Source: Brachyhypopomus gauderio (lineage: Eukaryota > Chordata > Actinopteri > Gymnotiformes > Hypopomidae). From it: a stretch of DNA of 64,000 bases. Below the pieces are notes generated by a model, which searched no databases, was not told the DNA's origin, and worked only from the letters and a program-made list of their open reading frames with translations. The DNA lies in NCBI RefSeq assembly GCF_052324685.1, contig NW_027506913.1, forward strand, positions 965,645-1,029,644, read 5' to 3'. Shown piece after piece: positions 1 through 64,000 of the stretch. Each line of letters opens with the position of its first letter. Within the stretch, counting starts at the first letter, position 1. The position numbers and the translations under genes were made by a program.

Positions 1-238
1 TGGACCTTACGGACTGTCAGCGGAAGTCCATTCCACCACCTTGTGGACTGACAGAGAAGATTCTTGTTGCATGTCTTGTCGGCATCTTGAAGGGATTGTG
101 GCACGAATAAAGCAATAATAAAGGCTTAAAGGCAGCCAGGTGCTGTAGTGGCTTGATAAGTGCTTTTATGCATGTGAGAAGCGATCCAGTTATGGGAGAC
201 TGCAATGGCCAAGATGCAAGGTAAAGAGACATATGTAG
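1..238. other. 5' flank of tRNA-Gly (unit 1 as representative)
   Basis: This is the part of the divergent intergenic spacer next to tRNA-Gly. It holds a small set of competing inverted repeats at 11-54 and a CATATG at 231-235 just upstream of the gene. I see no coding region, no second tRNA and no known element. The same 238 bp occurs in every unit; changes are at offsets 97, 108, 121, near 126, near 183 and at the CATATG (ACCTATG in units 38 and 42, ACAAATG in units 44 and 48). Confidence 0.6.
14..54. repeat. Inverted repeat / potential hairpin near unit start
   Basis: CTGTCAG at 14-20 is complementary to CTGACAG at 48-54, and TCCA at 27-30 to TGGA at 44-47, giving an 11-bp stem with a 6-nt bulge. 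A competing pairing joins GGACT (11-15) with AGTCC (25-29). The element recurs in all units; unit 46 has one base changed in the loop (TTGCACC). Function unknown. Confidence 0.5.
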
Positions 239-245
239 GCGTTGG

Positions 246-256
246 TGGTATAGTGG
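246..256 (+). promoter_or_regulatory. Pol III A box of tRNA-Gly (unit 1)
   Basis: TGGTATAGTGG fits the A-box consensus TRGYNNANNNG at every position and lies at tRNA positions 8-19. It is bound by TFIIIC. Units 5, 7 and 11 have A at the second base, which still fits the consensus. The same element is present in all 49 Gly genes. Confidence 0.9.
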
Positions 257-288
257 TGAACATAGCTGCCTTCCAAGCAGTTGACCCG

Positions 289-299
289 GGTTCGATTCC
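289..299 (+). promoter_or_regulatory. Pol III B box of tRNA-Gly (unit 1)
   Basis: GGTTCGATTCC in the T arm is a perfect B box (GGTTCGANTCC), the main TFIIIC contact. Only unit 45 departs from it (C to T at 57977). Confidence 0.9.
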
Positions 300-394
300 C
301 GGCCAACGCATCTCATTATACATGGATACCTGATGTTATTCACAAAACGTGGTACTTTGCCACTCACGTTTATTGATGGCAACCAAAGCTCATA

Positions 395-398
395 TTTT
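395..398 (+). terminator. First T4 run downstream of tRNA-Gly (unit 1)
   Basis: TTTT here is the first run of four or more T on the + strand after the gene end at 310, 85 nt downstream; a T5 follows at 414-418. Vertebrate Pol III terminates at T4 or longer, so these are the likely stop sites, implying a long 3' trailer. The arrangement is the same in every unit. Confidence 0.6.
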
Positions 399-587
399 AC
401 AGATTGCTCCTGCTTTTTACCTTCAGAGATAACTCATGCAATACAGAACGATATAGGAGTCAACACCTTCAAAAACACTGTGCTTTAATATGTTCTGGTT
501 ACATTGACACCTTACTCACAGCTGCACAGATGACCGTGACTCTTACATCGTTTTTAAATGAAGTGATACAAAGCGTTGTTATTTCTC

Positions 588-591
588 AAAA
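588..591 (-). terminator. First T4 run downstream of tRNA-Trp (unit 1)
   Basis: AAAA on the + strand is the first T4 in the direction of tRNA-Trp transcription, 72 nt beyond the gene end at 663. A weaker interrupted T run (TTCTTTA on the - strand, about 657-651) lies closer and could cause partial termination. In unit 48 the T4 is reduced to T3 by a one-base deletion that may be a sequencing error. Confidence 0.55.
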
Positions 592-662
592 TCAGAATGA
601 GGCCAAAGAGACCTGCATGCTGAAGCTGCGGCCCCATTTTCATGTTGCTATAAAGAAGCTTT

Positions 663-734
663 TGACCCCGACGTGATTTGAACACGTAACCTTCTGATCT
701 GGAGTCAGACGCGCTACCGTTGCGCCACGAGGTC
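663..734 (-). tRNA. trnW-CCA: tRNA-Trp (CCA), unit 1
   Basis: Decodes UGG tryptophan codons. Read from 734 to 663: acceptor GACCTCG/CGGGGTC (with one U:G pair), D stem GCGC/GCGC around AACGGTA, G26, anticodon stem TCTGA/TCAGA around CTCCAGA with anticodon CCA at 702-700, T stem ACGTG/CACGT with loop TTCAAAT, discriminator A at 663. The A box TGGCGCAACGG and the B-box core GTTCAAATC fit the Pol III consensus. There is no intron and no encoded CCA. The sequence is close to vertebrate tRNA-Trp-CCA; position 49 is A, giving a full A-U pair at 49-65. Confidence 0.96.
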
Positions 735-897
735 TAATACGTAGAAGTCTAGCTAAAAAAATGGAACAAGGCAGTCAGATGTTTTAGTTCAATAGCTCTT
801 CCAATGTATTTAGATTTTTTTCATTCCCTCTTGTCTGCCTTAAAGTTTCACCAATTCAAGAGGAGAGTAATGGTGAGGAAAGAACGTACCAAAGGGA

Positions 898-919
898 GGG
901 AATCTTCAGGCAGAATCCC
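898..919. repeat. Short imperfect hairpin (unit 1)
   Basis: GGGA-A-TCT at 898-905 can pair with AGA-A-TCCC at 912-919, a 7-bp stem with one A/A mismatch and a 6-nt loop. It is preserved in all units, but with so few substitutions overall, preservation alone says little. Confidence 0.35.
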
Positions 920-990
920 TGAGCTCTCTGCTTTCTTCTCAACCTGAGTAGTCTATGCATGATTCTGTGTTAGTATCTGTCGATTCGGCC

Positions 991-1070
991 CTTGAAAGGC
1001 AATACAGCTAAAGGTAACGTTTCTTGTTTATCATGCACCTGAGATGTAACAAAACGGAGGACCTTTCAAG
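991..1070. repeat. 9-bp inverted repeat with 62-bp spacer (unit 1)
   Basis: CTTGAAAGG at 991-999 is the exact reverse complement of CCTTTCAAG at 1062-1070. The right arm also lies in a local palindrome, CCTTTC-AA-GAAAGG (1062-1075). The arms are intact in all units except unit 48, where an extra C precedes the left arm. No family recognised. Confidence 0.4.
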
Positions 1071-1087
1071 AAAGGCTCTTGAGCAGA

Positions 1088-1110
1088 GTTACTTCAGAAA
1101 GTGAAGTAAC
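1088..1110. repeat. Perfect 9-bp stem, 5-nt loop hairpin (unit 1)
   Basis: GTTACTTCA at 1088-1096 and TGAAGTAAC at 1102-1110 are perfect reverse complements around GAAAG. It is the strongest local hairpin of the non-genic spacer and I found it unchanged in every complete unit. It could be a protein-binding palindrome or part of an unannotated transcript; nothing in the sequence decides. Confidence 0.5.
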
Positions 1111-1549
1111 GAAAAGAAAAACATTCTCATGTTACAATAGATTGGTGAGTGTGAAGAATAGCATCAAGTTAAAGACCTGGCAAGATTGGAACGAAGATGA
1201 GAAGAAAGTAAATGTGTTTTAGTTTAGTTTCTTATTTTTCCATGAGTATTCAAGTCTTAGTGACTACATGAAGTTTTGATTCTTCAGTTTGCGTTGAAGA
1301 CAACCATTGATTGGACCTTACGGACTGTCAGCGGAAGTCCATTCCACCACCTTGTGGACTGACAGAGAAGATTCTTGTTGCATGTCTTGTCGGCATCTTG
1401 AAGGGATGGTGGCACGAATAAAGCAATAATAGAGGCTTAAAGGCAGCCAGGTGCTGTAGTGGCTTGATAAGTGCTTTTATGCATGTGAGAAGCGATCCAG
1501 TTATGGGAGACTGCAATGGCCAAGATGCAAGGTAAAGAGACATATGTAG

Positions 1550-1621
1550 GCGTTGGTGGTATAGTGGTGAGCATAGCTGCCTTCCAAGCAGTTGACCCGG
1601 GTTCGATTCCCGGCCAACGCA
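1550..1621 (+). tRNA. trnG-UCC: tRNA-Gly (UCC), unit 2
   Basis: Standard form of the gene (C2, G9, G22); this is the sequence that agrees with the vertebrate consensus throughout. Type A unit. Confidence 0.96.
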
Positions 1622-1973
1622 TCTCATTATACATGGATACCTGATGTTATTCACAAAACGTGGTACTTTGCCACTCACGTTTATTGATGGCAACCAAAGC
1701 TCATGTTTTACAGATTGCTCCTGCTTTTTACCTTCAGAGATAACTCATGCAATACAGAACGATATAGGAGTCAACACCTTCAAAAACACTGTGCTTTAAT
1801 ATGTTCTGGTTACATTGACACCTTACTCACAGCTGCACAGATGACCGTGACTCTTACATCGTTTTTAAATGAAGTGATACAAAGCGTTGTTATTTCTCAA
1901 AATCAGAATGAGGCCAAAGAGACCTGCATGCTGAAGCTGCGGCCCCATTTTCATGTTGCTATAAAGAAGCTTT

Positions 1974-2045
1974 TGACCCCGACGTGATTTGAACACGTAA
2001 CCTTCTGATCTGGAGTCAGACGCGCTACCGTTGCGCCACGAGGTC
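1974..2045 (-). tRNA. trnW-CCA: tRNA-Trp (CCA), unit 2
   Basis: Same sequence as the unit 1 copy. Type A unit, with A7 upstream and GGAATAAGG beyond it. Confidence 0.96.
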
Positions 2046-2860
2046 TAATACGTAGAAGTCTAGCTAAAAAAATGGAATAAGGCAGTCAGATGTTTTAGTT
2101 CAATAGCTCTTCCAATGTATTTTGATTTTTTTCATTCCCTCTCGTCTGCCTTAAAGTTTCACCAATTCAAGAGGAGAGTAATGGTGAGGGAAAAACGTAC
2201 CAAAGGGAGGGAATCTTCAGGCAGAATCCCTGAGCTCTCTGCTTTCTTCTCAACCTGAGTAGTCTATGCATGATTCTGTGTTAGTATCTGTCGATTCGGC
2301 CCTTGAAAGGCAATACAGCTAAAGGTAACGTTTCTTGTTTATCATGCACCTGAGATGTAACAAAACGGAGGACCTTTCAAGAAAGGCTCTTGAGCAGAGT
2401 TACTTCAGAAAGTGAAGTAACGAAAAGAAAAACATTCTCATGTTACAATAGATTGGTGAGTGTGAAGAATAGCATCAAGTTAAAGACCTGGCAAGATTGG
2501 AACGAAGATGAGAAGAAAGTAAATGTGTTTTAGTTTAGTTTCTTATTTTTCCATGAGTATTCAAGTCTTAGTGACTACATGAAGTTTTGATTCTTCAGTT
2601 TGCGTTGAAGACAACCATTGATTGGACCTTACGGACTGTCAGCGGAAGTCCATTCCACCACCTTGTGGACTGACAGAGAAGATTCTTGTTGCATGTCTTG
2701 TCGGCATCTTGAAGGGATGGTGGCACGAATAAAGCAATAATAGAGGCTTAAAGGCAGCCAGGTGCTGTAGTGGCTTGATAAGTGCTTTTATGCATGTGAG
2801 AAGCGATCCAGTTATGGGAGACTGCAATGGCCAAGATGCAAGGTAAAGAGACATATGTAG

Positions 2861-2932
2861 GCGTTGGTGGTATAGTGGTGAGCATAGCTGCCTTCCAAGC
2901 AGTTGACCCGGGTTCGATTCCCGGCCAACGCA
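2861..2932 (+). tRNA. trnG-UCC: tRNA-Gly (UCC), unit 3
   Basis: Standard form, identical to unit 2. Confidence 0.96.
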
Positions 2933-3284
2933 TCTCATTATACATGGATACCTGATGTTATTCACAAAACGTGGTACTTTGCCACTCACGTTTATTGATG
3001 GCAACCAAAGCTCATGTTTTACAGATTGCTCCTGCTTTTTACCTTCAGAGATAACTCATGCAATACAGAACGATATAGGAGTCAACACCTTCAAAAACAC
3101 TGTGCTTTAATATGTTCTGGTTACATTGACACCTTACTCACAGCTGCACAGATGACCGTGACTCTTACATCGTTTTTAAATGAAGTGATACAAAGCGTTG
3201 TTATTTCTCAAAATCAGAATGAGGCCAAAGAGACCTGCATGCTGAAGCTGCGGCCCCATTTTCATGTTGCTATAAAGAAGCTTT

Positions 3285-3356
3285 TGACCCCGACGTGATT
3301 TGAACACGTAACCTTCTGATCTGGAGTCAGAAGCGCTACCGTTGCGCCACGAGGTC
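3285..3356 (-). tRNA. trnW-CCA: tRNA-Trp (CCA), unit 3, G26 to U
   Basis: One base differs: A at 3332 on the + strand turns the normally conserved G26 between the D and anticodon stems into U. G26 is usually methylated (m2,2G26) and stacks between the stems, so folding or modification may be affected. The rest of the cloverleaf, anticodon and boxes are intact. Unit 27 has the same change. Confidence 0.92.
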
Positions 3357-4171
3357 TAATACGTAGAAGTCTAGCTAAAAAAATGGAATAAGGCAGTCAG
3401 ATGTTTTAGTTCAATAGCTCTTCCAATGTATTTTGATTTTTTTCATTCCCTCTCGTCTGCCTTAAAGTTTCACCAATTCAAGAGGAGAGTAATGGTGAGG
3501 GAAAAACGTACCAAAGGGAGGGAATCTTCAGGCAGAATCCCTGAGCTCTCTGCTTTCTTCTCAACCTGAGTAGTCTATGCATGATTCTGTGTTAGTATCT
3601 GTCGATTCGGCCCTTGAAAGGCAATACAGCTAAAGGTAACGTTTCTTGTTTATCATGCACCTGAGATGTAACAAAACGGAGGACCTTTCAAGAAAGGCTC
3701 TTGAGCAGAGTTACTTCAGAAAGTGAAGTAACGAAAAGAAAAACATTCTCATGTTACAATAGATTGGTGAGTGTGAAGAATAGCATCAAGTTAAAGACCT
3801 GGCAAGATTGGAACGAAGATGAGAAGAAAGTAAATGTGTTTTAGTTTAGTTTCTTATTTTTCCATGAGTATTCAAGTCTTAGTGACTACATGAAGTTTTG
3901 ATTCTTCAGTTTGCGTTGAAGACAACCATTGATTGGACCTTACGGACTGTCAGCGGAAGTCCATTCCACCACCTTGTGGACTGACAGAGAAGATTCTTGT
4001 TGCATGTCTTGTCGGCATCTTGAAGGGATGGTGGCACGAATAAAGCAATAATAGAGGCTTAAAGGCAGCCAGGTGCTGTAGTGGCTTGATAAGTGCTTTT
4101 ATGCATGTGAGAAGCGATCCAGTTATGGGAGACTGCAATGGCCAAGATGCAAGGTAAAGAGACATATGTAG

Positions 4172-4243
4172 GCGTTGGTGGTATAGTGGTGAGCATAGCT
4201 GCCTTCCAAGCAGTTGACCCGGGTTCGATTCCCGGCCAACGCA
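4172..4243 (+). tRNA. trnG-UCC: tRNA-Gly (UCC), unit 4
   Basis: Standard form, third consecutive type A unit. Confidence 0.96.
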
Positions 4244-4595
4244 TCTCATTATACATGGATACCTGATGTTATTCACAAAACGTGGTACTTTGCCACTCAC
4301 GTTTATTGATGGCAACCAAAGCTCATGTTTTACAGATTGCTCCTGCTTTTTACCTTCAGAGATAACTCATGCAATACAGAACGATATAGGAGTCAACACC
4401 TTCAAAAACACTGTGCTTTAATATGTTCTGGTTACATTGACACCTTACTCACAGCTGCACAGATGACCGTGACTCTTACATCGTTTTTAAATGAAGTGAT
4501 ACAAAGCGTTGTTATTTCTCAAAATCAGAATGAGGCCAAAGAGACCTGCATGCTGAAGCTGCGGCCCCATTTTCATGTTGCTATAAAGAAGCTTT

Positions 4596-4667
4596 TGACC
4601 CCGACGTGATTTGAACACGTAACCTTCTGATCTGGAGTCAGACGCGCTACCGTTGCGCCACGAGGTC
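4596..4667 (-). tRNA. trnW-CCA: tRNA-Trp (CCA), unit 4
   Basis: Standard form; G26 present, unlike its left neighbour in unit 3. Confidence 0.96.
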
Positions 4668-5482
4668 TAATACGTAGAAGTCTAGCTAAAAAAATGGAAT
4701 AAGGCAGTCAGATGTTTTAGTTCAATAGCTCTTCCAATGTATTTTGATTTTTTTCATTCCCTCTCGTCTGCCTTAAAGTTTCACCAATTCAAGAGGAGAG
4801 TAATGGTGAGGGAAAAACGTACCAAAGGGAGGGAATCTTCAGGCAGAATCCCTGAGCTCTCTGCTTTCTTCTCAACCTGAGTAGTCTATGCATGATTCTG
4901 TGTTAGTATCTGTCGATTCGGCCCTTGAAAGGCAATACAGCTAAAGGTAACGTTTCTTGTTTATCATGCACCTGAGATGTAACAAAACGGAGGACCTTTC
5001 AAGAAAGGCTCTTGAGCAGAGTTACTTCAGAAAGTGAAGTAACGAAAAGAAAAACATTCTCATGTTACAATAGATTGGTGAGTGTGAAGAATAGCATCAA
5101 GTTAAAGACCTGGCAAGATTGGAACGAAGATGAGAAGAAAGTAAATGTGTTTTAGTTTAGTTTCTTATTTTTCCATGAGTATTCAAGTCTTAGTGACTAC
5201 ATGAAGTTTTGATTCTTCAGTTTGCGTTGAAGACAACCATTGATTGGACCTTACGGACTGTCAGCGGAAGTCCATTCCACCACCTTGTGGACTGACAGAG
5301 AAGATTCTTGTTGCATGTCTTGTCGGCATCTTGAAGGGATGGTGGCACGAATAAAGCAATAATAGAGGCTTAAAGGCAGCCAGGTGCTGTAGTGGCTTGA
5401 TAAGTGCTTTTATGCATGTGAGAAGCGATCCAGTTATGGGAGACTGCAATGGCCAAGATGCAAGGTAAAGAGACATATGTAG

Positions 5483-5554
5483 GCGTTGGTAGTATAGTGG
5501 TGAGCATAGCTGCCTTCCAAGCAGTTGACCCGGGTTCGATTCCCGGCCAACGCA
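5483..5554 (+). tRNA. trnG-UCC: tRNA-Gly (UCC), unit 5, A9 variant
   Basis: G9 is replaced by A (GCGTTGGTAG). Position 9 is a purine in most tRNAs and the A box still fits TRGYNNANNNG, so function is probably retained. This is the diagnostic base of type B units. Confidence 0.95.
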
Positions 5555-5906
5555 TCTCATTATACATGGATACCTGATGTTATTCACAAAACGTGGTACT
5601 TTGCCACTCACGTTTATTGATGGCAACCAAAGCTCATGTTTTACAGATTGCTCCTGCTTTTTACCTTCAGAGATAACTCATGCAATACAGAACGATATAG
5701 GAGTCAACACCTTCAAAAACACTGTGCTTTAATATGTTCTGGTTACATTGACACCTTACTCACAGCTGCACAGATGACCGTGACTCTTACATCGTTTTTA
5801 AATGAAGTGATACAAAGCGTTGTTATTTCTCAAAATCAGAACGAGGCCAAAGAGACCTGCATGCTGAAGCTGCGGCCCCATTTTCATGTTGCTATAAAGA
5901 AGCTTT

Positions 5907-5978
5907 TGACCCCGACGTGATTTGAACACGTAACCTTCTGATCTGGAGTCAGACGCGCTACCGTTGCGCCACGAGGTC
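5907..5978 (-). tRNA. trnW-CCA: tRNA-Trp (CCA), unit 5
   Basis: Standard gene; the upstream A7 tract is changed to AAAATAA in this type B unit. Confidence 0.96.
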
Positions 5979-6793
5979 TAATACGTAGAAGTCTAGCTAA
6001 AATAATGGAACAAGGCAGTCAGATGTTTTAGTTCAATAGCTCTTCCAATGTATTTTGATTTTTTTCATTCCCTCTCGTCTGCCTTAAAGTTTCACCAATT
6101 CAAGAGGAGAGTAATGGTGAGGGAAGAACGTACCAAAGGGAGGGAATCTTCAGGCAGAATCCCTGAGCTCTCTGCTTTCTTCTCAACCTGAGTAGTCTAT
6201 GCATGATTCTGTGTTAGTATCTGTCGATTCGGCCCTTGAAAGGCAATACAGCTAAAGGTAACGTTTCTTGTTTATCATGCACCTGAGATGTAACAAAACG
6301 GAGGACCTTTCAAGAAAGGCTCTTGAGCAGAGTTACTTCAGAAAGTGAAGTAACGAAAAGAAAAACATTCTCATGTTACAATAGATTGGTGAGTGTGAAG
6401 AATAGCATCAAGTTAAAGACCTGGCAAGATTGGAACGAAGATGAGAAGAAAGTAAATGTGTTTTAGTTTAGTTTCTTATTTTTCCATGAGTATTCAAGTC
6501 TTAGTGACTACATGAAGTTTTGATTCTTCAGTTTGCGTTGAAGACAACCATTGATTGGACCTTACGGACTGTCAGCGGAAGTCCATTCCACCACCTTGTG
6601 GACTGACAGAGAAGATTCTTGTTGCATGTCTTGTCGGCATCTTGAAGGGATGGTGGCACGAATAAAGCAATAATAGAGGCTTAAAGGCAGCCAGGTGCTG
6701 TAGTGGCTTGATAAGTGCTTTTATGCATGTGAGAAGCGATCCAGTTATGGGAGACTGCAATGGCCAAGATGCAAGGTAAAGAGACATATGTAG

Positions 6794-6865
6794 GCGTTGG
6801 TGGTATAGTGGTGAGCATAGCTGCCTTCCAAGCAGTTGACCCGGGTTCGATTCCCGGCCAATGCA
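6794..6865 (+). tRNA. trnG-UCC: tRNA-Gly (UCC), unit 6, with G3:U70
   Basis: C70 is replaced by T at 6862, so the third acceptor pair becomes G3:U70. In established work G3:U70 is the dominant identity element for alanyl-tRNA synthetase. Anticodon UCC, discriminator A73 and both Pol III boxes are unchanged, so this copy should be transcribed and might be charged with alanine as well as, or instead of, glycine. It is the only such copy in the window. Confidence 0.93.
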
Positions 6866-7217
6866 TCTCATTATACATGGATACCTGATGTTATTCACAA
6901 AACGTGGTACTTTGCCACTCACGTTTATTGATGGCAACCAAAGCTCATGTTTTACAGATTGCTCCTGCTTTTTACCTTCAGAGATAACTCATGCAATACA
7001 GAACGAAATAGGAGTCAACACCTTCAAAAACACTGTGCTTTAATATGTTCTGGTTACATTGACACCTTACTCACAGCTGCACAGATGACCGTGACTCTTA
7101 CATCGTTTTTAAATGAAGTGATACAAAGCGTTGTTATTTCTCAAAATCAGAATGAGGCCAAAGAGACCTGCATGCTGAAGCTGCGGCCCCATTTTCATGT
7201 TGCTATAAAGAAGCTTT

Positions 7218-7289
7218 TGACCCCGACGTGATTTGAACACGTAACCTTCTGATCTGGAGTCAGACGCGCTACCGTTGCGCCACGAGGTC
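7218..7289 (-). tRNA. trnW-CCA: tRNA-Trp (CCA), unit 6
   Basis: Standard gene; one base just upstream is private to this unit (AATACATAG in place of AATACGTAG on the + strand). Confidence 0.96.
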
Positions 7290-8104
7290 TAATACATAGA
7301 AGTCTAGCTAAAAAAATGGAATAAGGCAGTCAGATGTTTTAGTTCAATAGCTCTTCCAATGTATTTTGATTTTTTTCATTCCCTCTCGTCTGCCTTAAAG
7401 TTTCACCAATTCAAGAGGAGAGTAATGGTGAGGGAAAAACGTACCAAAGGGAGGGAATCTTCAGGCAGAATCCCTGAGCTCTCTGCTTTCTTCTCAACCT
7501 GAGTAGTCTATGCATGATTCTGTGTTAGTATCTGTCGATTCGGCCCTTGAAAGGCAATACAGCTAAAGGTAACGTTTCTTGTTTATCATGCACCTGAGAT
7601 GTAACAAAACGGAGGACCTTTCAAGAAAGGCTCTTGAGCAGAGTTACTTCAGAAAGTGAAGTAACGAAAAGAAAAACATTCTCATGTTACAATAGATTGG
7701 TGAGTGTGAAGAATAGCATCAAGTTAAAGACCTGGCAAGATTGGAACGAAGATGAGAAGAAAGTAAATGTGTTTTAGTTTAGTTTCTTATTTTTCCATGA
7801 GTATTCAAGTCTTAGTGACTACATGAAGTTTTGATTCTTCAGTTTGCGTTGAAGACAACCATTGATTGGACCTTACGGACTGTCAGCGGAAGTCCATTCC
7901 ACCACCTTGTGGACTGACAGAGAAGATTCTTGTTGCATGTCTTGTCGGCATCTTGAAGGGATGGTGGCACGAATAAAGCAATAATAGAGGCTTAAAGGCA
8001 GCCAGGTGCTGTAGTGGCTTGATAAGTGCTTTTATGCATGTGAGAAGCGATCCAGTTATGGGAGACTGCAATGGCCAAGATGCAAGGTAAAGAGACATAT
8101 GTAG

Positions 8105-8176
8105 GCGTTGGTAGTATAGTGGTGAGCATAGCTGCCTTCCAAGCAGTTGACCCGGGTTCGATTCCCGGCCAACGCA
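8105..8176 (+). tRNA. trnG-UCC: tRNA-Gly (UCC), unit 7, A9 variant
   Basis: Type B gene identical to unit 5. Confidence 0.95.
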
Positions 8177-8528
8177 TCTCATTATACATGGATACCTGAT
8201 GTTATTCACAAAACGTGGTACTTTGCCACTCACGTTTATTGATGGCAACCAAAGCTCATGTTTTACAGATTGCTCCTGCTTTTTACCTTCAGAGATAACT
8301 CATGCAATACAGAACGATATAGGAGTCAACACCTTCAAAAACACTGTGCTTTAATATGTTCTGGTTACATTGACACCTTACTCACAGCTGCACAGATGAC
8401 CGTGACTCTTACATCGTTTTTAAATGAAGTGATACAAAGCGTTGTTATTTCTCAAAATCAGAACGAGGCCAAAGAGACCTGCATGCTGAAGCTGCGGCCC
8501 CATTTTCATGTTGCTATAAAGAAGCTTT

Positions 8529-8600
8529 TGACCCCGACGTGATTTGAACACGTAACCTTCTGATCTGGAGTCAGACGCGCTACCGTTGCGCCACGAGGTC
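8529..8600 (-). tRNA. trnW-CCA: tRNA-Trp (CCA), unit 7
   Basis: Standard gene in a type B unit (AAAATAA upstream). Confidence 0.96.
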
Positions 8601-9415
8601 TAATACGTAGAAGTCTAGCTAAAATAATGGAACAAGGCAGTCAGATGTTTTAGTTCAATAGCTCTTCCAATGTATTTTGATTTTTTTCATTCCCTCTCGT
8701 CTGCCTTAAAGTTTCACCAATTCAAGAGGAGAGTAATGGTGAGGGAAGAACGTACCAAAGGGAGGGAATCTTCAGGCAGAATCCCTGAGCTCTCTGCTTT
8801 CTTCTCAACCTGAGTAGTCTATGCATGATTCTGTGTTAGTATCTGTCGATTCGGCCCTTGAAAGGCAATACAGCTAAAGGTAACGTTTCTTGTTTATCAT
8901 GCACCTGAGATGTAACAAAACGGAGGACCTTTCAAGAAAGGCTCTTGAGCAGAGTTACTTCAGAAAGTGAAGTAACGAAAAGAAAAACATTCTCATGTTA
9001 CAATAGATTGGTGAGTGTGAAGAATAGCATCAAGTTAAAGACCTGGCAAGATTGGAACGAAGATGAGAAGAAAGTAAATGTGTTTTAGTTTAGTTTCTTA
9101 TTTTTCCATGAGTATTCAAGTCTTAGTGACTACATGAAGTTTTGATTCTTCAGTTTGCGTTGAAGACAACCATTGATTGGACCTTACGGACTGTCAGCGG
9201 AAGTCCATTCCACCACCTTGTGGACTGACAGAGAAGATTCTTGTTGCATGTCTTGTCGGCATCTTGAAGGGATGGTGGCACGAATAAAGCAATAATAGAG
9301 GCTTAAAGGCAGCCAGGTGCTGTAGTGGCTTGATAAGTGCTTTTATGCATGTGAGAAGCGATCCAGTTATGGGAGACTGCAATGGCCAAGATGCAAGGTA
9401 AAGAGACATATGTAG

Positions 9416-9487
9416 GCGTTGGTGGTATAGTGGTGAGCATAGCTGCCTTCCAAGCAGTTGACCCGGGTTCGATTCCCGGCCAACGCA
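9416..9487 (+). tRNA. trnG-UCC: tRNA-Gly (UCC), unit 8
   Basis: Standard form in a type C unit; C70 is intact, so the G3:U70 change of unit 6 arose after or outside the duplication that produced this copy. Confidence 0.96.
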
Positions 9488-9839
9488 TCTCATTATACAT
9501 GGATACCTGATGTTATTCACAAAACGTGGTACTTTGCCACTCACGTTTATTGATGGCAACCAAAGCTCATGTTTTACAGATTGCTCCTGCTTTTTACCTT
9601 CAGAGATAACTCATGCAATACAGAACGAAATAGGAGTCAACACCTTCAAAAACACTGTGCTTTAATATGTTCTGGTTACATTGACACCTTACTCACAGCT
9701 GCACAGATGACCGTGACTCTTACATCGTTTTTAAATGAAGTGATACAAAGCGTTGTTATTTCTCAAAATCAGAATGAGGCCAAAGAGACCTGCATGCTGA
9801 AGCTGCGGCCCCATTTTCATGTTGCTATAAAGAAGCTTT

Positions 9840-9911
9840 TGACCCCGACGTGATTTGAACACGTAACCTTCTGATCTGGAGTCAGACGCGCTACCGTTGC
9901 GCCACGAGGTC
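9840..9911 (-). tRNA. trnW-CCA: tRNA-Trp (CCA), unit 8
   Basis: Standard gene in a type C unit. Confidence 0.96.
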
Positions 9912-10726
9912 TAATACGTAGAAGTCTAGCTAAAAAAATGGAATAAGGCAGTCAGATGTTTTAGTTCAATAGCTCTTCCAATGTATTTTGATTTTTTTCA
10001 TTCCCTCTCGTCTGCCTTAAAGTTTCACCAATTCAAGAGGAGAGTAATGGTGAGGGAAAAACGTACCAAAGGGAGGGAATCTTCAGGCAGAATCCCTGAG
10101 CTCTCTGCTTTCTTCTCAACCTGAGTAGTCTATGCATGATTCTGTGTTAGTATCTGTCGATTCGGCCCTTGAAAGGCAATACAGCTAAAGGTAACGTTTC
10201 TTGTTTATCATGCACCTGAGATGTAACAAAACGGAGGACCTTTCAAGAAAGGCTCTTGAGCAGAGTTACTTCAGAAAGTGAAGTAACGAAAAGAAAAACA
10301 TTCTCATGTTACAATAGATTGGTGAGTGTGAAGAATAGCATCAAGTTAAAGACCTGGCAAGATTGGAACGAAGATGAGAAGAAAGTAAATGTGTTTTAGT
10401 TTAGTTTCTTATTTTTCCATGAGTATTCAAGTCTTAGTGACTACATAAAGTTTTGATTCTTCAGTTTGCGTTGAAGACAACCATTGATTGGACCTTACGG
10501 ACTGTCAGCGGAAGTCCATTCCACCACCTTGTGGACTGACAGAGAAGATTCTTGTTGCATGTCTTGTCGGCATCTTGAAGGGATTGTGGCACGAATAAAG
10601 CAATAATAAAGGCTTAAAGGCAGCCAGGTGCTGTAGTGGCTTGATAAGTGCTTTTATGCATGTGAGAAGCGATCCAGTTATGGGAGACTGCAATGGCCAA
10701 GATGCAAGGTAAAGAGACATATGTAG

Positions 10727-10798
10727 GCGTTGGTGGTATAGTGGTGAACATAGCTGCCTTCCAAGCAGTTGACCCGGGTTCGATTCCCGGCCAACGCA
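10727..10798 (+). tRNA. trnG-UCC: tRNA-Gly (UCC), unit 9, A22 variant
   Basis: Type T gene, identical to unit 1 (A22 giving a U13-A22 pair). Confidence 0.96.
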
Positions 10799-11150
10799 TC
10801 TCATTATACATGGATACCTGATGTTATTCACAAAACGTGGTACTTTGCCACTCACGTTTATTGATGGCAACCAAAGCTCATATTTTACAGATTGCTCCTG
10901 CTTTTTACCTTCAGAGATAACTCATGCAATACAGAACGATATAGGAGTCAACACCTTCAAAAACACTGTGCTTTAATATGTTCTGGTTACATTGACACCT
11001 TACTCACAGCTGCACAGATGACCGTGACTCTTACATCGTTTTTAAATGAAGTGATACAAAGCGTTGTTATTTCTCAAAATCAGAATGAGGCCAAAGAGAC
11101 CTGCATGCTGAAGCTGCGGCCCCATTTTCATGTTGCTATAAAGAAGCTTT

Positions 11151-11222
11151 TGACCCCGACGTGATTTGAACACGTAACCTTCTGATCTGGAGTCAGACGC
11201 GCTACCGTTGCGCCACGAGGTC
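11151..11222 (-). tRNA. trnW-CCA: tRNA-Trp (CCA), unit 9
   Basis: Standard gene in a type T unit. Confidence 0.96.
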
Positions 11223-12037
11223 TAATACGTAGAAGTCTAGCTAAAAAAATGGAACAAGGCAGTCAGATGTTTTAGTTCAATAGCTCTTCCAATGTATTTT
11301 GATTTTTTTCATTCCCTCTTGTCTGCCTTAAAGTTTCACCAATTCAAGAGGAGAGTAATGGTGAGGGAAGAACGTACCAAAGGGAGGGAATCTTCAGGCA
11401 GAATCCCTGAGCTCTCTGCTTTCTTCTCAACCTGAGTAGTCTATGCATGATTCTGTGTTAGTATCTGTCGATTCGGCCCTTGAAAGGCAATACAGCTAAA
11501 GGTAACGTTTCTTGTTTATCATGCACCTGAGATGTAACAAAACGGAGGACCTTTCAAGAAAGGCTCTTGAGCAGAGTTACTTCAGAAAGTGAAGTAACGA
11601 AAAGAAAAACATTCTCATGTTACAATAGATTGGTGAGTGTGAAGAATAGCATCAAGTTAAAGACCTGGCAAGATTGGAACGAAGATGAGAAGAAAGTAAA
11701 TGTGTTTTAGTTTAGTTTCTTATTTTTCCATGAGTATTCAAGTCTTAGTGACTACATGAAGTTTTGATTCTTCAGTTTGCGTTGAAGACAACCATTGATT
11801 GGACCTTACGGACTGTCAGCGGAAGTCCATTCCACCACCTTGTGGACTGACAGAGAAGATTCTTGTTGCATGTCTTGTCGGCATCTTGAAGGGATGGTGG
11901 CACGAATAAAGCAATAATAGAGGCTTAAAGGCAGCCAGGTGCTGTAGTGGCTTGATAAGTGCTTTTATGCATGTGAGAAGCGATCCAGTTATGGGAGACT
12001 GCAATGGCCAAGATGCAAGGTAAAGAGACATATGTAG

Positions 12038-12109
12038 GCGTTGGTGGTATAGTGGTGAGCATAGCTGCCTTCCAAGCAGTTGACCCGGGTTCGATTCCCG
12101 GCCAACGCA
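12038..12109 (+). tRNA. trnG-UCC: tRNA-Gly (UCC), unit 10
   Basis: Standard form, type A unit. Confidence 0.96.
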
Positions 12110-12461
12110 TCTCATTATACATGGATACCTGATGTTATTCACAAAACGTGGTACTTTGCCACTCACGTTTATTGATGGCAACCAAAGCTCATGTTTTACA
12201 GATTGCTCCTGCTTTTTACCTTCAGAGATAACTCATGCAATACAGAACGATATAGGAGTCAACACCTTCAAAAACACTGTGCTTTAATATGTTCTGGTTA
12301 CATTGACACCTTACTCACAGCTGCACAGATGACCGTGACTCTTACATCGTTTTTAAATGAAGTGATACAAAGCGTTGTTATTTCTCAAAATCAGAATGAG
12401 GCCAAAGAGACCTGCATGCTGAAGCTGCGGCCCCATTTTCATGTTGCTATAAAGAAGCTTT

Positions 12462-12533
12462 TGACCCCGACGTGATTTGAACACGTAACCTTCTGATCTG
12501 GAGTCAGACGCGCTACCGTTGCGCCACGAGGTC
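12462..12533 (-). tRNA. trnW-CCA: tRNA-Trp (CCA), unit 10
   Basis: Standard gene, type A unit. Confidence 0.96.
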
Positions 12534-13348
12534 TAATACGTAGAAGTCTAGCTAAAAAAATGGAATAAGGCAGTCAGATGTTTTAGTTCAATAGCTCTTC
12601 CAATGTATTTTGATTTTTTTCATTCCCTCTCGTCTGCCTTAAAGTTTCACCAATTCAAGAGGAGAGTAATGGTGAGGGAAAAACGTACCAAAGGGAGGGA
12701 ATCTTCAGGCAGAATCCCTGAGCTCTCTGCTTTCTTCTCAACCTGAGTAGTCTATGCATGATTCTGTGTTAGTATCTGTCGATTCGGCCCTTGAAAGGCA
12801 ATACAGCTAAAGGTAACGTTTCTTGTTTATCATGCACCTGAGATGTAACAAAACGGAGGACCTTTCAAGAAAGGCTCTTGAGCAGAGTTACTTCAGAAAG
12901 TGAAGTAACGAAAAGAAAAACATTCTCATGTTACAATAGATTGGTGAGTGTGAAGAATAGCATCAAGTTAAAGACCTGGCAAGATTGGAACGAAGATGAG
13001 AAGAAAGTAAATGTGTTTTAGTTTAGTTTCTTATTTTTCCATGAGTATTCAAGTCTTAGTGACTACATGAAGTTTTGATTCTTCAGTTTGCGTTGAAGAC
13101 AACCATTGATTGGACCTTACGGACTGTCAGCGGAAGTCCATTCCACCACCTTGTGGACTGACAGAGAAGATTCTTGTTGCATGTCTTGTCGGCATCTTGA
13201 AGGGATGGTGGCACGAATAAAGCAATAATAGAGGCTTAAAGGCAGCCAGGTGCTGTAGTGGCTTGATAAGTGCTTTTATGCATGTGAGAAGCGATCCAGT
13301 TATGGGAGACTGCAATGGCCAAGATGCAAGGTAAAGAGACATATGTAG

Positions 13349-13420
13349 GCGTTGGTAGTATAGTGGTGAGCATAGCTGCCTTCCAAGCAGTTGACCCGGG
13401 TTCGATTCCCGGCCAACGCA
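13349..13420 (+). tRNA. trnG-UCC: tRNA-Gly (UCC), unit 11, A9 variant
   Basis: Type B gene, third copy with A9. Confidence 0.95.
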
Positions 13421-13772
13421 TCTCATTATACATGGATACCTGATGTTATTCACAAAACGTGGTACTTTGCCACTCACGTTTATTGATGGCAACCAAAGCT
13501 CATGTTTTACAGATTGCTCCTGCTTTTTACCTTCAGAGATAACTCATGCAATACAGAACGATATAGGAGTCAACACCTTCAAAAACACTGTGCTTTAATA
13601 TGTTCTGGTTACATTGACACCTTACTCACAGCTGCACAGATGACCGTGACTCTTACATCGTTTTTAAATGAAGTGATACAAAGCGTTGTTATTTCTCAAA
13701 ATCAGAACGAGGCCAAAGAGACCTGCATGCTGAAGCTGCGGCCCCATTTTCATGTTGCTATAAAGAAGCTTT

Positions 13773-13844
13773 TGACCCCGACGTGATTTGAACACGTAAC
13801 CTTCTGATCTGGAGTCAGACGCGCTACCGTTGCGCCACGAGGTC
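13773..13844 (-). tRNA. trnW-CCA: tRNA-Trp (CCA), unit 11
   Basis: Standard gene, AAAATAA upstream. Confidence 0.96.
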
Positions 13845-14659
13845 TAATACGTAGAAGTCTAGCTAAAATAATGGAACAAGGCAGTCAGATGTTTTAGTTC
13901 AATAGCTCTTCCAATGTATTTTGATTTTTTTCATTCCCTCTCGTCTGCCTTAAAGTTTCACCAATTCAAGAGGAGAGTAATGGTGAGGGAAGAACGTACC
14001 AAAGGGAGGGAATCTTCAGGCAGAATCCCTGAGCTCTCTGCTTTCTTCTCAACCTGAGTAGTCTATGCATGATTCTGTGTTAGTATCTGTCGATTCGGCC
14101 CTTGAAAGGCAATACAGCTAAAGGTAACGTTTCTTGTTTATCATGCACCTGAGATGTAACAAAACGGAGGACCTTTCAAGAAAGGCTCTTGAGCAGAGTT
14201 ACTTCAGAAAGTGAAGTAACGAAAAGAAAAACATTCTCATGTTACAATAGATTGGTGAGTGTGAAGAATAGCATCAAGTTAAAGACCTGGCAAGATTGGA
14301 ACGAAGATGAGAAGAAAGTAAATGTGTTTTAGTTTAGTTTCTTATTTTTCCATGAGTATTCAAGTCTTAGTGACTACATGAAGTTTTGATTCTTCAGTTT
14401 GCGTTGAAGACAACCATTGATTGGACCTTACGGACTGTCAGCGGAAGTCCATTCCACCACCTTGTGGACTGACAGAGAAGATTCTTGTTGCATGTCTTGT
14501 CGGCATCTTGAAGGGATGGTGGCACGAAAAAAGCAATAATAGAGGCTTAAAGGCAGCCAGGTGCTGTAGTGGCTTGATAAGTGCTTTTATGCATGTGAGA
14601 AGCGATCCAGTTATGGGAGACTGCAATGGCCAAGATGCAAGGTAAAGAGACATATGTAG

Positions 14660-14731
14660 GCGTTGGTGGTATAGTGGTGAGCATAGCTGCCTTCCAAGCA
14701 GTTGACCCGGGTTCGATTCCCGGCCAACGCA
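14660..14731 (+). tRNA. trnG-UCC: tRNA-Gly (UCC), unit 12
   Basis: Standard form, type C unit; a private T to A change lies 131 bp upstream at 14529. Confidence 0.96.
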
Positions 14732-15083
14732 TCTCATTATACATGGATACCTGATGTTATTCACAAAACGTGGTACTTTGCCACTCACGTTTATTGATGG
14801 CAACCAAAGCTCATGTTTTACAGATTGCTCCTGCTTTTTACCTTCAGAGATAACTCATGCAATACAGAACGAAATAGGAGTCAACACCTTCAAAAACACT
14901 GTGCTTTAATATGTTCTGGTTACATTGACACCTTACTCACAGCTGCACAGATGACCGTGACTCTTACATCGTTTTTAAATGAAGTGATACAAAGCGTTGT
15001 TATTTCTCAAAATCAGAATGAGGCCAAAGAGACCTGCATGCTGAAGCTGCGGCCCCATTTTCATGTTGCTATAAAGAAGCTTT

Positions 15084-15155
15084 TGACCCCGACGTGATTT
15101 GAACACGTAACCTTCTGATCTGGAGTCAGACGCGCTACCGTTGCGCCACGAGGTC
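15084..15155 (-). tRNA. trnW-CCA: tRNA-Trp (CCA), unit 12
   Basis: Standard gene, type C unit. Confidence 0.96.
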
Positions 15156-15970
15156 TAATACGTAGAAGTCTAGCTAAAAAAATGGAATAAGGCAGTCAGA
15201 TGTTTTAGTTCAATAGCTCTTCCAATGTATTTTGATTTTTTTCATTCCCTCTCGTCTGCCTTAAAGTTTCACCAATTCAAGAGGAGAGTAATGGTGAGGG
15301 AAAAACGTACCAAAGGGAGGGAATCTTCAGGCAGAATCCCTGAGCTCTCTGCTTTCTTCTCAACCTGAGTAGTCTATGCATGATTCTGTGTTAGTATCTG
15401 TCGATTCGGCCCTTGAAAGGCAATACAGCTAAAGGTAACGTTTCTTGTTTATCATGCACCTGAGATGTAACAAAACGGAGGACCTTTCAAGAAAGGCTCT
15501 TGAGCAGAGTTACTTCAGAAAGTGAAGTAACGAAAAGAAAAACATTCTCATGTTACAATAGATTGGTGAGTGTGAAGAATAGCATCAAGTTAAAGACCTG
15601 GCAAGATTGGAACGAAGATGAGAAGAAAGTAAATGTGTTTTAGTTTAGTTTCTTATTTTTCCATGAGTATTCAAGTCTTAGTGACTACATGAAGTTTTGA
15701 TTCTTCAGTTTGCGTTGAAGACAACCATTGATTGGACCTTACGGACTGTCAGCGGAAGTCCATTCCACCACCTTGTGGACTGACAGAGAAGATTCTTGTT
15801 GCATGTCTTGTCGGCATCTTGAAGGGATTGTGGCACGAATAAAGCAATAATAAAGGCTTAAAGGCAGCCAGGTGCTGTAGTGGCTTGATAAGTGCTTTTA
15901 TGCATGTGAGAAGCGATCCAGTTATGGGAGACTGCAATGGCCAAGATGCAAGGTAAAGAGACATATGTAG

Positions 15971-16042
15971 GCGTTGGTGGTATAGTGGTGAACATAGCTG
16001 CCTTCCAAGCAGTTGACCCGGGTTCGATTCCCGGCCAACGCA
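15971..16042 (+). tRNA. trnG-UCC: tRNA-Gly (UCC), unit 13, A22 variant
   Basis: Type T gene, third and last copy with A22. Confidence 0.96.
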
Positions 16043-16394
16043 TCTCATTATACATGGATACCTGATGTTATTCACAAAACGTGGTACTTTGCCACTCACG
16101 TTTATTGATGGCAACCAAAGCTCATATTTTACAGATTGCTCCTGCTTTTTACCTTCAGAGATAACTCATGCAATACAGAACGATATAGGAGTCAACACCT
16201 TCAAAAACACTGTGCTTTAATATGTTCTGGTTACATTGACACCTTACTCACAGCTGCACAGATGACCGTGACTCTTACATCGTTTTTAAATGAAGTGATA
16301 CAAAGCGTTGTTATTTCTCAAAATCAGAATGAGGCCAAAGAGACCTGCATGCTGAAGCTGCGGCCCCATTTTCATGTTGCTATAAAGAAGCTTT

Positions 16395-16466
16395 TGACCC
16401 CGACGTGATTTGAACACGTAACCTTCTGATCTGGAGTCAGACGCGCTACCGTTGCGCCACGAGGTC
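16395..16466 (-). tRNA. trnW-CCA: tRNA-Trp (CCA), unit 13
   Basis: Standard gene; the right end of this unit already shares GTTAG near 16988 with units 14 and 15. Confidence 0.96.
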
Positions 16467-17281
16467 TAATACGTAGAAGTCTAGCTAAAAAAATGGAACA
16501 AGGCAGTCAGATGTTTTAGTTCAATAGCTCTTCCAATGTATTTAGATTTTTTTCATTCCCTCTTGTCTGCCTTAAAGTTTCACCAATTCAAGAGGAGAGT
16601 AATGGTGAGGGAAGAACGTACCAAAGGGAGGGAATCTTCAGGCAGAATCCCTGAGCTCTCTGCTTTCTTCTCAACCTGAGTAGTCTATGCATGATTCTGT
16701 GTTAGTATCTGTCGATTCGGCCCTTGAAAGGCAATACAGCTAAAGGTAACGTTTCTTGTTTATCATGCACCTGAGATGTAACAAAACGGAGGACCTTTCA
16801 AGAAAGGCTCTTGAGCAGAGTTACTTCAGAAAGTGAAGTAACGAAAAGAAAAACATTCTCATGTTACAATAGATTGGTGAGTGTGAAGAATAGCATCAAG
16901 TTAAAGACCTGGCAAGATTGGAACGAAGATGAGAAGAAAGTAAATGTGTTTTAGTTTAGTTTCTTATTTTTCCATGAGTATTCAAGTGTTAGTGACTACA
17001 TGAAGTTTTGATTCTTCAGTTTGCGTTGAAGACAACCATTGATTGGACCTTACGGACTGTCAGCGGAAGTCCATTCCACCACCTTGTGGACTGACAGAGA
17101 AGATTCTTGTTGCATGTCTTGTCGGCATCTTGAAGGGATGGTGGCACGAATAAAGCAATAATAGAGGCTTAAAGGCAGCCAGGTGCTGTAGTGGCTTGAT
17201 AAGTGCTTTTATGCATGTGAGAAGCGATCCAGTTATGGGAGACTGCAATGGCCAAGATGCAAGGTAAAGAGACATATGTAG

Positions 17282-17353
17282 GCGTTGGTGGTATAGTGGT
17301 GAGCATAGCTGCCTTCCAAGCAGTTGACCCGGGTTCGATTCCCGGCCAACGCA
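17282..17353 (+). tRNA. trnG-UCC: tRNA-Gly (UCC), unit 14
   Basis: Standard form with C2, although the rest of the unit resembles the central block. Confidence 0.96.
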
Positions 17354-17705
17354 TCTCATTATACATGGATACCTGATGTTATTCACAAAACGTGGTACTT
17401 TGCCACTCACGTTTATTGATGGCAACCAAAGCTCATGTTTTACAGATTGCTCCTGCTTTTTACCTTCAGAGATAACTCATGCAATACAGAACGATATAGG
17501 AGTCAACACCTTCAAAAACACTGTGCTTTAATATGTTCTGGTTACATTGACACCTTACTCACAGCTGCACAGATGACCGTGACTCTTACATCGTTTTTAA
17601 ATGAAGTGATACAAAGCGTTGTTATTTCTCAAAATCAGAACGAGGCCAAAGAGACCTGCATGCTGAAGCTGCGGCCCCATTTTCATGTTGCTATAAAGAA
17701 GCTTT

Positions 17706-17777
17706 TGACCCCGACGTGATTTGAACACGTAACCTTCTGATCTGGAGTCAGACGCGCTACCGTTGCGCCACGAGGTC
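17706..17777 (-). tRNA. trnW-CCA: tRNA-Trp (CCA), unit 14
   Basis: Standard gene, A7 tract upstream. Confidence 0.96.
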
Positions 17778-18592
17778 TAATACGTAGAAGTCTAGCTAAA
17801 AAAATGGAACAAGGCAGTCAGATGTTTTAGTTCAATAGCTCTTCCAATGTATTTTGATTTTTTTCATTCCCTCTCGTCTGCCTTAAAGTTTCACCAATTC
17901 AAGAGGAGAGTAATGGTGAGGGAAGAACGTACCAAAGGGAGGGAATCTTCAGGCAGAATCCCTGAGCTCTCTGCTTTCTTCTCAACCTGAGTAGTCTATG
18001 CATGATTCTGTGTTAGTATCTGTCGATTCGGCCCTTGAAAGGCAATACAGCTAAAGGTAACTTTTCTTGTTTATCATGCACCTGAGATGTAACAAAACGG
18101 AGGACCTTTCAAGAAAGGCTCTTGAGCAGAGTTACTTCAGAAAGTGAAGTAACGAAAAGAAAAACTTTCTCATGTTACAATAGATTGGTGAGTGTGAAGA
18201 ATAGCATCAAGTTAAAGACCTGGCAAGATTGGAACGAAGATGAGAAGAAAGTAAATGTGTTTTAGTTTAGTTTCTTATTTTTCCATGAGTATTCAAGTGT
18301 TAGTGACTACATGAAGTTTTGATTCTTCAGTTTGCGTTGAAGACAACCATTGATTGGACCTTACGGACTGTCAGCGGAAGTCCATTCCACCACCTTGTGG
18401 ACTGACAGAGAAGATTCTTGTTGCATGTCTTGTCGGCATCTTGAAGGGATGGTGGCACGAATAAAGCAATAATAGAGGCTTAAAGGCAGCCAGGTGCTGT
18501 AGTGGCTTGATAAGTGCTTTTATGCATGTGAGAAGCGATCCAGTTATGGGAGACTGCAATGGCCAAGATGCAAGGTAAAGAGACATATGTAG

Positions 18593-18664
18593 GCGTTGGT
18601 GGTATAGTGGTGAGCATAGCTGCCTTCCAAGCAGTTGACCCGGGTTCGATTCCCGGCCAACGCA
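18593..18664 (+). tRNA. trnG-UCC: tRNA-Gly (UCC), unit 15
   Basis: Standard form with C2; the last C2 copy before the U2 block. Confidence 0.96.
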
Positions 18665-19016
18665 TCTCATTATACATGGATACCTGATGTTATTCACAAA
18701 ACGTGGTACTTTGCCACTCACGTTTATTGATGGCAACCAAAGCTCATGTTTTACAGATTGCTCCTGCTTTTTACCTTCAGAGATAACTCATGCAATACAG
18801 AACGATATAGGAGTCAACACCTTCAAAAACACTGTGCTTTAATATGTTCTGGTTACATTGACACCTTACTCACAGCTGCACAGATGACCGTGACTCTTAC
18901 ATCGTTTTTAAATGAAGTGATACAAAGCGTTGTTATTTCTCAAAATCAGAACGAGGCCAAAGAGACCTGCATGCTGAAGCTGCGGTCCCATTTTCATGTT
19001 GCTATAAAGAAGCTTT

Positions 19017-19088
19017 TGACCCCGACGTGATTTGAACACGTAACCTTCTGATCTGGAGTCAGACGCGCTACCGTTGCGCCACGAGGTC
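19017..19088 (-). tRNA. trnW-CCA: tRNA-Trp (CCA), unit 15
   Basis: Standard gene; private C to T at 18986 in its 3' trailer region. Confidence 0.96.
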
Positions 19089-19903
19089 TAATACGTAGAA
19101 GTCTAGCTAAAAAAATGGAACAAGGCAGTCAGATGTTTTAGTTCAATAGCTCTTCCAATGTATTTTGATTTTTTTCATTCCCTCTCGTCTGCCTTAAAGT
19201 TTCACCAATTCAAGAGGAGAGTAATGGTGAGGGAAGAACGTACCAAAGGGAGGGAATCTTCAGGCAGAATCCCTGAGCTCTCTGCTTTCTTCTCAACCTG
19301 AGTAGTCTATGCATGATTCTGTGTTAGTATCTGTCGATTCGGCCCTTGAAAGGCAATACAGCTAAAGGTAACTTTTCTTGTTTATCATGCACCTGAGATG
19401 TAACAAAACGGAGGACCTTTCAAGAAAGGCTCTTGAGCAGAGTTACTTCAGAAAGTGAAGTAACGAAAAGAAAAACTTTCTCATGTTACAATAGATTGGT
19501 GAGTGTGAAGAATAGCATCAAGTTAAAGACCTGGCAAGATTGGAACGAAGATGAGAAGAAAGTAAATGTGTTTTAGTTTAGTTTCTTATTTTTCCATGAG
19601 TATTCAAGTGTTAGTGACTACATGAAGTTTTGATTCTTCAGTTTGCGTTGAAGACAACCATTGATTGGACCTTACGGACTGTCAGCGGAAGTCCATTCCA
19701 CCACCTTGTGGACTGACAGAGAAGATTCTTGTTGCATGTCTTGTCGGCATCTTGAAGGGATGGTGGCACGAATAAAGCAATAATAGAGGCTTAAAGGCAG
19801 CCAGGTGCTGTAGTGGCTTGATAAGTGCTTTTATGCATGTGAGAAGCGATCCAGTTATGGGAGACTGCAATGGCCAAGATGCAAGGTAAAGAGACATATG
19901 TAG

Positions 19904-19975
19904 GTGTTGGTGGTATAGTGGTGAGCATAGCTGCCTTCCAAGCAGTTGACCCGGGTTCGATTCCCGGCCAACGCA
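19904..19975 (+). tRNA. trnG-UCC: tRNA-Gly (UCC), unit 16, U2 variant
   Basis: First copy with C2 replaced by T (GTGTTGG), making the second acceptor pair U2:G71 instead of C2:G71. The pair still wobbles and the rest of the gene is intact. The first acceptor pairs, including C2:G71, are recognition elements for glycyl-tRNA synthetase in studied systems, so charging could be weaker. This allele occupies 27 of the 49 units. Confidence 0.94.
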
Positions 19976-20327
19976 TCTCATTATACATGGATACCTGATG
20001 TTATTCACAAAACGTGGTACTTTGCCACTCACGTTTATTGATGGCAACCAAAGCTCATGTTTTACAGATTGCTCCTGCTTTTTACCTTCAGAGATAACTC
20101 ATGCAATACAGAACGATATAGGAGTCAACACCTTCAAAAACACTGTGCTTTAATATGTTCTGGTTACATTGACACCTTACTCACAGCTGCACAGATGACC
20201 GTGACTCTTACATCGTTTTTAAATGAAGTGATACAAAGCGTTGTTATTTCTCAAAATCAGAACGAGGCCAAAGAGACCTGCATGCTGAAGCTGCGGCCCC
20301 ATTTTCATGTTGCTATAAAGAAGCTTT

Positions 20328-20399
20328 TGACCCCGACGTGATTTGAACACGTAACCTTCTGATCTGGAGTCAGACGCGCTACCGTTGCGCCACGAGGTC
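20328..20399 (-). tRNA. trnW-CCA: tRNA-Trp (CCA), unit 16
   Basis: Standard gene; trailer retains A at offset 650. Confidence 0.96.
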
Positions 20400-21214
20400 T
20401 AATACGTAGAAGTCTAGCTAAAAAAATGGAACAAGGCAGTCAGATGTTTTAGTTCAATAGCTCTTCCAATGTATTTTGATTTTTTTCATTCCCTCTCGTC
20501 TGCCTTAAAGTTTCACCAATTCAAGAGGAGAGTAATGGTGAGGGAAGAACGTACCAAAGGGAGGGAATCTTCAGGCAGAATCCCTGAGCTCTCTGCTTTC
20601 TTCTCAACCTGAGTAGTCTATGCATGATTCTGTGTTAGTATCTGTCGATTCGGCCCTTGAAAGGCAATACAGCTAAAGGTAACTTTTCTTGTTTATCATG
20701 CACCTGAGATGTAACAAAACGGAGGACCTTTCAAGAAAGGCTCTTGAGCAGAGTTACTTCAGAAAGTGAAGTAACGAAAAGAAAAACTTTCTCATGTTAC
20801 AATAGATTGGTGAGTGTGAAGAATAGCATCAAGTTAAAGACCTGGCAAGATTGGAACGAAGATGAGAAGAAAGTAAATGTGTTTTAGTTTAGTTTCTTAT
20901 TTTTCCATGAGTATTCAAGTCTTAGTGACTACATAAAGTTTTGATTCTTCAGTTTGCGTTGAAGACAACCATTGATTGGACCTTACGGACTGTCAGCGGA
21001 AGTCCATTCCACCACCTTGTGGACTGACAGAGAAGATTCTTGTTGCATGTCTTGTCGGCATCTTGAAGGGATGGTGGCACGAATAAAGCAATAATAGAGG
21101 CTTAAAGGCAGCCAGGTGCTGTAGTGGCTTGATAAGTGCTTTTATGCATGTGAGAAGCGATCCAGTTATGGGAGACTGCAATGGCCAAGATGCAAGGTAA
21201 AGAGACATATGTAG

Positions 21215-21286
21215 GTGTTGGTGGTATAGTGGTGAGCATAGCTGCCTTCCAAGCAGTTGACCCGGGTTCGATTCCCGGCCAACGCA
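21215..21286 (+). tRNA. trnG-UCC: tRNA-Gly (UCC), unit 17, U2 variant
   Basis: U2:G71 allele; otherwise intact. Confidence 0.94.
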
Positions 21287-21638
21287 TCTCATTATACATG
21301 GATACCTGATGTTATTCACAAAACGTGGTACTTTGCCACTCACGTTTATTGATGGCAACCAAAGCTCATGTTTTACAGATTGCTCCTGCTTTTTACCTTC
21401 AGAGATAACTCATGCAATACAGAACGATATAGGAGTCAACACCTTCAAAAACACTGTGCTTTAATATGTTCTGGTTACATTGACACCTTACTCACAGCTG
21501 CACAGATGACCGTGACTCTTACATCGTTTTTAAATGAAGTGATACAAAGCGTTGTTATTTCTCAAAATCAGAACGAGGCCAAAGAGACCTGCATGCTGAA
21601 GCTGCGGCCCCATTTTCATGTTGCTATAAAGAAGCTTT

Positions 21639-21710
21639 TGACCCCGACGTGATTTGAACACGTAACCTTCTGATCTGGAGTCAGACGCGCTACCGTTGCG
21701 CCACGAGGTC
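21639..21710 (-). tRNA. trnW-CCA: tRNA-Trp (CCA), unit 17
   Basis: Standard gene; the spacer beyond it carries AATGATGAGG, shared only with unit 18. Confidence 0.96.
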
Positions 21711-22525
21711 TAATACGTAGAAGTCTAGCTAAAAAAATGGAACAAGGCAGTCAGATGTTTTAGTTCAATAGCTCTTCCAATGTATTTTGATTTTTTTCAT
21801 TCCCTCTCGTCTGCCTTAAAGTTTCACCAATTCAAGAGGAGAGTAATGATGAGGGAAGAACGTACCAAAGGGAGGGAATCTTCAGGCAGAATCCCTGAGC
21901 TCTCTGCTTTCTTCTCAACCTGAGTAGTCTATGCATGATTCTGTGTTAGTATCTGTCGATTCGGCCCTTGAAAGGCAATACAGCTAAAGGTAACTTTTCT
22001 TGTTTATCATGCACCTGAGATGTAACAAAACGGAGGACCTTTCAAGAAAGGCTCTTGAGCAGAGTTACTTCAGAAAGTGAAGTAACGAAAAGAAAAACTT
22101 TCTCATGTTACAATAGATTGGTGAGTGTGAAGAATAGCATCAAGTTAAAGACCTGGCAAGATTGGAACGAAGATGAGAAGAAAGTAAATGTGTTTTAGTT
22201 TAGTTTCTTATTTTTCCATGAGTATTCAAGTCTTAGTGACTACATAAAGTTTTGATTCTTCAGTTTGCGTTGAAGACAACCATTGATTGGACCTTACGGA
22301 CTGTCAGCGGAAGTCCATTCCACCACCTTGTGGACTGACAGAGAAGATTCTTGTTGCATGTCTTGTCGGCATCTTGAAGGGATGGTGGCACGAATAAAGC
22401 AATAATAGAGGCTTAAAGGCAGCCAGGTGCTGTAGTGGCTTGATAAGTGCTTTTATGCATGTGAGAAGCGATCCAGTTATGGGAGACTGCAATGGCCAAG
22501 ATGCAAGGTAAAGAGACATATGTAG

Positions 22526-22597
22526 GTGTTGGTGGTATAGTGGTGAGCATAGCTGCCTTCCAAGCAGTTGACCCGGGTTCGATTCCCGGCCAACGCA
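22526..22597 (+). tRNA. trnG-UCC: tRNA-Gly (UCC), unit 18, U2 variant
   Basis: U2:G71 allele; unit is a near copy of unit 17. Confidence 0.94.
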
Positions 22598-22949
22598 TCT
22601 CATTATACATGGATACCTGATGTTATTCACAAAACGTGGTACTTTGCCACTCACGTTTATTGATGGCAACCAAAGCTCATGTTTTACAGATTGCTCCTGC
22701 TTTTTACCTTCAGAGATAACTCATGCAATACAGAACGATATAGGAGTCAACACCTTCAAAAACACTGTGCTTTAATATGTTCTGGTTACATTGACACCTT
22801 ACTCACAGCTGCACAGATGACCGTGACTCTTACATCGTTTTTAAATGAAGTGATACAAAGCGTTGTTATTTCTCAAAATCAGAACGAGGCCAAAGAGACC
22901 TGCATGCTGAAGCTGCGGCCCCATTTTCATGTTGCTATAAAGAAGCTTT

Positions 22950-23021
22950 TGACCCCGACGTGATTTGAACACGTAACCTTCTGATCTGGAGTCAGACGCG
23001 CTACCGTTGCGCCACGAGGTC
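22950..23021 (-). tRNA. trnW-CCA: tRNA-Trp (CCA), unit 18
   Basis: Standard gene; shares the AATGATGAGG spacer variant with unit 17. Confidence 0.96.
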
Positions 23022-23836
23022 TAATACGTAGAAGTCTAGCTAAAAAAATGGAACAAGGCAGTCAGATGTTTTAGTTCAATAGCTCTTCCAATGTATTTTG
23101 ATTTTTTTCATTCCCTCTCGTCTGCCTTAAAGTTTCACCAATTCAAGAGGAGAGTAATGATGAGGGAAGAACGTACCAAAGGGAGGGAATCTTCAGGCAG
23201 AATCCCTGAGCTCTCTGCTTTCTTCTCAACCTGAGTAGTCTATGCATGATTCTGTGTTAGTATCTGTCGATTCGGCCCTTGAAAGGCAATACAGCTAAAG
23301 GTAACTTTTCTTGTTTATCATGCACCTGAGATGTAACAAAACGGAGGACCTTTCAAGAAAGGCTCTTGAGCAGAGTTACTTCAGAAAGTGAAGTAACGAA
23401 AAGAAAAACTTTCTCATGTTACAATAGATTGGTGAGTGTGAAGAATAGCATCAAGTTAAAGACCTGGCAAGATTGGAACGAAGATGAGAAGAAAGTAAAT
23501 GTGTTTTAGTTTAGTTTCTTATTTTTCCATGAGTATTCAAGTCTTAGTGACTACATAAAGTTTTGATTCTTCAGTTTGCGTTGAAGACAACCATTGATTG
23601 GACCTTACGGACTGTCAGCGGAAGTCCATTCCACCACCTTGTGGACTGACAGAGAAGATTCTTGTTGCATGTCTTGTCGGCATCTTGAAGGGATGGTGGC
23701 ACGAATAAAGCAATAATAGAGGCTTAAAGGCAGCCAGGTGCTGTAGTGGCTTGATAAGTGCTTTTATGCATGTGAGAAGCGATCCAGTTATGGGAGACTG
23801 CAATGGCCAAGATGCAAGGTAAAGAGACATATGTAG

Positions 23837-23908
23837 GTGTTGGTGGTATAGTGGTGAGCATAGCTGCCTTCCAAGCAGTTGACCCGGGTTCGATTCCCGG
23901 CCAACGCA
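23837..23908 (+). tRNA. trnG-UCC: tRNA-Gly (UCC), unit 19, U2 variant
   Basis: U2:G71 allele; first unit whose offset 650 is T. Confidence 0.94.
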
Positions 23909-24260
23909 TCTCATTATACATGGATACCTGATGTTATTCACAAAACGTGGTACTTTGCCACTCACGTTTATTGATGGCAACCAAAGCTCATGTTTTACAG
24001 ATTGCTCCTGCTTTTTACCTTCAGAGATAACTCATGCAATACAGAACGATATAGGAGTCAACACCTTCAAAAACACTGTGCTTTAATATGTTCTGGTTAC
24101 ATTGACACCTTACTCACAGCTGCACAGATGACCGTGACTCTTACATCGTTTTTAAATGAAGTGATACAAAGCGTTGTTATTTCTCAAAATCAGAACGAGG
24201 CCAAAGAGACCTGCATGCTGAAGCTGCGGCCCCATTTTCATGTTGCTTTAAAGAAGCTTT

Positions 24261-24332
24261 TGACCCCGACGTGATTTGAACACGTAACCTTCTGATCTGG
24301 AGTCAGACGCGCTACCGTTGCGCCACGAGGTC
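24261..24332 (-). tRNA. trnW-CCA: tRNA-Trp (CCA), unit 19
   Basis: Standard gene; trailer variant TTTAAAGC in place of TTTATAGC 10 nt downstream of the gene on the - strand. Confidence 0.96.
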
Positions 24333-25147
24333 TAATACGTAGAAGTCTAGCTAAAAAAATGGAACAAGGCAGTCAGATGTTTTAGTTCAATAGCTCTTCC
24401 AATGTATTTTGATTTTTTTCATTCCCTCTCGTCTGCCTTAAAGTTTCACCAATTCAAGAGGAGAGTAATGGTGAGGGAAGAACGTACCAAAGGGAGGGAA
24501 TCTTCAGGCAGAATCCCTGAGCTCTCTGCTTTCTTCTCAACCTGAGTAGTCTATGCATGATTCTGTGTTAGTATCTGTCGATTCGGCCCTTGAAAGGCAA
24601 TACAGCTAAAGGTAACTTTTCTTGTTTATCATGCACCTGAGATGTAACAAAACGGAGGACCTTTCAAGAAAGGCTCTTGAGCAGAGTTACTTCAGAAAGT
24701 GAAGTAACGAAAAGAAAAACTTTCTCATGTTACAATAGATTGGTGAGTGTGAAGAATAGCATCAAGTTAAAGACCTGGCAAGATTGGAACGAAGATGAGA
24801 AGAAAGTAAATGTGTTTTAGTTTAGTTTCTTATTTTTCCATGAGTATTCAAGTCTTAGTGACTACATAAAGTTTTGATTCTTCAGTTTGCGTTGAAGACA
24901 ACCATTGATTGGACCTTACGGACTGTCAGCGGAAGTCCATTCCACCACCTTGTGGACTGACAGAGAAGATTCTTGTTGCATGTCTTGTCGGCATCTTGAA
25001 GGGATGGTGGCACGAATAAAGCAATAATAGAGGCTTAAAGGCAGCCAGGTGCTGTAGTGGCTTGATAAGTGCTTTTATGCATGTGAGAAGCGATCCAGTT
25101 ATGGGAGACTGCAATGGCCAAGATGCAAGGTAAAGAGACATATGTAG

Positions 25148-25219
25148 GTGTTGGTGGTATAGTGGTGAGCATAGCTGCCTTCCAAGCAGTTGACCCGGGT
25201 TCGATTCCCGGCCAACGCA
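25148..25219 (+). tRNA. trnG-UCC: tRNA-Gly (UCC), unit 20, U2 variant
   Basis: U2:G71 allele. Confidence 0.94.
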
Positions 25220-25571
25220 TCTCATTATACATGGATACCTGATGTTATTCACAAAACGTGGTACTTTGCCACTCACGTTTATTGATGGCAACCAAAGCTC
25301 ATGTTTTACAGATTGCTCCTGCTTTTTACCTTCAGAGATAACTCATGCAATACAGAACGATATAGGAGTCAACACCTTCAAAAACACTGTGCTTTAATAT
25401 GTTCTGGTTACATTGACACCTTACTCACAGCTGCACAGATGACCGTGACTCTTACATCGTTTTTAAATGAAGTGATACAAAGCGTTGTTATTTCTCAAAA
25501 TCAGAACGAGGCCAAAGAGACCTGCATGCTGAAGCTGCGGCCCCATTTTCATGTTGCTTTAAAGAAGCTTT

Positions 25572-25643
25572 TGACCCCGACGTGATTTGAACACGTAACC
25601 TTCTGATCTGGAGTCAGACGCGCTACCGTTGCGCCACGAGGTC
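25572..25643 (-). tRNA. trnW-CCA: tRNA-Trp (CCA), unit 20
   Basis: Standard gene, T650 trailer. Confidence 0.96.
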
Positions 25644-26458
25644 TAATACGTAGAAGTCTAGCTAAAAAAATGGAACAAGGCAGTCAGATGTTTTAGTTCA
25701 ATAGCTCTTCCAATGTATTTTGATTTTTTTCATTCCCTCTCGTCTGCCTTAAAGTTTCACCAATTCAAGAGGAGAGTAATGGTGAGGGAAGAACGTACCA
25801 AAGGGAGGGAATCTTCAGGCAGAATCCCTGAGCTCTCTGCTTTCTTCTCAACCTGAGTAGTCTATGCATGATTCTGTGTTAGTATCTGTCGATTCGGCCC
25901 TTGAAAGGCAATACAGCTAAAGGTAACTTTTCTTGTTTATCATGCACCTGAGATGTAACAAAACGGAGGACCTTTCAAGAAAGGCTCTTGAGCAGAGTTA
26001 CTTCAGAAAGTGAAGTAACGAAAAGAAAAACTTTCTCATGTTACAATAGATTGGTGAGTGTGAAGAATAGCATCAAGTTAAAGACCTGGCAAGATTGGAA
26101 CGAAGATGAGAAGAAAGTAAATGTGTTTTAGTTTAGTTTCTTATTTTTCCATGAGTATTCAAGTCTTAGTGACTACATAAAGTTTTGATTCTTCAGTTTG
26201 CGTTGAAGACAACCATTGATTGGACCTTACGGACTGTCAGCGGAAGTCCATTCCACCACCTTGTGGACTGACAGAGAAGATTCTTGTTGCATGTCTTGTC
26301 GGCATCTTGAAGGGATGGTGGCACGAATAAAGCAATAATAGAGGCTTAAAGGCAGCCAGGTGCTGTAGTGGCTTGATAAGTGCTTTTATGCATGTGAGAA
26401 GCGATCCAGTTATGGGAGACTGCAATGGCCAAGATGCAAGGTAAAGAGACATATGTAG

Positions 26459-26530
26459 GTGTTGGTGGTATAGTGGTGAGCATAGCTGCCTTCCAAGCAG
26501 TTGACCCGGGTTCGATTCCCGGCCAACGCA
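26459..26530 (+). tRNA. trnG-UCC: tRNA-Gly (UCC), unit 21, U2 variant
   Basis: U2:G71 allele. Confidence 0.94.
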
Positions 26531-26882
26531 TCTCATTATACATGGATACCTGATGTTATTCACAAAACGTGGTACTTTGCCACTCACGTTTATTGATGGC
26601 AACCAAAGCTCATGTTTTACAGATTGCTCCTGCTTTTTACCTTCAGAGATAACTCATGCAATACAGAACGATATAGGAGTCAACACCTTCAAAAACACTG
26701 TGCTTTAATATGTTCTGGTTACATTGACACCTTACTCACAGCTGCACAGATGACCGTGACTCTTACATCGTTTTTAAATGAAGTGATACAAAGCGTTGTT
26801 ATTTCTCAAAATCAGAACGAGGCCAAAGAGACCTGCATGCTGAAGCTGCGGCCCCATTTTCATGTTGCTTTAAAGAAGCTTT

Positions 26883-26954
26883 TGACCCCGACGTGATTTG
26901 AACACGTAACCTTCTGATCTGGAGTCAGACGCGCTACCGTTGCGCCACGAGGTC
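26883..26954 (-). tRNA. trnW-CCA: tRNA-Trp (CCA), unit 21
   Basis: Standard gene, T650 trailer. Confidence 0.96.
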
Positions 26955-27769
26955 TAATACGTAGAAGTCTAGCTAAAAAAATGGAACAAGGCAGTCAGAT
27001 GTTTTAGTTCAATAGCTCTTCCAATGTATTTTGATTTTTTTCATTCCCTCTCGTCTGCCTTAAAGTTTCACCAATTCAAGAGGAGAGTAATGGTGAGGGA
27101 AGAACGTACCAAAGGGAGGGAATCTTCAGGCAGAATCCCTGAGCTCTCTGCTTTCTTCTCAACCTGAGTAGTCTATGCATGATTCTGTGTTAGTATCTGT
27201 CGATTCGGCCCTTGAAAGGCAATACAGCTAAAGGTAACTTTTCTTGTTTATCATGCACCTGAGATGTAACAAAACGGAGGACCTTTCAAGAAAGGCTCTT
27301 GAGCAGAGTTACTTCAGAAAGTGAAGTAACGAAAAGAAAAACTTTCTCATGTTACAATAGATTGGTGAGTGTGAAGAATAGCATCAAGTTAAAGACCTGG
27401 CAAGATTGGAACGAAGATGAGAAGAAAGTAAATGTGTTTTAGTTTAGTTTCTTATTTTTCCATGAGTATTCAAGTCTTAGTGACTACATAAAGTTTTGAT
27501 TCTTCAGTTTGCGTTGAAGACAACCATTGATTGGACCTTACGGACTGTCAGCGGAAGTCCATTCCACCACCTTGTGGACTGACAGAGAAGATTCTTGTTG
27601 CATGTCTTGTCGGCATCTTGAAGGGATGGTGGCACGAATAAAGCAATAATAGAGGCTTAAAGGCAGCCAGGTGCTGTAGTGGCTTGATAAGTGCTTTTAT
27701 GCATGTGAGAAGCGATCCAGTTATGGGAGACTGCAATGGCCAAGATGCAAGGTAAAGAGACATATGTAG

Positions 27770-27841
27770 GTGTTGGTGGTATAGTGGTGAGCATAGCTGC
27801 CTTCCAAGCAGTTGACCCGGGTTCGATTCCCGGCCAACGCA
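27770..27841 (+). tRNA. trnG-UCC: tRNA-Gly (UCC), unit 22, U2 variant
   Basis: U2:G71 allele. Confidence 0.94.
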
Positions 27842-28193
27842 TCTCATTATACATGGATACCTGATGTTATTCACAAAACGTGGTACTTTGCCACTCACGT
27901 TTATTGATGGCAACCAAAGCTCATGTTTTACAGATTGCTCCTGCTTTTTACCTTCAGAGATAACTCATGCAATACAGAACGATATAGGAGTCAACACCTT
28001 CAAAAACACTGTGCTTTAATATGTTCTGGTTACATTGACACCTTACTCACAGCTGCACAGATGACCGTGACTCTTACATCGTTTTTAAATGAAGTGATAC
28101 AAAGCGTTGTTATTTCTCAAAATCAGAACGAGGCCAAAGAGACCTGCATGCTGAAGCTGCGGCCCCATTTTCATGTTGCTATAAAGAAGCTTT

Positions 28194-28265
28194 TGACCCC
28201 GACGTGATTTGAACACGTAACCTTCTGATCTGGAGTCAGACGCGCTACCGTTGCGCCACGAGGTC
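28194..28265 (-). tRNA. trnW-CCA: tRNA-Trp (CCA), unit 22
   Basis: Standard gene; trailer is back to A650. Confidence 0.96.
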
Positions 28266-29080
28266 TAATACGTAGAAGTCTAGCTAAAAAAATGGAACAA
28301 GGCAGTCAGATGTTTTAGTTCAATAGCTCTTCCAATGTATTTTGATTTTTTTCATTCCCTCTCGTCTGCCTTAAAGTTTCACCAATTCAAGAGGAGAGTA
28401 ATGGTGAGGGAAGAACGTACCAAAGGGAGGGAATCTTCAGGCAGAATCCCTGAGCTCTCTGCTTTCTTCTCAACCTGAGTAGTCTATGCATGATTCTGTG
28501 TTAGTATCTGTCGATTCGGCCCTTGAAAGGCAATACAGCTAAAGGTAACTTTTCTTGTTTATCATGCACCTGAGATGTAACAAAACGGAGGACCTTTCAA
28601 GAAAGGCTCTTGAGCAGAGTTACTTCAGAAAGTGAAGTAACGAAAAGAAAAACTTTCTCATGTTACAATAGATTGGTGAGTGTGAAGAATAGCATCAAGT
28701 TAAAGACCTGGCAAGATTGGAACGAAGATGAGAAGAAAGTAAATGTGTTTTAGTTTAGTTTCTTATTTTTCCATGAGTATTCAAGTCTTAGTGACTACAT
28801 AAAGTTTTGATTCTTCAGTTTGCGTTGAAGACAACCATTGATTGGACCTTACGGACTGTCAGCGGAAGTCCATTCCACCACCTTGTGGACTGACAGAGAA
28901 GATTCTTGTTGCATGTCTTGTCGGCATCTTGAAGGGATGGTGGCACGAATAAAGCAATAATAGAGGCTTAAAGGCAGCCAGGTGCTGTAGTGGCTTGATA
29001 AGTGCTTTTATGCATGTGAGAAGCGATCCAGTTATGGGAGACTGCAATGGCCAAGATGCAAGGTAAAGAGACATATGTAG

Positions 29081-29152
29081 GTGTTGGTGGTATAGTGGTG
29101 AGCATAGCTGCCTTCCAAGCAGTTGACCCGGGTTCGATTCCCGGCCAACGCA
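29081..29152 (+). tRNA. trnG-UCC: tRNA-Gly (UCC), unit 23, U2 variant
   Basis: U2:G71 allele. Confidence 0.94.
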
Positions 29153-29504
29153 TCTCATTATACATGGATACCTGATGTTATTCACAAAACGTGGTACTTT
29201 GCCACTCACGTTTATTGATGGCAACCAAAGCTCATGTTTTACAGATTGCTCCTGCTTTTTACCTTCAGAGATAACTCATGCAATACAGAACGATATAGGA
29301 GTCAACACCTTCAAAAACACTGTGCTTTAATATGTTCTGGTTACATTGACACCTTACTCACAGCTGCACAGATGACCGTGACTCTTACATCGTTTTTAAA
29401 TGAAGTGATACAAAGCGTTGTTATTTCTCAAAATCAGAACGAGGCCAAAGAGACCTGCATGCTGAAGCTGCGGCCCCATTTTCATGTTGCTATAAAGAAG
29501 CTTT

Positions 29505-29576
29505 TGACCCCGACGTGATTTGAACACGTAACCTTCTGATCTGGAGTCAGACGCGCTACCGTTGCGCCACGAGGTC
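29505..29576 (-). tRNA. trnW-CCA: tRNA-Trp (CCA), unit 23
   Basis: Standard gene, A650 trailer. Confidence 0.96.
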
Positions 29577-30391
29577 TAATACGTAGAAGTCTAGCTAAAA
29601 AAATGGAACAAGGCAGTCAGATGTTTTAGTTCAATAGCTCTTCCAATGTATTTTGATTTTTTTCATTCCCTCTCGTCTGCCTTAAAGTTTCACCAATTCA
29701 AGAGGAGAGTAATGGTGAGGGAAGAACGTACCAAAGGGAGGGAATCTTCAGGCAGAATCCCTGAGCTCTCTGCTTTCTTCTCAACCTGAGTAGTCTATGC
29801 ATGATTCTGTGTTAGTATCTGTCGATTCGGCCCTTGAAAGGCAATACAGCTAAAGGTAACTTTTCTTGTTTATCATGCACCTGAGATGTAACAAAACGGA
29901 GGACCTTTCAAGAAAGGCTCTTGAGCAGAGTTACTTCAGAAAGTGAAGTAACGAAAAGAAAAACTTTCTCATGTTACAATAGATTGGTGAGTGTGAAGAA
30001 TAGCATCAAGTTAAAGACCTGGCAAGATTGGAACGAAGATGAGAAGAAAGTAAATGTGTTTTAGTTTAGTTTCTTATTTTTCCATGAGTATTCAAGTCTT
30101 AGTGACTACATAAAGTTTTGATTCTTCAGTTTGCGTTGAAGACAACCATTGATTGGACCTTACGGACTGTCAGCGGAAGTCCATTCCACCACCTTGTGGA
30201 CTGACAGAGAAGATTCTTGTTGCATGTCTTGTCGGCATCTTGAAGGGATGGTGGCACGAATAAAGCAATAATAGAGGCTTAAAGGCAGCCAGGTGCTGTA
30301 GTGGCTTGATAAGTGCTTTTATGCATGTGAGAAGCGATCCAGTTATGGGAGACTGCAATGGCCAAGATGCAAGGTAAAGAGACATATGTAG

Positions 30392-30463
30392 GTGTTGGTG
30401 GTATAGTGGTGAGCATAGCTGCCTTCCAAGCAGTTGACCCGGGTTCGATTCCCGGCCAACGCA
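30392..30463 (+). tRNA. trnG-UCC: tRNA-Gly (UCC), unit 24, U2 variant
   Basis: U2:G71 allele. Confidence 0.94.
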
Positions 30464-30815
30464 TCTCATTATACATGGATACCTGATGTTATTCACAAAA
30501 CGTGGTACTTTGCCACTCACGTTTATTGATGGCAACCAAAGCTCATGTTTTACAGATTGCTCCTGCTTTTTACCTTCAGAGATAACTCATGCAATACAGA
30601 ACGATATAGGAGTCAACACCTTCAAAAACACTGTGCTTTAATATGTTCTGGTTACATTGACACCTTACTCACAGCTGCACAGATGACCGTGACTCTTACA
30701 TCGTTTTTAAATGAAGTGATACAAAGCGTTGTTATTTCTCAAAATCAGAACGAGGCCAAAGAGACCTGCATGCTGAAGCTGCGGCCCCATTTTCATGTTG
30801 CTTTAAAGAAGCTTT

Positions 30816-30887
30816 TGACCCCGACGTGATTTGAACACGTAACCTTCTGATCTGGAGTCAGACGCGCTACCGTTGCGCCACGAGGTC
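30816..30887 (-). tRNA. trnW-CCA: tRNA-Trp (CCA), unit 24
   Basis: Standard gene, T650 trailer. Confidence 0.96.
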
Positions 30888-31702
30888 TAATACGTAGAAG
30901 TCTAGCTAAAAAAATGGAACAAGGCAGTCAGATGTTTTAGTTCAATAGCTCTTCCAATGTATTTTGATTTTTTTCATTCCCTCTCGTCTGCCTTAAAGTT
31001 TCACCAATTCAAGAGGAGAGTAATGGTGAGGGAAGAACGTACCAAAGGGAGGGAATCTTCAGGCAGAATCCCTGAGCTCTCTGCTTTCTTCTCAACCTGA
31101 GTAGTCTATGCATGATTCTGTGTTAGTATCTGTCGATTCGGCCCTTGAAAGGCAATACAGCTAAAGGTAACTTTTCTTGTTTATCATGCACCTGAGATGT
31201 AACAAAACGGAGGACCTTTCAAGAAAGGCTCTTGAGCAGAGTTACTTCAGAAAGTGAAGTAACGAAAAGAAAAACTTTCTCATGTTACAATAGATTGGTG
31301 AGTGTGAAGAATAGCATCAAGTTAAAGACCTGGCAAGATTGGAACGAAGATGAGAAGAAAGTAAATGTGTTTTAGTTTAGTTTCTTATTTTTCCATGAGT
31401 ATTCAAGTCTTAGTGACTACATAAAGTTTTGATTCTTCAGTTTGCGTTGAAGACAACCATTGATTGGACCTTACGGACTGTCAGCGGAAGTCCATTCCAC
31501 CACCTTGTGGACTGACAGAGAAGATTCTTGTTGCATGTCTTGTCGGCATCTTGAAGGGATGGTGGCACGAATAAAGCAATAATAGAGGCTTAAAGGCAGC
31601 CAGGTGCTGTAGTGGCTTGATAAGTGCTTTTATGCATGTGAGAAGCGATCCAGTTATGGGAGACTGCAATGGCCAAGATGCAAGGTAAAGAGACATATGT
31701 AG

Positions 31703-31774
31703 GTGTTGGTGGTATAGTGGTGAGCATAGCTGCCTTCCAAGCAGTTGACCCGGGTTCGATTCCCGGCCAACGCA
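31703..31774 (+). tRNA. trnG-UCC: tRNA-Gly (UCC), unit 25, U2 variant
   Basis: U2:G71 allele. Confidence 0.94.
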
Positions 31775-32126
31775 TCTCATTATACATGGATACCTGATGT
31801 TATTCACAAAACGTGGTACTTTGCCACTCACGTTTATTGATGGCAACCAAAGCTCATGTTTTACAGATTGCTCCTGCTTTTTACCTTCAGAGATAACTCA
31901 TGCAATACAGAACGATATAGGAGTCAACACCTTCAAAAACACTGTGCTTTAATATGTTCTGGTTACATTGACACCTTACTCACAGCTGCACAGATGACCG
32001 TGACTCTTACATCGTTTTTAAATGAAGTGATACAAAGCGTTGTTATTTCTCAAAATCAGAACGAGGCCAAAGAGACCTGCATGCTGAAGCTGCGGCCCCA
32101 TTTTCATGTTGCTATAAAGAAGCTTT

Positions 32127-32198
32127 TGACCCCGACGTGATTTGAACACGTAACCTTCTGATCTGGAGTCAGACGCGCTACCGTTGCGCCACGAGGTC
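32127..32198 (-). tRNA. trnW-CCA: tRNA-Trp (CCA), unit 25
   Basis: Standard gene, A650 trailer. Confidence 0.96.
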
Positions 32199-33013
32199 TA
32201 ATACGTAGAAGTCTAGCTAAAAAAATGGAACAAGGCAGTCAGATGTTTTAGTTCAATAGCTCTTCCAATGTATTTTGATTTTTTTCATTCCCTCTCGTCT
32301 GCCTTAAAGTTTCACCAATTCAAGAGGAGAGTAATGGTGAGGGAAGAACGTACCAAAGGGAGGGAATCTTCAGGCAGAATCCCTGAGCTCTCTGCTTTCT
32401 TCTCAACCTGAGTAGTCTATGCATGATTCTGTGTTAGTATCTGTCGATTCGGCCCTTGAAAGGCAATACAGCTAAAGGTAACTTTTCTTGTTTATCATGC
32501 ACCTGAGATGTAACAAAACGGAGGACCTTTCAAGAAAGGCTCTTGAGCAGAGTTACTTCAGAAAGTGAAGTAACGAAAAGAAAAACTTTCTCATGTTACA
32601 ATAGATTGGTGAGTGTGAAGAATAGCATCAAGTTAAAGACCTGGCAAGATTGGAACGAAGATGAGAAGAAAGTAAATGTGTTTTAGTTTAGTTTCTTATT
32701 TTTCCATGAGTATTCAAGTCTTAGTGACTACATAAAGTTTTGATTCTTCAGTTTGCGTTGAAGACAACCATTGATTGGACCTTACGGACTGTCAGCGGAA
32801 GTCCATTCCACCACCTTGTGGACTGACAGAGAAGATTCTTGTTGCATGTCTTGTCGGCATCTTGAAGGGATGGTGGCACGAATAAAGCAATAATAGAGGC
32901 TTAAAGGCAGCCAGGTGCTGTAGTGGCTTGATAAGTGCTTTTATGCATGTGAGAAGCGATCCAGTTATGGGAGACTGCAATGGCCAAGATGCAAGGTAAA
33001 GAGACATATGTAG

Positions 33014-33085
33014 GTGTTGGTGGTATAGTGGTGAGCATAGCTGCCTTCCAAGCAGTTGACCCGGGTTCGATTCCCGGCCAACGCA
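33014..33085 (+). tRNA. trnG-UCC: tRNA-Gly (UCC), unit 26, U2 variant
   Basis: U2:G71 allele. Confidence 0.94.
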
Positions 33086-33437
33086 TCTCATTATACATGG
33101 ATACCTGATGTTATTCACAAAACGTGGTACTTTGCCACTCACGTTTATTGATGGCAACCAAAGCTCATGTTTTACAGATTGCTCCTGCTTTTTACCTTCA
33201 GAGATAACTCATGCAATACAGAACGATATAGGAGTCAACACCTTCAAAAACACTGTGCTTTAATATGTTCTGGTTACATTGACACCTTACTCACAGCTGC
33301 ACAGATGACCGTGACTCTTACATCGTTTTTAAATGAAGTGATACAAAGCGTTGTTATTTCTCAAAATCAGAACGAGGCCAAAGAGACCTGCATGCTGAAG
33401 CTGCGGCCCCATTTTCATGTTGCTTTAAAGAAGCTTT

Positions 33438-33509
33438 TGACCCCGACGTGATTTGAACACGTAACCTTCTGATCTGGAGTCAGACGCGCTACCGTTGCGC
33501 CACGAGGTC
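33438..33509 (-). tRNA. trnW-CCA: tRNA-Trp (CCA), unit 26
   Basis: Standard gene, T650 trailer. Confidence 0.96.
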
Positions 33510-34324
33510 TAATACGTAGAAGTCTAGCTAAAAAAATGGAACAAGGCAGTCAGATGTTTTAGTTCAATAGCTCTTCCAATGTATTTTGATTTTTTTCATT
33601 CCCTCTCGTCTGCCTTAAAGTTTCACCAATTCAAGAGGAGAGTAATGGTGAGGGAAGAACGTACCAAAGGGAGGGAATCTTCAGGCAGAATCCCTGAGCT
33701 CTCTGCTTTCTTCTCAACCTGAGTAGTCTATGCATGATTCTGTGTTAGTATCTGTCGATTCGGCCCTTGAAAGGCAATACAGCTAAAGGTAACTTTTCTT
33801 GTTTATCATGCACCTGAGATGTAACAAAACGGAGGACCTTTCAAGAAAGGCTCTTGAGCAGAGTTACTTCAGAAAGTGAAGTAACGAAAAGAAAAACTTT
33901 CTCATGTTACAATAGATTGGTGAGTGTGAAGAATAGCATCAAGTTAAAGACCTGGCAAGATTGGAACGAAGATGAGAAGAAAGTAAATGTGTTTTAGTTT
34001 AGTTTCTTATTTTTCCATGAGTATTCAAGTCTTAGTGACTACATAAAGTTTTGATTCTTCAGTTTGCGTTGAAGACAACCATTGATTGGACCTTACGGAC
34101 TGTCAGCGGAAGTCCATTCCACCACCTTGTGGACTGACAGAGAAGATTCTTGTTGCATGTCTTGTCGGCATCTTGAAGGGATGGTGGCACGAATAAAGCA
34201 ATAATAGAGGCTTAAAGGCAGCCAGGTGCTGTAGTGGCTTGATAAGTGCTTTTATGCATGTGAGAAGCGATCCAGTTATGGGAGACTGCAATGGCCAAGA
34301 TGCAAGGTAAAGAGACATATGTAG

Positions 34325-34396
34325 GTGTTGGTGGTATAGTGGTGAGCATAGCTGCCTTCCAAGCAGTTGACCCGGGTTCGATTCCCGGCCAACGCA
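34325..34396 (+). tRNA. trnG-UCC: tRNA-Gly (UCC), unit 27, U2 variant
   Basis: U2:G71 allele. Confidence 0.94.
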
Positions 34397-34748
34397 TCTC
34401 ATTATACATGGATACCTGATGTTATTCACAAAACGTGGTACTTTGCCACTCACGTTTATTGATGGCAACCAAAGCTCATGTTTTACAGATTGCTCCTGCT
34501 TTTTACCTTCAGAGATAACTCATGCAATACAGAACGATATAGGAGTCAACACCTTCAAAAACACTGTGCTTTAATATGTTCTGGTTACATTGACACCTTA
34601 CTCACAGCTGCACAGATGACCGTGACTCTTACATCGTTTTTAAATGAAGTGATACAAAGCGTTGTTATTTCTCAAAATCAGAACGAGGCCAAAGAGACCT
34701 GCATGCTGAAGCTGCGGCCCCATTTTCATGTTGCTTTAAAGAAGCTTT

Positions 34749-34820
34749 TGACCCCGACGTGATTTGAACACGTAACCTTCTGATCTGGAGTCAGAAGCGC
34801 TACCGTTGCGCCACGAGGTC
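34749..34820 (-). tRNA. trnW-CCA: tRNA-Trp (CCA), unit 27, G26 to U
   Basis: A at 34796 on the + strand gives U26, the same change as in unit 3, but here in the central-block background (T650 trailer). Remaining structure intact. Confidence 0.92.
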
Positions 34821-35635
34821 TAATACGTAGAAGTCTAGCTAAAAAAATGGAACAAGGCAGTCAGATGTTTTAGTTCAATAGCTCTTCCAATGTATTTTGA
34901 TTTTTTTCATTCCCTCTCGTCTGCCTTAAAGTTTCACCAATTCAAGAGGAGAGTAATGGTGAGGGAAGAACGTACCAAAGGGAGGGAATCTTCAGGCAGA
35001 ATCCCTGAGCTCTCTGCTTTCTTCTCAACCTGAGTAGTCTATGCATGATTCTGTGTTAGTATCTGTCGATTCGGCCCTTGAAAGGCAATACAGCTAAAGG
35101 TAACTTTTCTTGTTTATCATGCACCTGAGATGTAACAAAACGGAGGACCTTTCAAGAAAGGCTCTTGAGCAGAGTTACTTCAGAAAGTGAAGTAACGAAA
35201 AGAAAAACTTTCTCATGTTACAATAGATTGGTGAGTGTGAAGAATAGCATCAAGTTAAAGACCTGGCAAGATTGGAACGAAGATGAGAAGAAAGTAAATG
35301 TGTTTTAGTTTAGTTTCTTATTTTTCCATGAGTATTCAAGTCTTAGTGACTACATAAAGTTTTGATTCTTCAGTTTGCGTTGAAGACAACCATTGATTGG
35401 ACCTTACGGACTGTCAGCGGAAGTCCATTCCACCACCTTGTGGACTGACAGAGAAGATTCTTGTTGCATGTCTTGTCGGCATCTTGAAGGGATGGTGGCA
35501 CGAATAAAGCAATAATAGAGGCTTAAAGGCAGCCAGGTGCTGTAGTGGCTTGATAAGTGCTTTTATGCATGTGAGAAGCGATCCAGTTATGGGAGACTGC
35601 AATGGCCAAGATGCAAGGTAAAGAGACATATGTAG

Positions 35636-35707
35636 GTGTTGGTGGTATAGTGGTGAGCATAGCTGCCTTCCAAGCAGTTGACCCGGGTTCGATTCCCGGC
35701 CAACGCA
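35636..35707 (+). tRNA. trnG-UCC: tRNA-Gly (UCC), unit 28, U2 variant
   Basis: U2:G71 allele. Confidence 0.94.
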
Positions 35708-36059
35708 TCTCATTATACATGGATACCTGATGTTATTCACAAAACGTGGTACTTTGCCACTCACGTTTATTGATGGCAACCAAAGCTCATGTTTTACAGA
35801 TTGCTCCTGCTTTTTACCTTCAGAGATAACTCATGCAATACAGAACGATATAGGAGTCAACACCTTCAAAAACACTGTGCTTTAATATGTTCTGGTTACA
35901 TTGACACCTTACTCACAGCTGCACAGATGACCGTGACTCTTACATCGTTTTTAAATGAAGTGATACAAAGCGTTGTTATTTCTCAAAATCAGAACGAGGC
36001 CAAAGAGACCTGCATGCTGAAGCTGCGGCCCCATTTTCATGTTGCTATAAAGAAGCTTT

Positions 36060-36131
36060 TGACCCCGACGTGATTTGAACACGTAACCTTCTGATCTGGA
36101 GTCAGACGCGCTACCGTTGCGCCACGAGGTC
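36060..36131 (-). tRNA. trnW-CCA: tRNA-Trp (CCA), unit 28
   Basis: Standard gene, A650 trailer; private A to G just upstream (ACGTGGAAG on the + strand). Confidence 0.96.
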
Positions 36132-36946
36132 TAATACGTGGAAGTCTAGCTAAAAAAATGGAACAAGGCAGTCAGATGTTTTAGTTCAATAGCTCTTCCA
36201 ATGTATTTTGATTTTTTTCATTCCCTCTCGTCTGCCTTAAAGTTTCACCAATTCAAGAGGAGAGTAATGGTGAGGGAAGAACGTACCAAAGGGAGGGAAT
36301 CTTCAGGCAGAATCCCTGAGCTCTCTGCTTTCTTCTCAACCTGAGTAGTCTATGCATGATTCTGTGTTAGTATCTGTCGATTCGGCCCTTGAAAGGCAAT
36401 ACAGCTAAAGGTAACTTTTCTTGTTTATCATGCACCTGAGATGTAACAAAACGGAGGACCTTTCAAGAAAGGCTCTTGAGCAGAGTTACTTCAGAAAGTG
36501 AAGTAACGAAAAGAAAAACTTTCTCATGTTACAATAGATTGGTGAGTGTGAAGAATAGCATCAAGTTAAAGACCTGGCAAGATTGGAACGAAGATGAGAA
36601 GAAAGTAAATGTGTTTTAGTTTAGTTTCTTATTTTTCCATGAGTATTCAAGTCTTAGTGACTACATAAAGTTTTGATTCTTCAGTTTGCGTTGAAGACAA
36701 CCATTGATTGGACCTTACGGACTGTCAGCGGAAGTCCATTCCACCACCTTGTGGACTGACAGAGAAGATTCTTGTTGCATGTCTTGTCGGCATCTTGAAG
36801 GGATGGTGGCACGAATAAAGCAATAATAGAGGCTTAAAGGCAGCCAGGTGCTGTAGTGGCTTGATAAGTGCTTTTATGCATGTGAGAAGCGATCCAGTTA
36901 TGGGAGACTGCAATGGCCAAGATGCAAGGTAAAGAGACATATGTAG

Positions 36947-37018
36947 GTGTTGGTGGTATAGTGGTGAGCATAGCTGCCTTCCAAGCAGTTGACCCGGGTT
37001 CGATTCCCGGCCAACGCA
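36947..37018 (+). tRNA. trnG-UCC: tRNA-Gly (UCC), unit 29, U2 variant
   Basis: U2:G71 allele. Confidence 0.94.
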
Positions 37019-37370
37019 TCTCATTATACATGGATACCTGATGTTATTCACAAAACGTGGTACTTTGCCACTCACGTTTATTGATGGCAACCAAAGCTCA
37101 TGTTTTACAGATTGCTCCTGCTTTTTACCTTCAGAGATAACTCATGCAATACAGAACGATATAGGAGTCAACACCTTCAAAAACACTGTGCTTTAATATG
37201 TTCTGGTTACATTGACACCTTACTCACAGCTGCACAGATGACCGTGACTCTTACATCGTTTTTAAATGAAGTGATACAAAGCGTTGTTATTTCTCAAAAT
37301 CAGAACGAGGCCAAAGAGACCTGCATGCTGAAGCTGCGGCCCCATTTTCATGTTGCTTTAAAGAAGCTTT

Positions 37371-37442
37371 TGACCCCGACGTGATTTGAACACGTAACCT
37401 TCTGATCTGGAGTCAGACGCGCTACCGTTGCGCCACGAGGTC
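37371..37442 (-). tRNA. trnW-CCA: tRNA-Trp (CCA), unit 29
   Basis: Standard gene; first of nine consecutive units with the T650 trailer. Confidence 0.96.
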
Positions 37443-38257
37443 TAATACGTAGAAGTCTAGCTAAAAAAATGGAACAAGGCAGTCAGATGTTTTAGTTCAA
37501 TAGCTCTTCCAATGTATTTTGATTTTTTTCATTCCCTCTCGTCTGCCTTAAAGTTTCACCAATTCAAGAGGAGAGTAATGGTGAGGGAAGAACGTACCAA
37601 AGGGAGGGAATCTTCAGGCAGAATCCCTGAGCTCTCTGCTTTCTTCTCAACCTGAGTAGTCTATGCATGATTCTGTGTTAGTATCTGTCGATTCGGCCCT
37701 TGAAAGGCAATACAGCTAAAGGTAACTTTTCTTGTTTATCATGCACCTGAGATGTAACAAAACGGAGGACCTTTCAAGAAAGGCTCTTGAGCAGAGTTAC
37801 TTCAGAAAGTGAAGTAACGAAAAGAAAAACTTTCTCATGTTACAATAGATTGGTGAGTGTGAAGAATAGCATCAAGTTAAAGACCTGGCAAGATTGGAAC
37901 GAAGATGAGAAGAAAGTAAATGTGTTTTAGTTTAGTTTCTTATTTTTCCATGAGTATTCAAGTCTTAGTGACTACATAAAGTTTTGATTCTTCAGTTTGC
38001 GTTGAAGACAACCATTGATTGGACCTTACGGACTGTCAGCGGAAGTCCATTCCACCACCTTGTGGACTGACAGAGAAGATTCTTGTTGCATGTCTTGTCG
38101 GCATCTTGAAGGGATGGTGGCACGAATAAAGCAATAATAGAGGCTTAAAGGCAGCCAGGTGCTGTAGTGGCTTGATAAGTGCTTTTATGCATGTGAGAAG
38201 CGATCCAGTTATGGGAGACTGCAATGGCCAAGATGCAAGGTAAAGAGACATATGTAG

Positions 38258-38329
38258 GTGTTGGTGGTATAGTGGTGAGCATAGCTGCCTTCCAAGCAGT
38301 TGACCCGGGTTCGATTCCCGGCCAACGCA
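38258..38329 (+). tRNA. trnG-UCC: tRNA-Gly (UCC), unit 30, U2 variant
   Basis: U2:G71 allele. Confidence 0.94.
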
Positions 38330-38681
38330 TCTCATTATACATGGATACCTGATGTTATTCACAAAACGTGGTACTTTGCCACTCACGTTTATTGATGGCA
38401 ACCAAAGCTCATGTTTTACAGATTGCTCCTGCTTTTTACCTTCAGAGATAACTCATGCAATACAGAACGATATAGGAGTCAACACCTTCAAAAACACTGT
38501 GCTTTAATATGTTCTGGTTACATTGACACCTTACTCACAGCTGCACAGATGACCGTGACTCTTACATCGTTTTTAAATGAAGTGATACAAAGCGTTGTTA
38601 TTTCTCAAAATCAGAACGAGGCCAAAGAGACCTGCATGCTGAAGCTGCGGCCCCATTTTCATGTTGCTTTAAAGAAGCTTT

Positions 38682-38753
38682 TGACCCCGACGTGATTTGA
38701 ACACGTAACCTTCTGATCTGGAGTCAGACGCGCTACCGTTGCGCCACGAGGTC
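38682..38753 (-). tRNA. trnW-CCA: tRNA-Trp (CCA), unit 30
   Basis: Standard gene, T650 trailer. Confidence 0.96.
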
Positions 38754-39568
38754 TAATACGTAGAAGTCTAGCTAAAAAAATGGAACAAGGCAGTCAGATG
38801 TTTTAGTTCAATAGCTCTTCCAATGTATTTTGATTTTTTTCATTCCCTCTCGTCTGCCTTAAAGTTTCACCAATTCAAGAGGAGAGTAATGGTGAGGGAA
38901 GAACGTACCAAAGGGAGGGAATCTTCAGGCAGAATCCCTGAGCTCTCTGCTTTCTTCTCAACCTGAGTAGTCTATGCATGATTCTGTGTTAGTATCTGTC
39001 GATTCGGCCCTTGAAAGGCAATACAGCTAAAGGTAACTTTTCTTGTTTATCATGCACCTGAGATGTAACAAAACGGAGGACCTTTCAAGAAAGGCTCTTG
39101 AGCAGAGTTACTTCAGAAAGTGAAGTAACGAAAAGAAAAACTTTCTCATGTTACAATAGATTGGTGAGTGTGAAGAATAGCATCAAGTTAAAGACCTGGC
39201 AAGATTGGAACGAAGATGAGAAGAAAGTAAATGTGTTTTAGTTTAGTTTCTTATTTTTCCATGAGTATTCAAGTCTTAGTGACTACATAAAGTTTTGATT
39301 CTTCAGTTTGCGTTGAAGACAACCATTGATTGGACCTTACGGACTGTCAGCGGAAGTCCATTCCACCACCTTGTGGACTGACAGAGAAGATTCTTGTTGC
39401 ATGTCTTGTCGGCATCTTGAAGGGATGGTGGCACGAATAAAGCAATAATAGAGGCTTAAAGGCAGCCAGGTGCTGTAGTGGCTTGATAAGTGCTTTTATG
39501 CATGTGAGAAGCGATCCAGTTATGGGAGACTGCAATGGCCAAGATGCAAGGTAAAGAGACATATGTAG

Positions 39569-39640
39569 GTGTTGGTGGTATAGTGGTGAGCATAGCTGCC
39601 TTCCAAGCAGTTGACCCGGGTTCGATTCCCGGCCAACGCA
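39569..39640 (+). tRNA. trnG-UCC: tRNA-Gly (UCC), unit 31, U2 variant
   Basis: U2:G71 allele. Confidence 0.94.
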
Positions 39641-39992
39641 TCTCATTATACATGGATACCTGATGTTATTCACAAAACGTGGTACTTTGCCACTCACGTT
39701 TATTGATGGCAACCAAAGCTCATGTTTTACAGATTGCTCCTGCTTTTTACCTTCAGAGATAACTCATGCAATACAGAACGATATAGGAGTCAACACCTTC
39801 AAAAACACTGTGCTTTAATATGTTCTGGTTACATTGACACCTTACTCACAGCTGCACAGATGACCGTGACTCTTACATCGTTTTTAAATGAAGTGATACA
39901 AAGCGTTGTTATTTCTCAAAATCAGAACGAGGCCAAAGAGACCTGCATGCTGAAGCTGCGGCCCCATTTTCATGTTGCTTTAAAGAAGCTTT

Positions 39993-40064
39993 TGACCCCG
40001 ACGTGATTTGAACACGTAACCTTCTGATCTGGAGTCAGACGCGCTACCGTTGCGCCACGAGGTC
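39993..40064 (-). tRNA. trnW-CCA: tRNA-Trp (CCA), unit 31
   Basis: Standard gene, T650 trailer. Confidence 0.96.
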
Positions 40065-40879
40065 TAATACGTAGAAGTCTAGCTAAAAAAATGGAACAAG
40101 GCAGTCAGATGTTTTAGTTCAATAGCTCTTCCAATGTATTTTGATTTTTTTCATTCCCTCTCGTCTGCCTTAAAGTTTCACCAATTCAAGAGGAGAGTAA
40201 TGGTGAGGGAAGAACGTACCAAAGGGAGGGAATCTTCAGGCAGAATCCCTGAGCTCTCTGCTTTCTTCTCAACCTGAGTAGTCTATGCATGATTCTGTGT
40301 TAGTATCTGTCGATTCGGCCCTTGAAAGGCAATACAGCTAAAGGTAACTTTTCTTGTTTATCATGCACCTGAGATGTAACAAAACGGAGGACCTTTCAAG
40401 AAAGGCTCTTGAGCAGAGTTACTTCAGAAAGTGAAGTAACGAAAAGAAAAACTTTCTCATGTTACAATAGATTGGTGAGTGTGAAGAATAGCATCAAGTT
40501 AAAGACCTGGCAAGATTGGAACGAAGATGAGAAGAAAGTAAATGTGTTTTAGTTTAGTTTCTTATTTTTCCATGAGTATTCAAGTCTTAGTGACTACATA
40601 AAGTTTTGATTCTTCAGTTTGCGTTGAAGACAACCATTGATTGGACCTTACGGACTGTCAGCGGAAGTCCATTCCACCACCTTGTGGACTGACAGAGAAG
40701 ATTCTTGTTGCATGTCTTGTCGGCATCTTGAAGGGATGGTGGCACGAATAAAGCAATAATAGAGGCTTAAAGGCAGCCAGGTGCTGTAGTGGCTTGATAA
40801 GTGCTTTTATGCATGTGAGAAGCGATCCAGTTATGGGAGACTGCAATGGCCAAGATGCAAGGTAAAGAGACATATGTAG

Positions 40880-40951
40880 GTGTTGGTGGTATAGTGGTGA
40901 GCATAGCTGCCTTCCAAGCAGTTGACCCGGGTTCGATTCCCGGCCAACGCA
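40880..40951 (+). tRNA. trnG-UCC: tRNA-Gly (UCC), unit 32, U2 variant
   Basis: U2:G71 allele. Confidence 0.94.
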
Positions 40952-41303
40952 TCTCATTATACATGGATACCTGATGTTATTCACAAAACGTGGTACTTTG
41001 CCACTCACGTTTATTGATGGCAACCAAAGCTCATGTTTTACAGATTGCTCCTGCTTTTTACCTTCAGAGATAACTCATGCAATACAGAACGATATAGGAG
41101 TCAACACCTTCAAAAACACTGTGCTTTAATATGTTCTGGTTACATTGACACCTTACTCACAGCTGCACAGATGACCGTGACTCTTACATCGTTTTTAAAT
41201 GAAGTGATACAAAGCGTTGTTATTTCTCAAAATCAGAACGAGGCCAAAGAGACCTGCATGCTGAAGCTGCGGCCCCATTTTCATGTTGCTTTAAAGAAGC
41301 TTT

Positions 41304-41375
41304 TGACCCCGACGTGATTTGAACACGTAACCTTCTGATCTGGAGTCAGACACGCTACCGTTGCGCCACGAGGTC
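41304..41375 (-). tRNA. trnW-CCA: tRNA-Trp (CCA), unit 32, C25 to U
   Basis: A at 41352 on the + strand changes C25 to U, turning the first D-stem pair G10-C25 into G10:U25. The stem can still form. Other elements are standard. The unit also shares CATCTTAC near 41770 with unit 33. Confidence 0.94.
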
Positions 41376-42190
41376 TAATACGTAGAAGTCTAGCTAAAAA
41401 AATGGAACAAGGCAGTCAGATGTTTTAGTTCAATAGCTCTTCCAATGTATTTTGATTTTTTTCATTCCCTCTCGTCTGCCTTAAAGTTTCACCAATTCAA
41501 GAGGAGAGTAATGGTGAGGGAAGAACGTACCAAAGGGAGGGAATCTTCAGGCAGAATCCCTGAGCTCTCTGCTTTCTTCTCAACCTGAGTAGTCTATGCA
41601 TGATTCTGTGTTAGTATCTGTCGATTCGGCCCTTGAAAGGCAATACAGCTAAAGGTAACTTTTCTTGTTTATCATGCACCTGAGATGTAACAAAACGGAG
41701 GACCTTTCAAGAAAGGCTCTTGAGCAGAGTTACTTCAGAAAGTGAAGTAACGAAAAGAAAAACTTTCTCATCTTACAATAGATTGGTGAGTGTGAAGAAT
41801 AGCATCAAGTTAAAGACCTGGCAAGATTGGAACGAAGATGAGAAGAAAGTAAATGTGTTTTAGTTTAGTTTCTTATTTTTCCATGAGTATTCAAGTCTTA
41901 GTGACTACATAAAGTTTTGATTCTTCAGTTTGCGTTGAAGACAACCATTGATTGGACCTTACGGACTGTCAGCGGAAGTCCATTCCACCACCTTGTGGAC
42001 TGACAGAGAAGATTCTTGTTGCATGTCTTGTCGGCATCTTGAAGGGATGGTGGCACGAATAAAGCAATAATAGAGGCTTAAAGGCAGCCAGGTGCTGTAG
42101 TGGCTTGATAAGTGCTTTTATGCATGTGAGAAGCGATCCAGTTATGGGAGACTGCAATGGCCAAGATGCAAGGTAAAGAGACATATGTAG

Positions 42191-42262
42191 GTGTTGGTGG
42201 TATAGTGGTGAGCATAGCTGCCTTCCAAGCAGTTGACCCGGGTTCGATTCCCGGCCAACGCA
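42191..42262 (+). tRNA. trnG-UCC: tRNA-Gly (UCC), unit 33, U2 variant
   Basis: U2:G71 allele. Confidence 0.94.
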
Positions 42263-42614
42263 TCTCATTATACATGGATACCTGATGTTATTCACAAAAC
42301 GTGGTACTTTGCCACTCACGTTTATTGATGGCAACCAAAGCTCATGTTTTACAGATTGCTCCTGCTTTTTACCTTCAGAGATAACTCATGCAATACAGAA
42401 CGATATAGGAGTCAACACCTTCAAAAACACTGTGCTTTAATATGTTCTGGTTACATTGACACCTTACTCACAGCTGCACAGATGACCGTGACTCTTACAT
42501 CGTTTTTAAATGAAGTGATACAAAGCGTTGTTATTTCTCAAAATCAGAACGAGGCCAAAGAGACCTGCATGCTGAAGCTGCGGCCCCATTTTCATGTTGC
42601 TTTAAAGAAGCTTT

Positions 42615-42686
42615 TGACCCCGACGTGATTTGAACACGTAACCTTCTGATCTGGAGTCAGACGCGCTACCGTTGCGCCACGAGGTC
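42615..42686 (-). tRNA. trnW-CCA: tRNA-Trp (CCA), unit 33
   Basis: Standard gene (C25 intact); spacer variant CATCTTAC shared with unit 32. Confidence 0.96.
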
Positions 42687-43501
42687 TAATACGTAGAAGT
42701 CTAGCTAAAAAAATGGAACAAGGCAGTCAGATGTTTTAGTTCAATAGCTCTTCCAATGTATTTTGATTTTTTTCATTCCCTCTCGTCTGCCTTAAAGTTT
42801 CACCAATTCAAGAGGAGAGTAATGGTGAGGGAAGAACGTACCAAAGGGAGGGAATCTTCAGGCAGAATCCCTGAGCTCTCTGCTTTCTTCTCAACCTGAG
42901 TAGTCTATGCATGATTCTGTGTTAGTATCTGTCGATTCGGCCCTTGAAAGGCAATACAGCTAAAGGTAACTTTTCTTGTTTATCATGCACCTGAGATGTA
43001 ACAAAACGGAGGACCTTTCAAGAAAGGCTCTTGAGCAGAGTTACTTCAGAAAGTGAAGTAACGAAAAGAAAAACTTTCTCATCTTACAATAGATTGGTGA
43101 GTGTGAAGAATAGCATCAAGTTAAAGACCTGGCAAGATTGGAACGAAGATGAGAAGAAAGTAAATGTGTTTTAGTTTAGTTTCTTATTTTTCCATGAGTA
43201 TTCAAGTCTTAGTGACTACATAAAGTTTTGATTCTTCAGTTTGCGTTGAAGACAACCATTGATTGGACCTTACGGACTGTCAGCGGAAGTCCATTCCACC
43301 ACCTTGTGGACTGACAGAGAAGATTCTTGTTGCATGTCTTGTCGGCATCTTGAAGGGATGGTGGCACGAATAAAGCAATAATAGAGGCTTAAAGGCAGCC
43401 AGGTGCTGTAGTGGCTTGATAAGTGCTTTTATGCATGTGAGAAGCGATCCAGTTATGGGAGACTGCAATGGCCAAGATGCAAGGTAAAGAGACATATGTA
43501 G

Positions 43502-43573
43502 GTGTTGGTGGTATAGTGGTGAGCATAGCTGCCTTCCAAGCAGTTGACCCGGGTTCGATTCCCGGCCAACGCA
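43502..43573 (+). tRNA. trnG-UCC: tRNA-Gly (UCC), unit 34, U2 variant
   Basis: U2:G71 allele. Confidence 0.94.
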
Positions 43574-43925
43574 TCTCATTATACATGGATACCTGATGTT
43601 ATTCACAAAACGTGGTACTTTGCCACTCACGTTTATTGATGGCAACCAAAGCTCATGTTTTACAGATTGCTCCTGCTTTTTACCTTCAGAGATAACTCAT
43701 GCAATACAGAACGATATAGGAGTCAACACCTTCAAAAACACTGTGCTTTAATATGTTCTGGTTACATTGACACCTTACTCACAGCTGCACAGATGACCGT
43801 GACTCTTACATCGTTTTTAAATGAAGTGATACAAAGCGTTGTTATTTCTCAAAATCAGAACGAGGCCAAAGAGACCTGCATGCTGAAGCTGCGGCCCCAT
43901 TTTCATGTTGCTTTAAAGAAGCTTT

Positions 43926-43997
43926 TGACCCCGACGTGATTTGAACACGTAACCTTCTGATCTGGAGTCAGACGCGCTACCGTTGCGCCACGAGGTC
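43926..43997 (-). tRNA. trnW-CCA: tRNA-Trp (CCA), unit 34
   Basis: Standard gene, T650 trailer. Confidence 0.96.
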
Positions 43998-44812
43998 TAA
44001 TACGTAGAAGTCTAGCTAAAAAAATGGAACAAGGCAGTCAGATGTTTTAGTTCAATAGCTCTTCCAATGTATTTTGATTTTTTTCATTCCCTCTCGTCTG
44101 CCTTAAAGTTTCACCAATTCAAGAGGAGAGTAATGGTGAGGGAAGAACGTACCAAAGGGAGGGAATCTTCAGGCAGAATCCCTGAGCTCTCTGCTTTCTT
44201 CTCAACCTGAGTAGTCTATGCATGATTCTGTGTTAGTATCTGTCGATTCGGCCCTTGAAAGGCAATACAGCTAAAGGTAACTTTTCTTGTTTATCATGCA
44301 CCTGAGATGTAACAAAACGGAGGACCTTTCAAGAAAGGCTCTTGAGCAGAGTTACTTCAGAAAGTGAAGTAACGAAAAGAAAAACTTTCTCATGTTACAA
44401 TAGATTGGTGAGTGTGAAGAATAGCATCAAGTTAAAGACCTGGCAAGATTGGAACGAAGATGAGAAGAAAGTAAATGTGTTTTAGTTTAGTTTCTTATTT
44501 TTCCATGAGTATTCAAGTCTTAGTGACTACATAAAGTTTTGATTCTTCAGTTTGCGTTGAAGACAACCATTGATTGGACCTTACGGACTGTCAGCGGAAG
44601 TCCATTCCACCACCTTGTGGACTGACAGAGAAGATTCTTGTTGCATGTCTTGTCGGCATCTTGAAGGGATGGTGGCACGAATAAAGCAATAATAGAGGCT
44701 TAAAGGCAGCCAGGTGCTGTAGTGGCTTGATAAGTGCTTTTATGCATGTGAGAAGCGATCCAGTTATGGGAGACTGCAATGGCCAAGATGCAAGGTAAAG
44801 AGACATATGTAG

Positions 44813-44884
44813 GTGTTGGTGGTATAGTGGTGAGCATAGCTGCCTTCCAAGCAGTTGACCCGGGTTCGATTCCCGGCCAACGCA
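44813..44884 (+). tRNA. trnG-UCC: tRNA-Gly (UCC), unit 35, U2 variant
   Basis: U2:G71 allele. Confidence 0.94.
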
Positions 44885-45236
44885 TCTCATTATACATGGA
44901 TACCTGATGTTATTCACAAAACGTGGTACTTTGCCACTCACGTTTATTGATGGCAACCAAAGCTCATGTTTTACAGATTGCTCCTGCTTTTTACCTTCAG
45001 AGATAACTCATGCAATACAGAACGATATAGGAGTCAACACCTTCAAAAACACTGTGCTTTAATATGTTCTGGTTACATTGACACCTTACTCACAGCTGCA
45101 CAGATGACCGTGACTCTTACATCGTTTTTAAATGAAGTGATACAAAGCGTTGTTATTTCTCAAAATCAGAACGAGGCCAAAGAGACCTGCATGCTGAAGC
45201 TGCGGCCCCATTTTCATGTTGCTTTAAAGAAGCTTT

Positions 45237-45308
45237 TGACCCCGACGTGATTTGAACACGTAACCTTCTGATCTGGAGTCAGACGCGCTACCGTTGCGCC
45301 ACGAGGTC
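45237..45308 (-). tRNA. trnW-CCA: tRNA-Trp (CCA), unit 35
   Basis: Standard gene, T650 trailer. Confidence 0.96.
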
Positions 45309-46123
45309 TAATACGTAGAAGTCTAGCTAAAAAAATGGAACAAGGCAGTCAGATGTTTTAGTTCAATAGCTCTTCCAATGTATTTTGATTTTTTTCATTC
45401 CCTCTCGTCTGCCTTAAAGTTTCACCAATTCAAGAGGAGAGTAATGGTGAGGGAAGAACGTACCAAAGGGAGGGAATCTTCAGGCAGAATCCCTGAGCTC
45501 TCTGCTTTCTTCTCAACCTGAGTAGTCTATGCATGATTCTGTGTTAGTATCTGTCGATTCGGCCCTTGAAAGGCAATACAGCTAAAGGTAACTTTTCTTG
45601 TTTATCATGCACCTGAGATGTAACAAAACGGAGGACCTTTCAAGAAAGGCTCTTGAGCAGAGTTACTTCAGAAAGTGAAGTAACGAAAAGAAAAACTTTC
45701 TCATGTTACAATAGATTGGTGAGTGTGAAGAATAGCATCAAGTTAAAGACCTGGCAAGATTGGAACGAAGATGAGAAGAAAGTAAATGTGTTTTAGTTTA
45801 GTTTCTTATTTTTCCATGAGTATTCAAGTCTTAGTGACTACATAAAGTTTTGATTCTTCAGTTTGCGTTGAAGACAACCATTGATTGGACCTTACGGACT
45901 GTCAGCGGAAGTCCATTCCACCACCTTGTGGACTGACAGAGAAGATTCTTGTTGCATGTCTTGTCGGCATCTTGAAGGGATGGTGGCACGAATAAAGCAA
46001 TAATAGAGGCTTAAAGGCAGCCAGGTGCTGTAGTGGCTTGATAAGTGCTTTTATGCATGTGAGAAGCGATCCAGTTATGGGAGACTGCAATGGCCAAGAT
46101 GCAAGGTAAAGAGACATATGTAG

Positions 46124-46195
46124 GTGTTGGTGGTATAGTGGTGAGCATAGCTGCCTTCCAAGCAGTTGACCCGGGTTCGATTCCCGGCCAACGCA
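46124..46195 (+). tRNA. trnG-UCC: tRNA-Gly (UCC), unit 36, U2 variant
   Basis: U2:G71 allele. Confidence 0.94.
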
Positions 46196-46547
46196 TCTCA
46201 TTATACATGGATACCTGATGTTATTCACAAAACGTGGTACTTTGCCACTCACGTTTATTGATGGCAACCAAAGCTCATGTTTTACAGATTGCTCCTGCTT
46301 TTTACCTTCAGAGATAACTCATGCAATACAGAACGATATAGGAGTCAACACCTTCAAAAACACTGTGCTTTAATATGTTCTGGTTACATTGACACCTTAC
46401 TCACAGCTGCACAGATGACCGTGACTCTTACATCGTTTTTAAATGAAGTGATACAAAGCGTTGTTATTTCTCAAAATCAGAACGAGGCCAAAGAGACCTG
46501 CATGCTGAAGCTGCGGCCCCATTTTCATGTTGCTTTAAAGAAGCTTT

Positions 46548-46619
46548 TGACCCCGACGTGATTTGAACACGTAACCTTCTGATCTGGAGTCAGACGCGCT
46601 ACCGTTGCGCCACGAGGTC
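46548..46619 (-). tRNA. trnW-CCA: tRNA-Trp (CCA), unit 36
   Basis: Standard gene, T650 trailer. Confidence 0.96.
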
Positions 46620-47434
46620 TAATACGTAGAAGTCTAGCTAAAAAAATGGAACAAGGCAGTCAGATGTTTTAGTTCAATAGCTCTTCCAATGTATTTTGAT
46701 TTTTTTCATTCCCTCTCGTCTGCCTTAAAGTTTCACCAATTCAAGAGGAGAGTAATGGTGAGGGAAGAACGTACCAAAGGGAGGGAATCTTCAGGCAGAA
46801 TCCCTGAGCTCTCTGCTTTCTTCTCAACCTGAGTAGTCTATGCATGATTCTGTGTTAGTATCTGTCGATTCGGCCCTTGAAAGGCAATACAGCTAAAGGT
46901 AACTTTTCTTGTTTATCATGCACCTGAGATGTAACAAAACGGAGGACCTTTCAAGAAAGGCTCTTGAGCAGAGTTACTTCAGAAAGTGAAGTAACGAAAA
47001 GAAAAACTTTCTCATGTTACAATAGATTGGTGAGTGTGAAGAATAGCATCAAGTTAAAGACCTGGCAAGATTGGAACGAAGATGAGAAGAAAGTAAATGT
47101 GTTTTAGTTTAGTTTCTTATTTTTCCATGAGTATTCAAGTCTTAGTGACTACATAAAGTTTTGATTCTTCAGTTTGCGTTGAAGACAACCATTGATTGGA
47201 CCTTACGGACTGTCAGCGGAAGTCCATTCCACCACCTTGTGGACTGACAGAGAAGATTCTTGTTGCATGTCTTGTCGGCATCTTGAAGGGATGGTGGCAC
47301 GAATAAAGCAATAATAGAGGCTTAAAGGCAGCCAGGTGCTGTAGTGGCTTGATAAGTGCTTTTATGCATGTGAGAAGCGATCCAGTTATGGGAGACTGCA
47401 ATGGCCAAGATGCAAGGTAAAGAGACATATGTAG

Positions 47435-47506
47435 GTGTTGGTGGTATAGTGGTGAGCATAGCTGCCTTCCAAGCAGTTGACCCGGGTTCGATTCCCGGCC
47501 AACGCA
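47435..47506 (+). tRNA. trnG-UCC: tRNA-Gly (UCC), unit 37, U2 variant
   Basis: U2:G71 allele; last unit of the uninterrupted U2 run. Confidence 0.94.
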
Positions 47507-47858
47507 TCTCATTATACATGGATACCTGATGTTATTCACAAAACGTGGTACTTTGCCACTCACGTTTATTGATGGCAACCAAAGCTCATGTTTTACAGAT
47601 TGCTCCTGCTTTTTACCTTCAGAGATAACTCATGCAATACAGAACGATATAGGAGTCAACACCTTCAAAAACACTGTGCTTTAATATGTTCTGGTTACAT
47701 TGACACCTTACTCACAGCTGCACAGATGACCGTGACTCTTACATCGTTTTTAAATGAAGTGATACAAAGCGTTGTTATTTCTCAAAATCAGAACGAGGCC
47801 AAAGAGACCTGCATGCTGAAGCTGCGGCCCCATTTTCATGTTGCTTTAAAGAAGCTTT

Positions 47859-47930
47859 TGACCCCGACGTGATTTGAACACGTAACCTTCTGATCTGGAG
47901 TCAGACGCGCTACCGTTGCGCCACGAGGTC
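47859..47930 (-). tRNA. trnW-CCA: tRNA-Trp (CCA), unit 37
   Basis: Standard gene, T650 trailer; the unit ends with CATGAAG, as does unit 41. Confidence 0.96.
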
Positions 47931-48745
47931 TAATACGTAGAAGTCTAGCTAAAAAAATGGAACAAGGCAGTCAGATGTTTTAGTTCAATAGCTCTTCCAA
48001 TGTATTTTGATTTTTTTCATTCCCTCTCGTCTGCCTTAAAGTTTCACCAATTCAAGAGGAGAGTAATGGTGAGGGAAGAACGTACCAAAGGGAGGGAATC
48101 TTCAGGCAGAATCCCTGAGCTCTCTGCTTTCTTCTCAACCTGAGTAGTCTATGCATGATTCTGTGTTAGTATCTGTCGATTCGGCCCTTGAAAGGCAATA
48201 CAGCTAAAGGTAACTTTTCTTGTTTATCATGCACCTGAGATGTAACAAAACGGAGGACCTTTCAAGAAAGGCTCTTGAGCAGAGTTACTTCAGAAAGTGA
48301 AGTAACGAAAAGAAAAACTTTCTCATGTTACAATAGATTGGTGAGTGTGAAGAATAGCATCAAGTTAAAGACCTGGCAAGATTGGAACGAAGATGAGAAG
48401 AAAGTAAATGTGTTTTAGTTTAGTTTCTTATTTTTCCATGAGTATTCAAGTCTTAGTGACTACATGAAGTTTTGATTCTTCAGTTTGCGTTGAAGACAAC
48501 CATTGATTGGACCTTACGGACTGTCAGCGGAAGTCCATTCCACCACCTTGTGGACTGACAGAGAAGATTCTTGTTGCATGTCTTGTCGGCATCTTGAAGG
48601 GATGGTGGCACGAATAAAGCAATAATAGAGGCTTAAAGGCAGCCAGGTGCTGTAGTGGCTTGATAAGTGCTTTTATGCATGTGAGAAGCGATCCAGTTAT
48701 GGGAGACTGCAATGGCCAAGATGCAAGGTAAAGAGACCTATGTAG

Positions 48746-48817
48746 GCGTTGGTGGTATAGTGGTGAGCATAGCTGCCTTCCAAGCAGTTGACCCGGGTTC
48801 GATTCCCGGCCAACGCA
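48746..48817 (+). tRNA. trnG-UCC: tRNA-Gly (UCC), unit 38
   Basis: Standard C2 form reappears here. The immediate 5' flank is ACCTATG in place of ACATATG, shared only with unit 42. Confidence 0.96.
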
Positions 48818-49169
48818 TCTCATTATACATGGATACCTGATGTTATTCACAAAACGTGGTACTTTGCCACTCACGTTTATTGATGGCAACCAAAGCTCAT
48901 GTTTTACAGATTGCTCCTGCTTTTTACCTTCAGAGATAACTCATGCAATACAGAACGATATAGGAGTCAACACCTTCAAAAACACTGTGCTTTAATATGT
49001 TCTGGTTACATTGACACCTTACTCACAGCTGCACAGATGACCGTGACTCTTACATCGTTTTTAAATGAAGTGATACAAAGCGTTGTTATTTCTCAAAATC
49101 AGAATGAGGCCAAAGAGACCTGCATGCTGAAGCTGCGGCCCCATTTTCATGTTGCTATAAAGAAGCTTT

Positions 49170-49241
49170 TGACCCCGACGTGATTTGAACACGTAACCTT
49201 CTGATCTGGAGTCAGACGCGCTACCGTTGCGCCACGAGGTC
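49170..49241 (-). tRNA. trnW-CCA: tRNA-Trp (CCA), unit 38
   Basis: Standard gene, AAAATAA upstream, A650 trailer. Confidence 0.96.
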
Positions 49242-50056
49242 TAATACGTAGAAGTCTAGCTAAAATAATGGAACAAGGCAGTCAGATGTTTTAGTTCAAT
49301 AGCTCTTCCAATGTATTTTGATTTTTTTCATTCCCTCTCGTCTGCCTTAAAGTTTCACCAATTCAAGAGGAGAGTAATGGTGAGGGAAGAACGTACCAAA
49401 GGGAGGGAATCTTCAGGCAGAATCCCTGAGCTCTCTGCTTTCTTCTCAACCTGAGTAGTCTATGCATGATTCTGTGTTAGTATCTGTCGATTCGGCCCTT
49501 GAAAGGCAATACAGCTAAAGGTAACTTTTCTTGTTTATCATGCACCTGAGATGTAACAAAACGGAGGACCTTTCAAGAAAGGCTCTTGAGCAGAGTTACT
49601 TCAGAAAGTGAAGTAACGAAAAGAAAAACATTCTCATGTTACAAAAGATTGGTGAGTGTGAAGAATAGCATCAAGTTAAAGACCTGGCAAGATTGGAACG
49701 AAGATGAGAAGAAAGTAAATGTGTTTTAGTTTAGTTTCTTATTTTTCCATGAGTATTCAAGTCTTAGTGACTACATGAAGTTTTGATTCTTCAGTTTGCG
49801 TTGAAGACAACCATTGATTGGACCTTACGGACTGTCAGCGGAAGTCCATTCCACCACCTTGTGGACTGACAGAGAAGATTCTTGTTGCATGTCTTGTCGG
49901 CATCTTGAAGGGATGGTGGCACGAATAAAGCAATAATAGAGGCTCAAAGGCAGCCAGGTGCTGTAGTGGCTTGATAAGTGCTTTTATGCATGTGAGAATC
50001 GATCCAGTTATGGGAGACTGCAATGGCCAAGATGCAAGGTAAAGAGACATATGTAG

Positions 50057-50128
50057 GTGTTGGTGGTATAGTGGTGAGCATAGCTGCCTTCCAAGCAGTT
50101 GACCCGGGTTCGATTCCCGGCCAACGCA
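50057..50128 (+). tRNA. trnG-UCC: tRNA-Gly (UCC), unit 39, U2 variant
   Basis: U2:G71 allele; the 5' flank carries GGCTCAAAGG and GAATCGATC, shared with units 43 and 47. Confidence 0.94.
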
Positions 50129-50480
50129 TCTCATTATACATGGATACCTGATGTTATTCACAAAACGTGGTACTTTGCCACTCACGTTTATTGATGGCAA
50201 CCAAAGCTCATGTTTTACAGATTGCTCCTGCTTTTTACCTTCAGAGATAACTCATGCAATACAGAACGATATAGGAGTCAACACCTTCAAAAACACTGTG
50301 CTTTAATATGTTCTGGTTACATTGACACCTTACTCACAGCTGCACAGATGACCGTGACTCTTACATCGTTTTTAAATGAAGTGATACAAAGCGTTGTTAT
50401 TTCTCAAAATCAGAACGAGGCCAAAGAGACCTGCATGCTGAAGCTGCGGCCCCATTTTCATGTTGCTTTAAAGAAGCTTT

Positions 50481-50552
50481 TGACCCCGACGTGATTTGAA
50501 CACGTAACCTTCTGATCTGGAGTCAGACGCGCTACCGTTGCGCCACGAGGTC
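50481..50552 (-). tRNA. trnW-CCA: tRNA-Trp (CCA), unit 39
   Basis: Standard gene, T650 trailer; the right half of this unit is central-block type. Confidence 0.96.
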
Positions 50553-51367
50553 TAATACGTAGAAGTCTAGCTAAAAAAATGGAACAAGGCAGTCAGATGT
50601 TTTAGTTCAATAGCTCTTCCAATGTATTTTGATTTTTTTCATTCCCTCTCGTCTGCCTTAAAGTTTCACCAATTCAAGAGGAGAGTAATGGTGAGGGAAG
50701 AACGTACCAAAGGGAGGGAATCTTCAGGCAGAATCCCTGAGCTCTCTGCTTTCTTCTCAACCTGAGTAGTCTATGCATGATTCTGTGTTAGTATCTGTCG
50801 ATTCGGCCCTTGAAAGGCAATACAGCTAAAGGTAACTTTTCTTGTTTATCATGCACCTGAGATGTAACAAAACGGAGGACCTTTCAAGAAAGGCTCTTGA
50901 GCAGAGTTACTTCAGAAAGTGAAGTAACGAAAAGAAAAACTTTCTCATGTTACAATAGATTGGTGAGTGTGAAGAATAGCATCAAGTTAAAGACCTGGCA
51001 AGATTGGAACGAAGATGAGAAGAAAGTAAATGTGTTTTAGTTTAGTTTCTTATTTTTCCATGAGTATTCAAGTCTTAGTGACTACATAAAGTTTTGATTC
51101 TTCAGTTTGCGTTGAAGACAACCATTGATTGGACCTTACGGACTGTCAGCGGAAGTCCATTCCACCACCTTGTGGACTGACAGAGAAGATTCTTGTTGCA
51201 TGTCTTGTCGGCATCTTGAAGGGATGGTGGCACGAATAAAGCAATAATAGAGGCTTAAAGGCAGCCAGGTGCTGTAGTGGCTTGATAAGTGCTTTTATGC
51301 ATGTGAGAAGCGATCCAGTTATGGGAGACTGCAATGGCCAAGATGCAAGGTAAAGAGACATATGTAG

Positions 51368-51439
51368 GTGTTGGTGGTATAGTGGTGAGCATAGCTGCCT
51401 TCCAAGCAGTTGACCCGGGTTCGATTCCCGGCCAACGCA
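51368..51439 (+). tRNA. trnG-UCC: tRNA-Gly (UCC), unit 40, U2 variant
   Basis: U2:G71 allele. Confidence 0.94.
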
Positions 51440-51791
51440 TCTCATTATACATGGATACCTGATGTTATTCACAAAACGTGGTACTTTGCCACTCACGTTT
51501 ATTGATGGCAACCAAAGCTCATGTTTTACAGATTGCTCCTGCTTTTTACCTTCAGAGATAACTCATGCAATACAGAACGATATAGGAGTCAACACCTTCA
51601 AAAACACTGTGCTTTAATATGTTCTGGTTACATTGACACCTTACTCACAGCTGCACAGATGACCGTGACTCTTACATCGTTTTTAAATGAAGTGATACAA
51701 AGCGTTGTTATTTCTCAAAATCAGAACGAGGCCAAAGAGACCTGCATGCTGAAGCTGCGGCCCCATTTTCATGTTGCTTTAAAGAAGCTTT

Positions 51792-51863
51792 TGACCCCGA
51801 CGTGATTTGAACACGTAACCTTCTGATCTGGAGTCAGACGCGCTACCGTTGCGCCACGAGGTC
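51792..51863 (-). tRNA. trnW-CCA: tRNA-Trp (CCA), unit 40
   Basis: Standard gene, T650 trailer. Confidence 0.96.
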
Positions 51864-52678
51864 TAATACGTAGAAGTCTAGCTAAAAAAATGGAACAAGG
51901 CAGTCAGATGTTTTAGTTCAATAGCTCTTCCAATGTATTTTGATTTTTTTCATTCCCTCTCGTCTGCCTTAAAGTTTCACCAATTCAAGAGGAGAGTAAT
52001 GGTGAGGGAAGAACGTACCAAAGGGAGGGAATCTTCAGGCAGAATCCCTGAGCTCTCTGCTTTCTTCTCAACCTGAGTAGTCTATGCATGATTCTGTGTT
52101 AGTATCTGTCGATTCGGCCCTTGAAAGGCAATACAGCTAAAGGTAACTTTTCTTGTTTATCATGCACCTGAGATGTAACAAAACGGAGGACCTTTCAAGA
52201 AAGGCTCTTGAGCAGAGTTACTTCAGAAAGTGAAGTAACGAAAAGAAAAACTTTCTCATGTTACAATAGATTGGTGAGTGTGAAGAATAGCATCAAGTTA
52301 AAGACCTGGCAAGATTGGAACGAAGATGAGAAGAAAGTAAATGTGTTTTAGTTTAGTTTCTTATTTTTCCATGAGTATTCAAGTCTTAGTGACTACATAA
52401 AGTTTTGATTCTTCAGTTTGCGTTGAAGACAACCATTGATTGGACCTTACGGACTGTCAGCGGAAGTCCATTCCACCACCTTGTGGACTGACAGAGAAGA
52501 TTCTTGTTGCATGTCTTGTCGGCATCTTGAAGGGATGGTGGCACGAATAAAGCAATAATAGAGGCTTAAAGGCAGCCAGGTGCTGTAGTGGCTTGATAAG
52601 TGCTTTTATGCATGTGAGAAGCGATCCAGTTATGGGAGACTGCAATGGCCAAGATGCAAGGTAAAGAGACATATGTAG

Positions 52679-52750
52679 GTGTTGGTGGTATAGTGGTGAG
52701 CATAGCTGCCTTCCAAGCAGTTGACCCGGGTTCGATTCCCGGCCAACGCA
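52679..52750 (+). tRNA. trnG-UCC: tRNA-Gly (UCC), unit 41, U2 variant
   Basis: U2:G71 allele; unit matches unit 37 including its CATGAAG end. Confidence 0.94.
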
Positions 52751-53102
52751 TCTCATTATACATGGATACCTGATGTTATTCACAAAACGTGGTACTTTGC
52801 CACTCACGTTTATTGATGGCAACCAAAGCTCATGTTTTACAGATTGCTCCTGCTTTTTACCTTCAGAGATAACTCATGCAATACAGAACGATATAGGAGT
52901 CAACACCTTCAAAAACACTGTGCTTTAATATGTTCTGGTTACATTGACACCTTACTCACAGCTGCACAGATGACCGTGACTCTTACATCGTTTTTAAATG
53001 AAGTGATACAAAGCGTTGTTATTTCTCAAAATCAGAACGAGGCCAAAGAGACCTGCATGCTGAAGCTGCGGCCCCATTTTCATGTTGCTTTAAAGAAGCT
53101 TT

Positions 53103-53174
53103 TGACCCCGACGTGATTTGAACACGTAACCTTCTGATCTGGAGTCAGACGCGCTACCGTTGCGCCACGAGGTC
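53103..53174 (-). tRNA. trnW-CCA: tRNA-Trp (CCA), unit 41
   Basis: Standard gene, T650 trailer. Confidence 0.96.
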
Positions 53175-53989
53175 TAATACGTAGAAGTCTAGCTAAAAAA
53201 ATGGAACAAGGCAGTCAGATGTTTTAGTTCAATAGCTCTTCCAATGTATTTTGATTTTTTTCATTCCCTCTCGTCTGCCTTAAAGTTTCACCAATTCAAG
53301 AGGAGAGTAATGGTGAGGGAAGAACGTACCAAAGGGAGGGAATCTTCAGGCAGAATCCCTGAGCTCTCTGCTTTCTTCTCAACCTGAGTAGTCTATGCAT
53401 GATTCTGTGTTAGTATCTGTCGATTCGGCCCTTGAAAGGCAATACAGCTAAAGGTAACTTTTCTTGTTTATCATGCACCTGAGATGTAACAAAACGGAGG
53501 ACCTTTCAAGAAAGGCTCTTGAGCAGAGTTACTTCAGAAAGTGAAGTAACGAAAAGAAAAACTTTCTCATGTTACAATAGATTGGTGAGTGTGAAGAATA
53601 GCATCAAGTTAAAGACCTGGCAAGATTGGAACGAAGATGAGAAGAAAGTAAATGTGTTTTAGTTTAGTTTCTTATTTTTCCATGAGTATTCAAGTCTTAG
53701 TGACTACATGAAGTTTTGATTCTTCAGTTTGCGTTGAAGACAACCATTGATTGGACCTTACGGACTGTCAGCGGAAGTCCATTCCACCACCTTGTGGACT
53801 GACAGAGAAGATTCTTGTTGCATGTCTTGTCGGCATCTTGAAGGGATGGTGGCACGAATAAAGCAATAATAGAGGCTTAAAGGCAGCCAGGTGCTGTAGT
53901 GGCTTGATAAGTGCTTTTATGCATGTGAGAAGCGATCCAGTTATGGGAGACTGCAATGGCCAAGATGCAAGGTAAAGAGACCTATGTAG

Positions 53990-54061
53990 GCGTTGGTGGT
54001 ATAGTGGTGAGCATAGCTGCCTTCCAAGCAGTTGACCCGGGTTCGATTCCCGGCCAACGCA
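53990..54061 (+). tRNA. trnG-UCC: tRNA-Gly (UCC), unit 42
   Basis: Standard C2 form with the ACCTATG flank; near copy of unit 38. Confidence 0.96.
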
Positions 54062-54413
54062 TCTCATTATACATGGATACCTGATGTTATTCACAAAACG
54101 TGGTACTTTGCCACTCACGTTTATTGATGGCAACCAAAGCTCATGTTTTACAGATTGCTCCTGCTTTTTACCTTCAGAGATAACTCATGCAATACAGAAC
54201 GATATAGGAGTCAACACCTTCAAAAACACTGTGCTTTAATATGTTCTGGTTACATTGACACCTTACTCACAGCTGCACAGATGACCGTGACTCTTACATC
54301 GTTTTTAAATGAAGTGATACAAAGCGTTGTTATTTCTCAAAATCAGAATGAGGCCAAAGAGACCTGCATGCTGAAGCTGCGGCCCCATTTTCATGTTGCT
54401 ATAAAGAAGCTTT

Positions 54414-54485
54414 TGACCCCGACGTGATTTGAACACGTAACCTTCTGATCTGGAGTCAGACGCGCTACCGTTGCGCCACGAGGTC
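54414..54485 (-). tRNA. trnW-CCA: tRNA-Trp (CCA), unit 42
   Basis: Standard gene, AAAATAA upstream. Confidence 0.96.
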
Positions 54486-55300
54486 TAATACGTAGAAGTC
54501 TAGCTAAAATAATGGAACAAGGCAGTCAGATGTTTTAGTTCAATAGCTCTTCCAATGTATTTTGATTTTTTTCATTCCCTCTCGTCTGCCTTAAAGTTTC
54601 ACCAATTCAAGAGGAGAGTAATGGTGAGGGAAGAACGTACCAAAGGGAGGGAATCTTCAGGCAGAATCCCTGAGCTCTCTGCTTTCTTCTCAACCTGAGT
54701 AGTCTATGCATGATTCTGTGTTAGTATCTGTCGATTCGGCCCTTGAAAGGCAATACAGCTAAAGGTAACTTTTCTTGTTTATCATGCACCTGAGATGTAA
54801 CAAAACGGAGGACCTTTCAAGAAAGGCTCTTGAGCAGAGTTACTTCAGAAAGTGAAGTAACGAAAAGAAAAACATTCTCATGTTACAAAAGATTGGTGAG
54901 TGTGAAGAATAGCATCAAGTTAAAGACCTGGCAAGATTGGAACGAAGATGAGAAGAAAGTAAATGTGTTTTAGTTTAGTTTCTTATTTTTCCATGAGTAT
55001 TCAAGTCTTAGTGACTACATGAAGTTTTGATTCTTCAGTTTGCGTTGAAGACAACCATTGATTGGACCTTACGGACTGTCAGCGGAAGTCCATTCCACCA
55101 CCTTGTGGACTGACAGAGAAGATTCTTGTTGCATGTCTTGTCGGCATCTTGAAGGGATGGTGGCACGAATAAAGCAATAATAGAGGCTCAAAGGCAGCCA
55201 GGTGCTGTAGTGGCTTGATAAGTGCTTTTATGCATGTGAGAATCGATCCAGTTATGGGAGACTGCAATGGCCAAGATGCAAGGTAAAGAGACATATGTAG

Positions 55301-55372
55301 GTGTTGGTGGTATAGTGGTGAGCATAGCTGCCTTCCAAGCAGTTGACCCGGGTTCGATTCCCGGCCAACGCA
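55301..55372 (+). tRNA. trnG-UCC: tRNA-Gly (UCC), unit 43, U2 variant
   Basis: U2:G71 allele; CATGTATACC in the 3' flank is shared only with unit 47. Confidence 0.94.
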
Positions 55373-55724
55373 TCTCATTATACATGTATACCTGATGTTA
55401 TTCACAAAACGTGGTACTTTGCCACTCACGTTTATTGATGGCAACCAAAGCTCATGTTTTACAGATTGCTCCTGCTTTTTACCTTCAGAGATAACTCATG
55501 CAATACAGAACGATATAGGAGTCAACACCTTCAAAAACACTGTGCTTTAATATGTTCTGGTTACATTGACACCTTACTCACAGCTGCACAGATGACCGTG
55601 ACTCTTACATCGTTTTTAAATGAAGTGATACAAAGCGTTGTTATTTCTCAAAATCAGAATGAGGCCAAAGAGACCTGCATGCTGAAGCTGCGGCCCCATT
55701 TTCATGTTGCTATAAAGATGCTTT

Positions 55725-55796
55725 TGACCCCGACGTGATTTGAACACGTAACCTTCTGATCTGGAGTCAGACGCGCTACCGTTACGCCACGAGGTC
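55725..55796 (-). tRNA. trnW-CCA: tRNA-Trp (CCA), unit 43, C13 to U
   Basis: A at 55784 on the + strand changes C13 to U, making U13:G22 in the D stem. The A box still fits because this position is unconstrained. The 3' trailer has GATGC in place of GAAGC. Same changes in unit 47. Confidence 0.94.
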
Positions 55797-56611
55797 TAAT
55801 ACGTAGAAGTCTAGCTAAAAAAATGGAACAAGGCAGTCAGATGTTTTAGTTCAATAGCTCTTCCAATGTATTTAGATTTTTTTCATTCCCTCTCGTCTGC
55901 CTTAAAGTTTCACCAATTCAAGAGGAGAGTAATGGTGAGGGAAGAACATACCAAAGGGAGGGAATCTTCAGGCAGAATCCCTGAGCTCTCTGCTTTCTTC
56001 TCAACCTGAGTAGTCTATGCATGATTCTGTGTTAGTATCTGTCGATTCGGCCCTTGAAAGGCAATACAACTAAAGGTAACGTTTCTTGTTTATCATGCAC
56101 CTGAGATGTAACAAAACGGAGGACCTTTCAAGAAAGGCTCTTGAGCAGAGTTACTTCAGAAAGTGAAGTAACGAAAAGAAAAAAATTCTCATGTTACAAT
56201 AGATTGGTGAGTGTGAAGAATAGCATCAAGTTAAAGACCTGGCAAGATTGGAACGAAGATGAGAAGAAAGTAAATGTGTTTTAGTTTAGTTTCTTATTTT
56301 TCCATGAGTATTCAAGTCTTAGTGACTACATGAAGTTTTGATTCTTCAGTTTGCGTTGAAGACAACCATTGATTGGACCTTACGGACTGTCAGCGGAAGT
56401 CCATTCCACCACCTTGTGGACTGACAGAGAAGATTCTTGTTGCATGTCTTGTCGGCATCTTGAAGGGATGGTGGCACGAATAAAGCAATAATAGAGGCTT
56501 AAAGGCAGCCAGGTGCTGTAGTGGCTTGATAAGTGCTTTTATGCATGTGAGAAGCGATCCAGTTATGGGAGACTGCAATGGCCAAGATGCAAGGTAAAGA
56601 GACAAATGTAG

Positions 56612-56683
56612 GCGTGGGTGGTATAGTGGTGAGCATAGCTGCCTTCCAAGCAGTTGACCCGGGTTCGATTCCCGGCCAACGCA
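56612..56683 (+). tRNA. trnG-UCC: tRNA-Gly (UCC), unit 44, G5 acceptor mismatch
   Basis: T5 is replaced by G at 56616 (GCGTGGG), so position 5 faces A68 and the acceptor stem has an internal G/A mismatch. The Pol III boxes are intact, so it can be transcribed, but stability, 5'/3' processing or charging may suffer. Flank ACAAATG and CATCTCGTT are shared with unit 48. Confidence 0.9.
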
Positions 56684-57035
56684 TCTCGTTATACATGGAT
56701 ACCTGATGTTATTCACAAAACGTGGTACTTTGCCACTCACGTTTATTGATGGCAACCAAAGCTCATGTTTTACAGATTGCTCCTGCTTTTTACCTTCAGA
56801 GATAACTCATGCAATACAGAACGATATAGGAGTCAACACCTTCAAAAACACTGTGCTTTAATATGTTCTGGTTACATTGACACCTTACTCACAGCTGCAC
56901 AGATGACCGTGACTCTTACATCGTTTTTAAATGAAGTGATACAAAGCGTTGTTATTTCTCAAAATCAGAATGAGGCCAAAGAGACCTGCATGCTGAAGCT
57001 GCGGCCCCATTTTCATGTTGCTATAAAGAAGCTTT

Positions 57036-57107
57036 TGACCCCGACGTGATTTGAACACGTAACCTTCTGATCTGGAGTCAGACGCGCTACCGTTGCGCCA
57101 CGAGGTC
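57036..57107 (-). tRNA. trnW-CCA: tRNA-Trp (CCA), unit 44
   Basis: Standard gene. Confidence 0.96.
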
Positions 57108-57922
57108 TAATACGTAGAAGTCTAGCTAAAAAAATGGAACAAGGCAGTCAGATGTTTTAGTTCAATAGCTCTTCCAATGTATTTTGATTTTTTTCATTCC
57201 CTCTCGTCTGCCTTAAAGTTTCACCAATTCAAGAGGAGAGTAATGGTGAGGGAAGAACATACCAAAGGGAGGGAATCTTCAGGCAGAATCCCTGAGCTCT
57301 CTGCTTTCTTCTCAACCTGAGTAGTCTATGCATGATTCTGTGTTAGTATCTGTCGATTCGGCCCTTGAAAGGCAATACAGCTAAAGGTAACGTTTCTTGT
57401 TTATCATGCACCTGAGATGTAACAAAACGGAGGACCTTTCAAGAAAGGCTCTTGAGCAGAGTTACTTCAGAAAGTGAAGTAACGAAAAGAAAAAAATTCT
57501 CATGTTACAATAGATTGGTGAGTGTGAAGAATAGCATCAAGTTAAAGACCTGGCAAGATTGGAACGAAGATGAGAAGAAAGTAAATGTGTTTTAGTTTAG
57601 TTTCTTATTTTTCCATGAGTATTCAAGTCTTAGTGACTACATGAAGTTTTGATTCTTCAGTTTGCGTTGAAGACAACCATTGATTGGACCTTACGGACTG
57701 TCAGCGGAAGTCCATTCCACCACCTTGTGGACTGACAGAGAAGATTCTTGTTGCATGTCTTGTCGGCATCTTGAAGGGATGGTGGCACGAATAAAGCAAT
57801 AATAGAGGCTTAAAGGCAGCCAGGTGCTGTAGTGGCTTGATAAGTGCTTTTATGCATGTGAGAAGCGATCCAGTTATGGGAGACTGCAATGGCCAAGATG
57901 CAAGGTAAAGAGACATATGTAG

Positions 57923-57994
57923 GCGTTGGTGGTATAGTGGTGAGCATAGCTGCCTTCCAAGCAGTTGACCCGGGTTTGATTCCCGGCCAACGCA
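57923..57994 (+). tRNA. trnG-UCC: tRNA-Gly (UCC), unit 45, C56 to U
   Basis: T at 57977 replaces C56 of the T loop. C56 pairs with G19 to hold the elbow of the tRNA and is the most conserved base of the B box, so both transcription by Pol III and folding are likely impaired. This is the best candidate for a non-functional Gly copy in the window. Confidence 0.85.
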
Positions 57995-58346
57995 TCTCAT
58001 TATACATGGATACCTGATGTTATTCACAAAACGTGGTACTTTGCCACTCACGTTTATTGATGGCAACCAAAGCTCATGTTTTACAGATTGCTCCTGCTTT
58101 TTACCTTCAGAGATAACTCATGCAATACAGAACGATATAGGAGTCAACACCTTCAAAAACACTGTGCTTTAATATGTTCTGGTTACATTGACACCTTACT
58201 CACAGCTGCACAGATGACCGTGACTCTTACATCGTTTTTAAATGAAGTGATACAAAGCGTTGTTATTTCTCAAAATCAGAATGAGGCCAAAGAGACCTGC
58301 ATGCTGAAGCTGCGGCCCCATTTTCATGTTGCTATAAAGAAGCTTT

Positions 58347-58418
58347 TGACCCCGACGTGATTTGAACACGTAACCTTCTGATCTGGAGTCAGACGCGCTA
58401 CCGTTGCGCCACGAGGTC
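58347..58418 (-). tRNA. trnW-CCA: tRNA-Trp (CCA), unit 45
   Basis: Standard gene; TATTTAGATT in the distal flank as in units 1, 13, 43, 47 and 48. Confidence 0.96.
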
Positions 58419-59233
58419 TAATACGTAGAAGTCTAGCTAAAAAAATGGAACAAGGCAGTCAGATGTTTTAGTTCAATAGCTCTTCCAATGTATTTAGATT
58501 TTTTTCATTCCCTCTCGTCTGCCTTAAAGTTTCACCAATTCAAGAGGAGAGTAATGGTGAGGGAAGAACGTACCAAAGGGAGGGAATCTTCAGGCAGAAT
58601 CCCTGAGCTCTCTGCTTTCTTCTCAACCTGAGTAGTCTATGCATGATTCTGTGTTAGTATCTGTCGATTCGGCCCTTGAAAGGCAATACAGCTAAAGGTA
58701 ACGTTTCTTGTTTATCATGCACCTGAGATGTAACAAAACGGAGGACCTTTCAAGAAAGGCTCTTGAGCAGAGTTACTTCAGAAAGTGAAGTAACGAAAAG
58801 AAAAACATTCTCATGTTACAATAGATTGGTGAGTGTGAAGAATAGCATCAAGTTAAAGACCTGGCAAGATTGGAACGAAGATGAGAAGAAAGTAAATGTG
58901 TTTTAGTTTAGTTTCTTATTTTTCCATGAGTATTCAAGTCTTAGTGACTACATGAAGTTTTGATTCTTCAGTTTGCGTTGAAGACAACCATTGATTGGAC
59001 CTTACGGACTGTCAGCGGAAGTCCATTGCACCACCTTGTGGACTGACAGAGAAGATTCTTGTTGCATGTCTTGTCGGCATCTTGAAGGGATTGTGGCACG
59101 AATAAAGCAATAATAAAGGCTTAAAGGCAGCCAGGTGCTGTAGTGGCTTGATAAGTGCTTTTATGCATGTGAGAAGCGATCCAGTTATGGGAGACTGCAA
59201 TGGCCAAGATGCAAGGTAAAGAGACATATGTAG

Positions 59234-59305
59234 GCGTTGGTGGTATAGTGGTGAGCATAGCTGCCTTCCAAGCAGTTGACCTGGGTTCGATTCCCGGCCA
59301 ACGCA
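59234..59305 (+). tRNA. trnG-UCC: tRNA-Gly (UCC), unit 46, C50 to U
   Basis: T at 59282 changes C50 to U, giving a U50:G64 wobble in the T stem; the B box proper is intact. The left flank is type T (T97, A121) but the gene has G22, so the unit is recombinant. Confidence 0.93.
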
Positions 59306-59657
59306 TCTCATTATACATGGATACCTGATGTTATTCACAAAACGTGGTACTTTGCCACTCACGTTTATTGATGGCAACCAAAGCTCATGTTTTACAGATT
59401 GCTCCTGCTTTTTACCTTCAGAGATAACTCATGCAATACAGAACGATATAGGAGTCAACACCTTCAAAAACACTGTGCTTTAATATGTTCTGGTTACATT
59501 GACACCTTACTCACAGCTGCACAGATGACCGTGACTCTTACATCGTTTTTAAATGAAGTGATACAAAGCGTTGTTATTTCTCAAAATCAGAATGAGGCCA
59601 AAGAGACCTGCATGCTGAAGCTGCGGCCCCATTTTCATGTTGCTATAAAGAAGCTTT

Positions 59658-59729
59658 TGACCCCGACGTGATTTGAACACGTAACCTTCTGATCTGGAGT
59701 CAGACGCGCTACCGTTGCGCCACGAGGTC
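59658..59729 (-). tRNA. trnW-CCA: tRNA-Trp (CCA), unit 46
   Basis: Standard gene with AAAATAA upstream, as in units 38 and 42. Confidence 0.96.
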
Positions 59730-60544
59730 TAATACGTAGAAGTCTAGCTAAAATAATGGAACAAGGCAGTCAGATGTTTTAGTTCAATAGCTCTTCCAAT
59801 GTATTTTGATTTTTTTCATTCCCTCTCGTCTGCCTTAAAGTTTCACCAATTCAAGAGGAGAGTAATGGTGAGGGAAGAACGTACCAAAGGGAGGGAATCT
59901 TCAGGCAGAATCCCTGAGCTCTCTGCTTTCTTCTCAACCTGAGTAGTCTATGCATGATTCTGTGTTAGTATCTGTCGATTCGGCCCTTGAAAGGCAATAC
60001 AGCTAAAGGTAACTTTTCTTGTTTATCATGCACCTGAGATGTAACAAAACGGAGGACCTTTCAAGAAAGGCTCTTGAGCAGAGTTACTTCAGAAAGTGAA
60101 GTAACGAAAAGAAAAACATTCTCATGTTACAAAAGATTGGTGAGTGTGAAGAATAGCATCAAGTTAAAGACCTGGCAAGATTGGAACGAAGATGAGAAGA
60201 AAGTAAATGTGTTTTAGTTTAGTTTCTTATTTTTCCATGAGTATTCAAGTCTTAGTGACTACATGAAGTTTTGATTCTTCAGTTTGCGTTGAAGACAACC
60301 ATTGATTGGACCTTACGGACTGTCAGCGGAAGTCCATTCCACCACCTTGTGGACTGACAGAGAAGATTCTTGTTGCATGTCTTGTCGGCATCTTGAAGGG
60401 ATGGTGGCACGAATAAAGCAATAATAGAGGCTCAAAGGCAGCCAGGTGCTGTAGTGGCTTGATAAGTGCTTTTATGCATGTGAGAATCGATCCAGTTATG
60501 GGAGACTGCAATGGCCAAGATGCAAGGTAAAGAGACATATGTAG

Positions 60545-60616
60545 GTGTTGGTGGTATAGTGGTGAGCATAGCTGCCTTCCAAGCAGTTGACCCGGGTTCG
60601 ATTCCCGGCCAACGCA
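60545..60616 (+). tRNA. trnG-UCC: tRNA-Gly (UCC), unit 47, U2 variant
   Basis: U2:G71 allele; near copy of unit 43, but the unit carries seven single-base indels, none inside this gene. Confidence 0.93.
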
Positions 60617-60970
60617 TCTCATTATACATGTATACCTGATGTTATTCACAAAACGTGGTACCTTTGCCACTCACGTTTATTGATGGCAACCAAAGCTCAT
60701 GTTTTACAGATTGCTCCTGCTTTTTACCTTCAGAGATAACTCATGCAATACAGAACGATATAGGAGTCAACACCTTCAAAAAACACTGTGCTTTAATATG
60801 TTCTGGTTACATTGACACCTTACTCACAGCTGCACAGATGACCGTGACTCTTACATCGTTTTTAAATGAAGTGATACAAAGCGTTGTTATTTCTCAAAAT
60901 CAGAATGAGGCCAAAGAGACCTGCATGCTGAAGCTGCGGCCCCATTTTCATGTTGCTATAAAGATGCTTT

Positions 60971-61043
60971 TGACCCCCGACGTGATTTGAACACGTAACC
61001 TTCTGATCTGGAGTCAGACGCGCTACCGTTACGCCACGAGGTC
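60971..61043 (-). tRNA. trnW-CCA: tRNA-Trp (CCA), unit 47, +1 insertion in acceptor
   Basis: The run of four C (+ strand) in the acceptor 3' strand is five here, making the gene 73 nt with a bulged or shifted acceptor stem, plus C13 to U as in unit 43. A homopolymer insertion within a cluster of other indels is more likely a sequence error than a true defect; if real, the copy is probably not functional. Confidence 0.7.
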
Positions 61044-61859
61044 TAATACGTAGAAGTCTAGCTAAAAAAATGGAACAAGGCAGTCAGATGTTTTAGTTCA
61101 ATAGCTCTTCCAATGTATTTAGATTTTTTTCATTCCCTCTCGTCTGCCTTAAAGTTTCACCAATTCAAGAGGAGAGTAATGGTGAGGGAAGAACATACCA
61201 AAGGAGGGAATCTTCAGGCAGAATCCCTGAGCTCTCTGCTTTCTTCTCAACCTGAGTAGTCTATGCATGATTCTGTGTTATGTATCTGTCGATTCGGCCC
61301 TTGAAAGGCAATACAAACTAAAGGTAACGTTTCTTGTTTATCATGCACCTGAGATGTAACAAAACGGAGGACCTTTCAAGAAAGGCTCTTGAGCAGAGTT
61401 ACTTCAGAAAGTGAAGTAACGAAAAGAAAAAAATTCTCATGTTACAATAGATTGGTGAGTGTGAAGAATAGCATCAAGTTAAAGACCTGGCAAGATTGAA
61501 CGAAGATGAGAAGAAAGTAAATGTGTTTTAGTTTAGTTTCTTATTTTTCCATGAGTATTCAAGTCTTAGTGACTACATGAAGTTTTGATTCTTCAGTTTG
61601 CGTTGAAGACAACCATTGATTGGACCTTACGGACTGTCAGCGGAAGTCCATTCCACCACCTTGTGGACTGACAGAGAAGATTCTTGTTGCATGTCTTGTC
61701 GGCATCTTGAAGGGATGGTGGCACGAATAAAGCAATAATAGAGGCTTAAAGGCAGCCAGGTTGCTGTAGTGGCTTGATAAGTGCTTTTATGCATGTGAGA
61801 AGCGATCCAGTTATGGGAGACTGCAATGGCCAAGATGCAAGGTAAAGAGACAAATGTAG

Positions 61860-61931
61860 GCGTGGGTGGTATAGTGGTGAGCATAGCTGCCTTCCAAGCA
61901 GTTGACCCGGGTTCGATTCCCGGCCAACGCA
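61860..61931 (+). tRNA. trnG-UCC: tRNA-Gly (UCC), unit 48, G5 acceptor mismatch
   Basis: Same G5/A68 mismatch as unit 44 (base 61864) with the same ACAAATG flank. An inserted T lies about 100 bp upstream. Confidence 0.88.
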
Positions 61932-62283
61932 TCTCGTTATACATGGATACCTGATGTTATTCACAAAACGTGGTACTTTGCCACTCACGTTTATTGATGG
62001 CAACCAAAGCTCATGTTTTACAGATTGCTCCTGCTTTTTACCTTCAGAGATAACTCATGCAATACAGAACGATATAGGAGTCAACACCTTCAAAAACACT
62101 GTGCTTTAATATGTTCTGGTTACATTGACACCTTACTCACAGCTGCACAGATGACCCGTGACTCTTACATCGTTTTTAAATGAAGTGATACAAAGCGTTG
62201 TTATTTCTCAAATCAGAATGAGGCCAAAGAGACCTGCATGCTGAAGCTGCGGCCCCATTTTCATGTTGCTATAAAGAAGCTTT

Positions 62284-62355
62284 TGACCCCGACGTGATTT
62301 GAACACGTAACCTTCTGATCTGGAGTCAGACGCGCTACCGTTGCGCCACGAGGTC
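62284..62355 (-). tRNA. trnW-CCA: tRNA-Trp (CCA), unit 48
   Basis: Gene itself standard. In its trailer the T4 run is T3 because one A is missing on the + strand near 62211, so the next candidate terminator would be the T5 about 190 nt away; likely a sequencing error. Confidence 0.93.
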
Positions 62356-63172
62356 TAATACGTAGAAGTCTAGCTAAAAAAATGGAACAAGGCAGTCAGA
62401 TGTTTTAGTTCAATAGCTCTTCCAATGTATTTAGATTTTTTTCATTCCCTCTCGTCTGCCTTAAAGTTTCACCAATTCAAGAGGAGAGTAATGGTGAGGG
62501 AAGAACGTACCAAAGGGAGGGAATCTTCAGGCAGAATCCCTGAGCTCTCTGCTTTCATTCTCAACCTGAGTAGTCTATGCATGATTCTGTGTTAGTATCT
62601 GTCGATTCGGCCCCTTGAAAGGCAATACAGCTAAAGGTAACGTTTCTTGTTTATCATGCACCTGAGATGTAACAAAACGGAGGACCTTTCAAGAAAGGCT
62701 CTTGAGCAGAGTTACTTCAGAAAGTGAAGTAACGAAAAGAAAAACATTCTCATGTTACAATAGATTGGTGAGTGTGAAGAATAGCATCAAGTTAAAGACC
62801 TGGCAAGATTGGAACGAAGATGAGAAGAAAGTAAATGTGTTTTAGTTTAGTTTCTTATTTTTCCATGAGTATTCAAGTCTTAGTGACTACATGAAGTTTT
62901 GATTCTTCAGTTTGCGTTGAAGACAACCATTGATTGGACCTTACGGACTGTCAGCGGAAGTCCATTCCACCACCTTGTGGACTGACAGAGAAGATTCTTG
63001 TTGCATGTCTTGTCGGCATCTTGAAGGGATGGTGGCACGAATAAAGCAATAATAGAGGCTTAAAGGCAGCCAGGTGCTGTAGTGGCTTGATAAGTGCTTT
63101 TATGCATGTGAGAAGCGATCCAGTTATGGGAGACTGCAATGGCCAAGATGCAAGGTAAAGAGACATATGTAG

Positions 63173-63244
63173 GCGTTGGTGGTATAGTGGTGAGCATAGC
63201 TGCCTTCCAAGCAGTTGACCCGGGTTCGATTCCCGGCCAACGCA
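63173..63244 (+). tRNA. trnG-UCC: tRNA-Gly (UCC), unit 49
   Basis: Standard C2 form. Confidence 0.96.
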
Positions 63245-63597
63245 TCTCATTATACATGGATACCTGATGTTATTCACAAAACGTGGTACTTTGCCACTCA
63301 CGTTTATTGATGGCAACCAAAGCTCATGTTTTACAGATTGCTCCTGCTTTTTACCTTCAGAGATAACTCATGCAATACAGAACGATATAGGAGTCAACAC
63401 CTTCAAAAACACTGTGCTTTAATATGTTCTGGTTACATTGACACCTTACTCACAGCTGCACAGATGACCGTGACTCTTACATCGTTTTTAAATGAAGTGA
63501 TACAAAGCGTTGTTATTTCTCAAAATCAGAACGAGGCCAAAGAGACCTGCATGCTGAAGCTGCGGCCCCCATTTTCATGTTGCTATAAAGAAGCTTT

Positions 63598-63669
63598 TGA
63601 CCCCGACGTGATTTGAACACGTAACCTTCTGATCTGGAGTCAGACGCGCTACCGTTGCGCCACGAGGTC
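63598..63669 (-). tRNA. trnW-CCA: tRNA-Trp (CCA), unit 49
   Basis: Standard gene, AAAATAA upstream; shifted by one base relative to the unit phase because of an inserted C near 63566. Confidence 0.96.
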
Positions 63670-64000
63670 TAATACGTAGAAGTCTAGCTAAAATAATGGA
63701 ACAAGGCAGTCAGATGTTTTAGTTCAATAGCTCTTCCAATGTATTTTGATTTTTTTCATTCCCTCTCGTCTGCCTTAAAGTTTCACCAATTCAAGAGGAG
63801 AGTAATGGTGAGGGAAGAACGTACCAAAGGGAGGGAATCTTCAGGCAGAATCCCTGAGCTCTCTGCTTTCTTCTCAACCTGAGTAGTCTATGCATGATTC
63901 TGTGTTAGTATCTGTCGATTCGGCCCTTGAAAGGCAATACAGCTAAAGGTAACTTTTCTTGTTTATCATGCACCTGAGATGTAACAAAACGGAGGACCTT

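Follow-up and report, generated by a model that had tools for sequence, protein, structure and literature searches.

The 64-kb window, that is the whole stretch of DNA analysed (positions 1..64000), was found to be the contig-end part of a longer tandem array of convergent tRNA-Gly(UCC) and tRNA-Trp(CCA) genes, which is unusual mainly because these genes are devoid of the usual nearby transcription stop signal. It represents another vertebrate tandem tDNA array, a kind already known in fish and frogs. The source genome is probably that of a bony fish, as matches to FISNA, a domain of fish-type NLR proteins, suggest a teleost. On balance we lean, with some reserve, towards a tDNA macrosatellite of approximately 400 or more copies that would serve germline tRNA supply by Pol III, with dispersed T4-bearing genes for the same tRNAs located elsewhere.

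Extent and unit structure of the array

ARAGORN called 98 genes in the window, 49 for tRNA-Gly(TCC) on the + strand and 49 for tRNA-Trp(CCA) on the − strand, distributed over 49 units of 1311 bp (48 full, the last cut). Together with the unit spacing, which was exactly 1311 bp in 46/48 and 1314 bp in 2/48 cases, this confirmed the gene numbers, the convergent orientation and the 1311-bp period of the original prediction. As it had also stated, the units follow one another across the window with no unique sequence seen in between; 28 of the 49 units (the 49th truncated by the window end) had distinct sequences. The perfect register claimed there held for most units and failed for the last three (units 47–49, 60308..64000), which contain single-base indels; unit 47 has substitutions in common with unit 43 plus extra indels. 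The window end with these units is the physical end of contig C69, and the indels are therefore read as a probable unpolished contig end rather than as biology.

The predicted array length of at least 64 kb was correct and understated, as the array extends over approximately 380 kb on C69 and a further 163 kb or so on contig C1. A spacer probe identified 400 units across the 796.5-Mb genome, whereas the same search patterns read backwards gave 0 matches. With the Rfam tRNA model, units 1 and 2 gave 63–69 bits for their four genes versus a gathering score of 29. Given scores far above gathering and the lack of reversed matches, chance is no issue for the tRNA calls or the array. The C1 part runs into a long N stretch, and C69 terminates within the array. 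Since the C1 units on the gap side are identical to C69 units and the outer ones are diverged, the two parts are likely one array broken by the assembly.

For unit statistics, the C69 pieces were cut into 223 units, from which 217 (1290–1330 bp) were kept and six dropped (four with insertions, two cut by block ends); two leading part-units ahead of the first anchor were left out of the set. Up to 705 kb, C69 was mostly covered by short probes alone, and the reading left out C69 positions 905645–925644 as well as the inner stretch of the array on C1.

Unit 1 (2..1312) exemplifies the organisation. Its Gly gene (239..310, +; Rfam tRNA 64.7 bits) and its Trp gene (663..734, −; 69 bits) converge with a gap of 352 nt between their 3′ ends. 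Judged by the generally known consensus sequences for the A box (TRGYNNANNNG) and the B box, the Gly gene has a fitting A box at 246..256 (+) and a B box (GGTTCGATTCC) at 289..299 (+), and the Trp gene has its A box at 717..727 (−) and its B box (GTTCAAATC) at 675..683 (−). By the same consensus, both boxes are present in most Trp copies and in the readable Gly copies; the B box is changed in some copies. An imperfect spacer hairpin (2..45, +) with a predicted −14.9 kcal/mol as RNA was obtained on the unit consensus, and no Rfam family matched there. The unit has 42% GC, with a CpG observed/expected ratio of 0.47 in the spacer. A search of the window for a CTCF-like core (generally known consensus, ≤1 mismatch) gave 0 matches at 0.35 expected.

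Terminator distance and gene integrity

A T4 or longer terminator near the 3′ end, as in a canonical Pol III tRNA gene, was absent in 217/217 C69 units. The first T4 follows 82–103 nt downstream of Gly and 58–187 nt downstream of Trp. In 211/217 units it lies 84 nt past the Gly gene end (395..398, +, in unit 1) and in 214/217 units 71 nt past the Trp gene end (588..591, −). As this distance is usually 71–84 nt, long 3′ trailers would be expected, and termination should be weaker than it is at the dispersed genes. Such dispersed genes for the same tRNAs exist apart from the array: only two non-array Trp genes have the same 3′ end as the array Trp, both on C16 and both with T4 after 4 nt, and four separate Gly genes have a T4 (one on C12, two on C16, one on C52). 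A neighbouring tRNA-Gln array is located on C69, and the two Gln genes read there were both without a near terminator. The heptamer TCTTTAT occurs within 20 nt after the Trp and Gln genes; as a common non-canonical terminator it was rejected, being altered after Trp in 18/49 window units and absent at Gly, and it is kept as a lead. In the literature on Pol III termination, nothing was found on vertebrate arrays without terminators.

Among the C69 units, 187/217 Trp copies showed no mismatched stem pair (21 pairs checked) and 158/217 were identical to the consensus. By sequence, most readable copies thus keep a tRNA-like sequence predicted to be foldable. The Gly gene was only partly readable in 127/217 C69 units, and Gly tallies outside the window are accordingly partial. 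Within it, 27 of the 49 Gly copies carry a C2>U change: 26 of the 28 in units 16–43 (19667..56374, +; absent in 38 and 42) plus the copy in unit 47. The variant copies thus fall mostly within one amplified block, and in the preferred account unequal exchange and block duplication would have expanded this block and spread the variant along with it. The base pair hit is listed as a eukaryotic glycine determinant in the source consulted (PMC9976931), and C2>U may affect this identity. A genome-wide tally of Gly U2 gave 4 on C1 and 0 on C69 despite the 27 in the window; these values are floors only, and the tally was dropped.

Sequence variation along the array

Non-CpG variable sites were commoner at genes (24/114) and their 30-nt flanks (22/114) than elsewhere (70/998). 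A rotation control for this peak gave 42/1310 for flanks and 13/1310 for genes plus flanks. The peak weakened at a stricter cut-off of ≥3 minor copies (185/1310 for flanks, 54/1310 for genes plus flanks) and was also weaker with the window units alone (97/1310 and 38/1310, respectively). The test grid comprised three flank widths, three cut-offs and three unit sets, and the quoted width of 30 was the first used. Mutation linked to transcription is described next to tRNA genes in PMC8113476, and the clustering at genes and flanks speaks weakly for germline transcription and against a silent satellite. Compared with the spacer, the gene bodies show no extra conservation and vary at least as much. 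CpG-type spacer sites were highly variable (30/55, a class inflated by its own definition).

The anatomy of the array is satellite-like: its interior is homogenised, its outer units are more diverged, blocks of units are duplicated, and transposons have inserted within it. Strong divergence of the edge was read on C1; at the C69 outer edge, eight 100–200-base probes gave 95–99.5% identity. A Pfam search of the repeated insertion did not confirm a transposase.

Comparison with known arrays and interpretation

With its many head-to-tail units, intact tRNA genes, homogenised interior, diverged edge and block duplications, the present array fits the fish/frog type of vertebrate tandem tDNA array. 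The Xenopus arrays differ from it in tRNA set and unit. They are likewise long, and their oocyte-specific genes are reportedly activated at zygotic genome activation; activity in the oocyte or early embryo is a Xenopus feature in this commentary (PMC11500080). Similarly, highly repetitive tRNA clusters occupy the long arm of zebrafish chromosome 4 (Chr4R Region-2), and tRNA isodecoders of zebrafish eggs and early embryos are described as deriving from repetitive regions (PMC11417395). Fish and frog tandem tDNA arrays are likely a source of egg and early-embryo tRNA. In contrast to the convergent genes here, neighbouring tDNA pairs in Danio and Xenopus are given as nearly all parallel (PMC2888827). 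The zebrafish Chr4R region holds maternal 5S and snRNA genes together with most tRNA genes (PMC11075544). The 47 5S candidates scored here (out of 24554) lie on C14 (44), C469 (2) and C28 (1), with none of these 47 on C69, C54 or C1. The single-isoacceptor copy number, highlighted as unusual in the original prediction, has to be seen against zebrafish, for which some 20,000 tDNAs, 65% of them clustered, are reported (PMC2888827); a high tDNA number as such is not unheard of.

The human 1q23.3 tDNA VNTR is likewise a large tandem repeat whose units each hold several tRNA genes and whose copy number varies in human, but it is described with a GC-rich, CTCF-bound 7.3-kb unit at 9–43 copies per allele (PMC4041453), unlike the 1.3-kb, 42% GC unit without a CTCF-like core at approximately 400 copies here. 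The Arabidopsis SYY (Ser-Tyr-Tyr) cluster also combines two tRNA specificities in a tandem array and is reported to be methylated and, in most tissues, silent, and yet to be functional, with activity in cells of the root tip (PMC12308677); it is a plant cluster of other tRNAs whose expression was shown, while the present array is known from sequence. No paper was found on a Gly-Trp array in fish, which does not prove the absence of such work.

Three roles had been offered for the array. Bulk tRNA supply appears the best supported, by analogy, and the satellite-like anatomy is borne out. In the preferred account, unequal exchange and block duplication would copy runs of units, with decay of the outer ones; Pol III would transcribe the array chiefly in the germ line, during oogenesis or in the early embryo, RNase Z would trim the long 3′ trailers, and the dispersed T4-bearing genes would serve other cells. 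The 98/98 expected genes in register, the 400 units, the Trp integrity, the variable-site peak, the zebrafish and Xenopus parallels and the separate T4 genes speak for this account; the missing near T4, C2>U in 27/49 Gly copies, genes no more conserved than the spacer, a peak fading at stricter cut-offs and weaker in the window units alone, and the position of all 47 scored 5S candidates away from the array speak against it.

Several of the latter points would equally fit a largely silent satellite, in which a Gly-Trp pair was caught in an expanding repeat and its genes are methylated and unused. This reading is a serious though less probable one; besides the lack of a near T4 in all 217 units, the variable gene bodies and the C2>U block, it draws on the CpG-type spacer sites (with the inflation noted above), the CpG ratio, the transposon insertions and the block duplications. 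It fits poorly with the retention of 21/21 checked stem pairs in 187/217 Trp copies and, modestly, with the uneven distribution of variable sites. Furthermore, zebrafish expresses large clusters of repetitive tDNA at early stages (PMC11417395), and arrays that are methylated can nevertheless be transcribed (PMC12308677).

The third proposed role, a chromatin boundary or insulator domain through dense TFIIIC binding, gained nothing from the analysis and is very unlikely: approximately 400 units with A and B boxes in each (generally known consensus) could provide the binding sites, and the human 1q23.3 repeat has been proposed as a boundary (PMC4041453), but the CTCF-like core is missing in the window. 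Hardly any weight is given to an array size that is mainly an assembly artefact, from duplicated or mis-joined units or the same copies present twice on two contigs. The array-internal end of C69, its unpolished appearance, the N stretch on C1 and a possible overlap given by the identical gap-side units would allow for it. However, the C69 and C1 parts adjoin different non-array flanks in compatible orientation, and 144/217 full C69 units are distinct, with variant blocks in order. Moreover, assemblies collapse tandem arrays more often than they inflate them.

The array offers a natural case for asking if vertebrate tDNA arrays of very large size act as maternal tRNA factories or as freeloading satellites, and if tRNA genes can work without a near T4. 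Gly U2, the array-specific trailers and the block variants would provide markers to distinguish array RNA from dispersed-gene RNA. It is a long shot that arrayed tDNAs in this fish (Gly, Trp and the two Gln genes read) form a separate Pol III class, marked by the missing near terminator and confined in use to settings that offer an alternative way to terminate; such a way may be provided by a factor of the oocyte or embryo, by RNA structure or by Senataxin-like release. If so, the terminator type would contribute to telling maternal and somatic tRNA supply apart, and the long trailers may be products in their own right.

Composition and extent of the Gly-Trp array

Annotation of the window with ARAGORN identified 98 tRNA genes, 49 tRNA-Gly(TCC) on the forward and 49 tRNA-Trp(CCA) on the reverse strand, the same numbers as in the original prediction. 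They are arranged in 49 units (cut at a spacer anchor, the last truncated by the window end) with 28 distinct sequences. The perfect 1311-bp register claimed initially was found for 46 unit spacings; the other two are 1314 bp and fall within units 47–49 at the end of the contig (NW_027506913.1, here C69). Single-base indels occur in this terminal part (window 60308–64000). They are probably due to unpolished sequence, because those of unit 47 are absent from its sister unit 43 despite the same substitutions. In each unit the genes are convergent, their 3′ ends separated by 352 nt, and both contain A and B boxes by comparison with the consensus. The Rfam tRNA model gave 63–69 bits for the four genes of the first two units, where all other families stayed below the gathering score. 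An imperfect spacer hairpin (window 2–45 and the equivalent place of each unit) has a predicted energy of −14.9 kcal/mol for the consensus; no Rfam family was found there in the first two units.

The window ends at the last base of C69 (1,029,644), and the predicted minimum of 64 kb was exceeded in a search of the assembly (796.5 Mb, 840 contigs). An exact 77-mer spanning the Trp gene gave 94 matches on the plus and 170 on the minus strand, and a spacer 58-mer (≤3 mismatches) 278 and 122, respectively; among the approximately 100 matches listed, all copies were on C69 or a second contig, C1. The first C69 copy among the matches listed lies at 641,728. No array sequence was found in a probe at 645,001; it was present in eight probes from 650,001 to 701,001 and in long pieces from 705,645 onward. 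On C1, the array begins near 36,179,946, where two edge units show 36 and 37 base differences from the majority and the partial unit that follows them shows 5. The last C1 Trp copy among the matches listed ends at 36,343,367, followed by a long N stretch, and two partly read units at this end showed no differences to several C69 units over 1012 and 939 comparable bases. The C69 and C1 parts, compatible in orientation, may represent one array broken between contigs, with ends that could overlap.

C69 starts with a second, much denser tDNA array of tRNA-Gln(CTG) and tRNA-Gln(TTG) genes (period near 300 bp), matched by short probes at 1, 100 and 200 kb and not by one at 210 kb. Its spacer 60-mer gave 778 matches (≤3 mismatches), and the matches listed lie on C54 (about 1295795–1344749 or beyond) and C69. 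Downstream of the two Gln genes read, no TTTT was present within 130 and 429 nt, respectively. 5S rRNA genes form a tandem array (period near 1087 bp) at C14:8569299–8626107, which comprises 44 of the 47 hits scored among 24554 candidates (others: C469, 2; C28, 1). FISNA domains (PF14484), which we take to be fish-type NLR domains, were matched by 150 of 182 candidates and by none in 14 control genomes, all prokaryotic; their presence points to a teleost. At least 150 occur genome-wide, densest on C18, C1 (53–55 Mb), C67 and C53, and represent a large immune-receptor expansion.

Array history and gene variants

The 217 full C69 units (1290–1330 bp) differ pairwise by 8.1 bases on average, a value that grows with the distance between units, and nearest neighbours are less close for the outermost units read. 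A 2.7-kb insertion is present in three copies spaced 9257 bp (C69:753440, 762697 and 771954); multi-unit blocks were therefore duplicated after it had landed. It carries a target duplication of 8 bp and an open frame of 627 aa. It looks hAT-like, but the only Pfam domain found is a zinc finger (PF18658), and no transposase was detected. The unit at C69:878224 lacks an internal stretch and carries an insertion of 3.4 kb, the ends of which are TTAA-type inverted repeats.

The 49 Gly copies of the window fall into eight sequences. C2>U alone is carried by 27 copies and the reference sequence by 11; each of the remaining 11 has a single different change, and these changes occur in 3, 3, 2, 1, 1 and 1 copies. 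The C2>U copies occupy units 16–43 (except 38 and 42) and unit 47, a distribution as would be expected from amplification of a variant block. A review counts C2–G71 as one of the glycine determinants of eukaryotes, citing yeast data, and states that no examples are known from higher eukaryotes (PMC9976931); a functional cost of U2 is for this reason one that we infer. The Trp gene is identical in 44 of 49 window copies and equals the consensus in 158 of the 217 C69 units. The 21 stem pairs compared are free of mismatches in 187 units, 29 have one to four, and one has a length change. ARAGORN called Trp 212 times in these units. Four of the 217 Trp copies have a changed anticodon, and four ARAGORN calls of Gly(CCC) in the units are probably these genes.

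Terminators of arrayed and dispersed genes

The first TTTT, the usual Pol III terminator, lies 84 nt beyond the Gly gene in 211 of 217 units (82 in three, 103 in three) and 71 nt beyond the Trp gene in 214 (58, 186 and 187 in one each). TTTT is present in approximately 24% (plus) and 12% (minus) of 25-nt spacer stretches, and its absence near the genes is therefore not a depletion beyond chance; what these genes lack is the terminator that a tRNA gene would normally have. A 21-mer of the Trp 3′ end, a count covering genes with that 3′ end, had 346 genome matches, 344 of them continuing into array flank. The remaining two lie as a pair on C16, have TTTT after 4 nt and are the only ones with TTTT within 25 nt. 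At least four non-array Gly copies have TTTT after 4–5 nt, in a search that demanded TTTT and thus gives no fair count.

Possible transcription and function

Gene bodies are at least as variable as the spacer, with variable non-CpG sites at 15/55 (Trp), 9/59 (Gly, an under-count) and 92/1112 (spacer). In the 30-nt flanks such sites amounted to 22/114 versus 70/998 elsewhere (Fisher p = 5e-5). When the annotation was turned round the unit, 42 of 1310 rotations reached the flank value and 13 the gene-plus-flank value. The signal weakened with a cut-off of three minor copies (185 and 54, respectively), flank widths of 20 (68 and 26) or 50 nt (148 and 41), and restriction to the 48 full units of the window (97 and 38). 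A variation peak on genes and flanks is thus suggestive. Transcription is held responsible for raised mutation beside tRNA genes (PMC8113476, citing Thornlow 2018); read in this way, the peak would hint at transcription in the germline, selection on the individual redundant copies being relaxed. Sites of the CpG type were most variable (30/55 in spacer, although the way this class is defined inflates it), which is compatible with germline methylation.

The data fit a homogenised macrosatellite in which unequal exchange would keep units alike and most genes would still be transcribable. By analogy, we lean slightly towards array genes serving germline tRNA supply, as originally proposed among other roles. 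Two features are hard to reconcile with a simple working supply, the lack of a near terminator and the C2>U block. In yeast, T-tracts are described as necessary for Pol III termination, RNA structure and Sen1 aiding weak ones (PMC9278858). Arrayed genes may read through to distal TTTT tracts and rely on trailer trimming, or they may be poorly transcribed; a mostly silent satellite, also suggested originally, appears less likely. The nearest known cases are zebrafish repetitive tRNA clusters, a source of egg and early-embryo isodecoders (PMC11417395), and oocyte-specific tandem tRNA genes of Xenopus (PMC11500080). Such fish and frog tDNA arrays are already known, and the array of B. gauderio is one more of that type; the part deserving a test is the terminator contrast between arrayed and dispersed genes.
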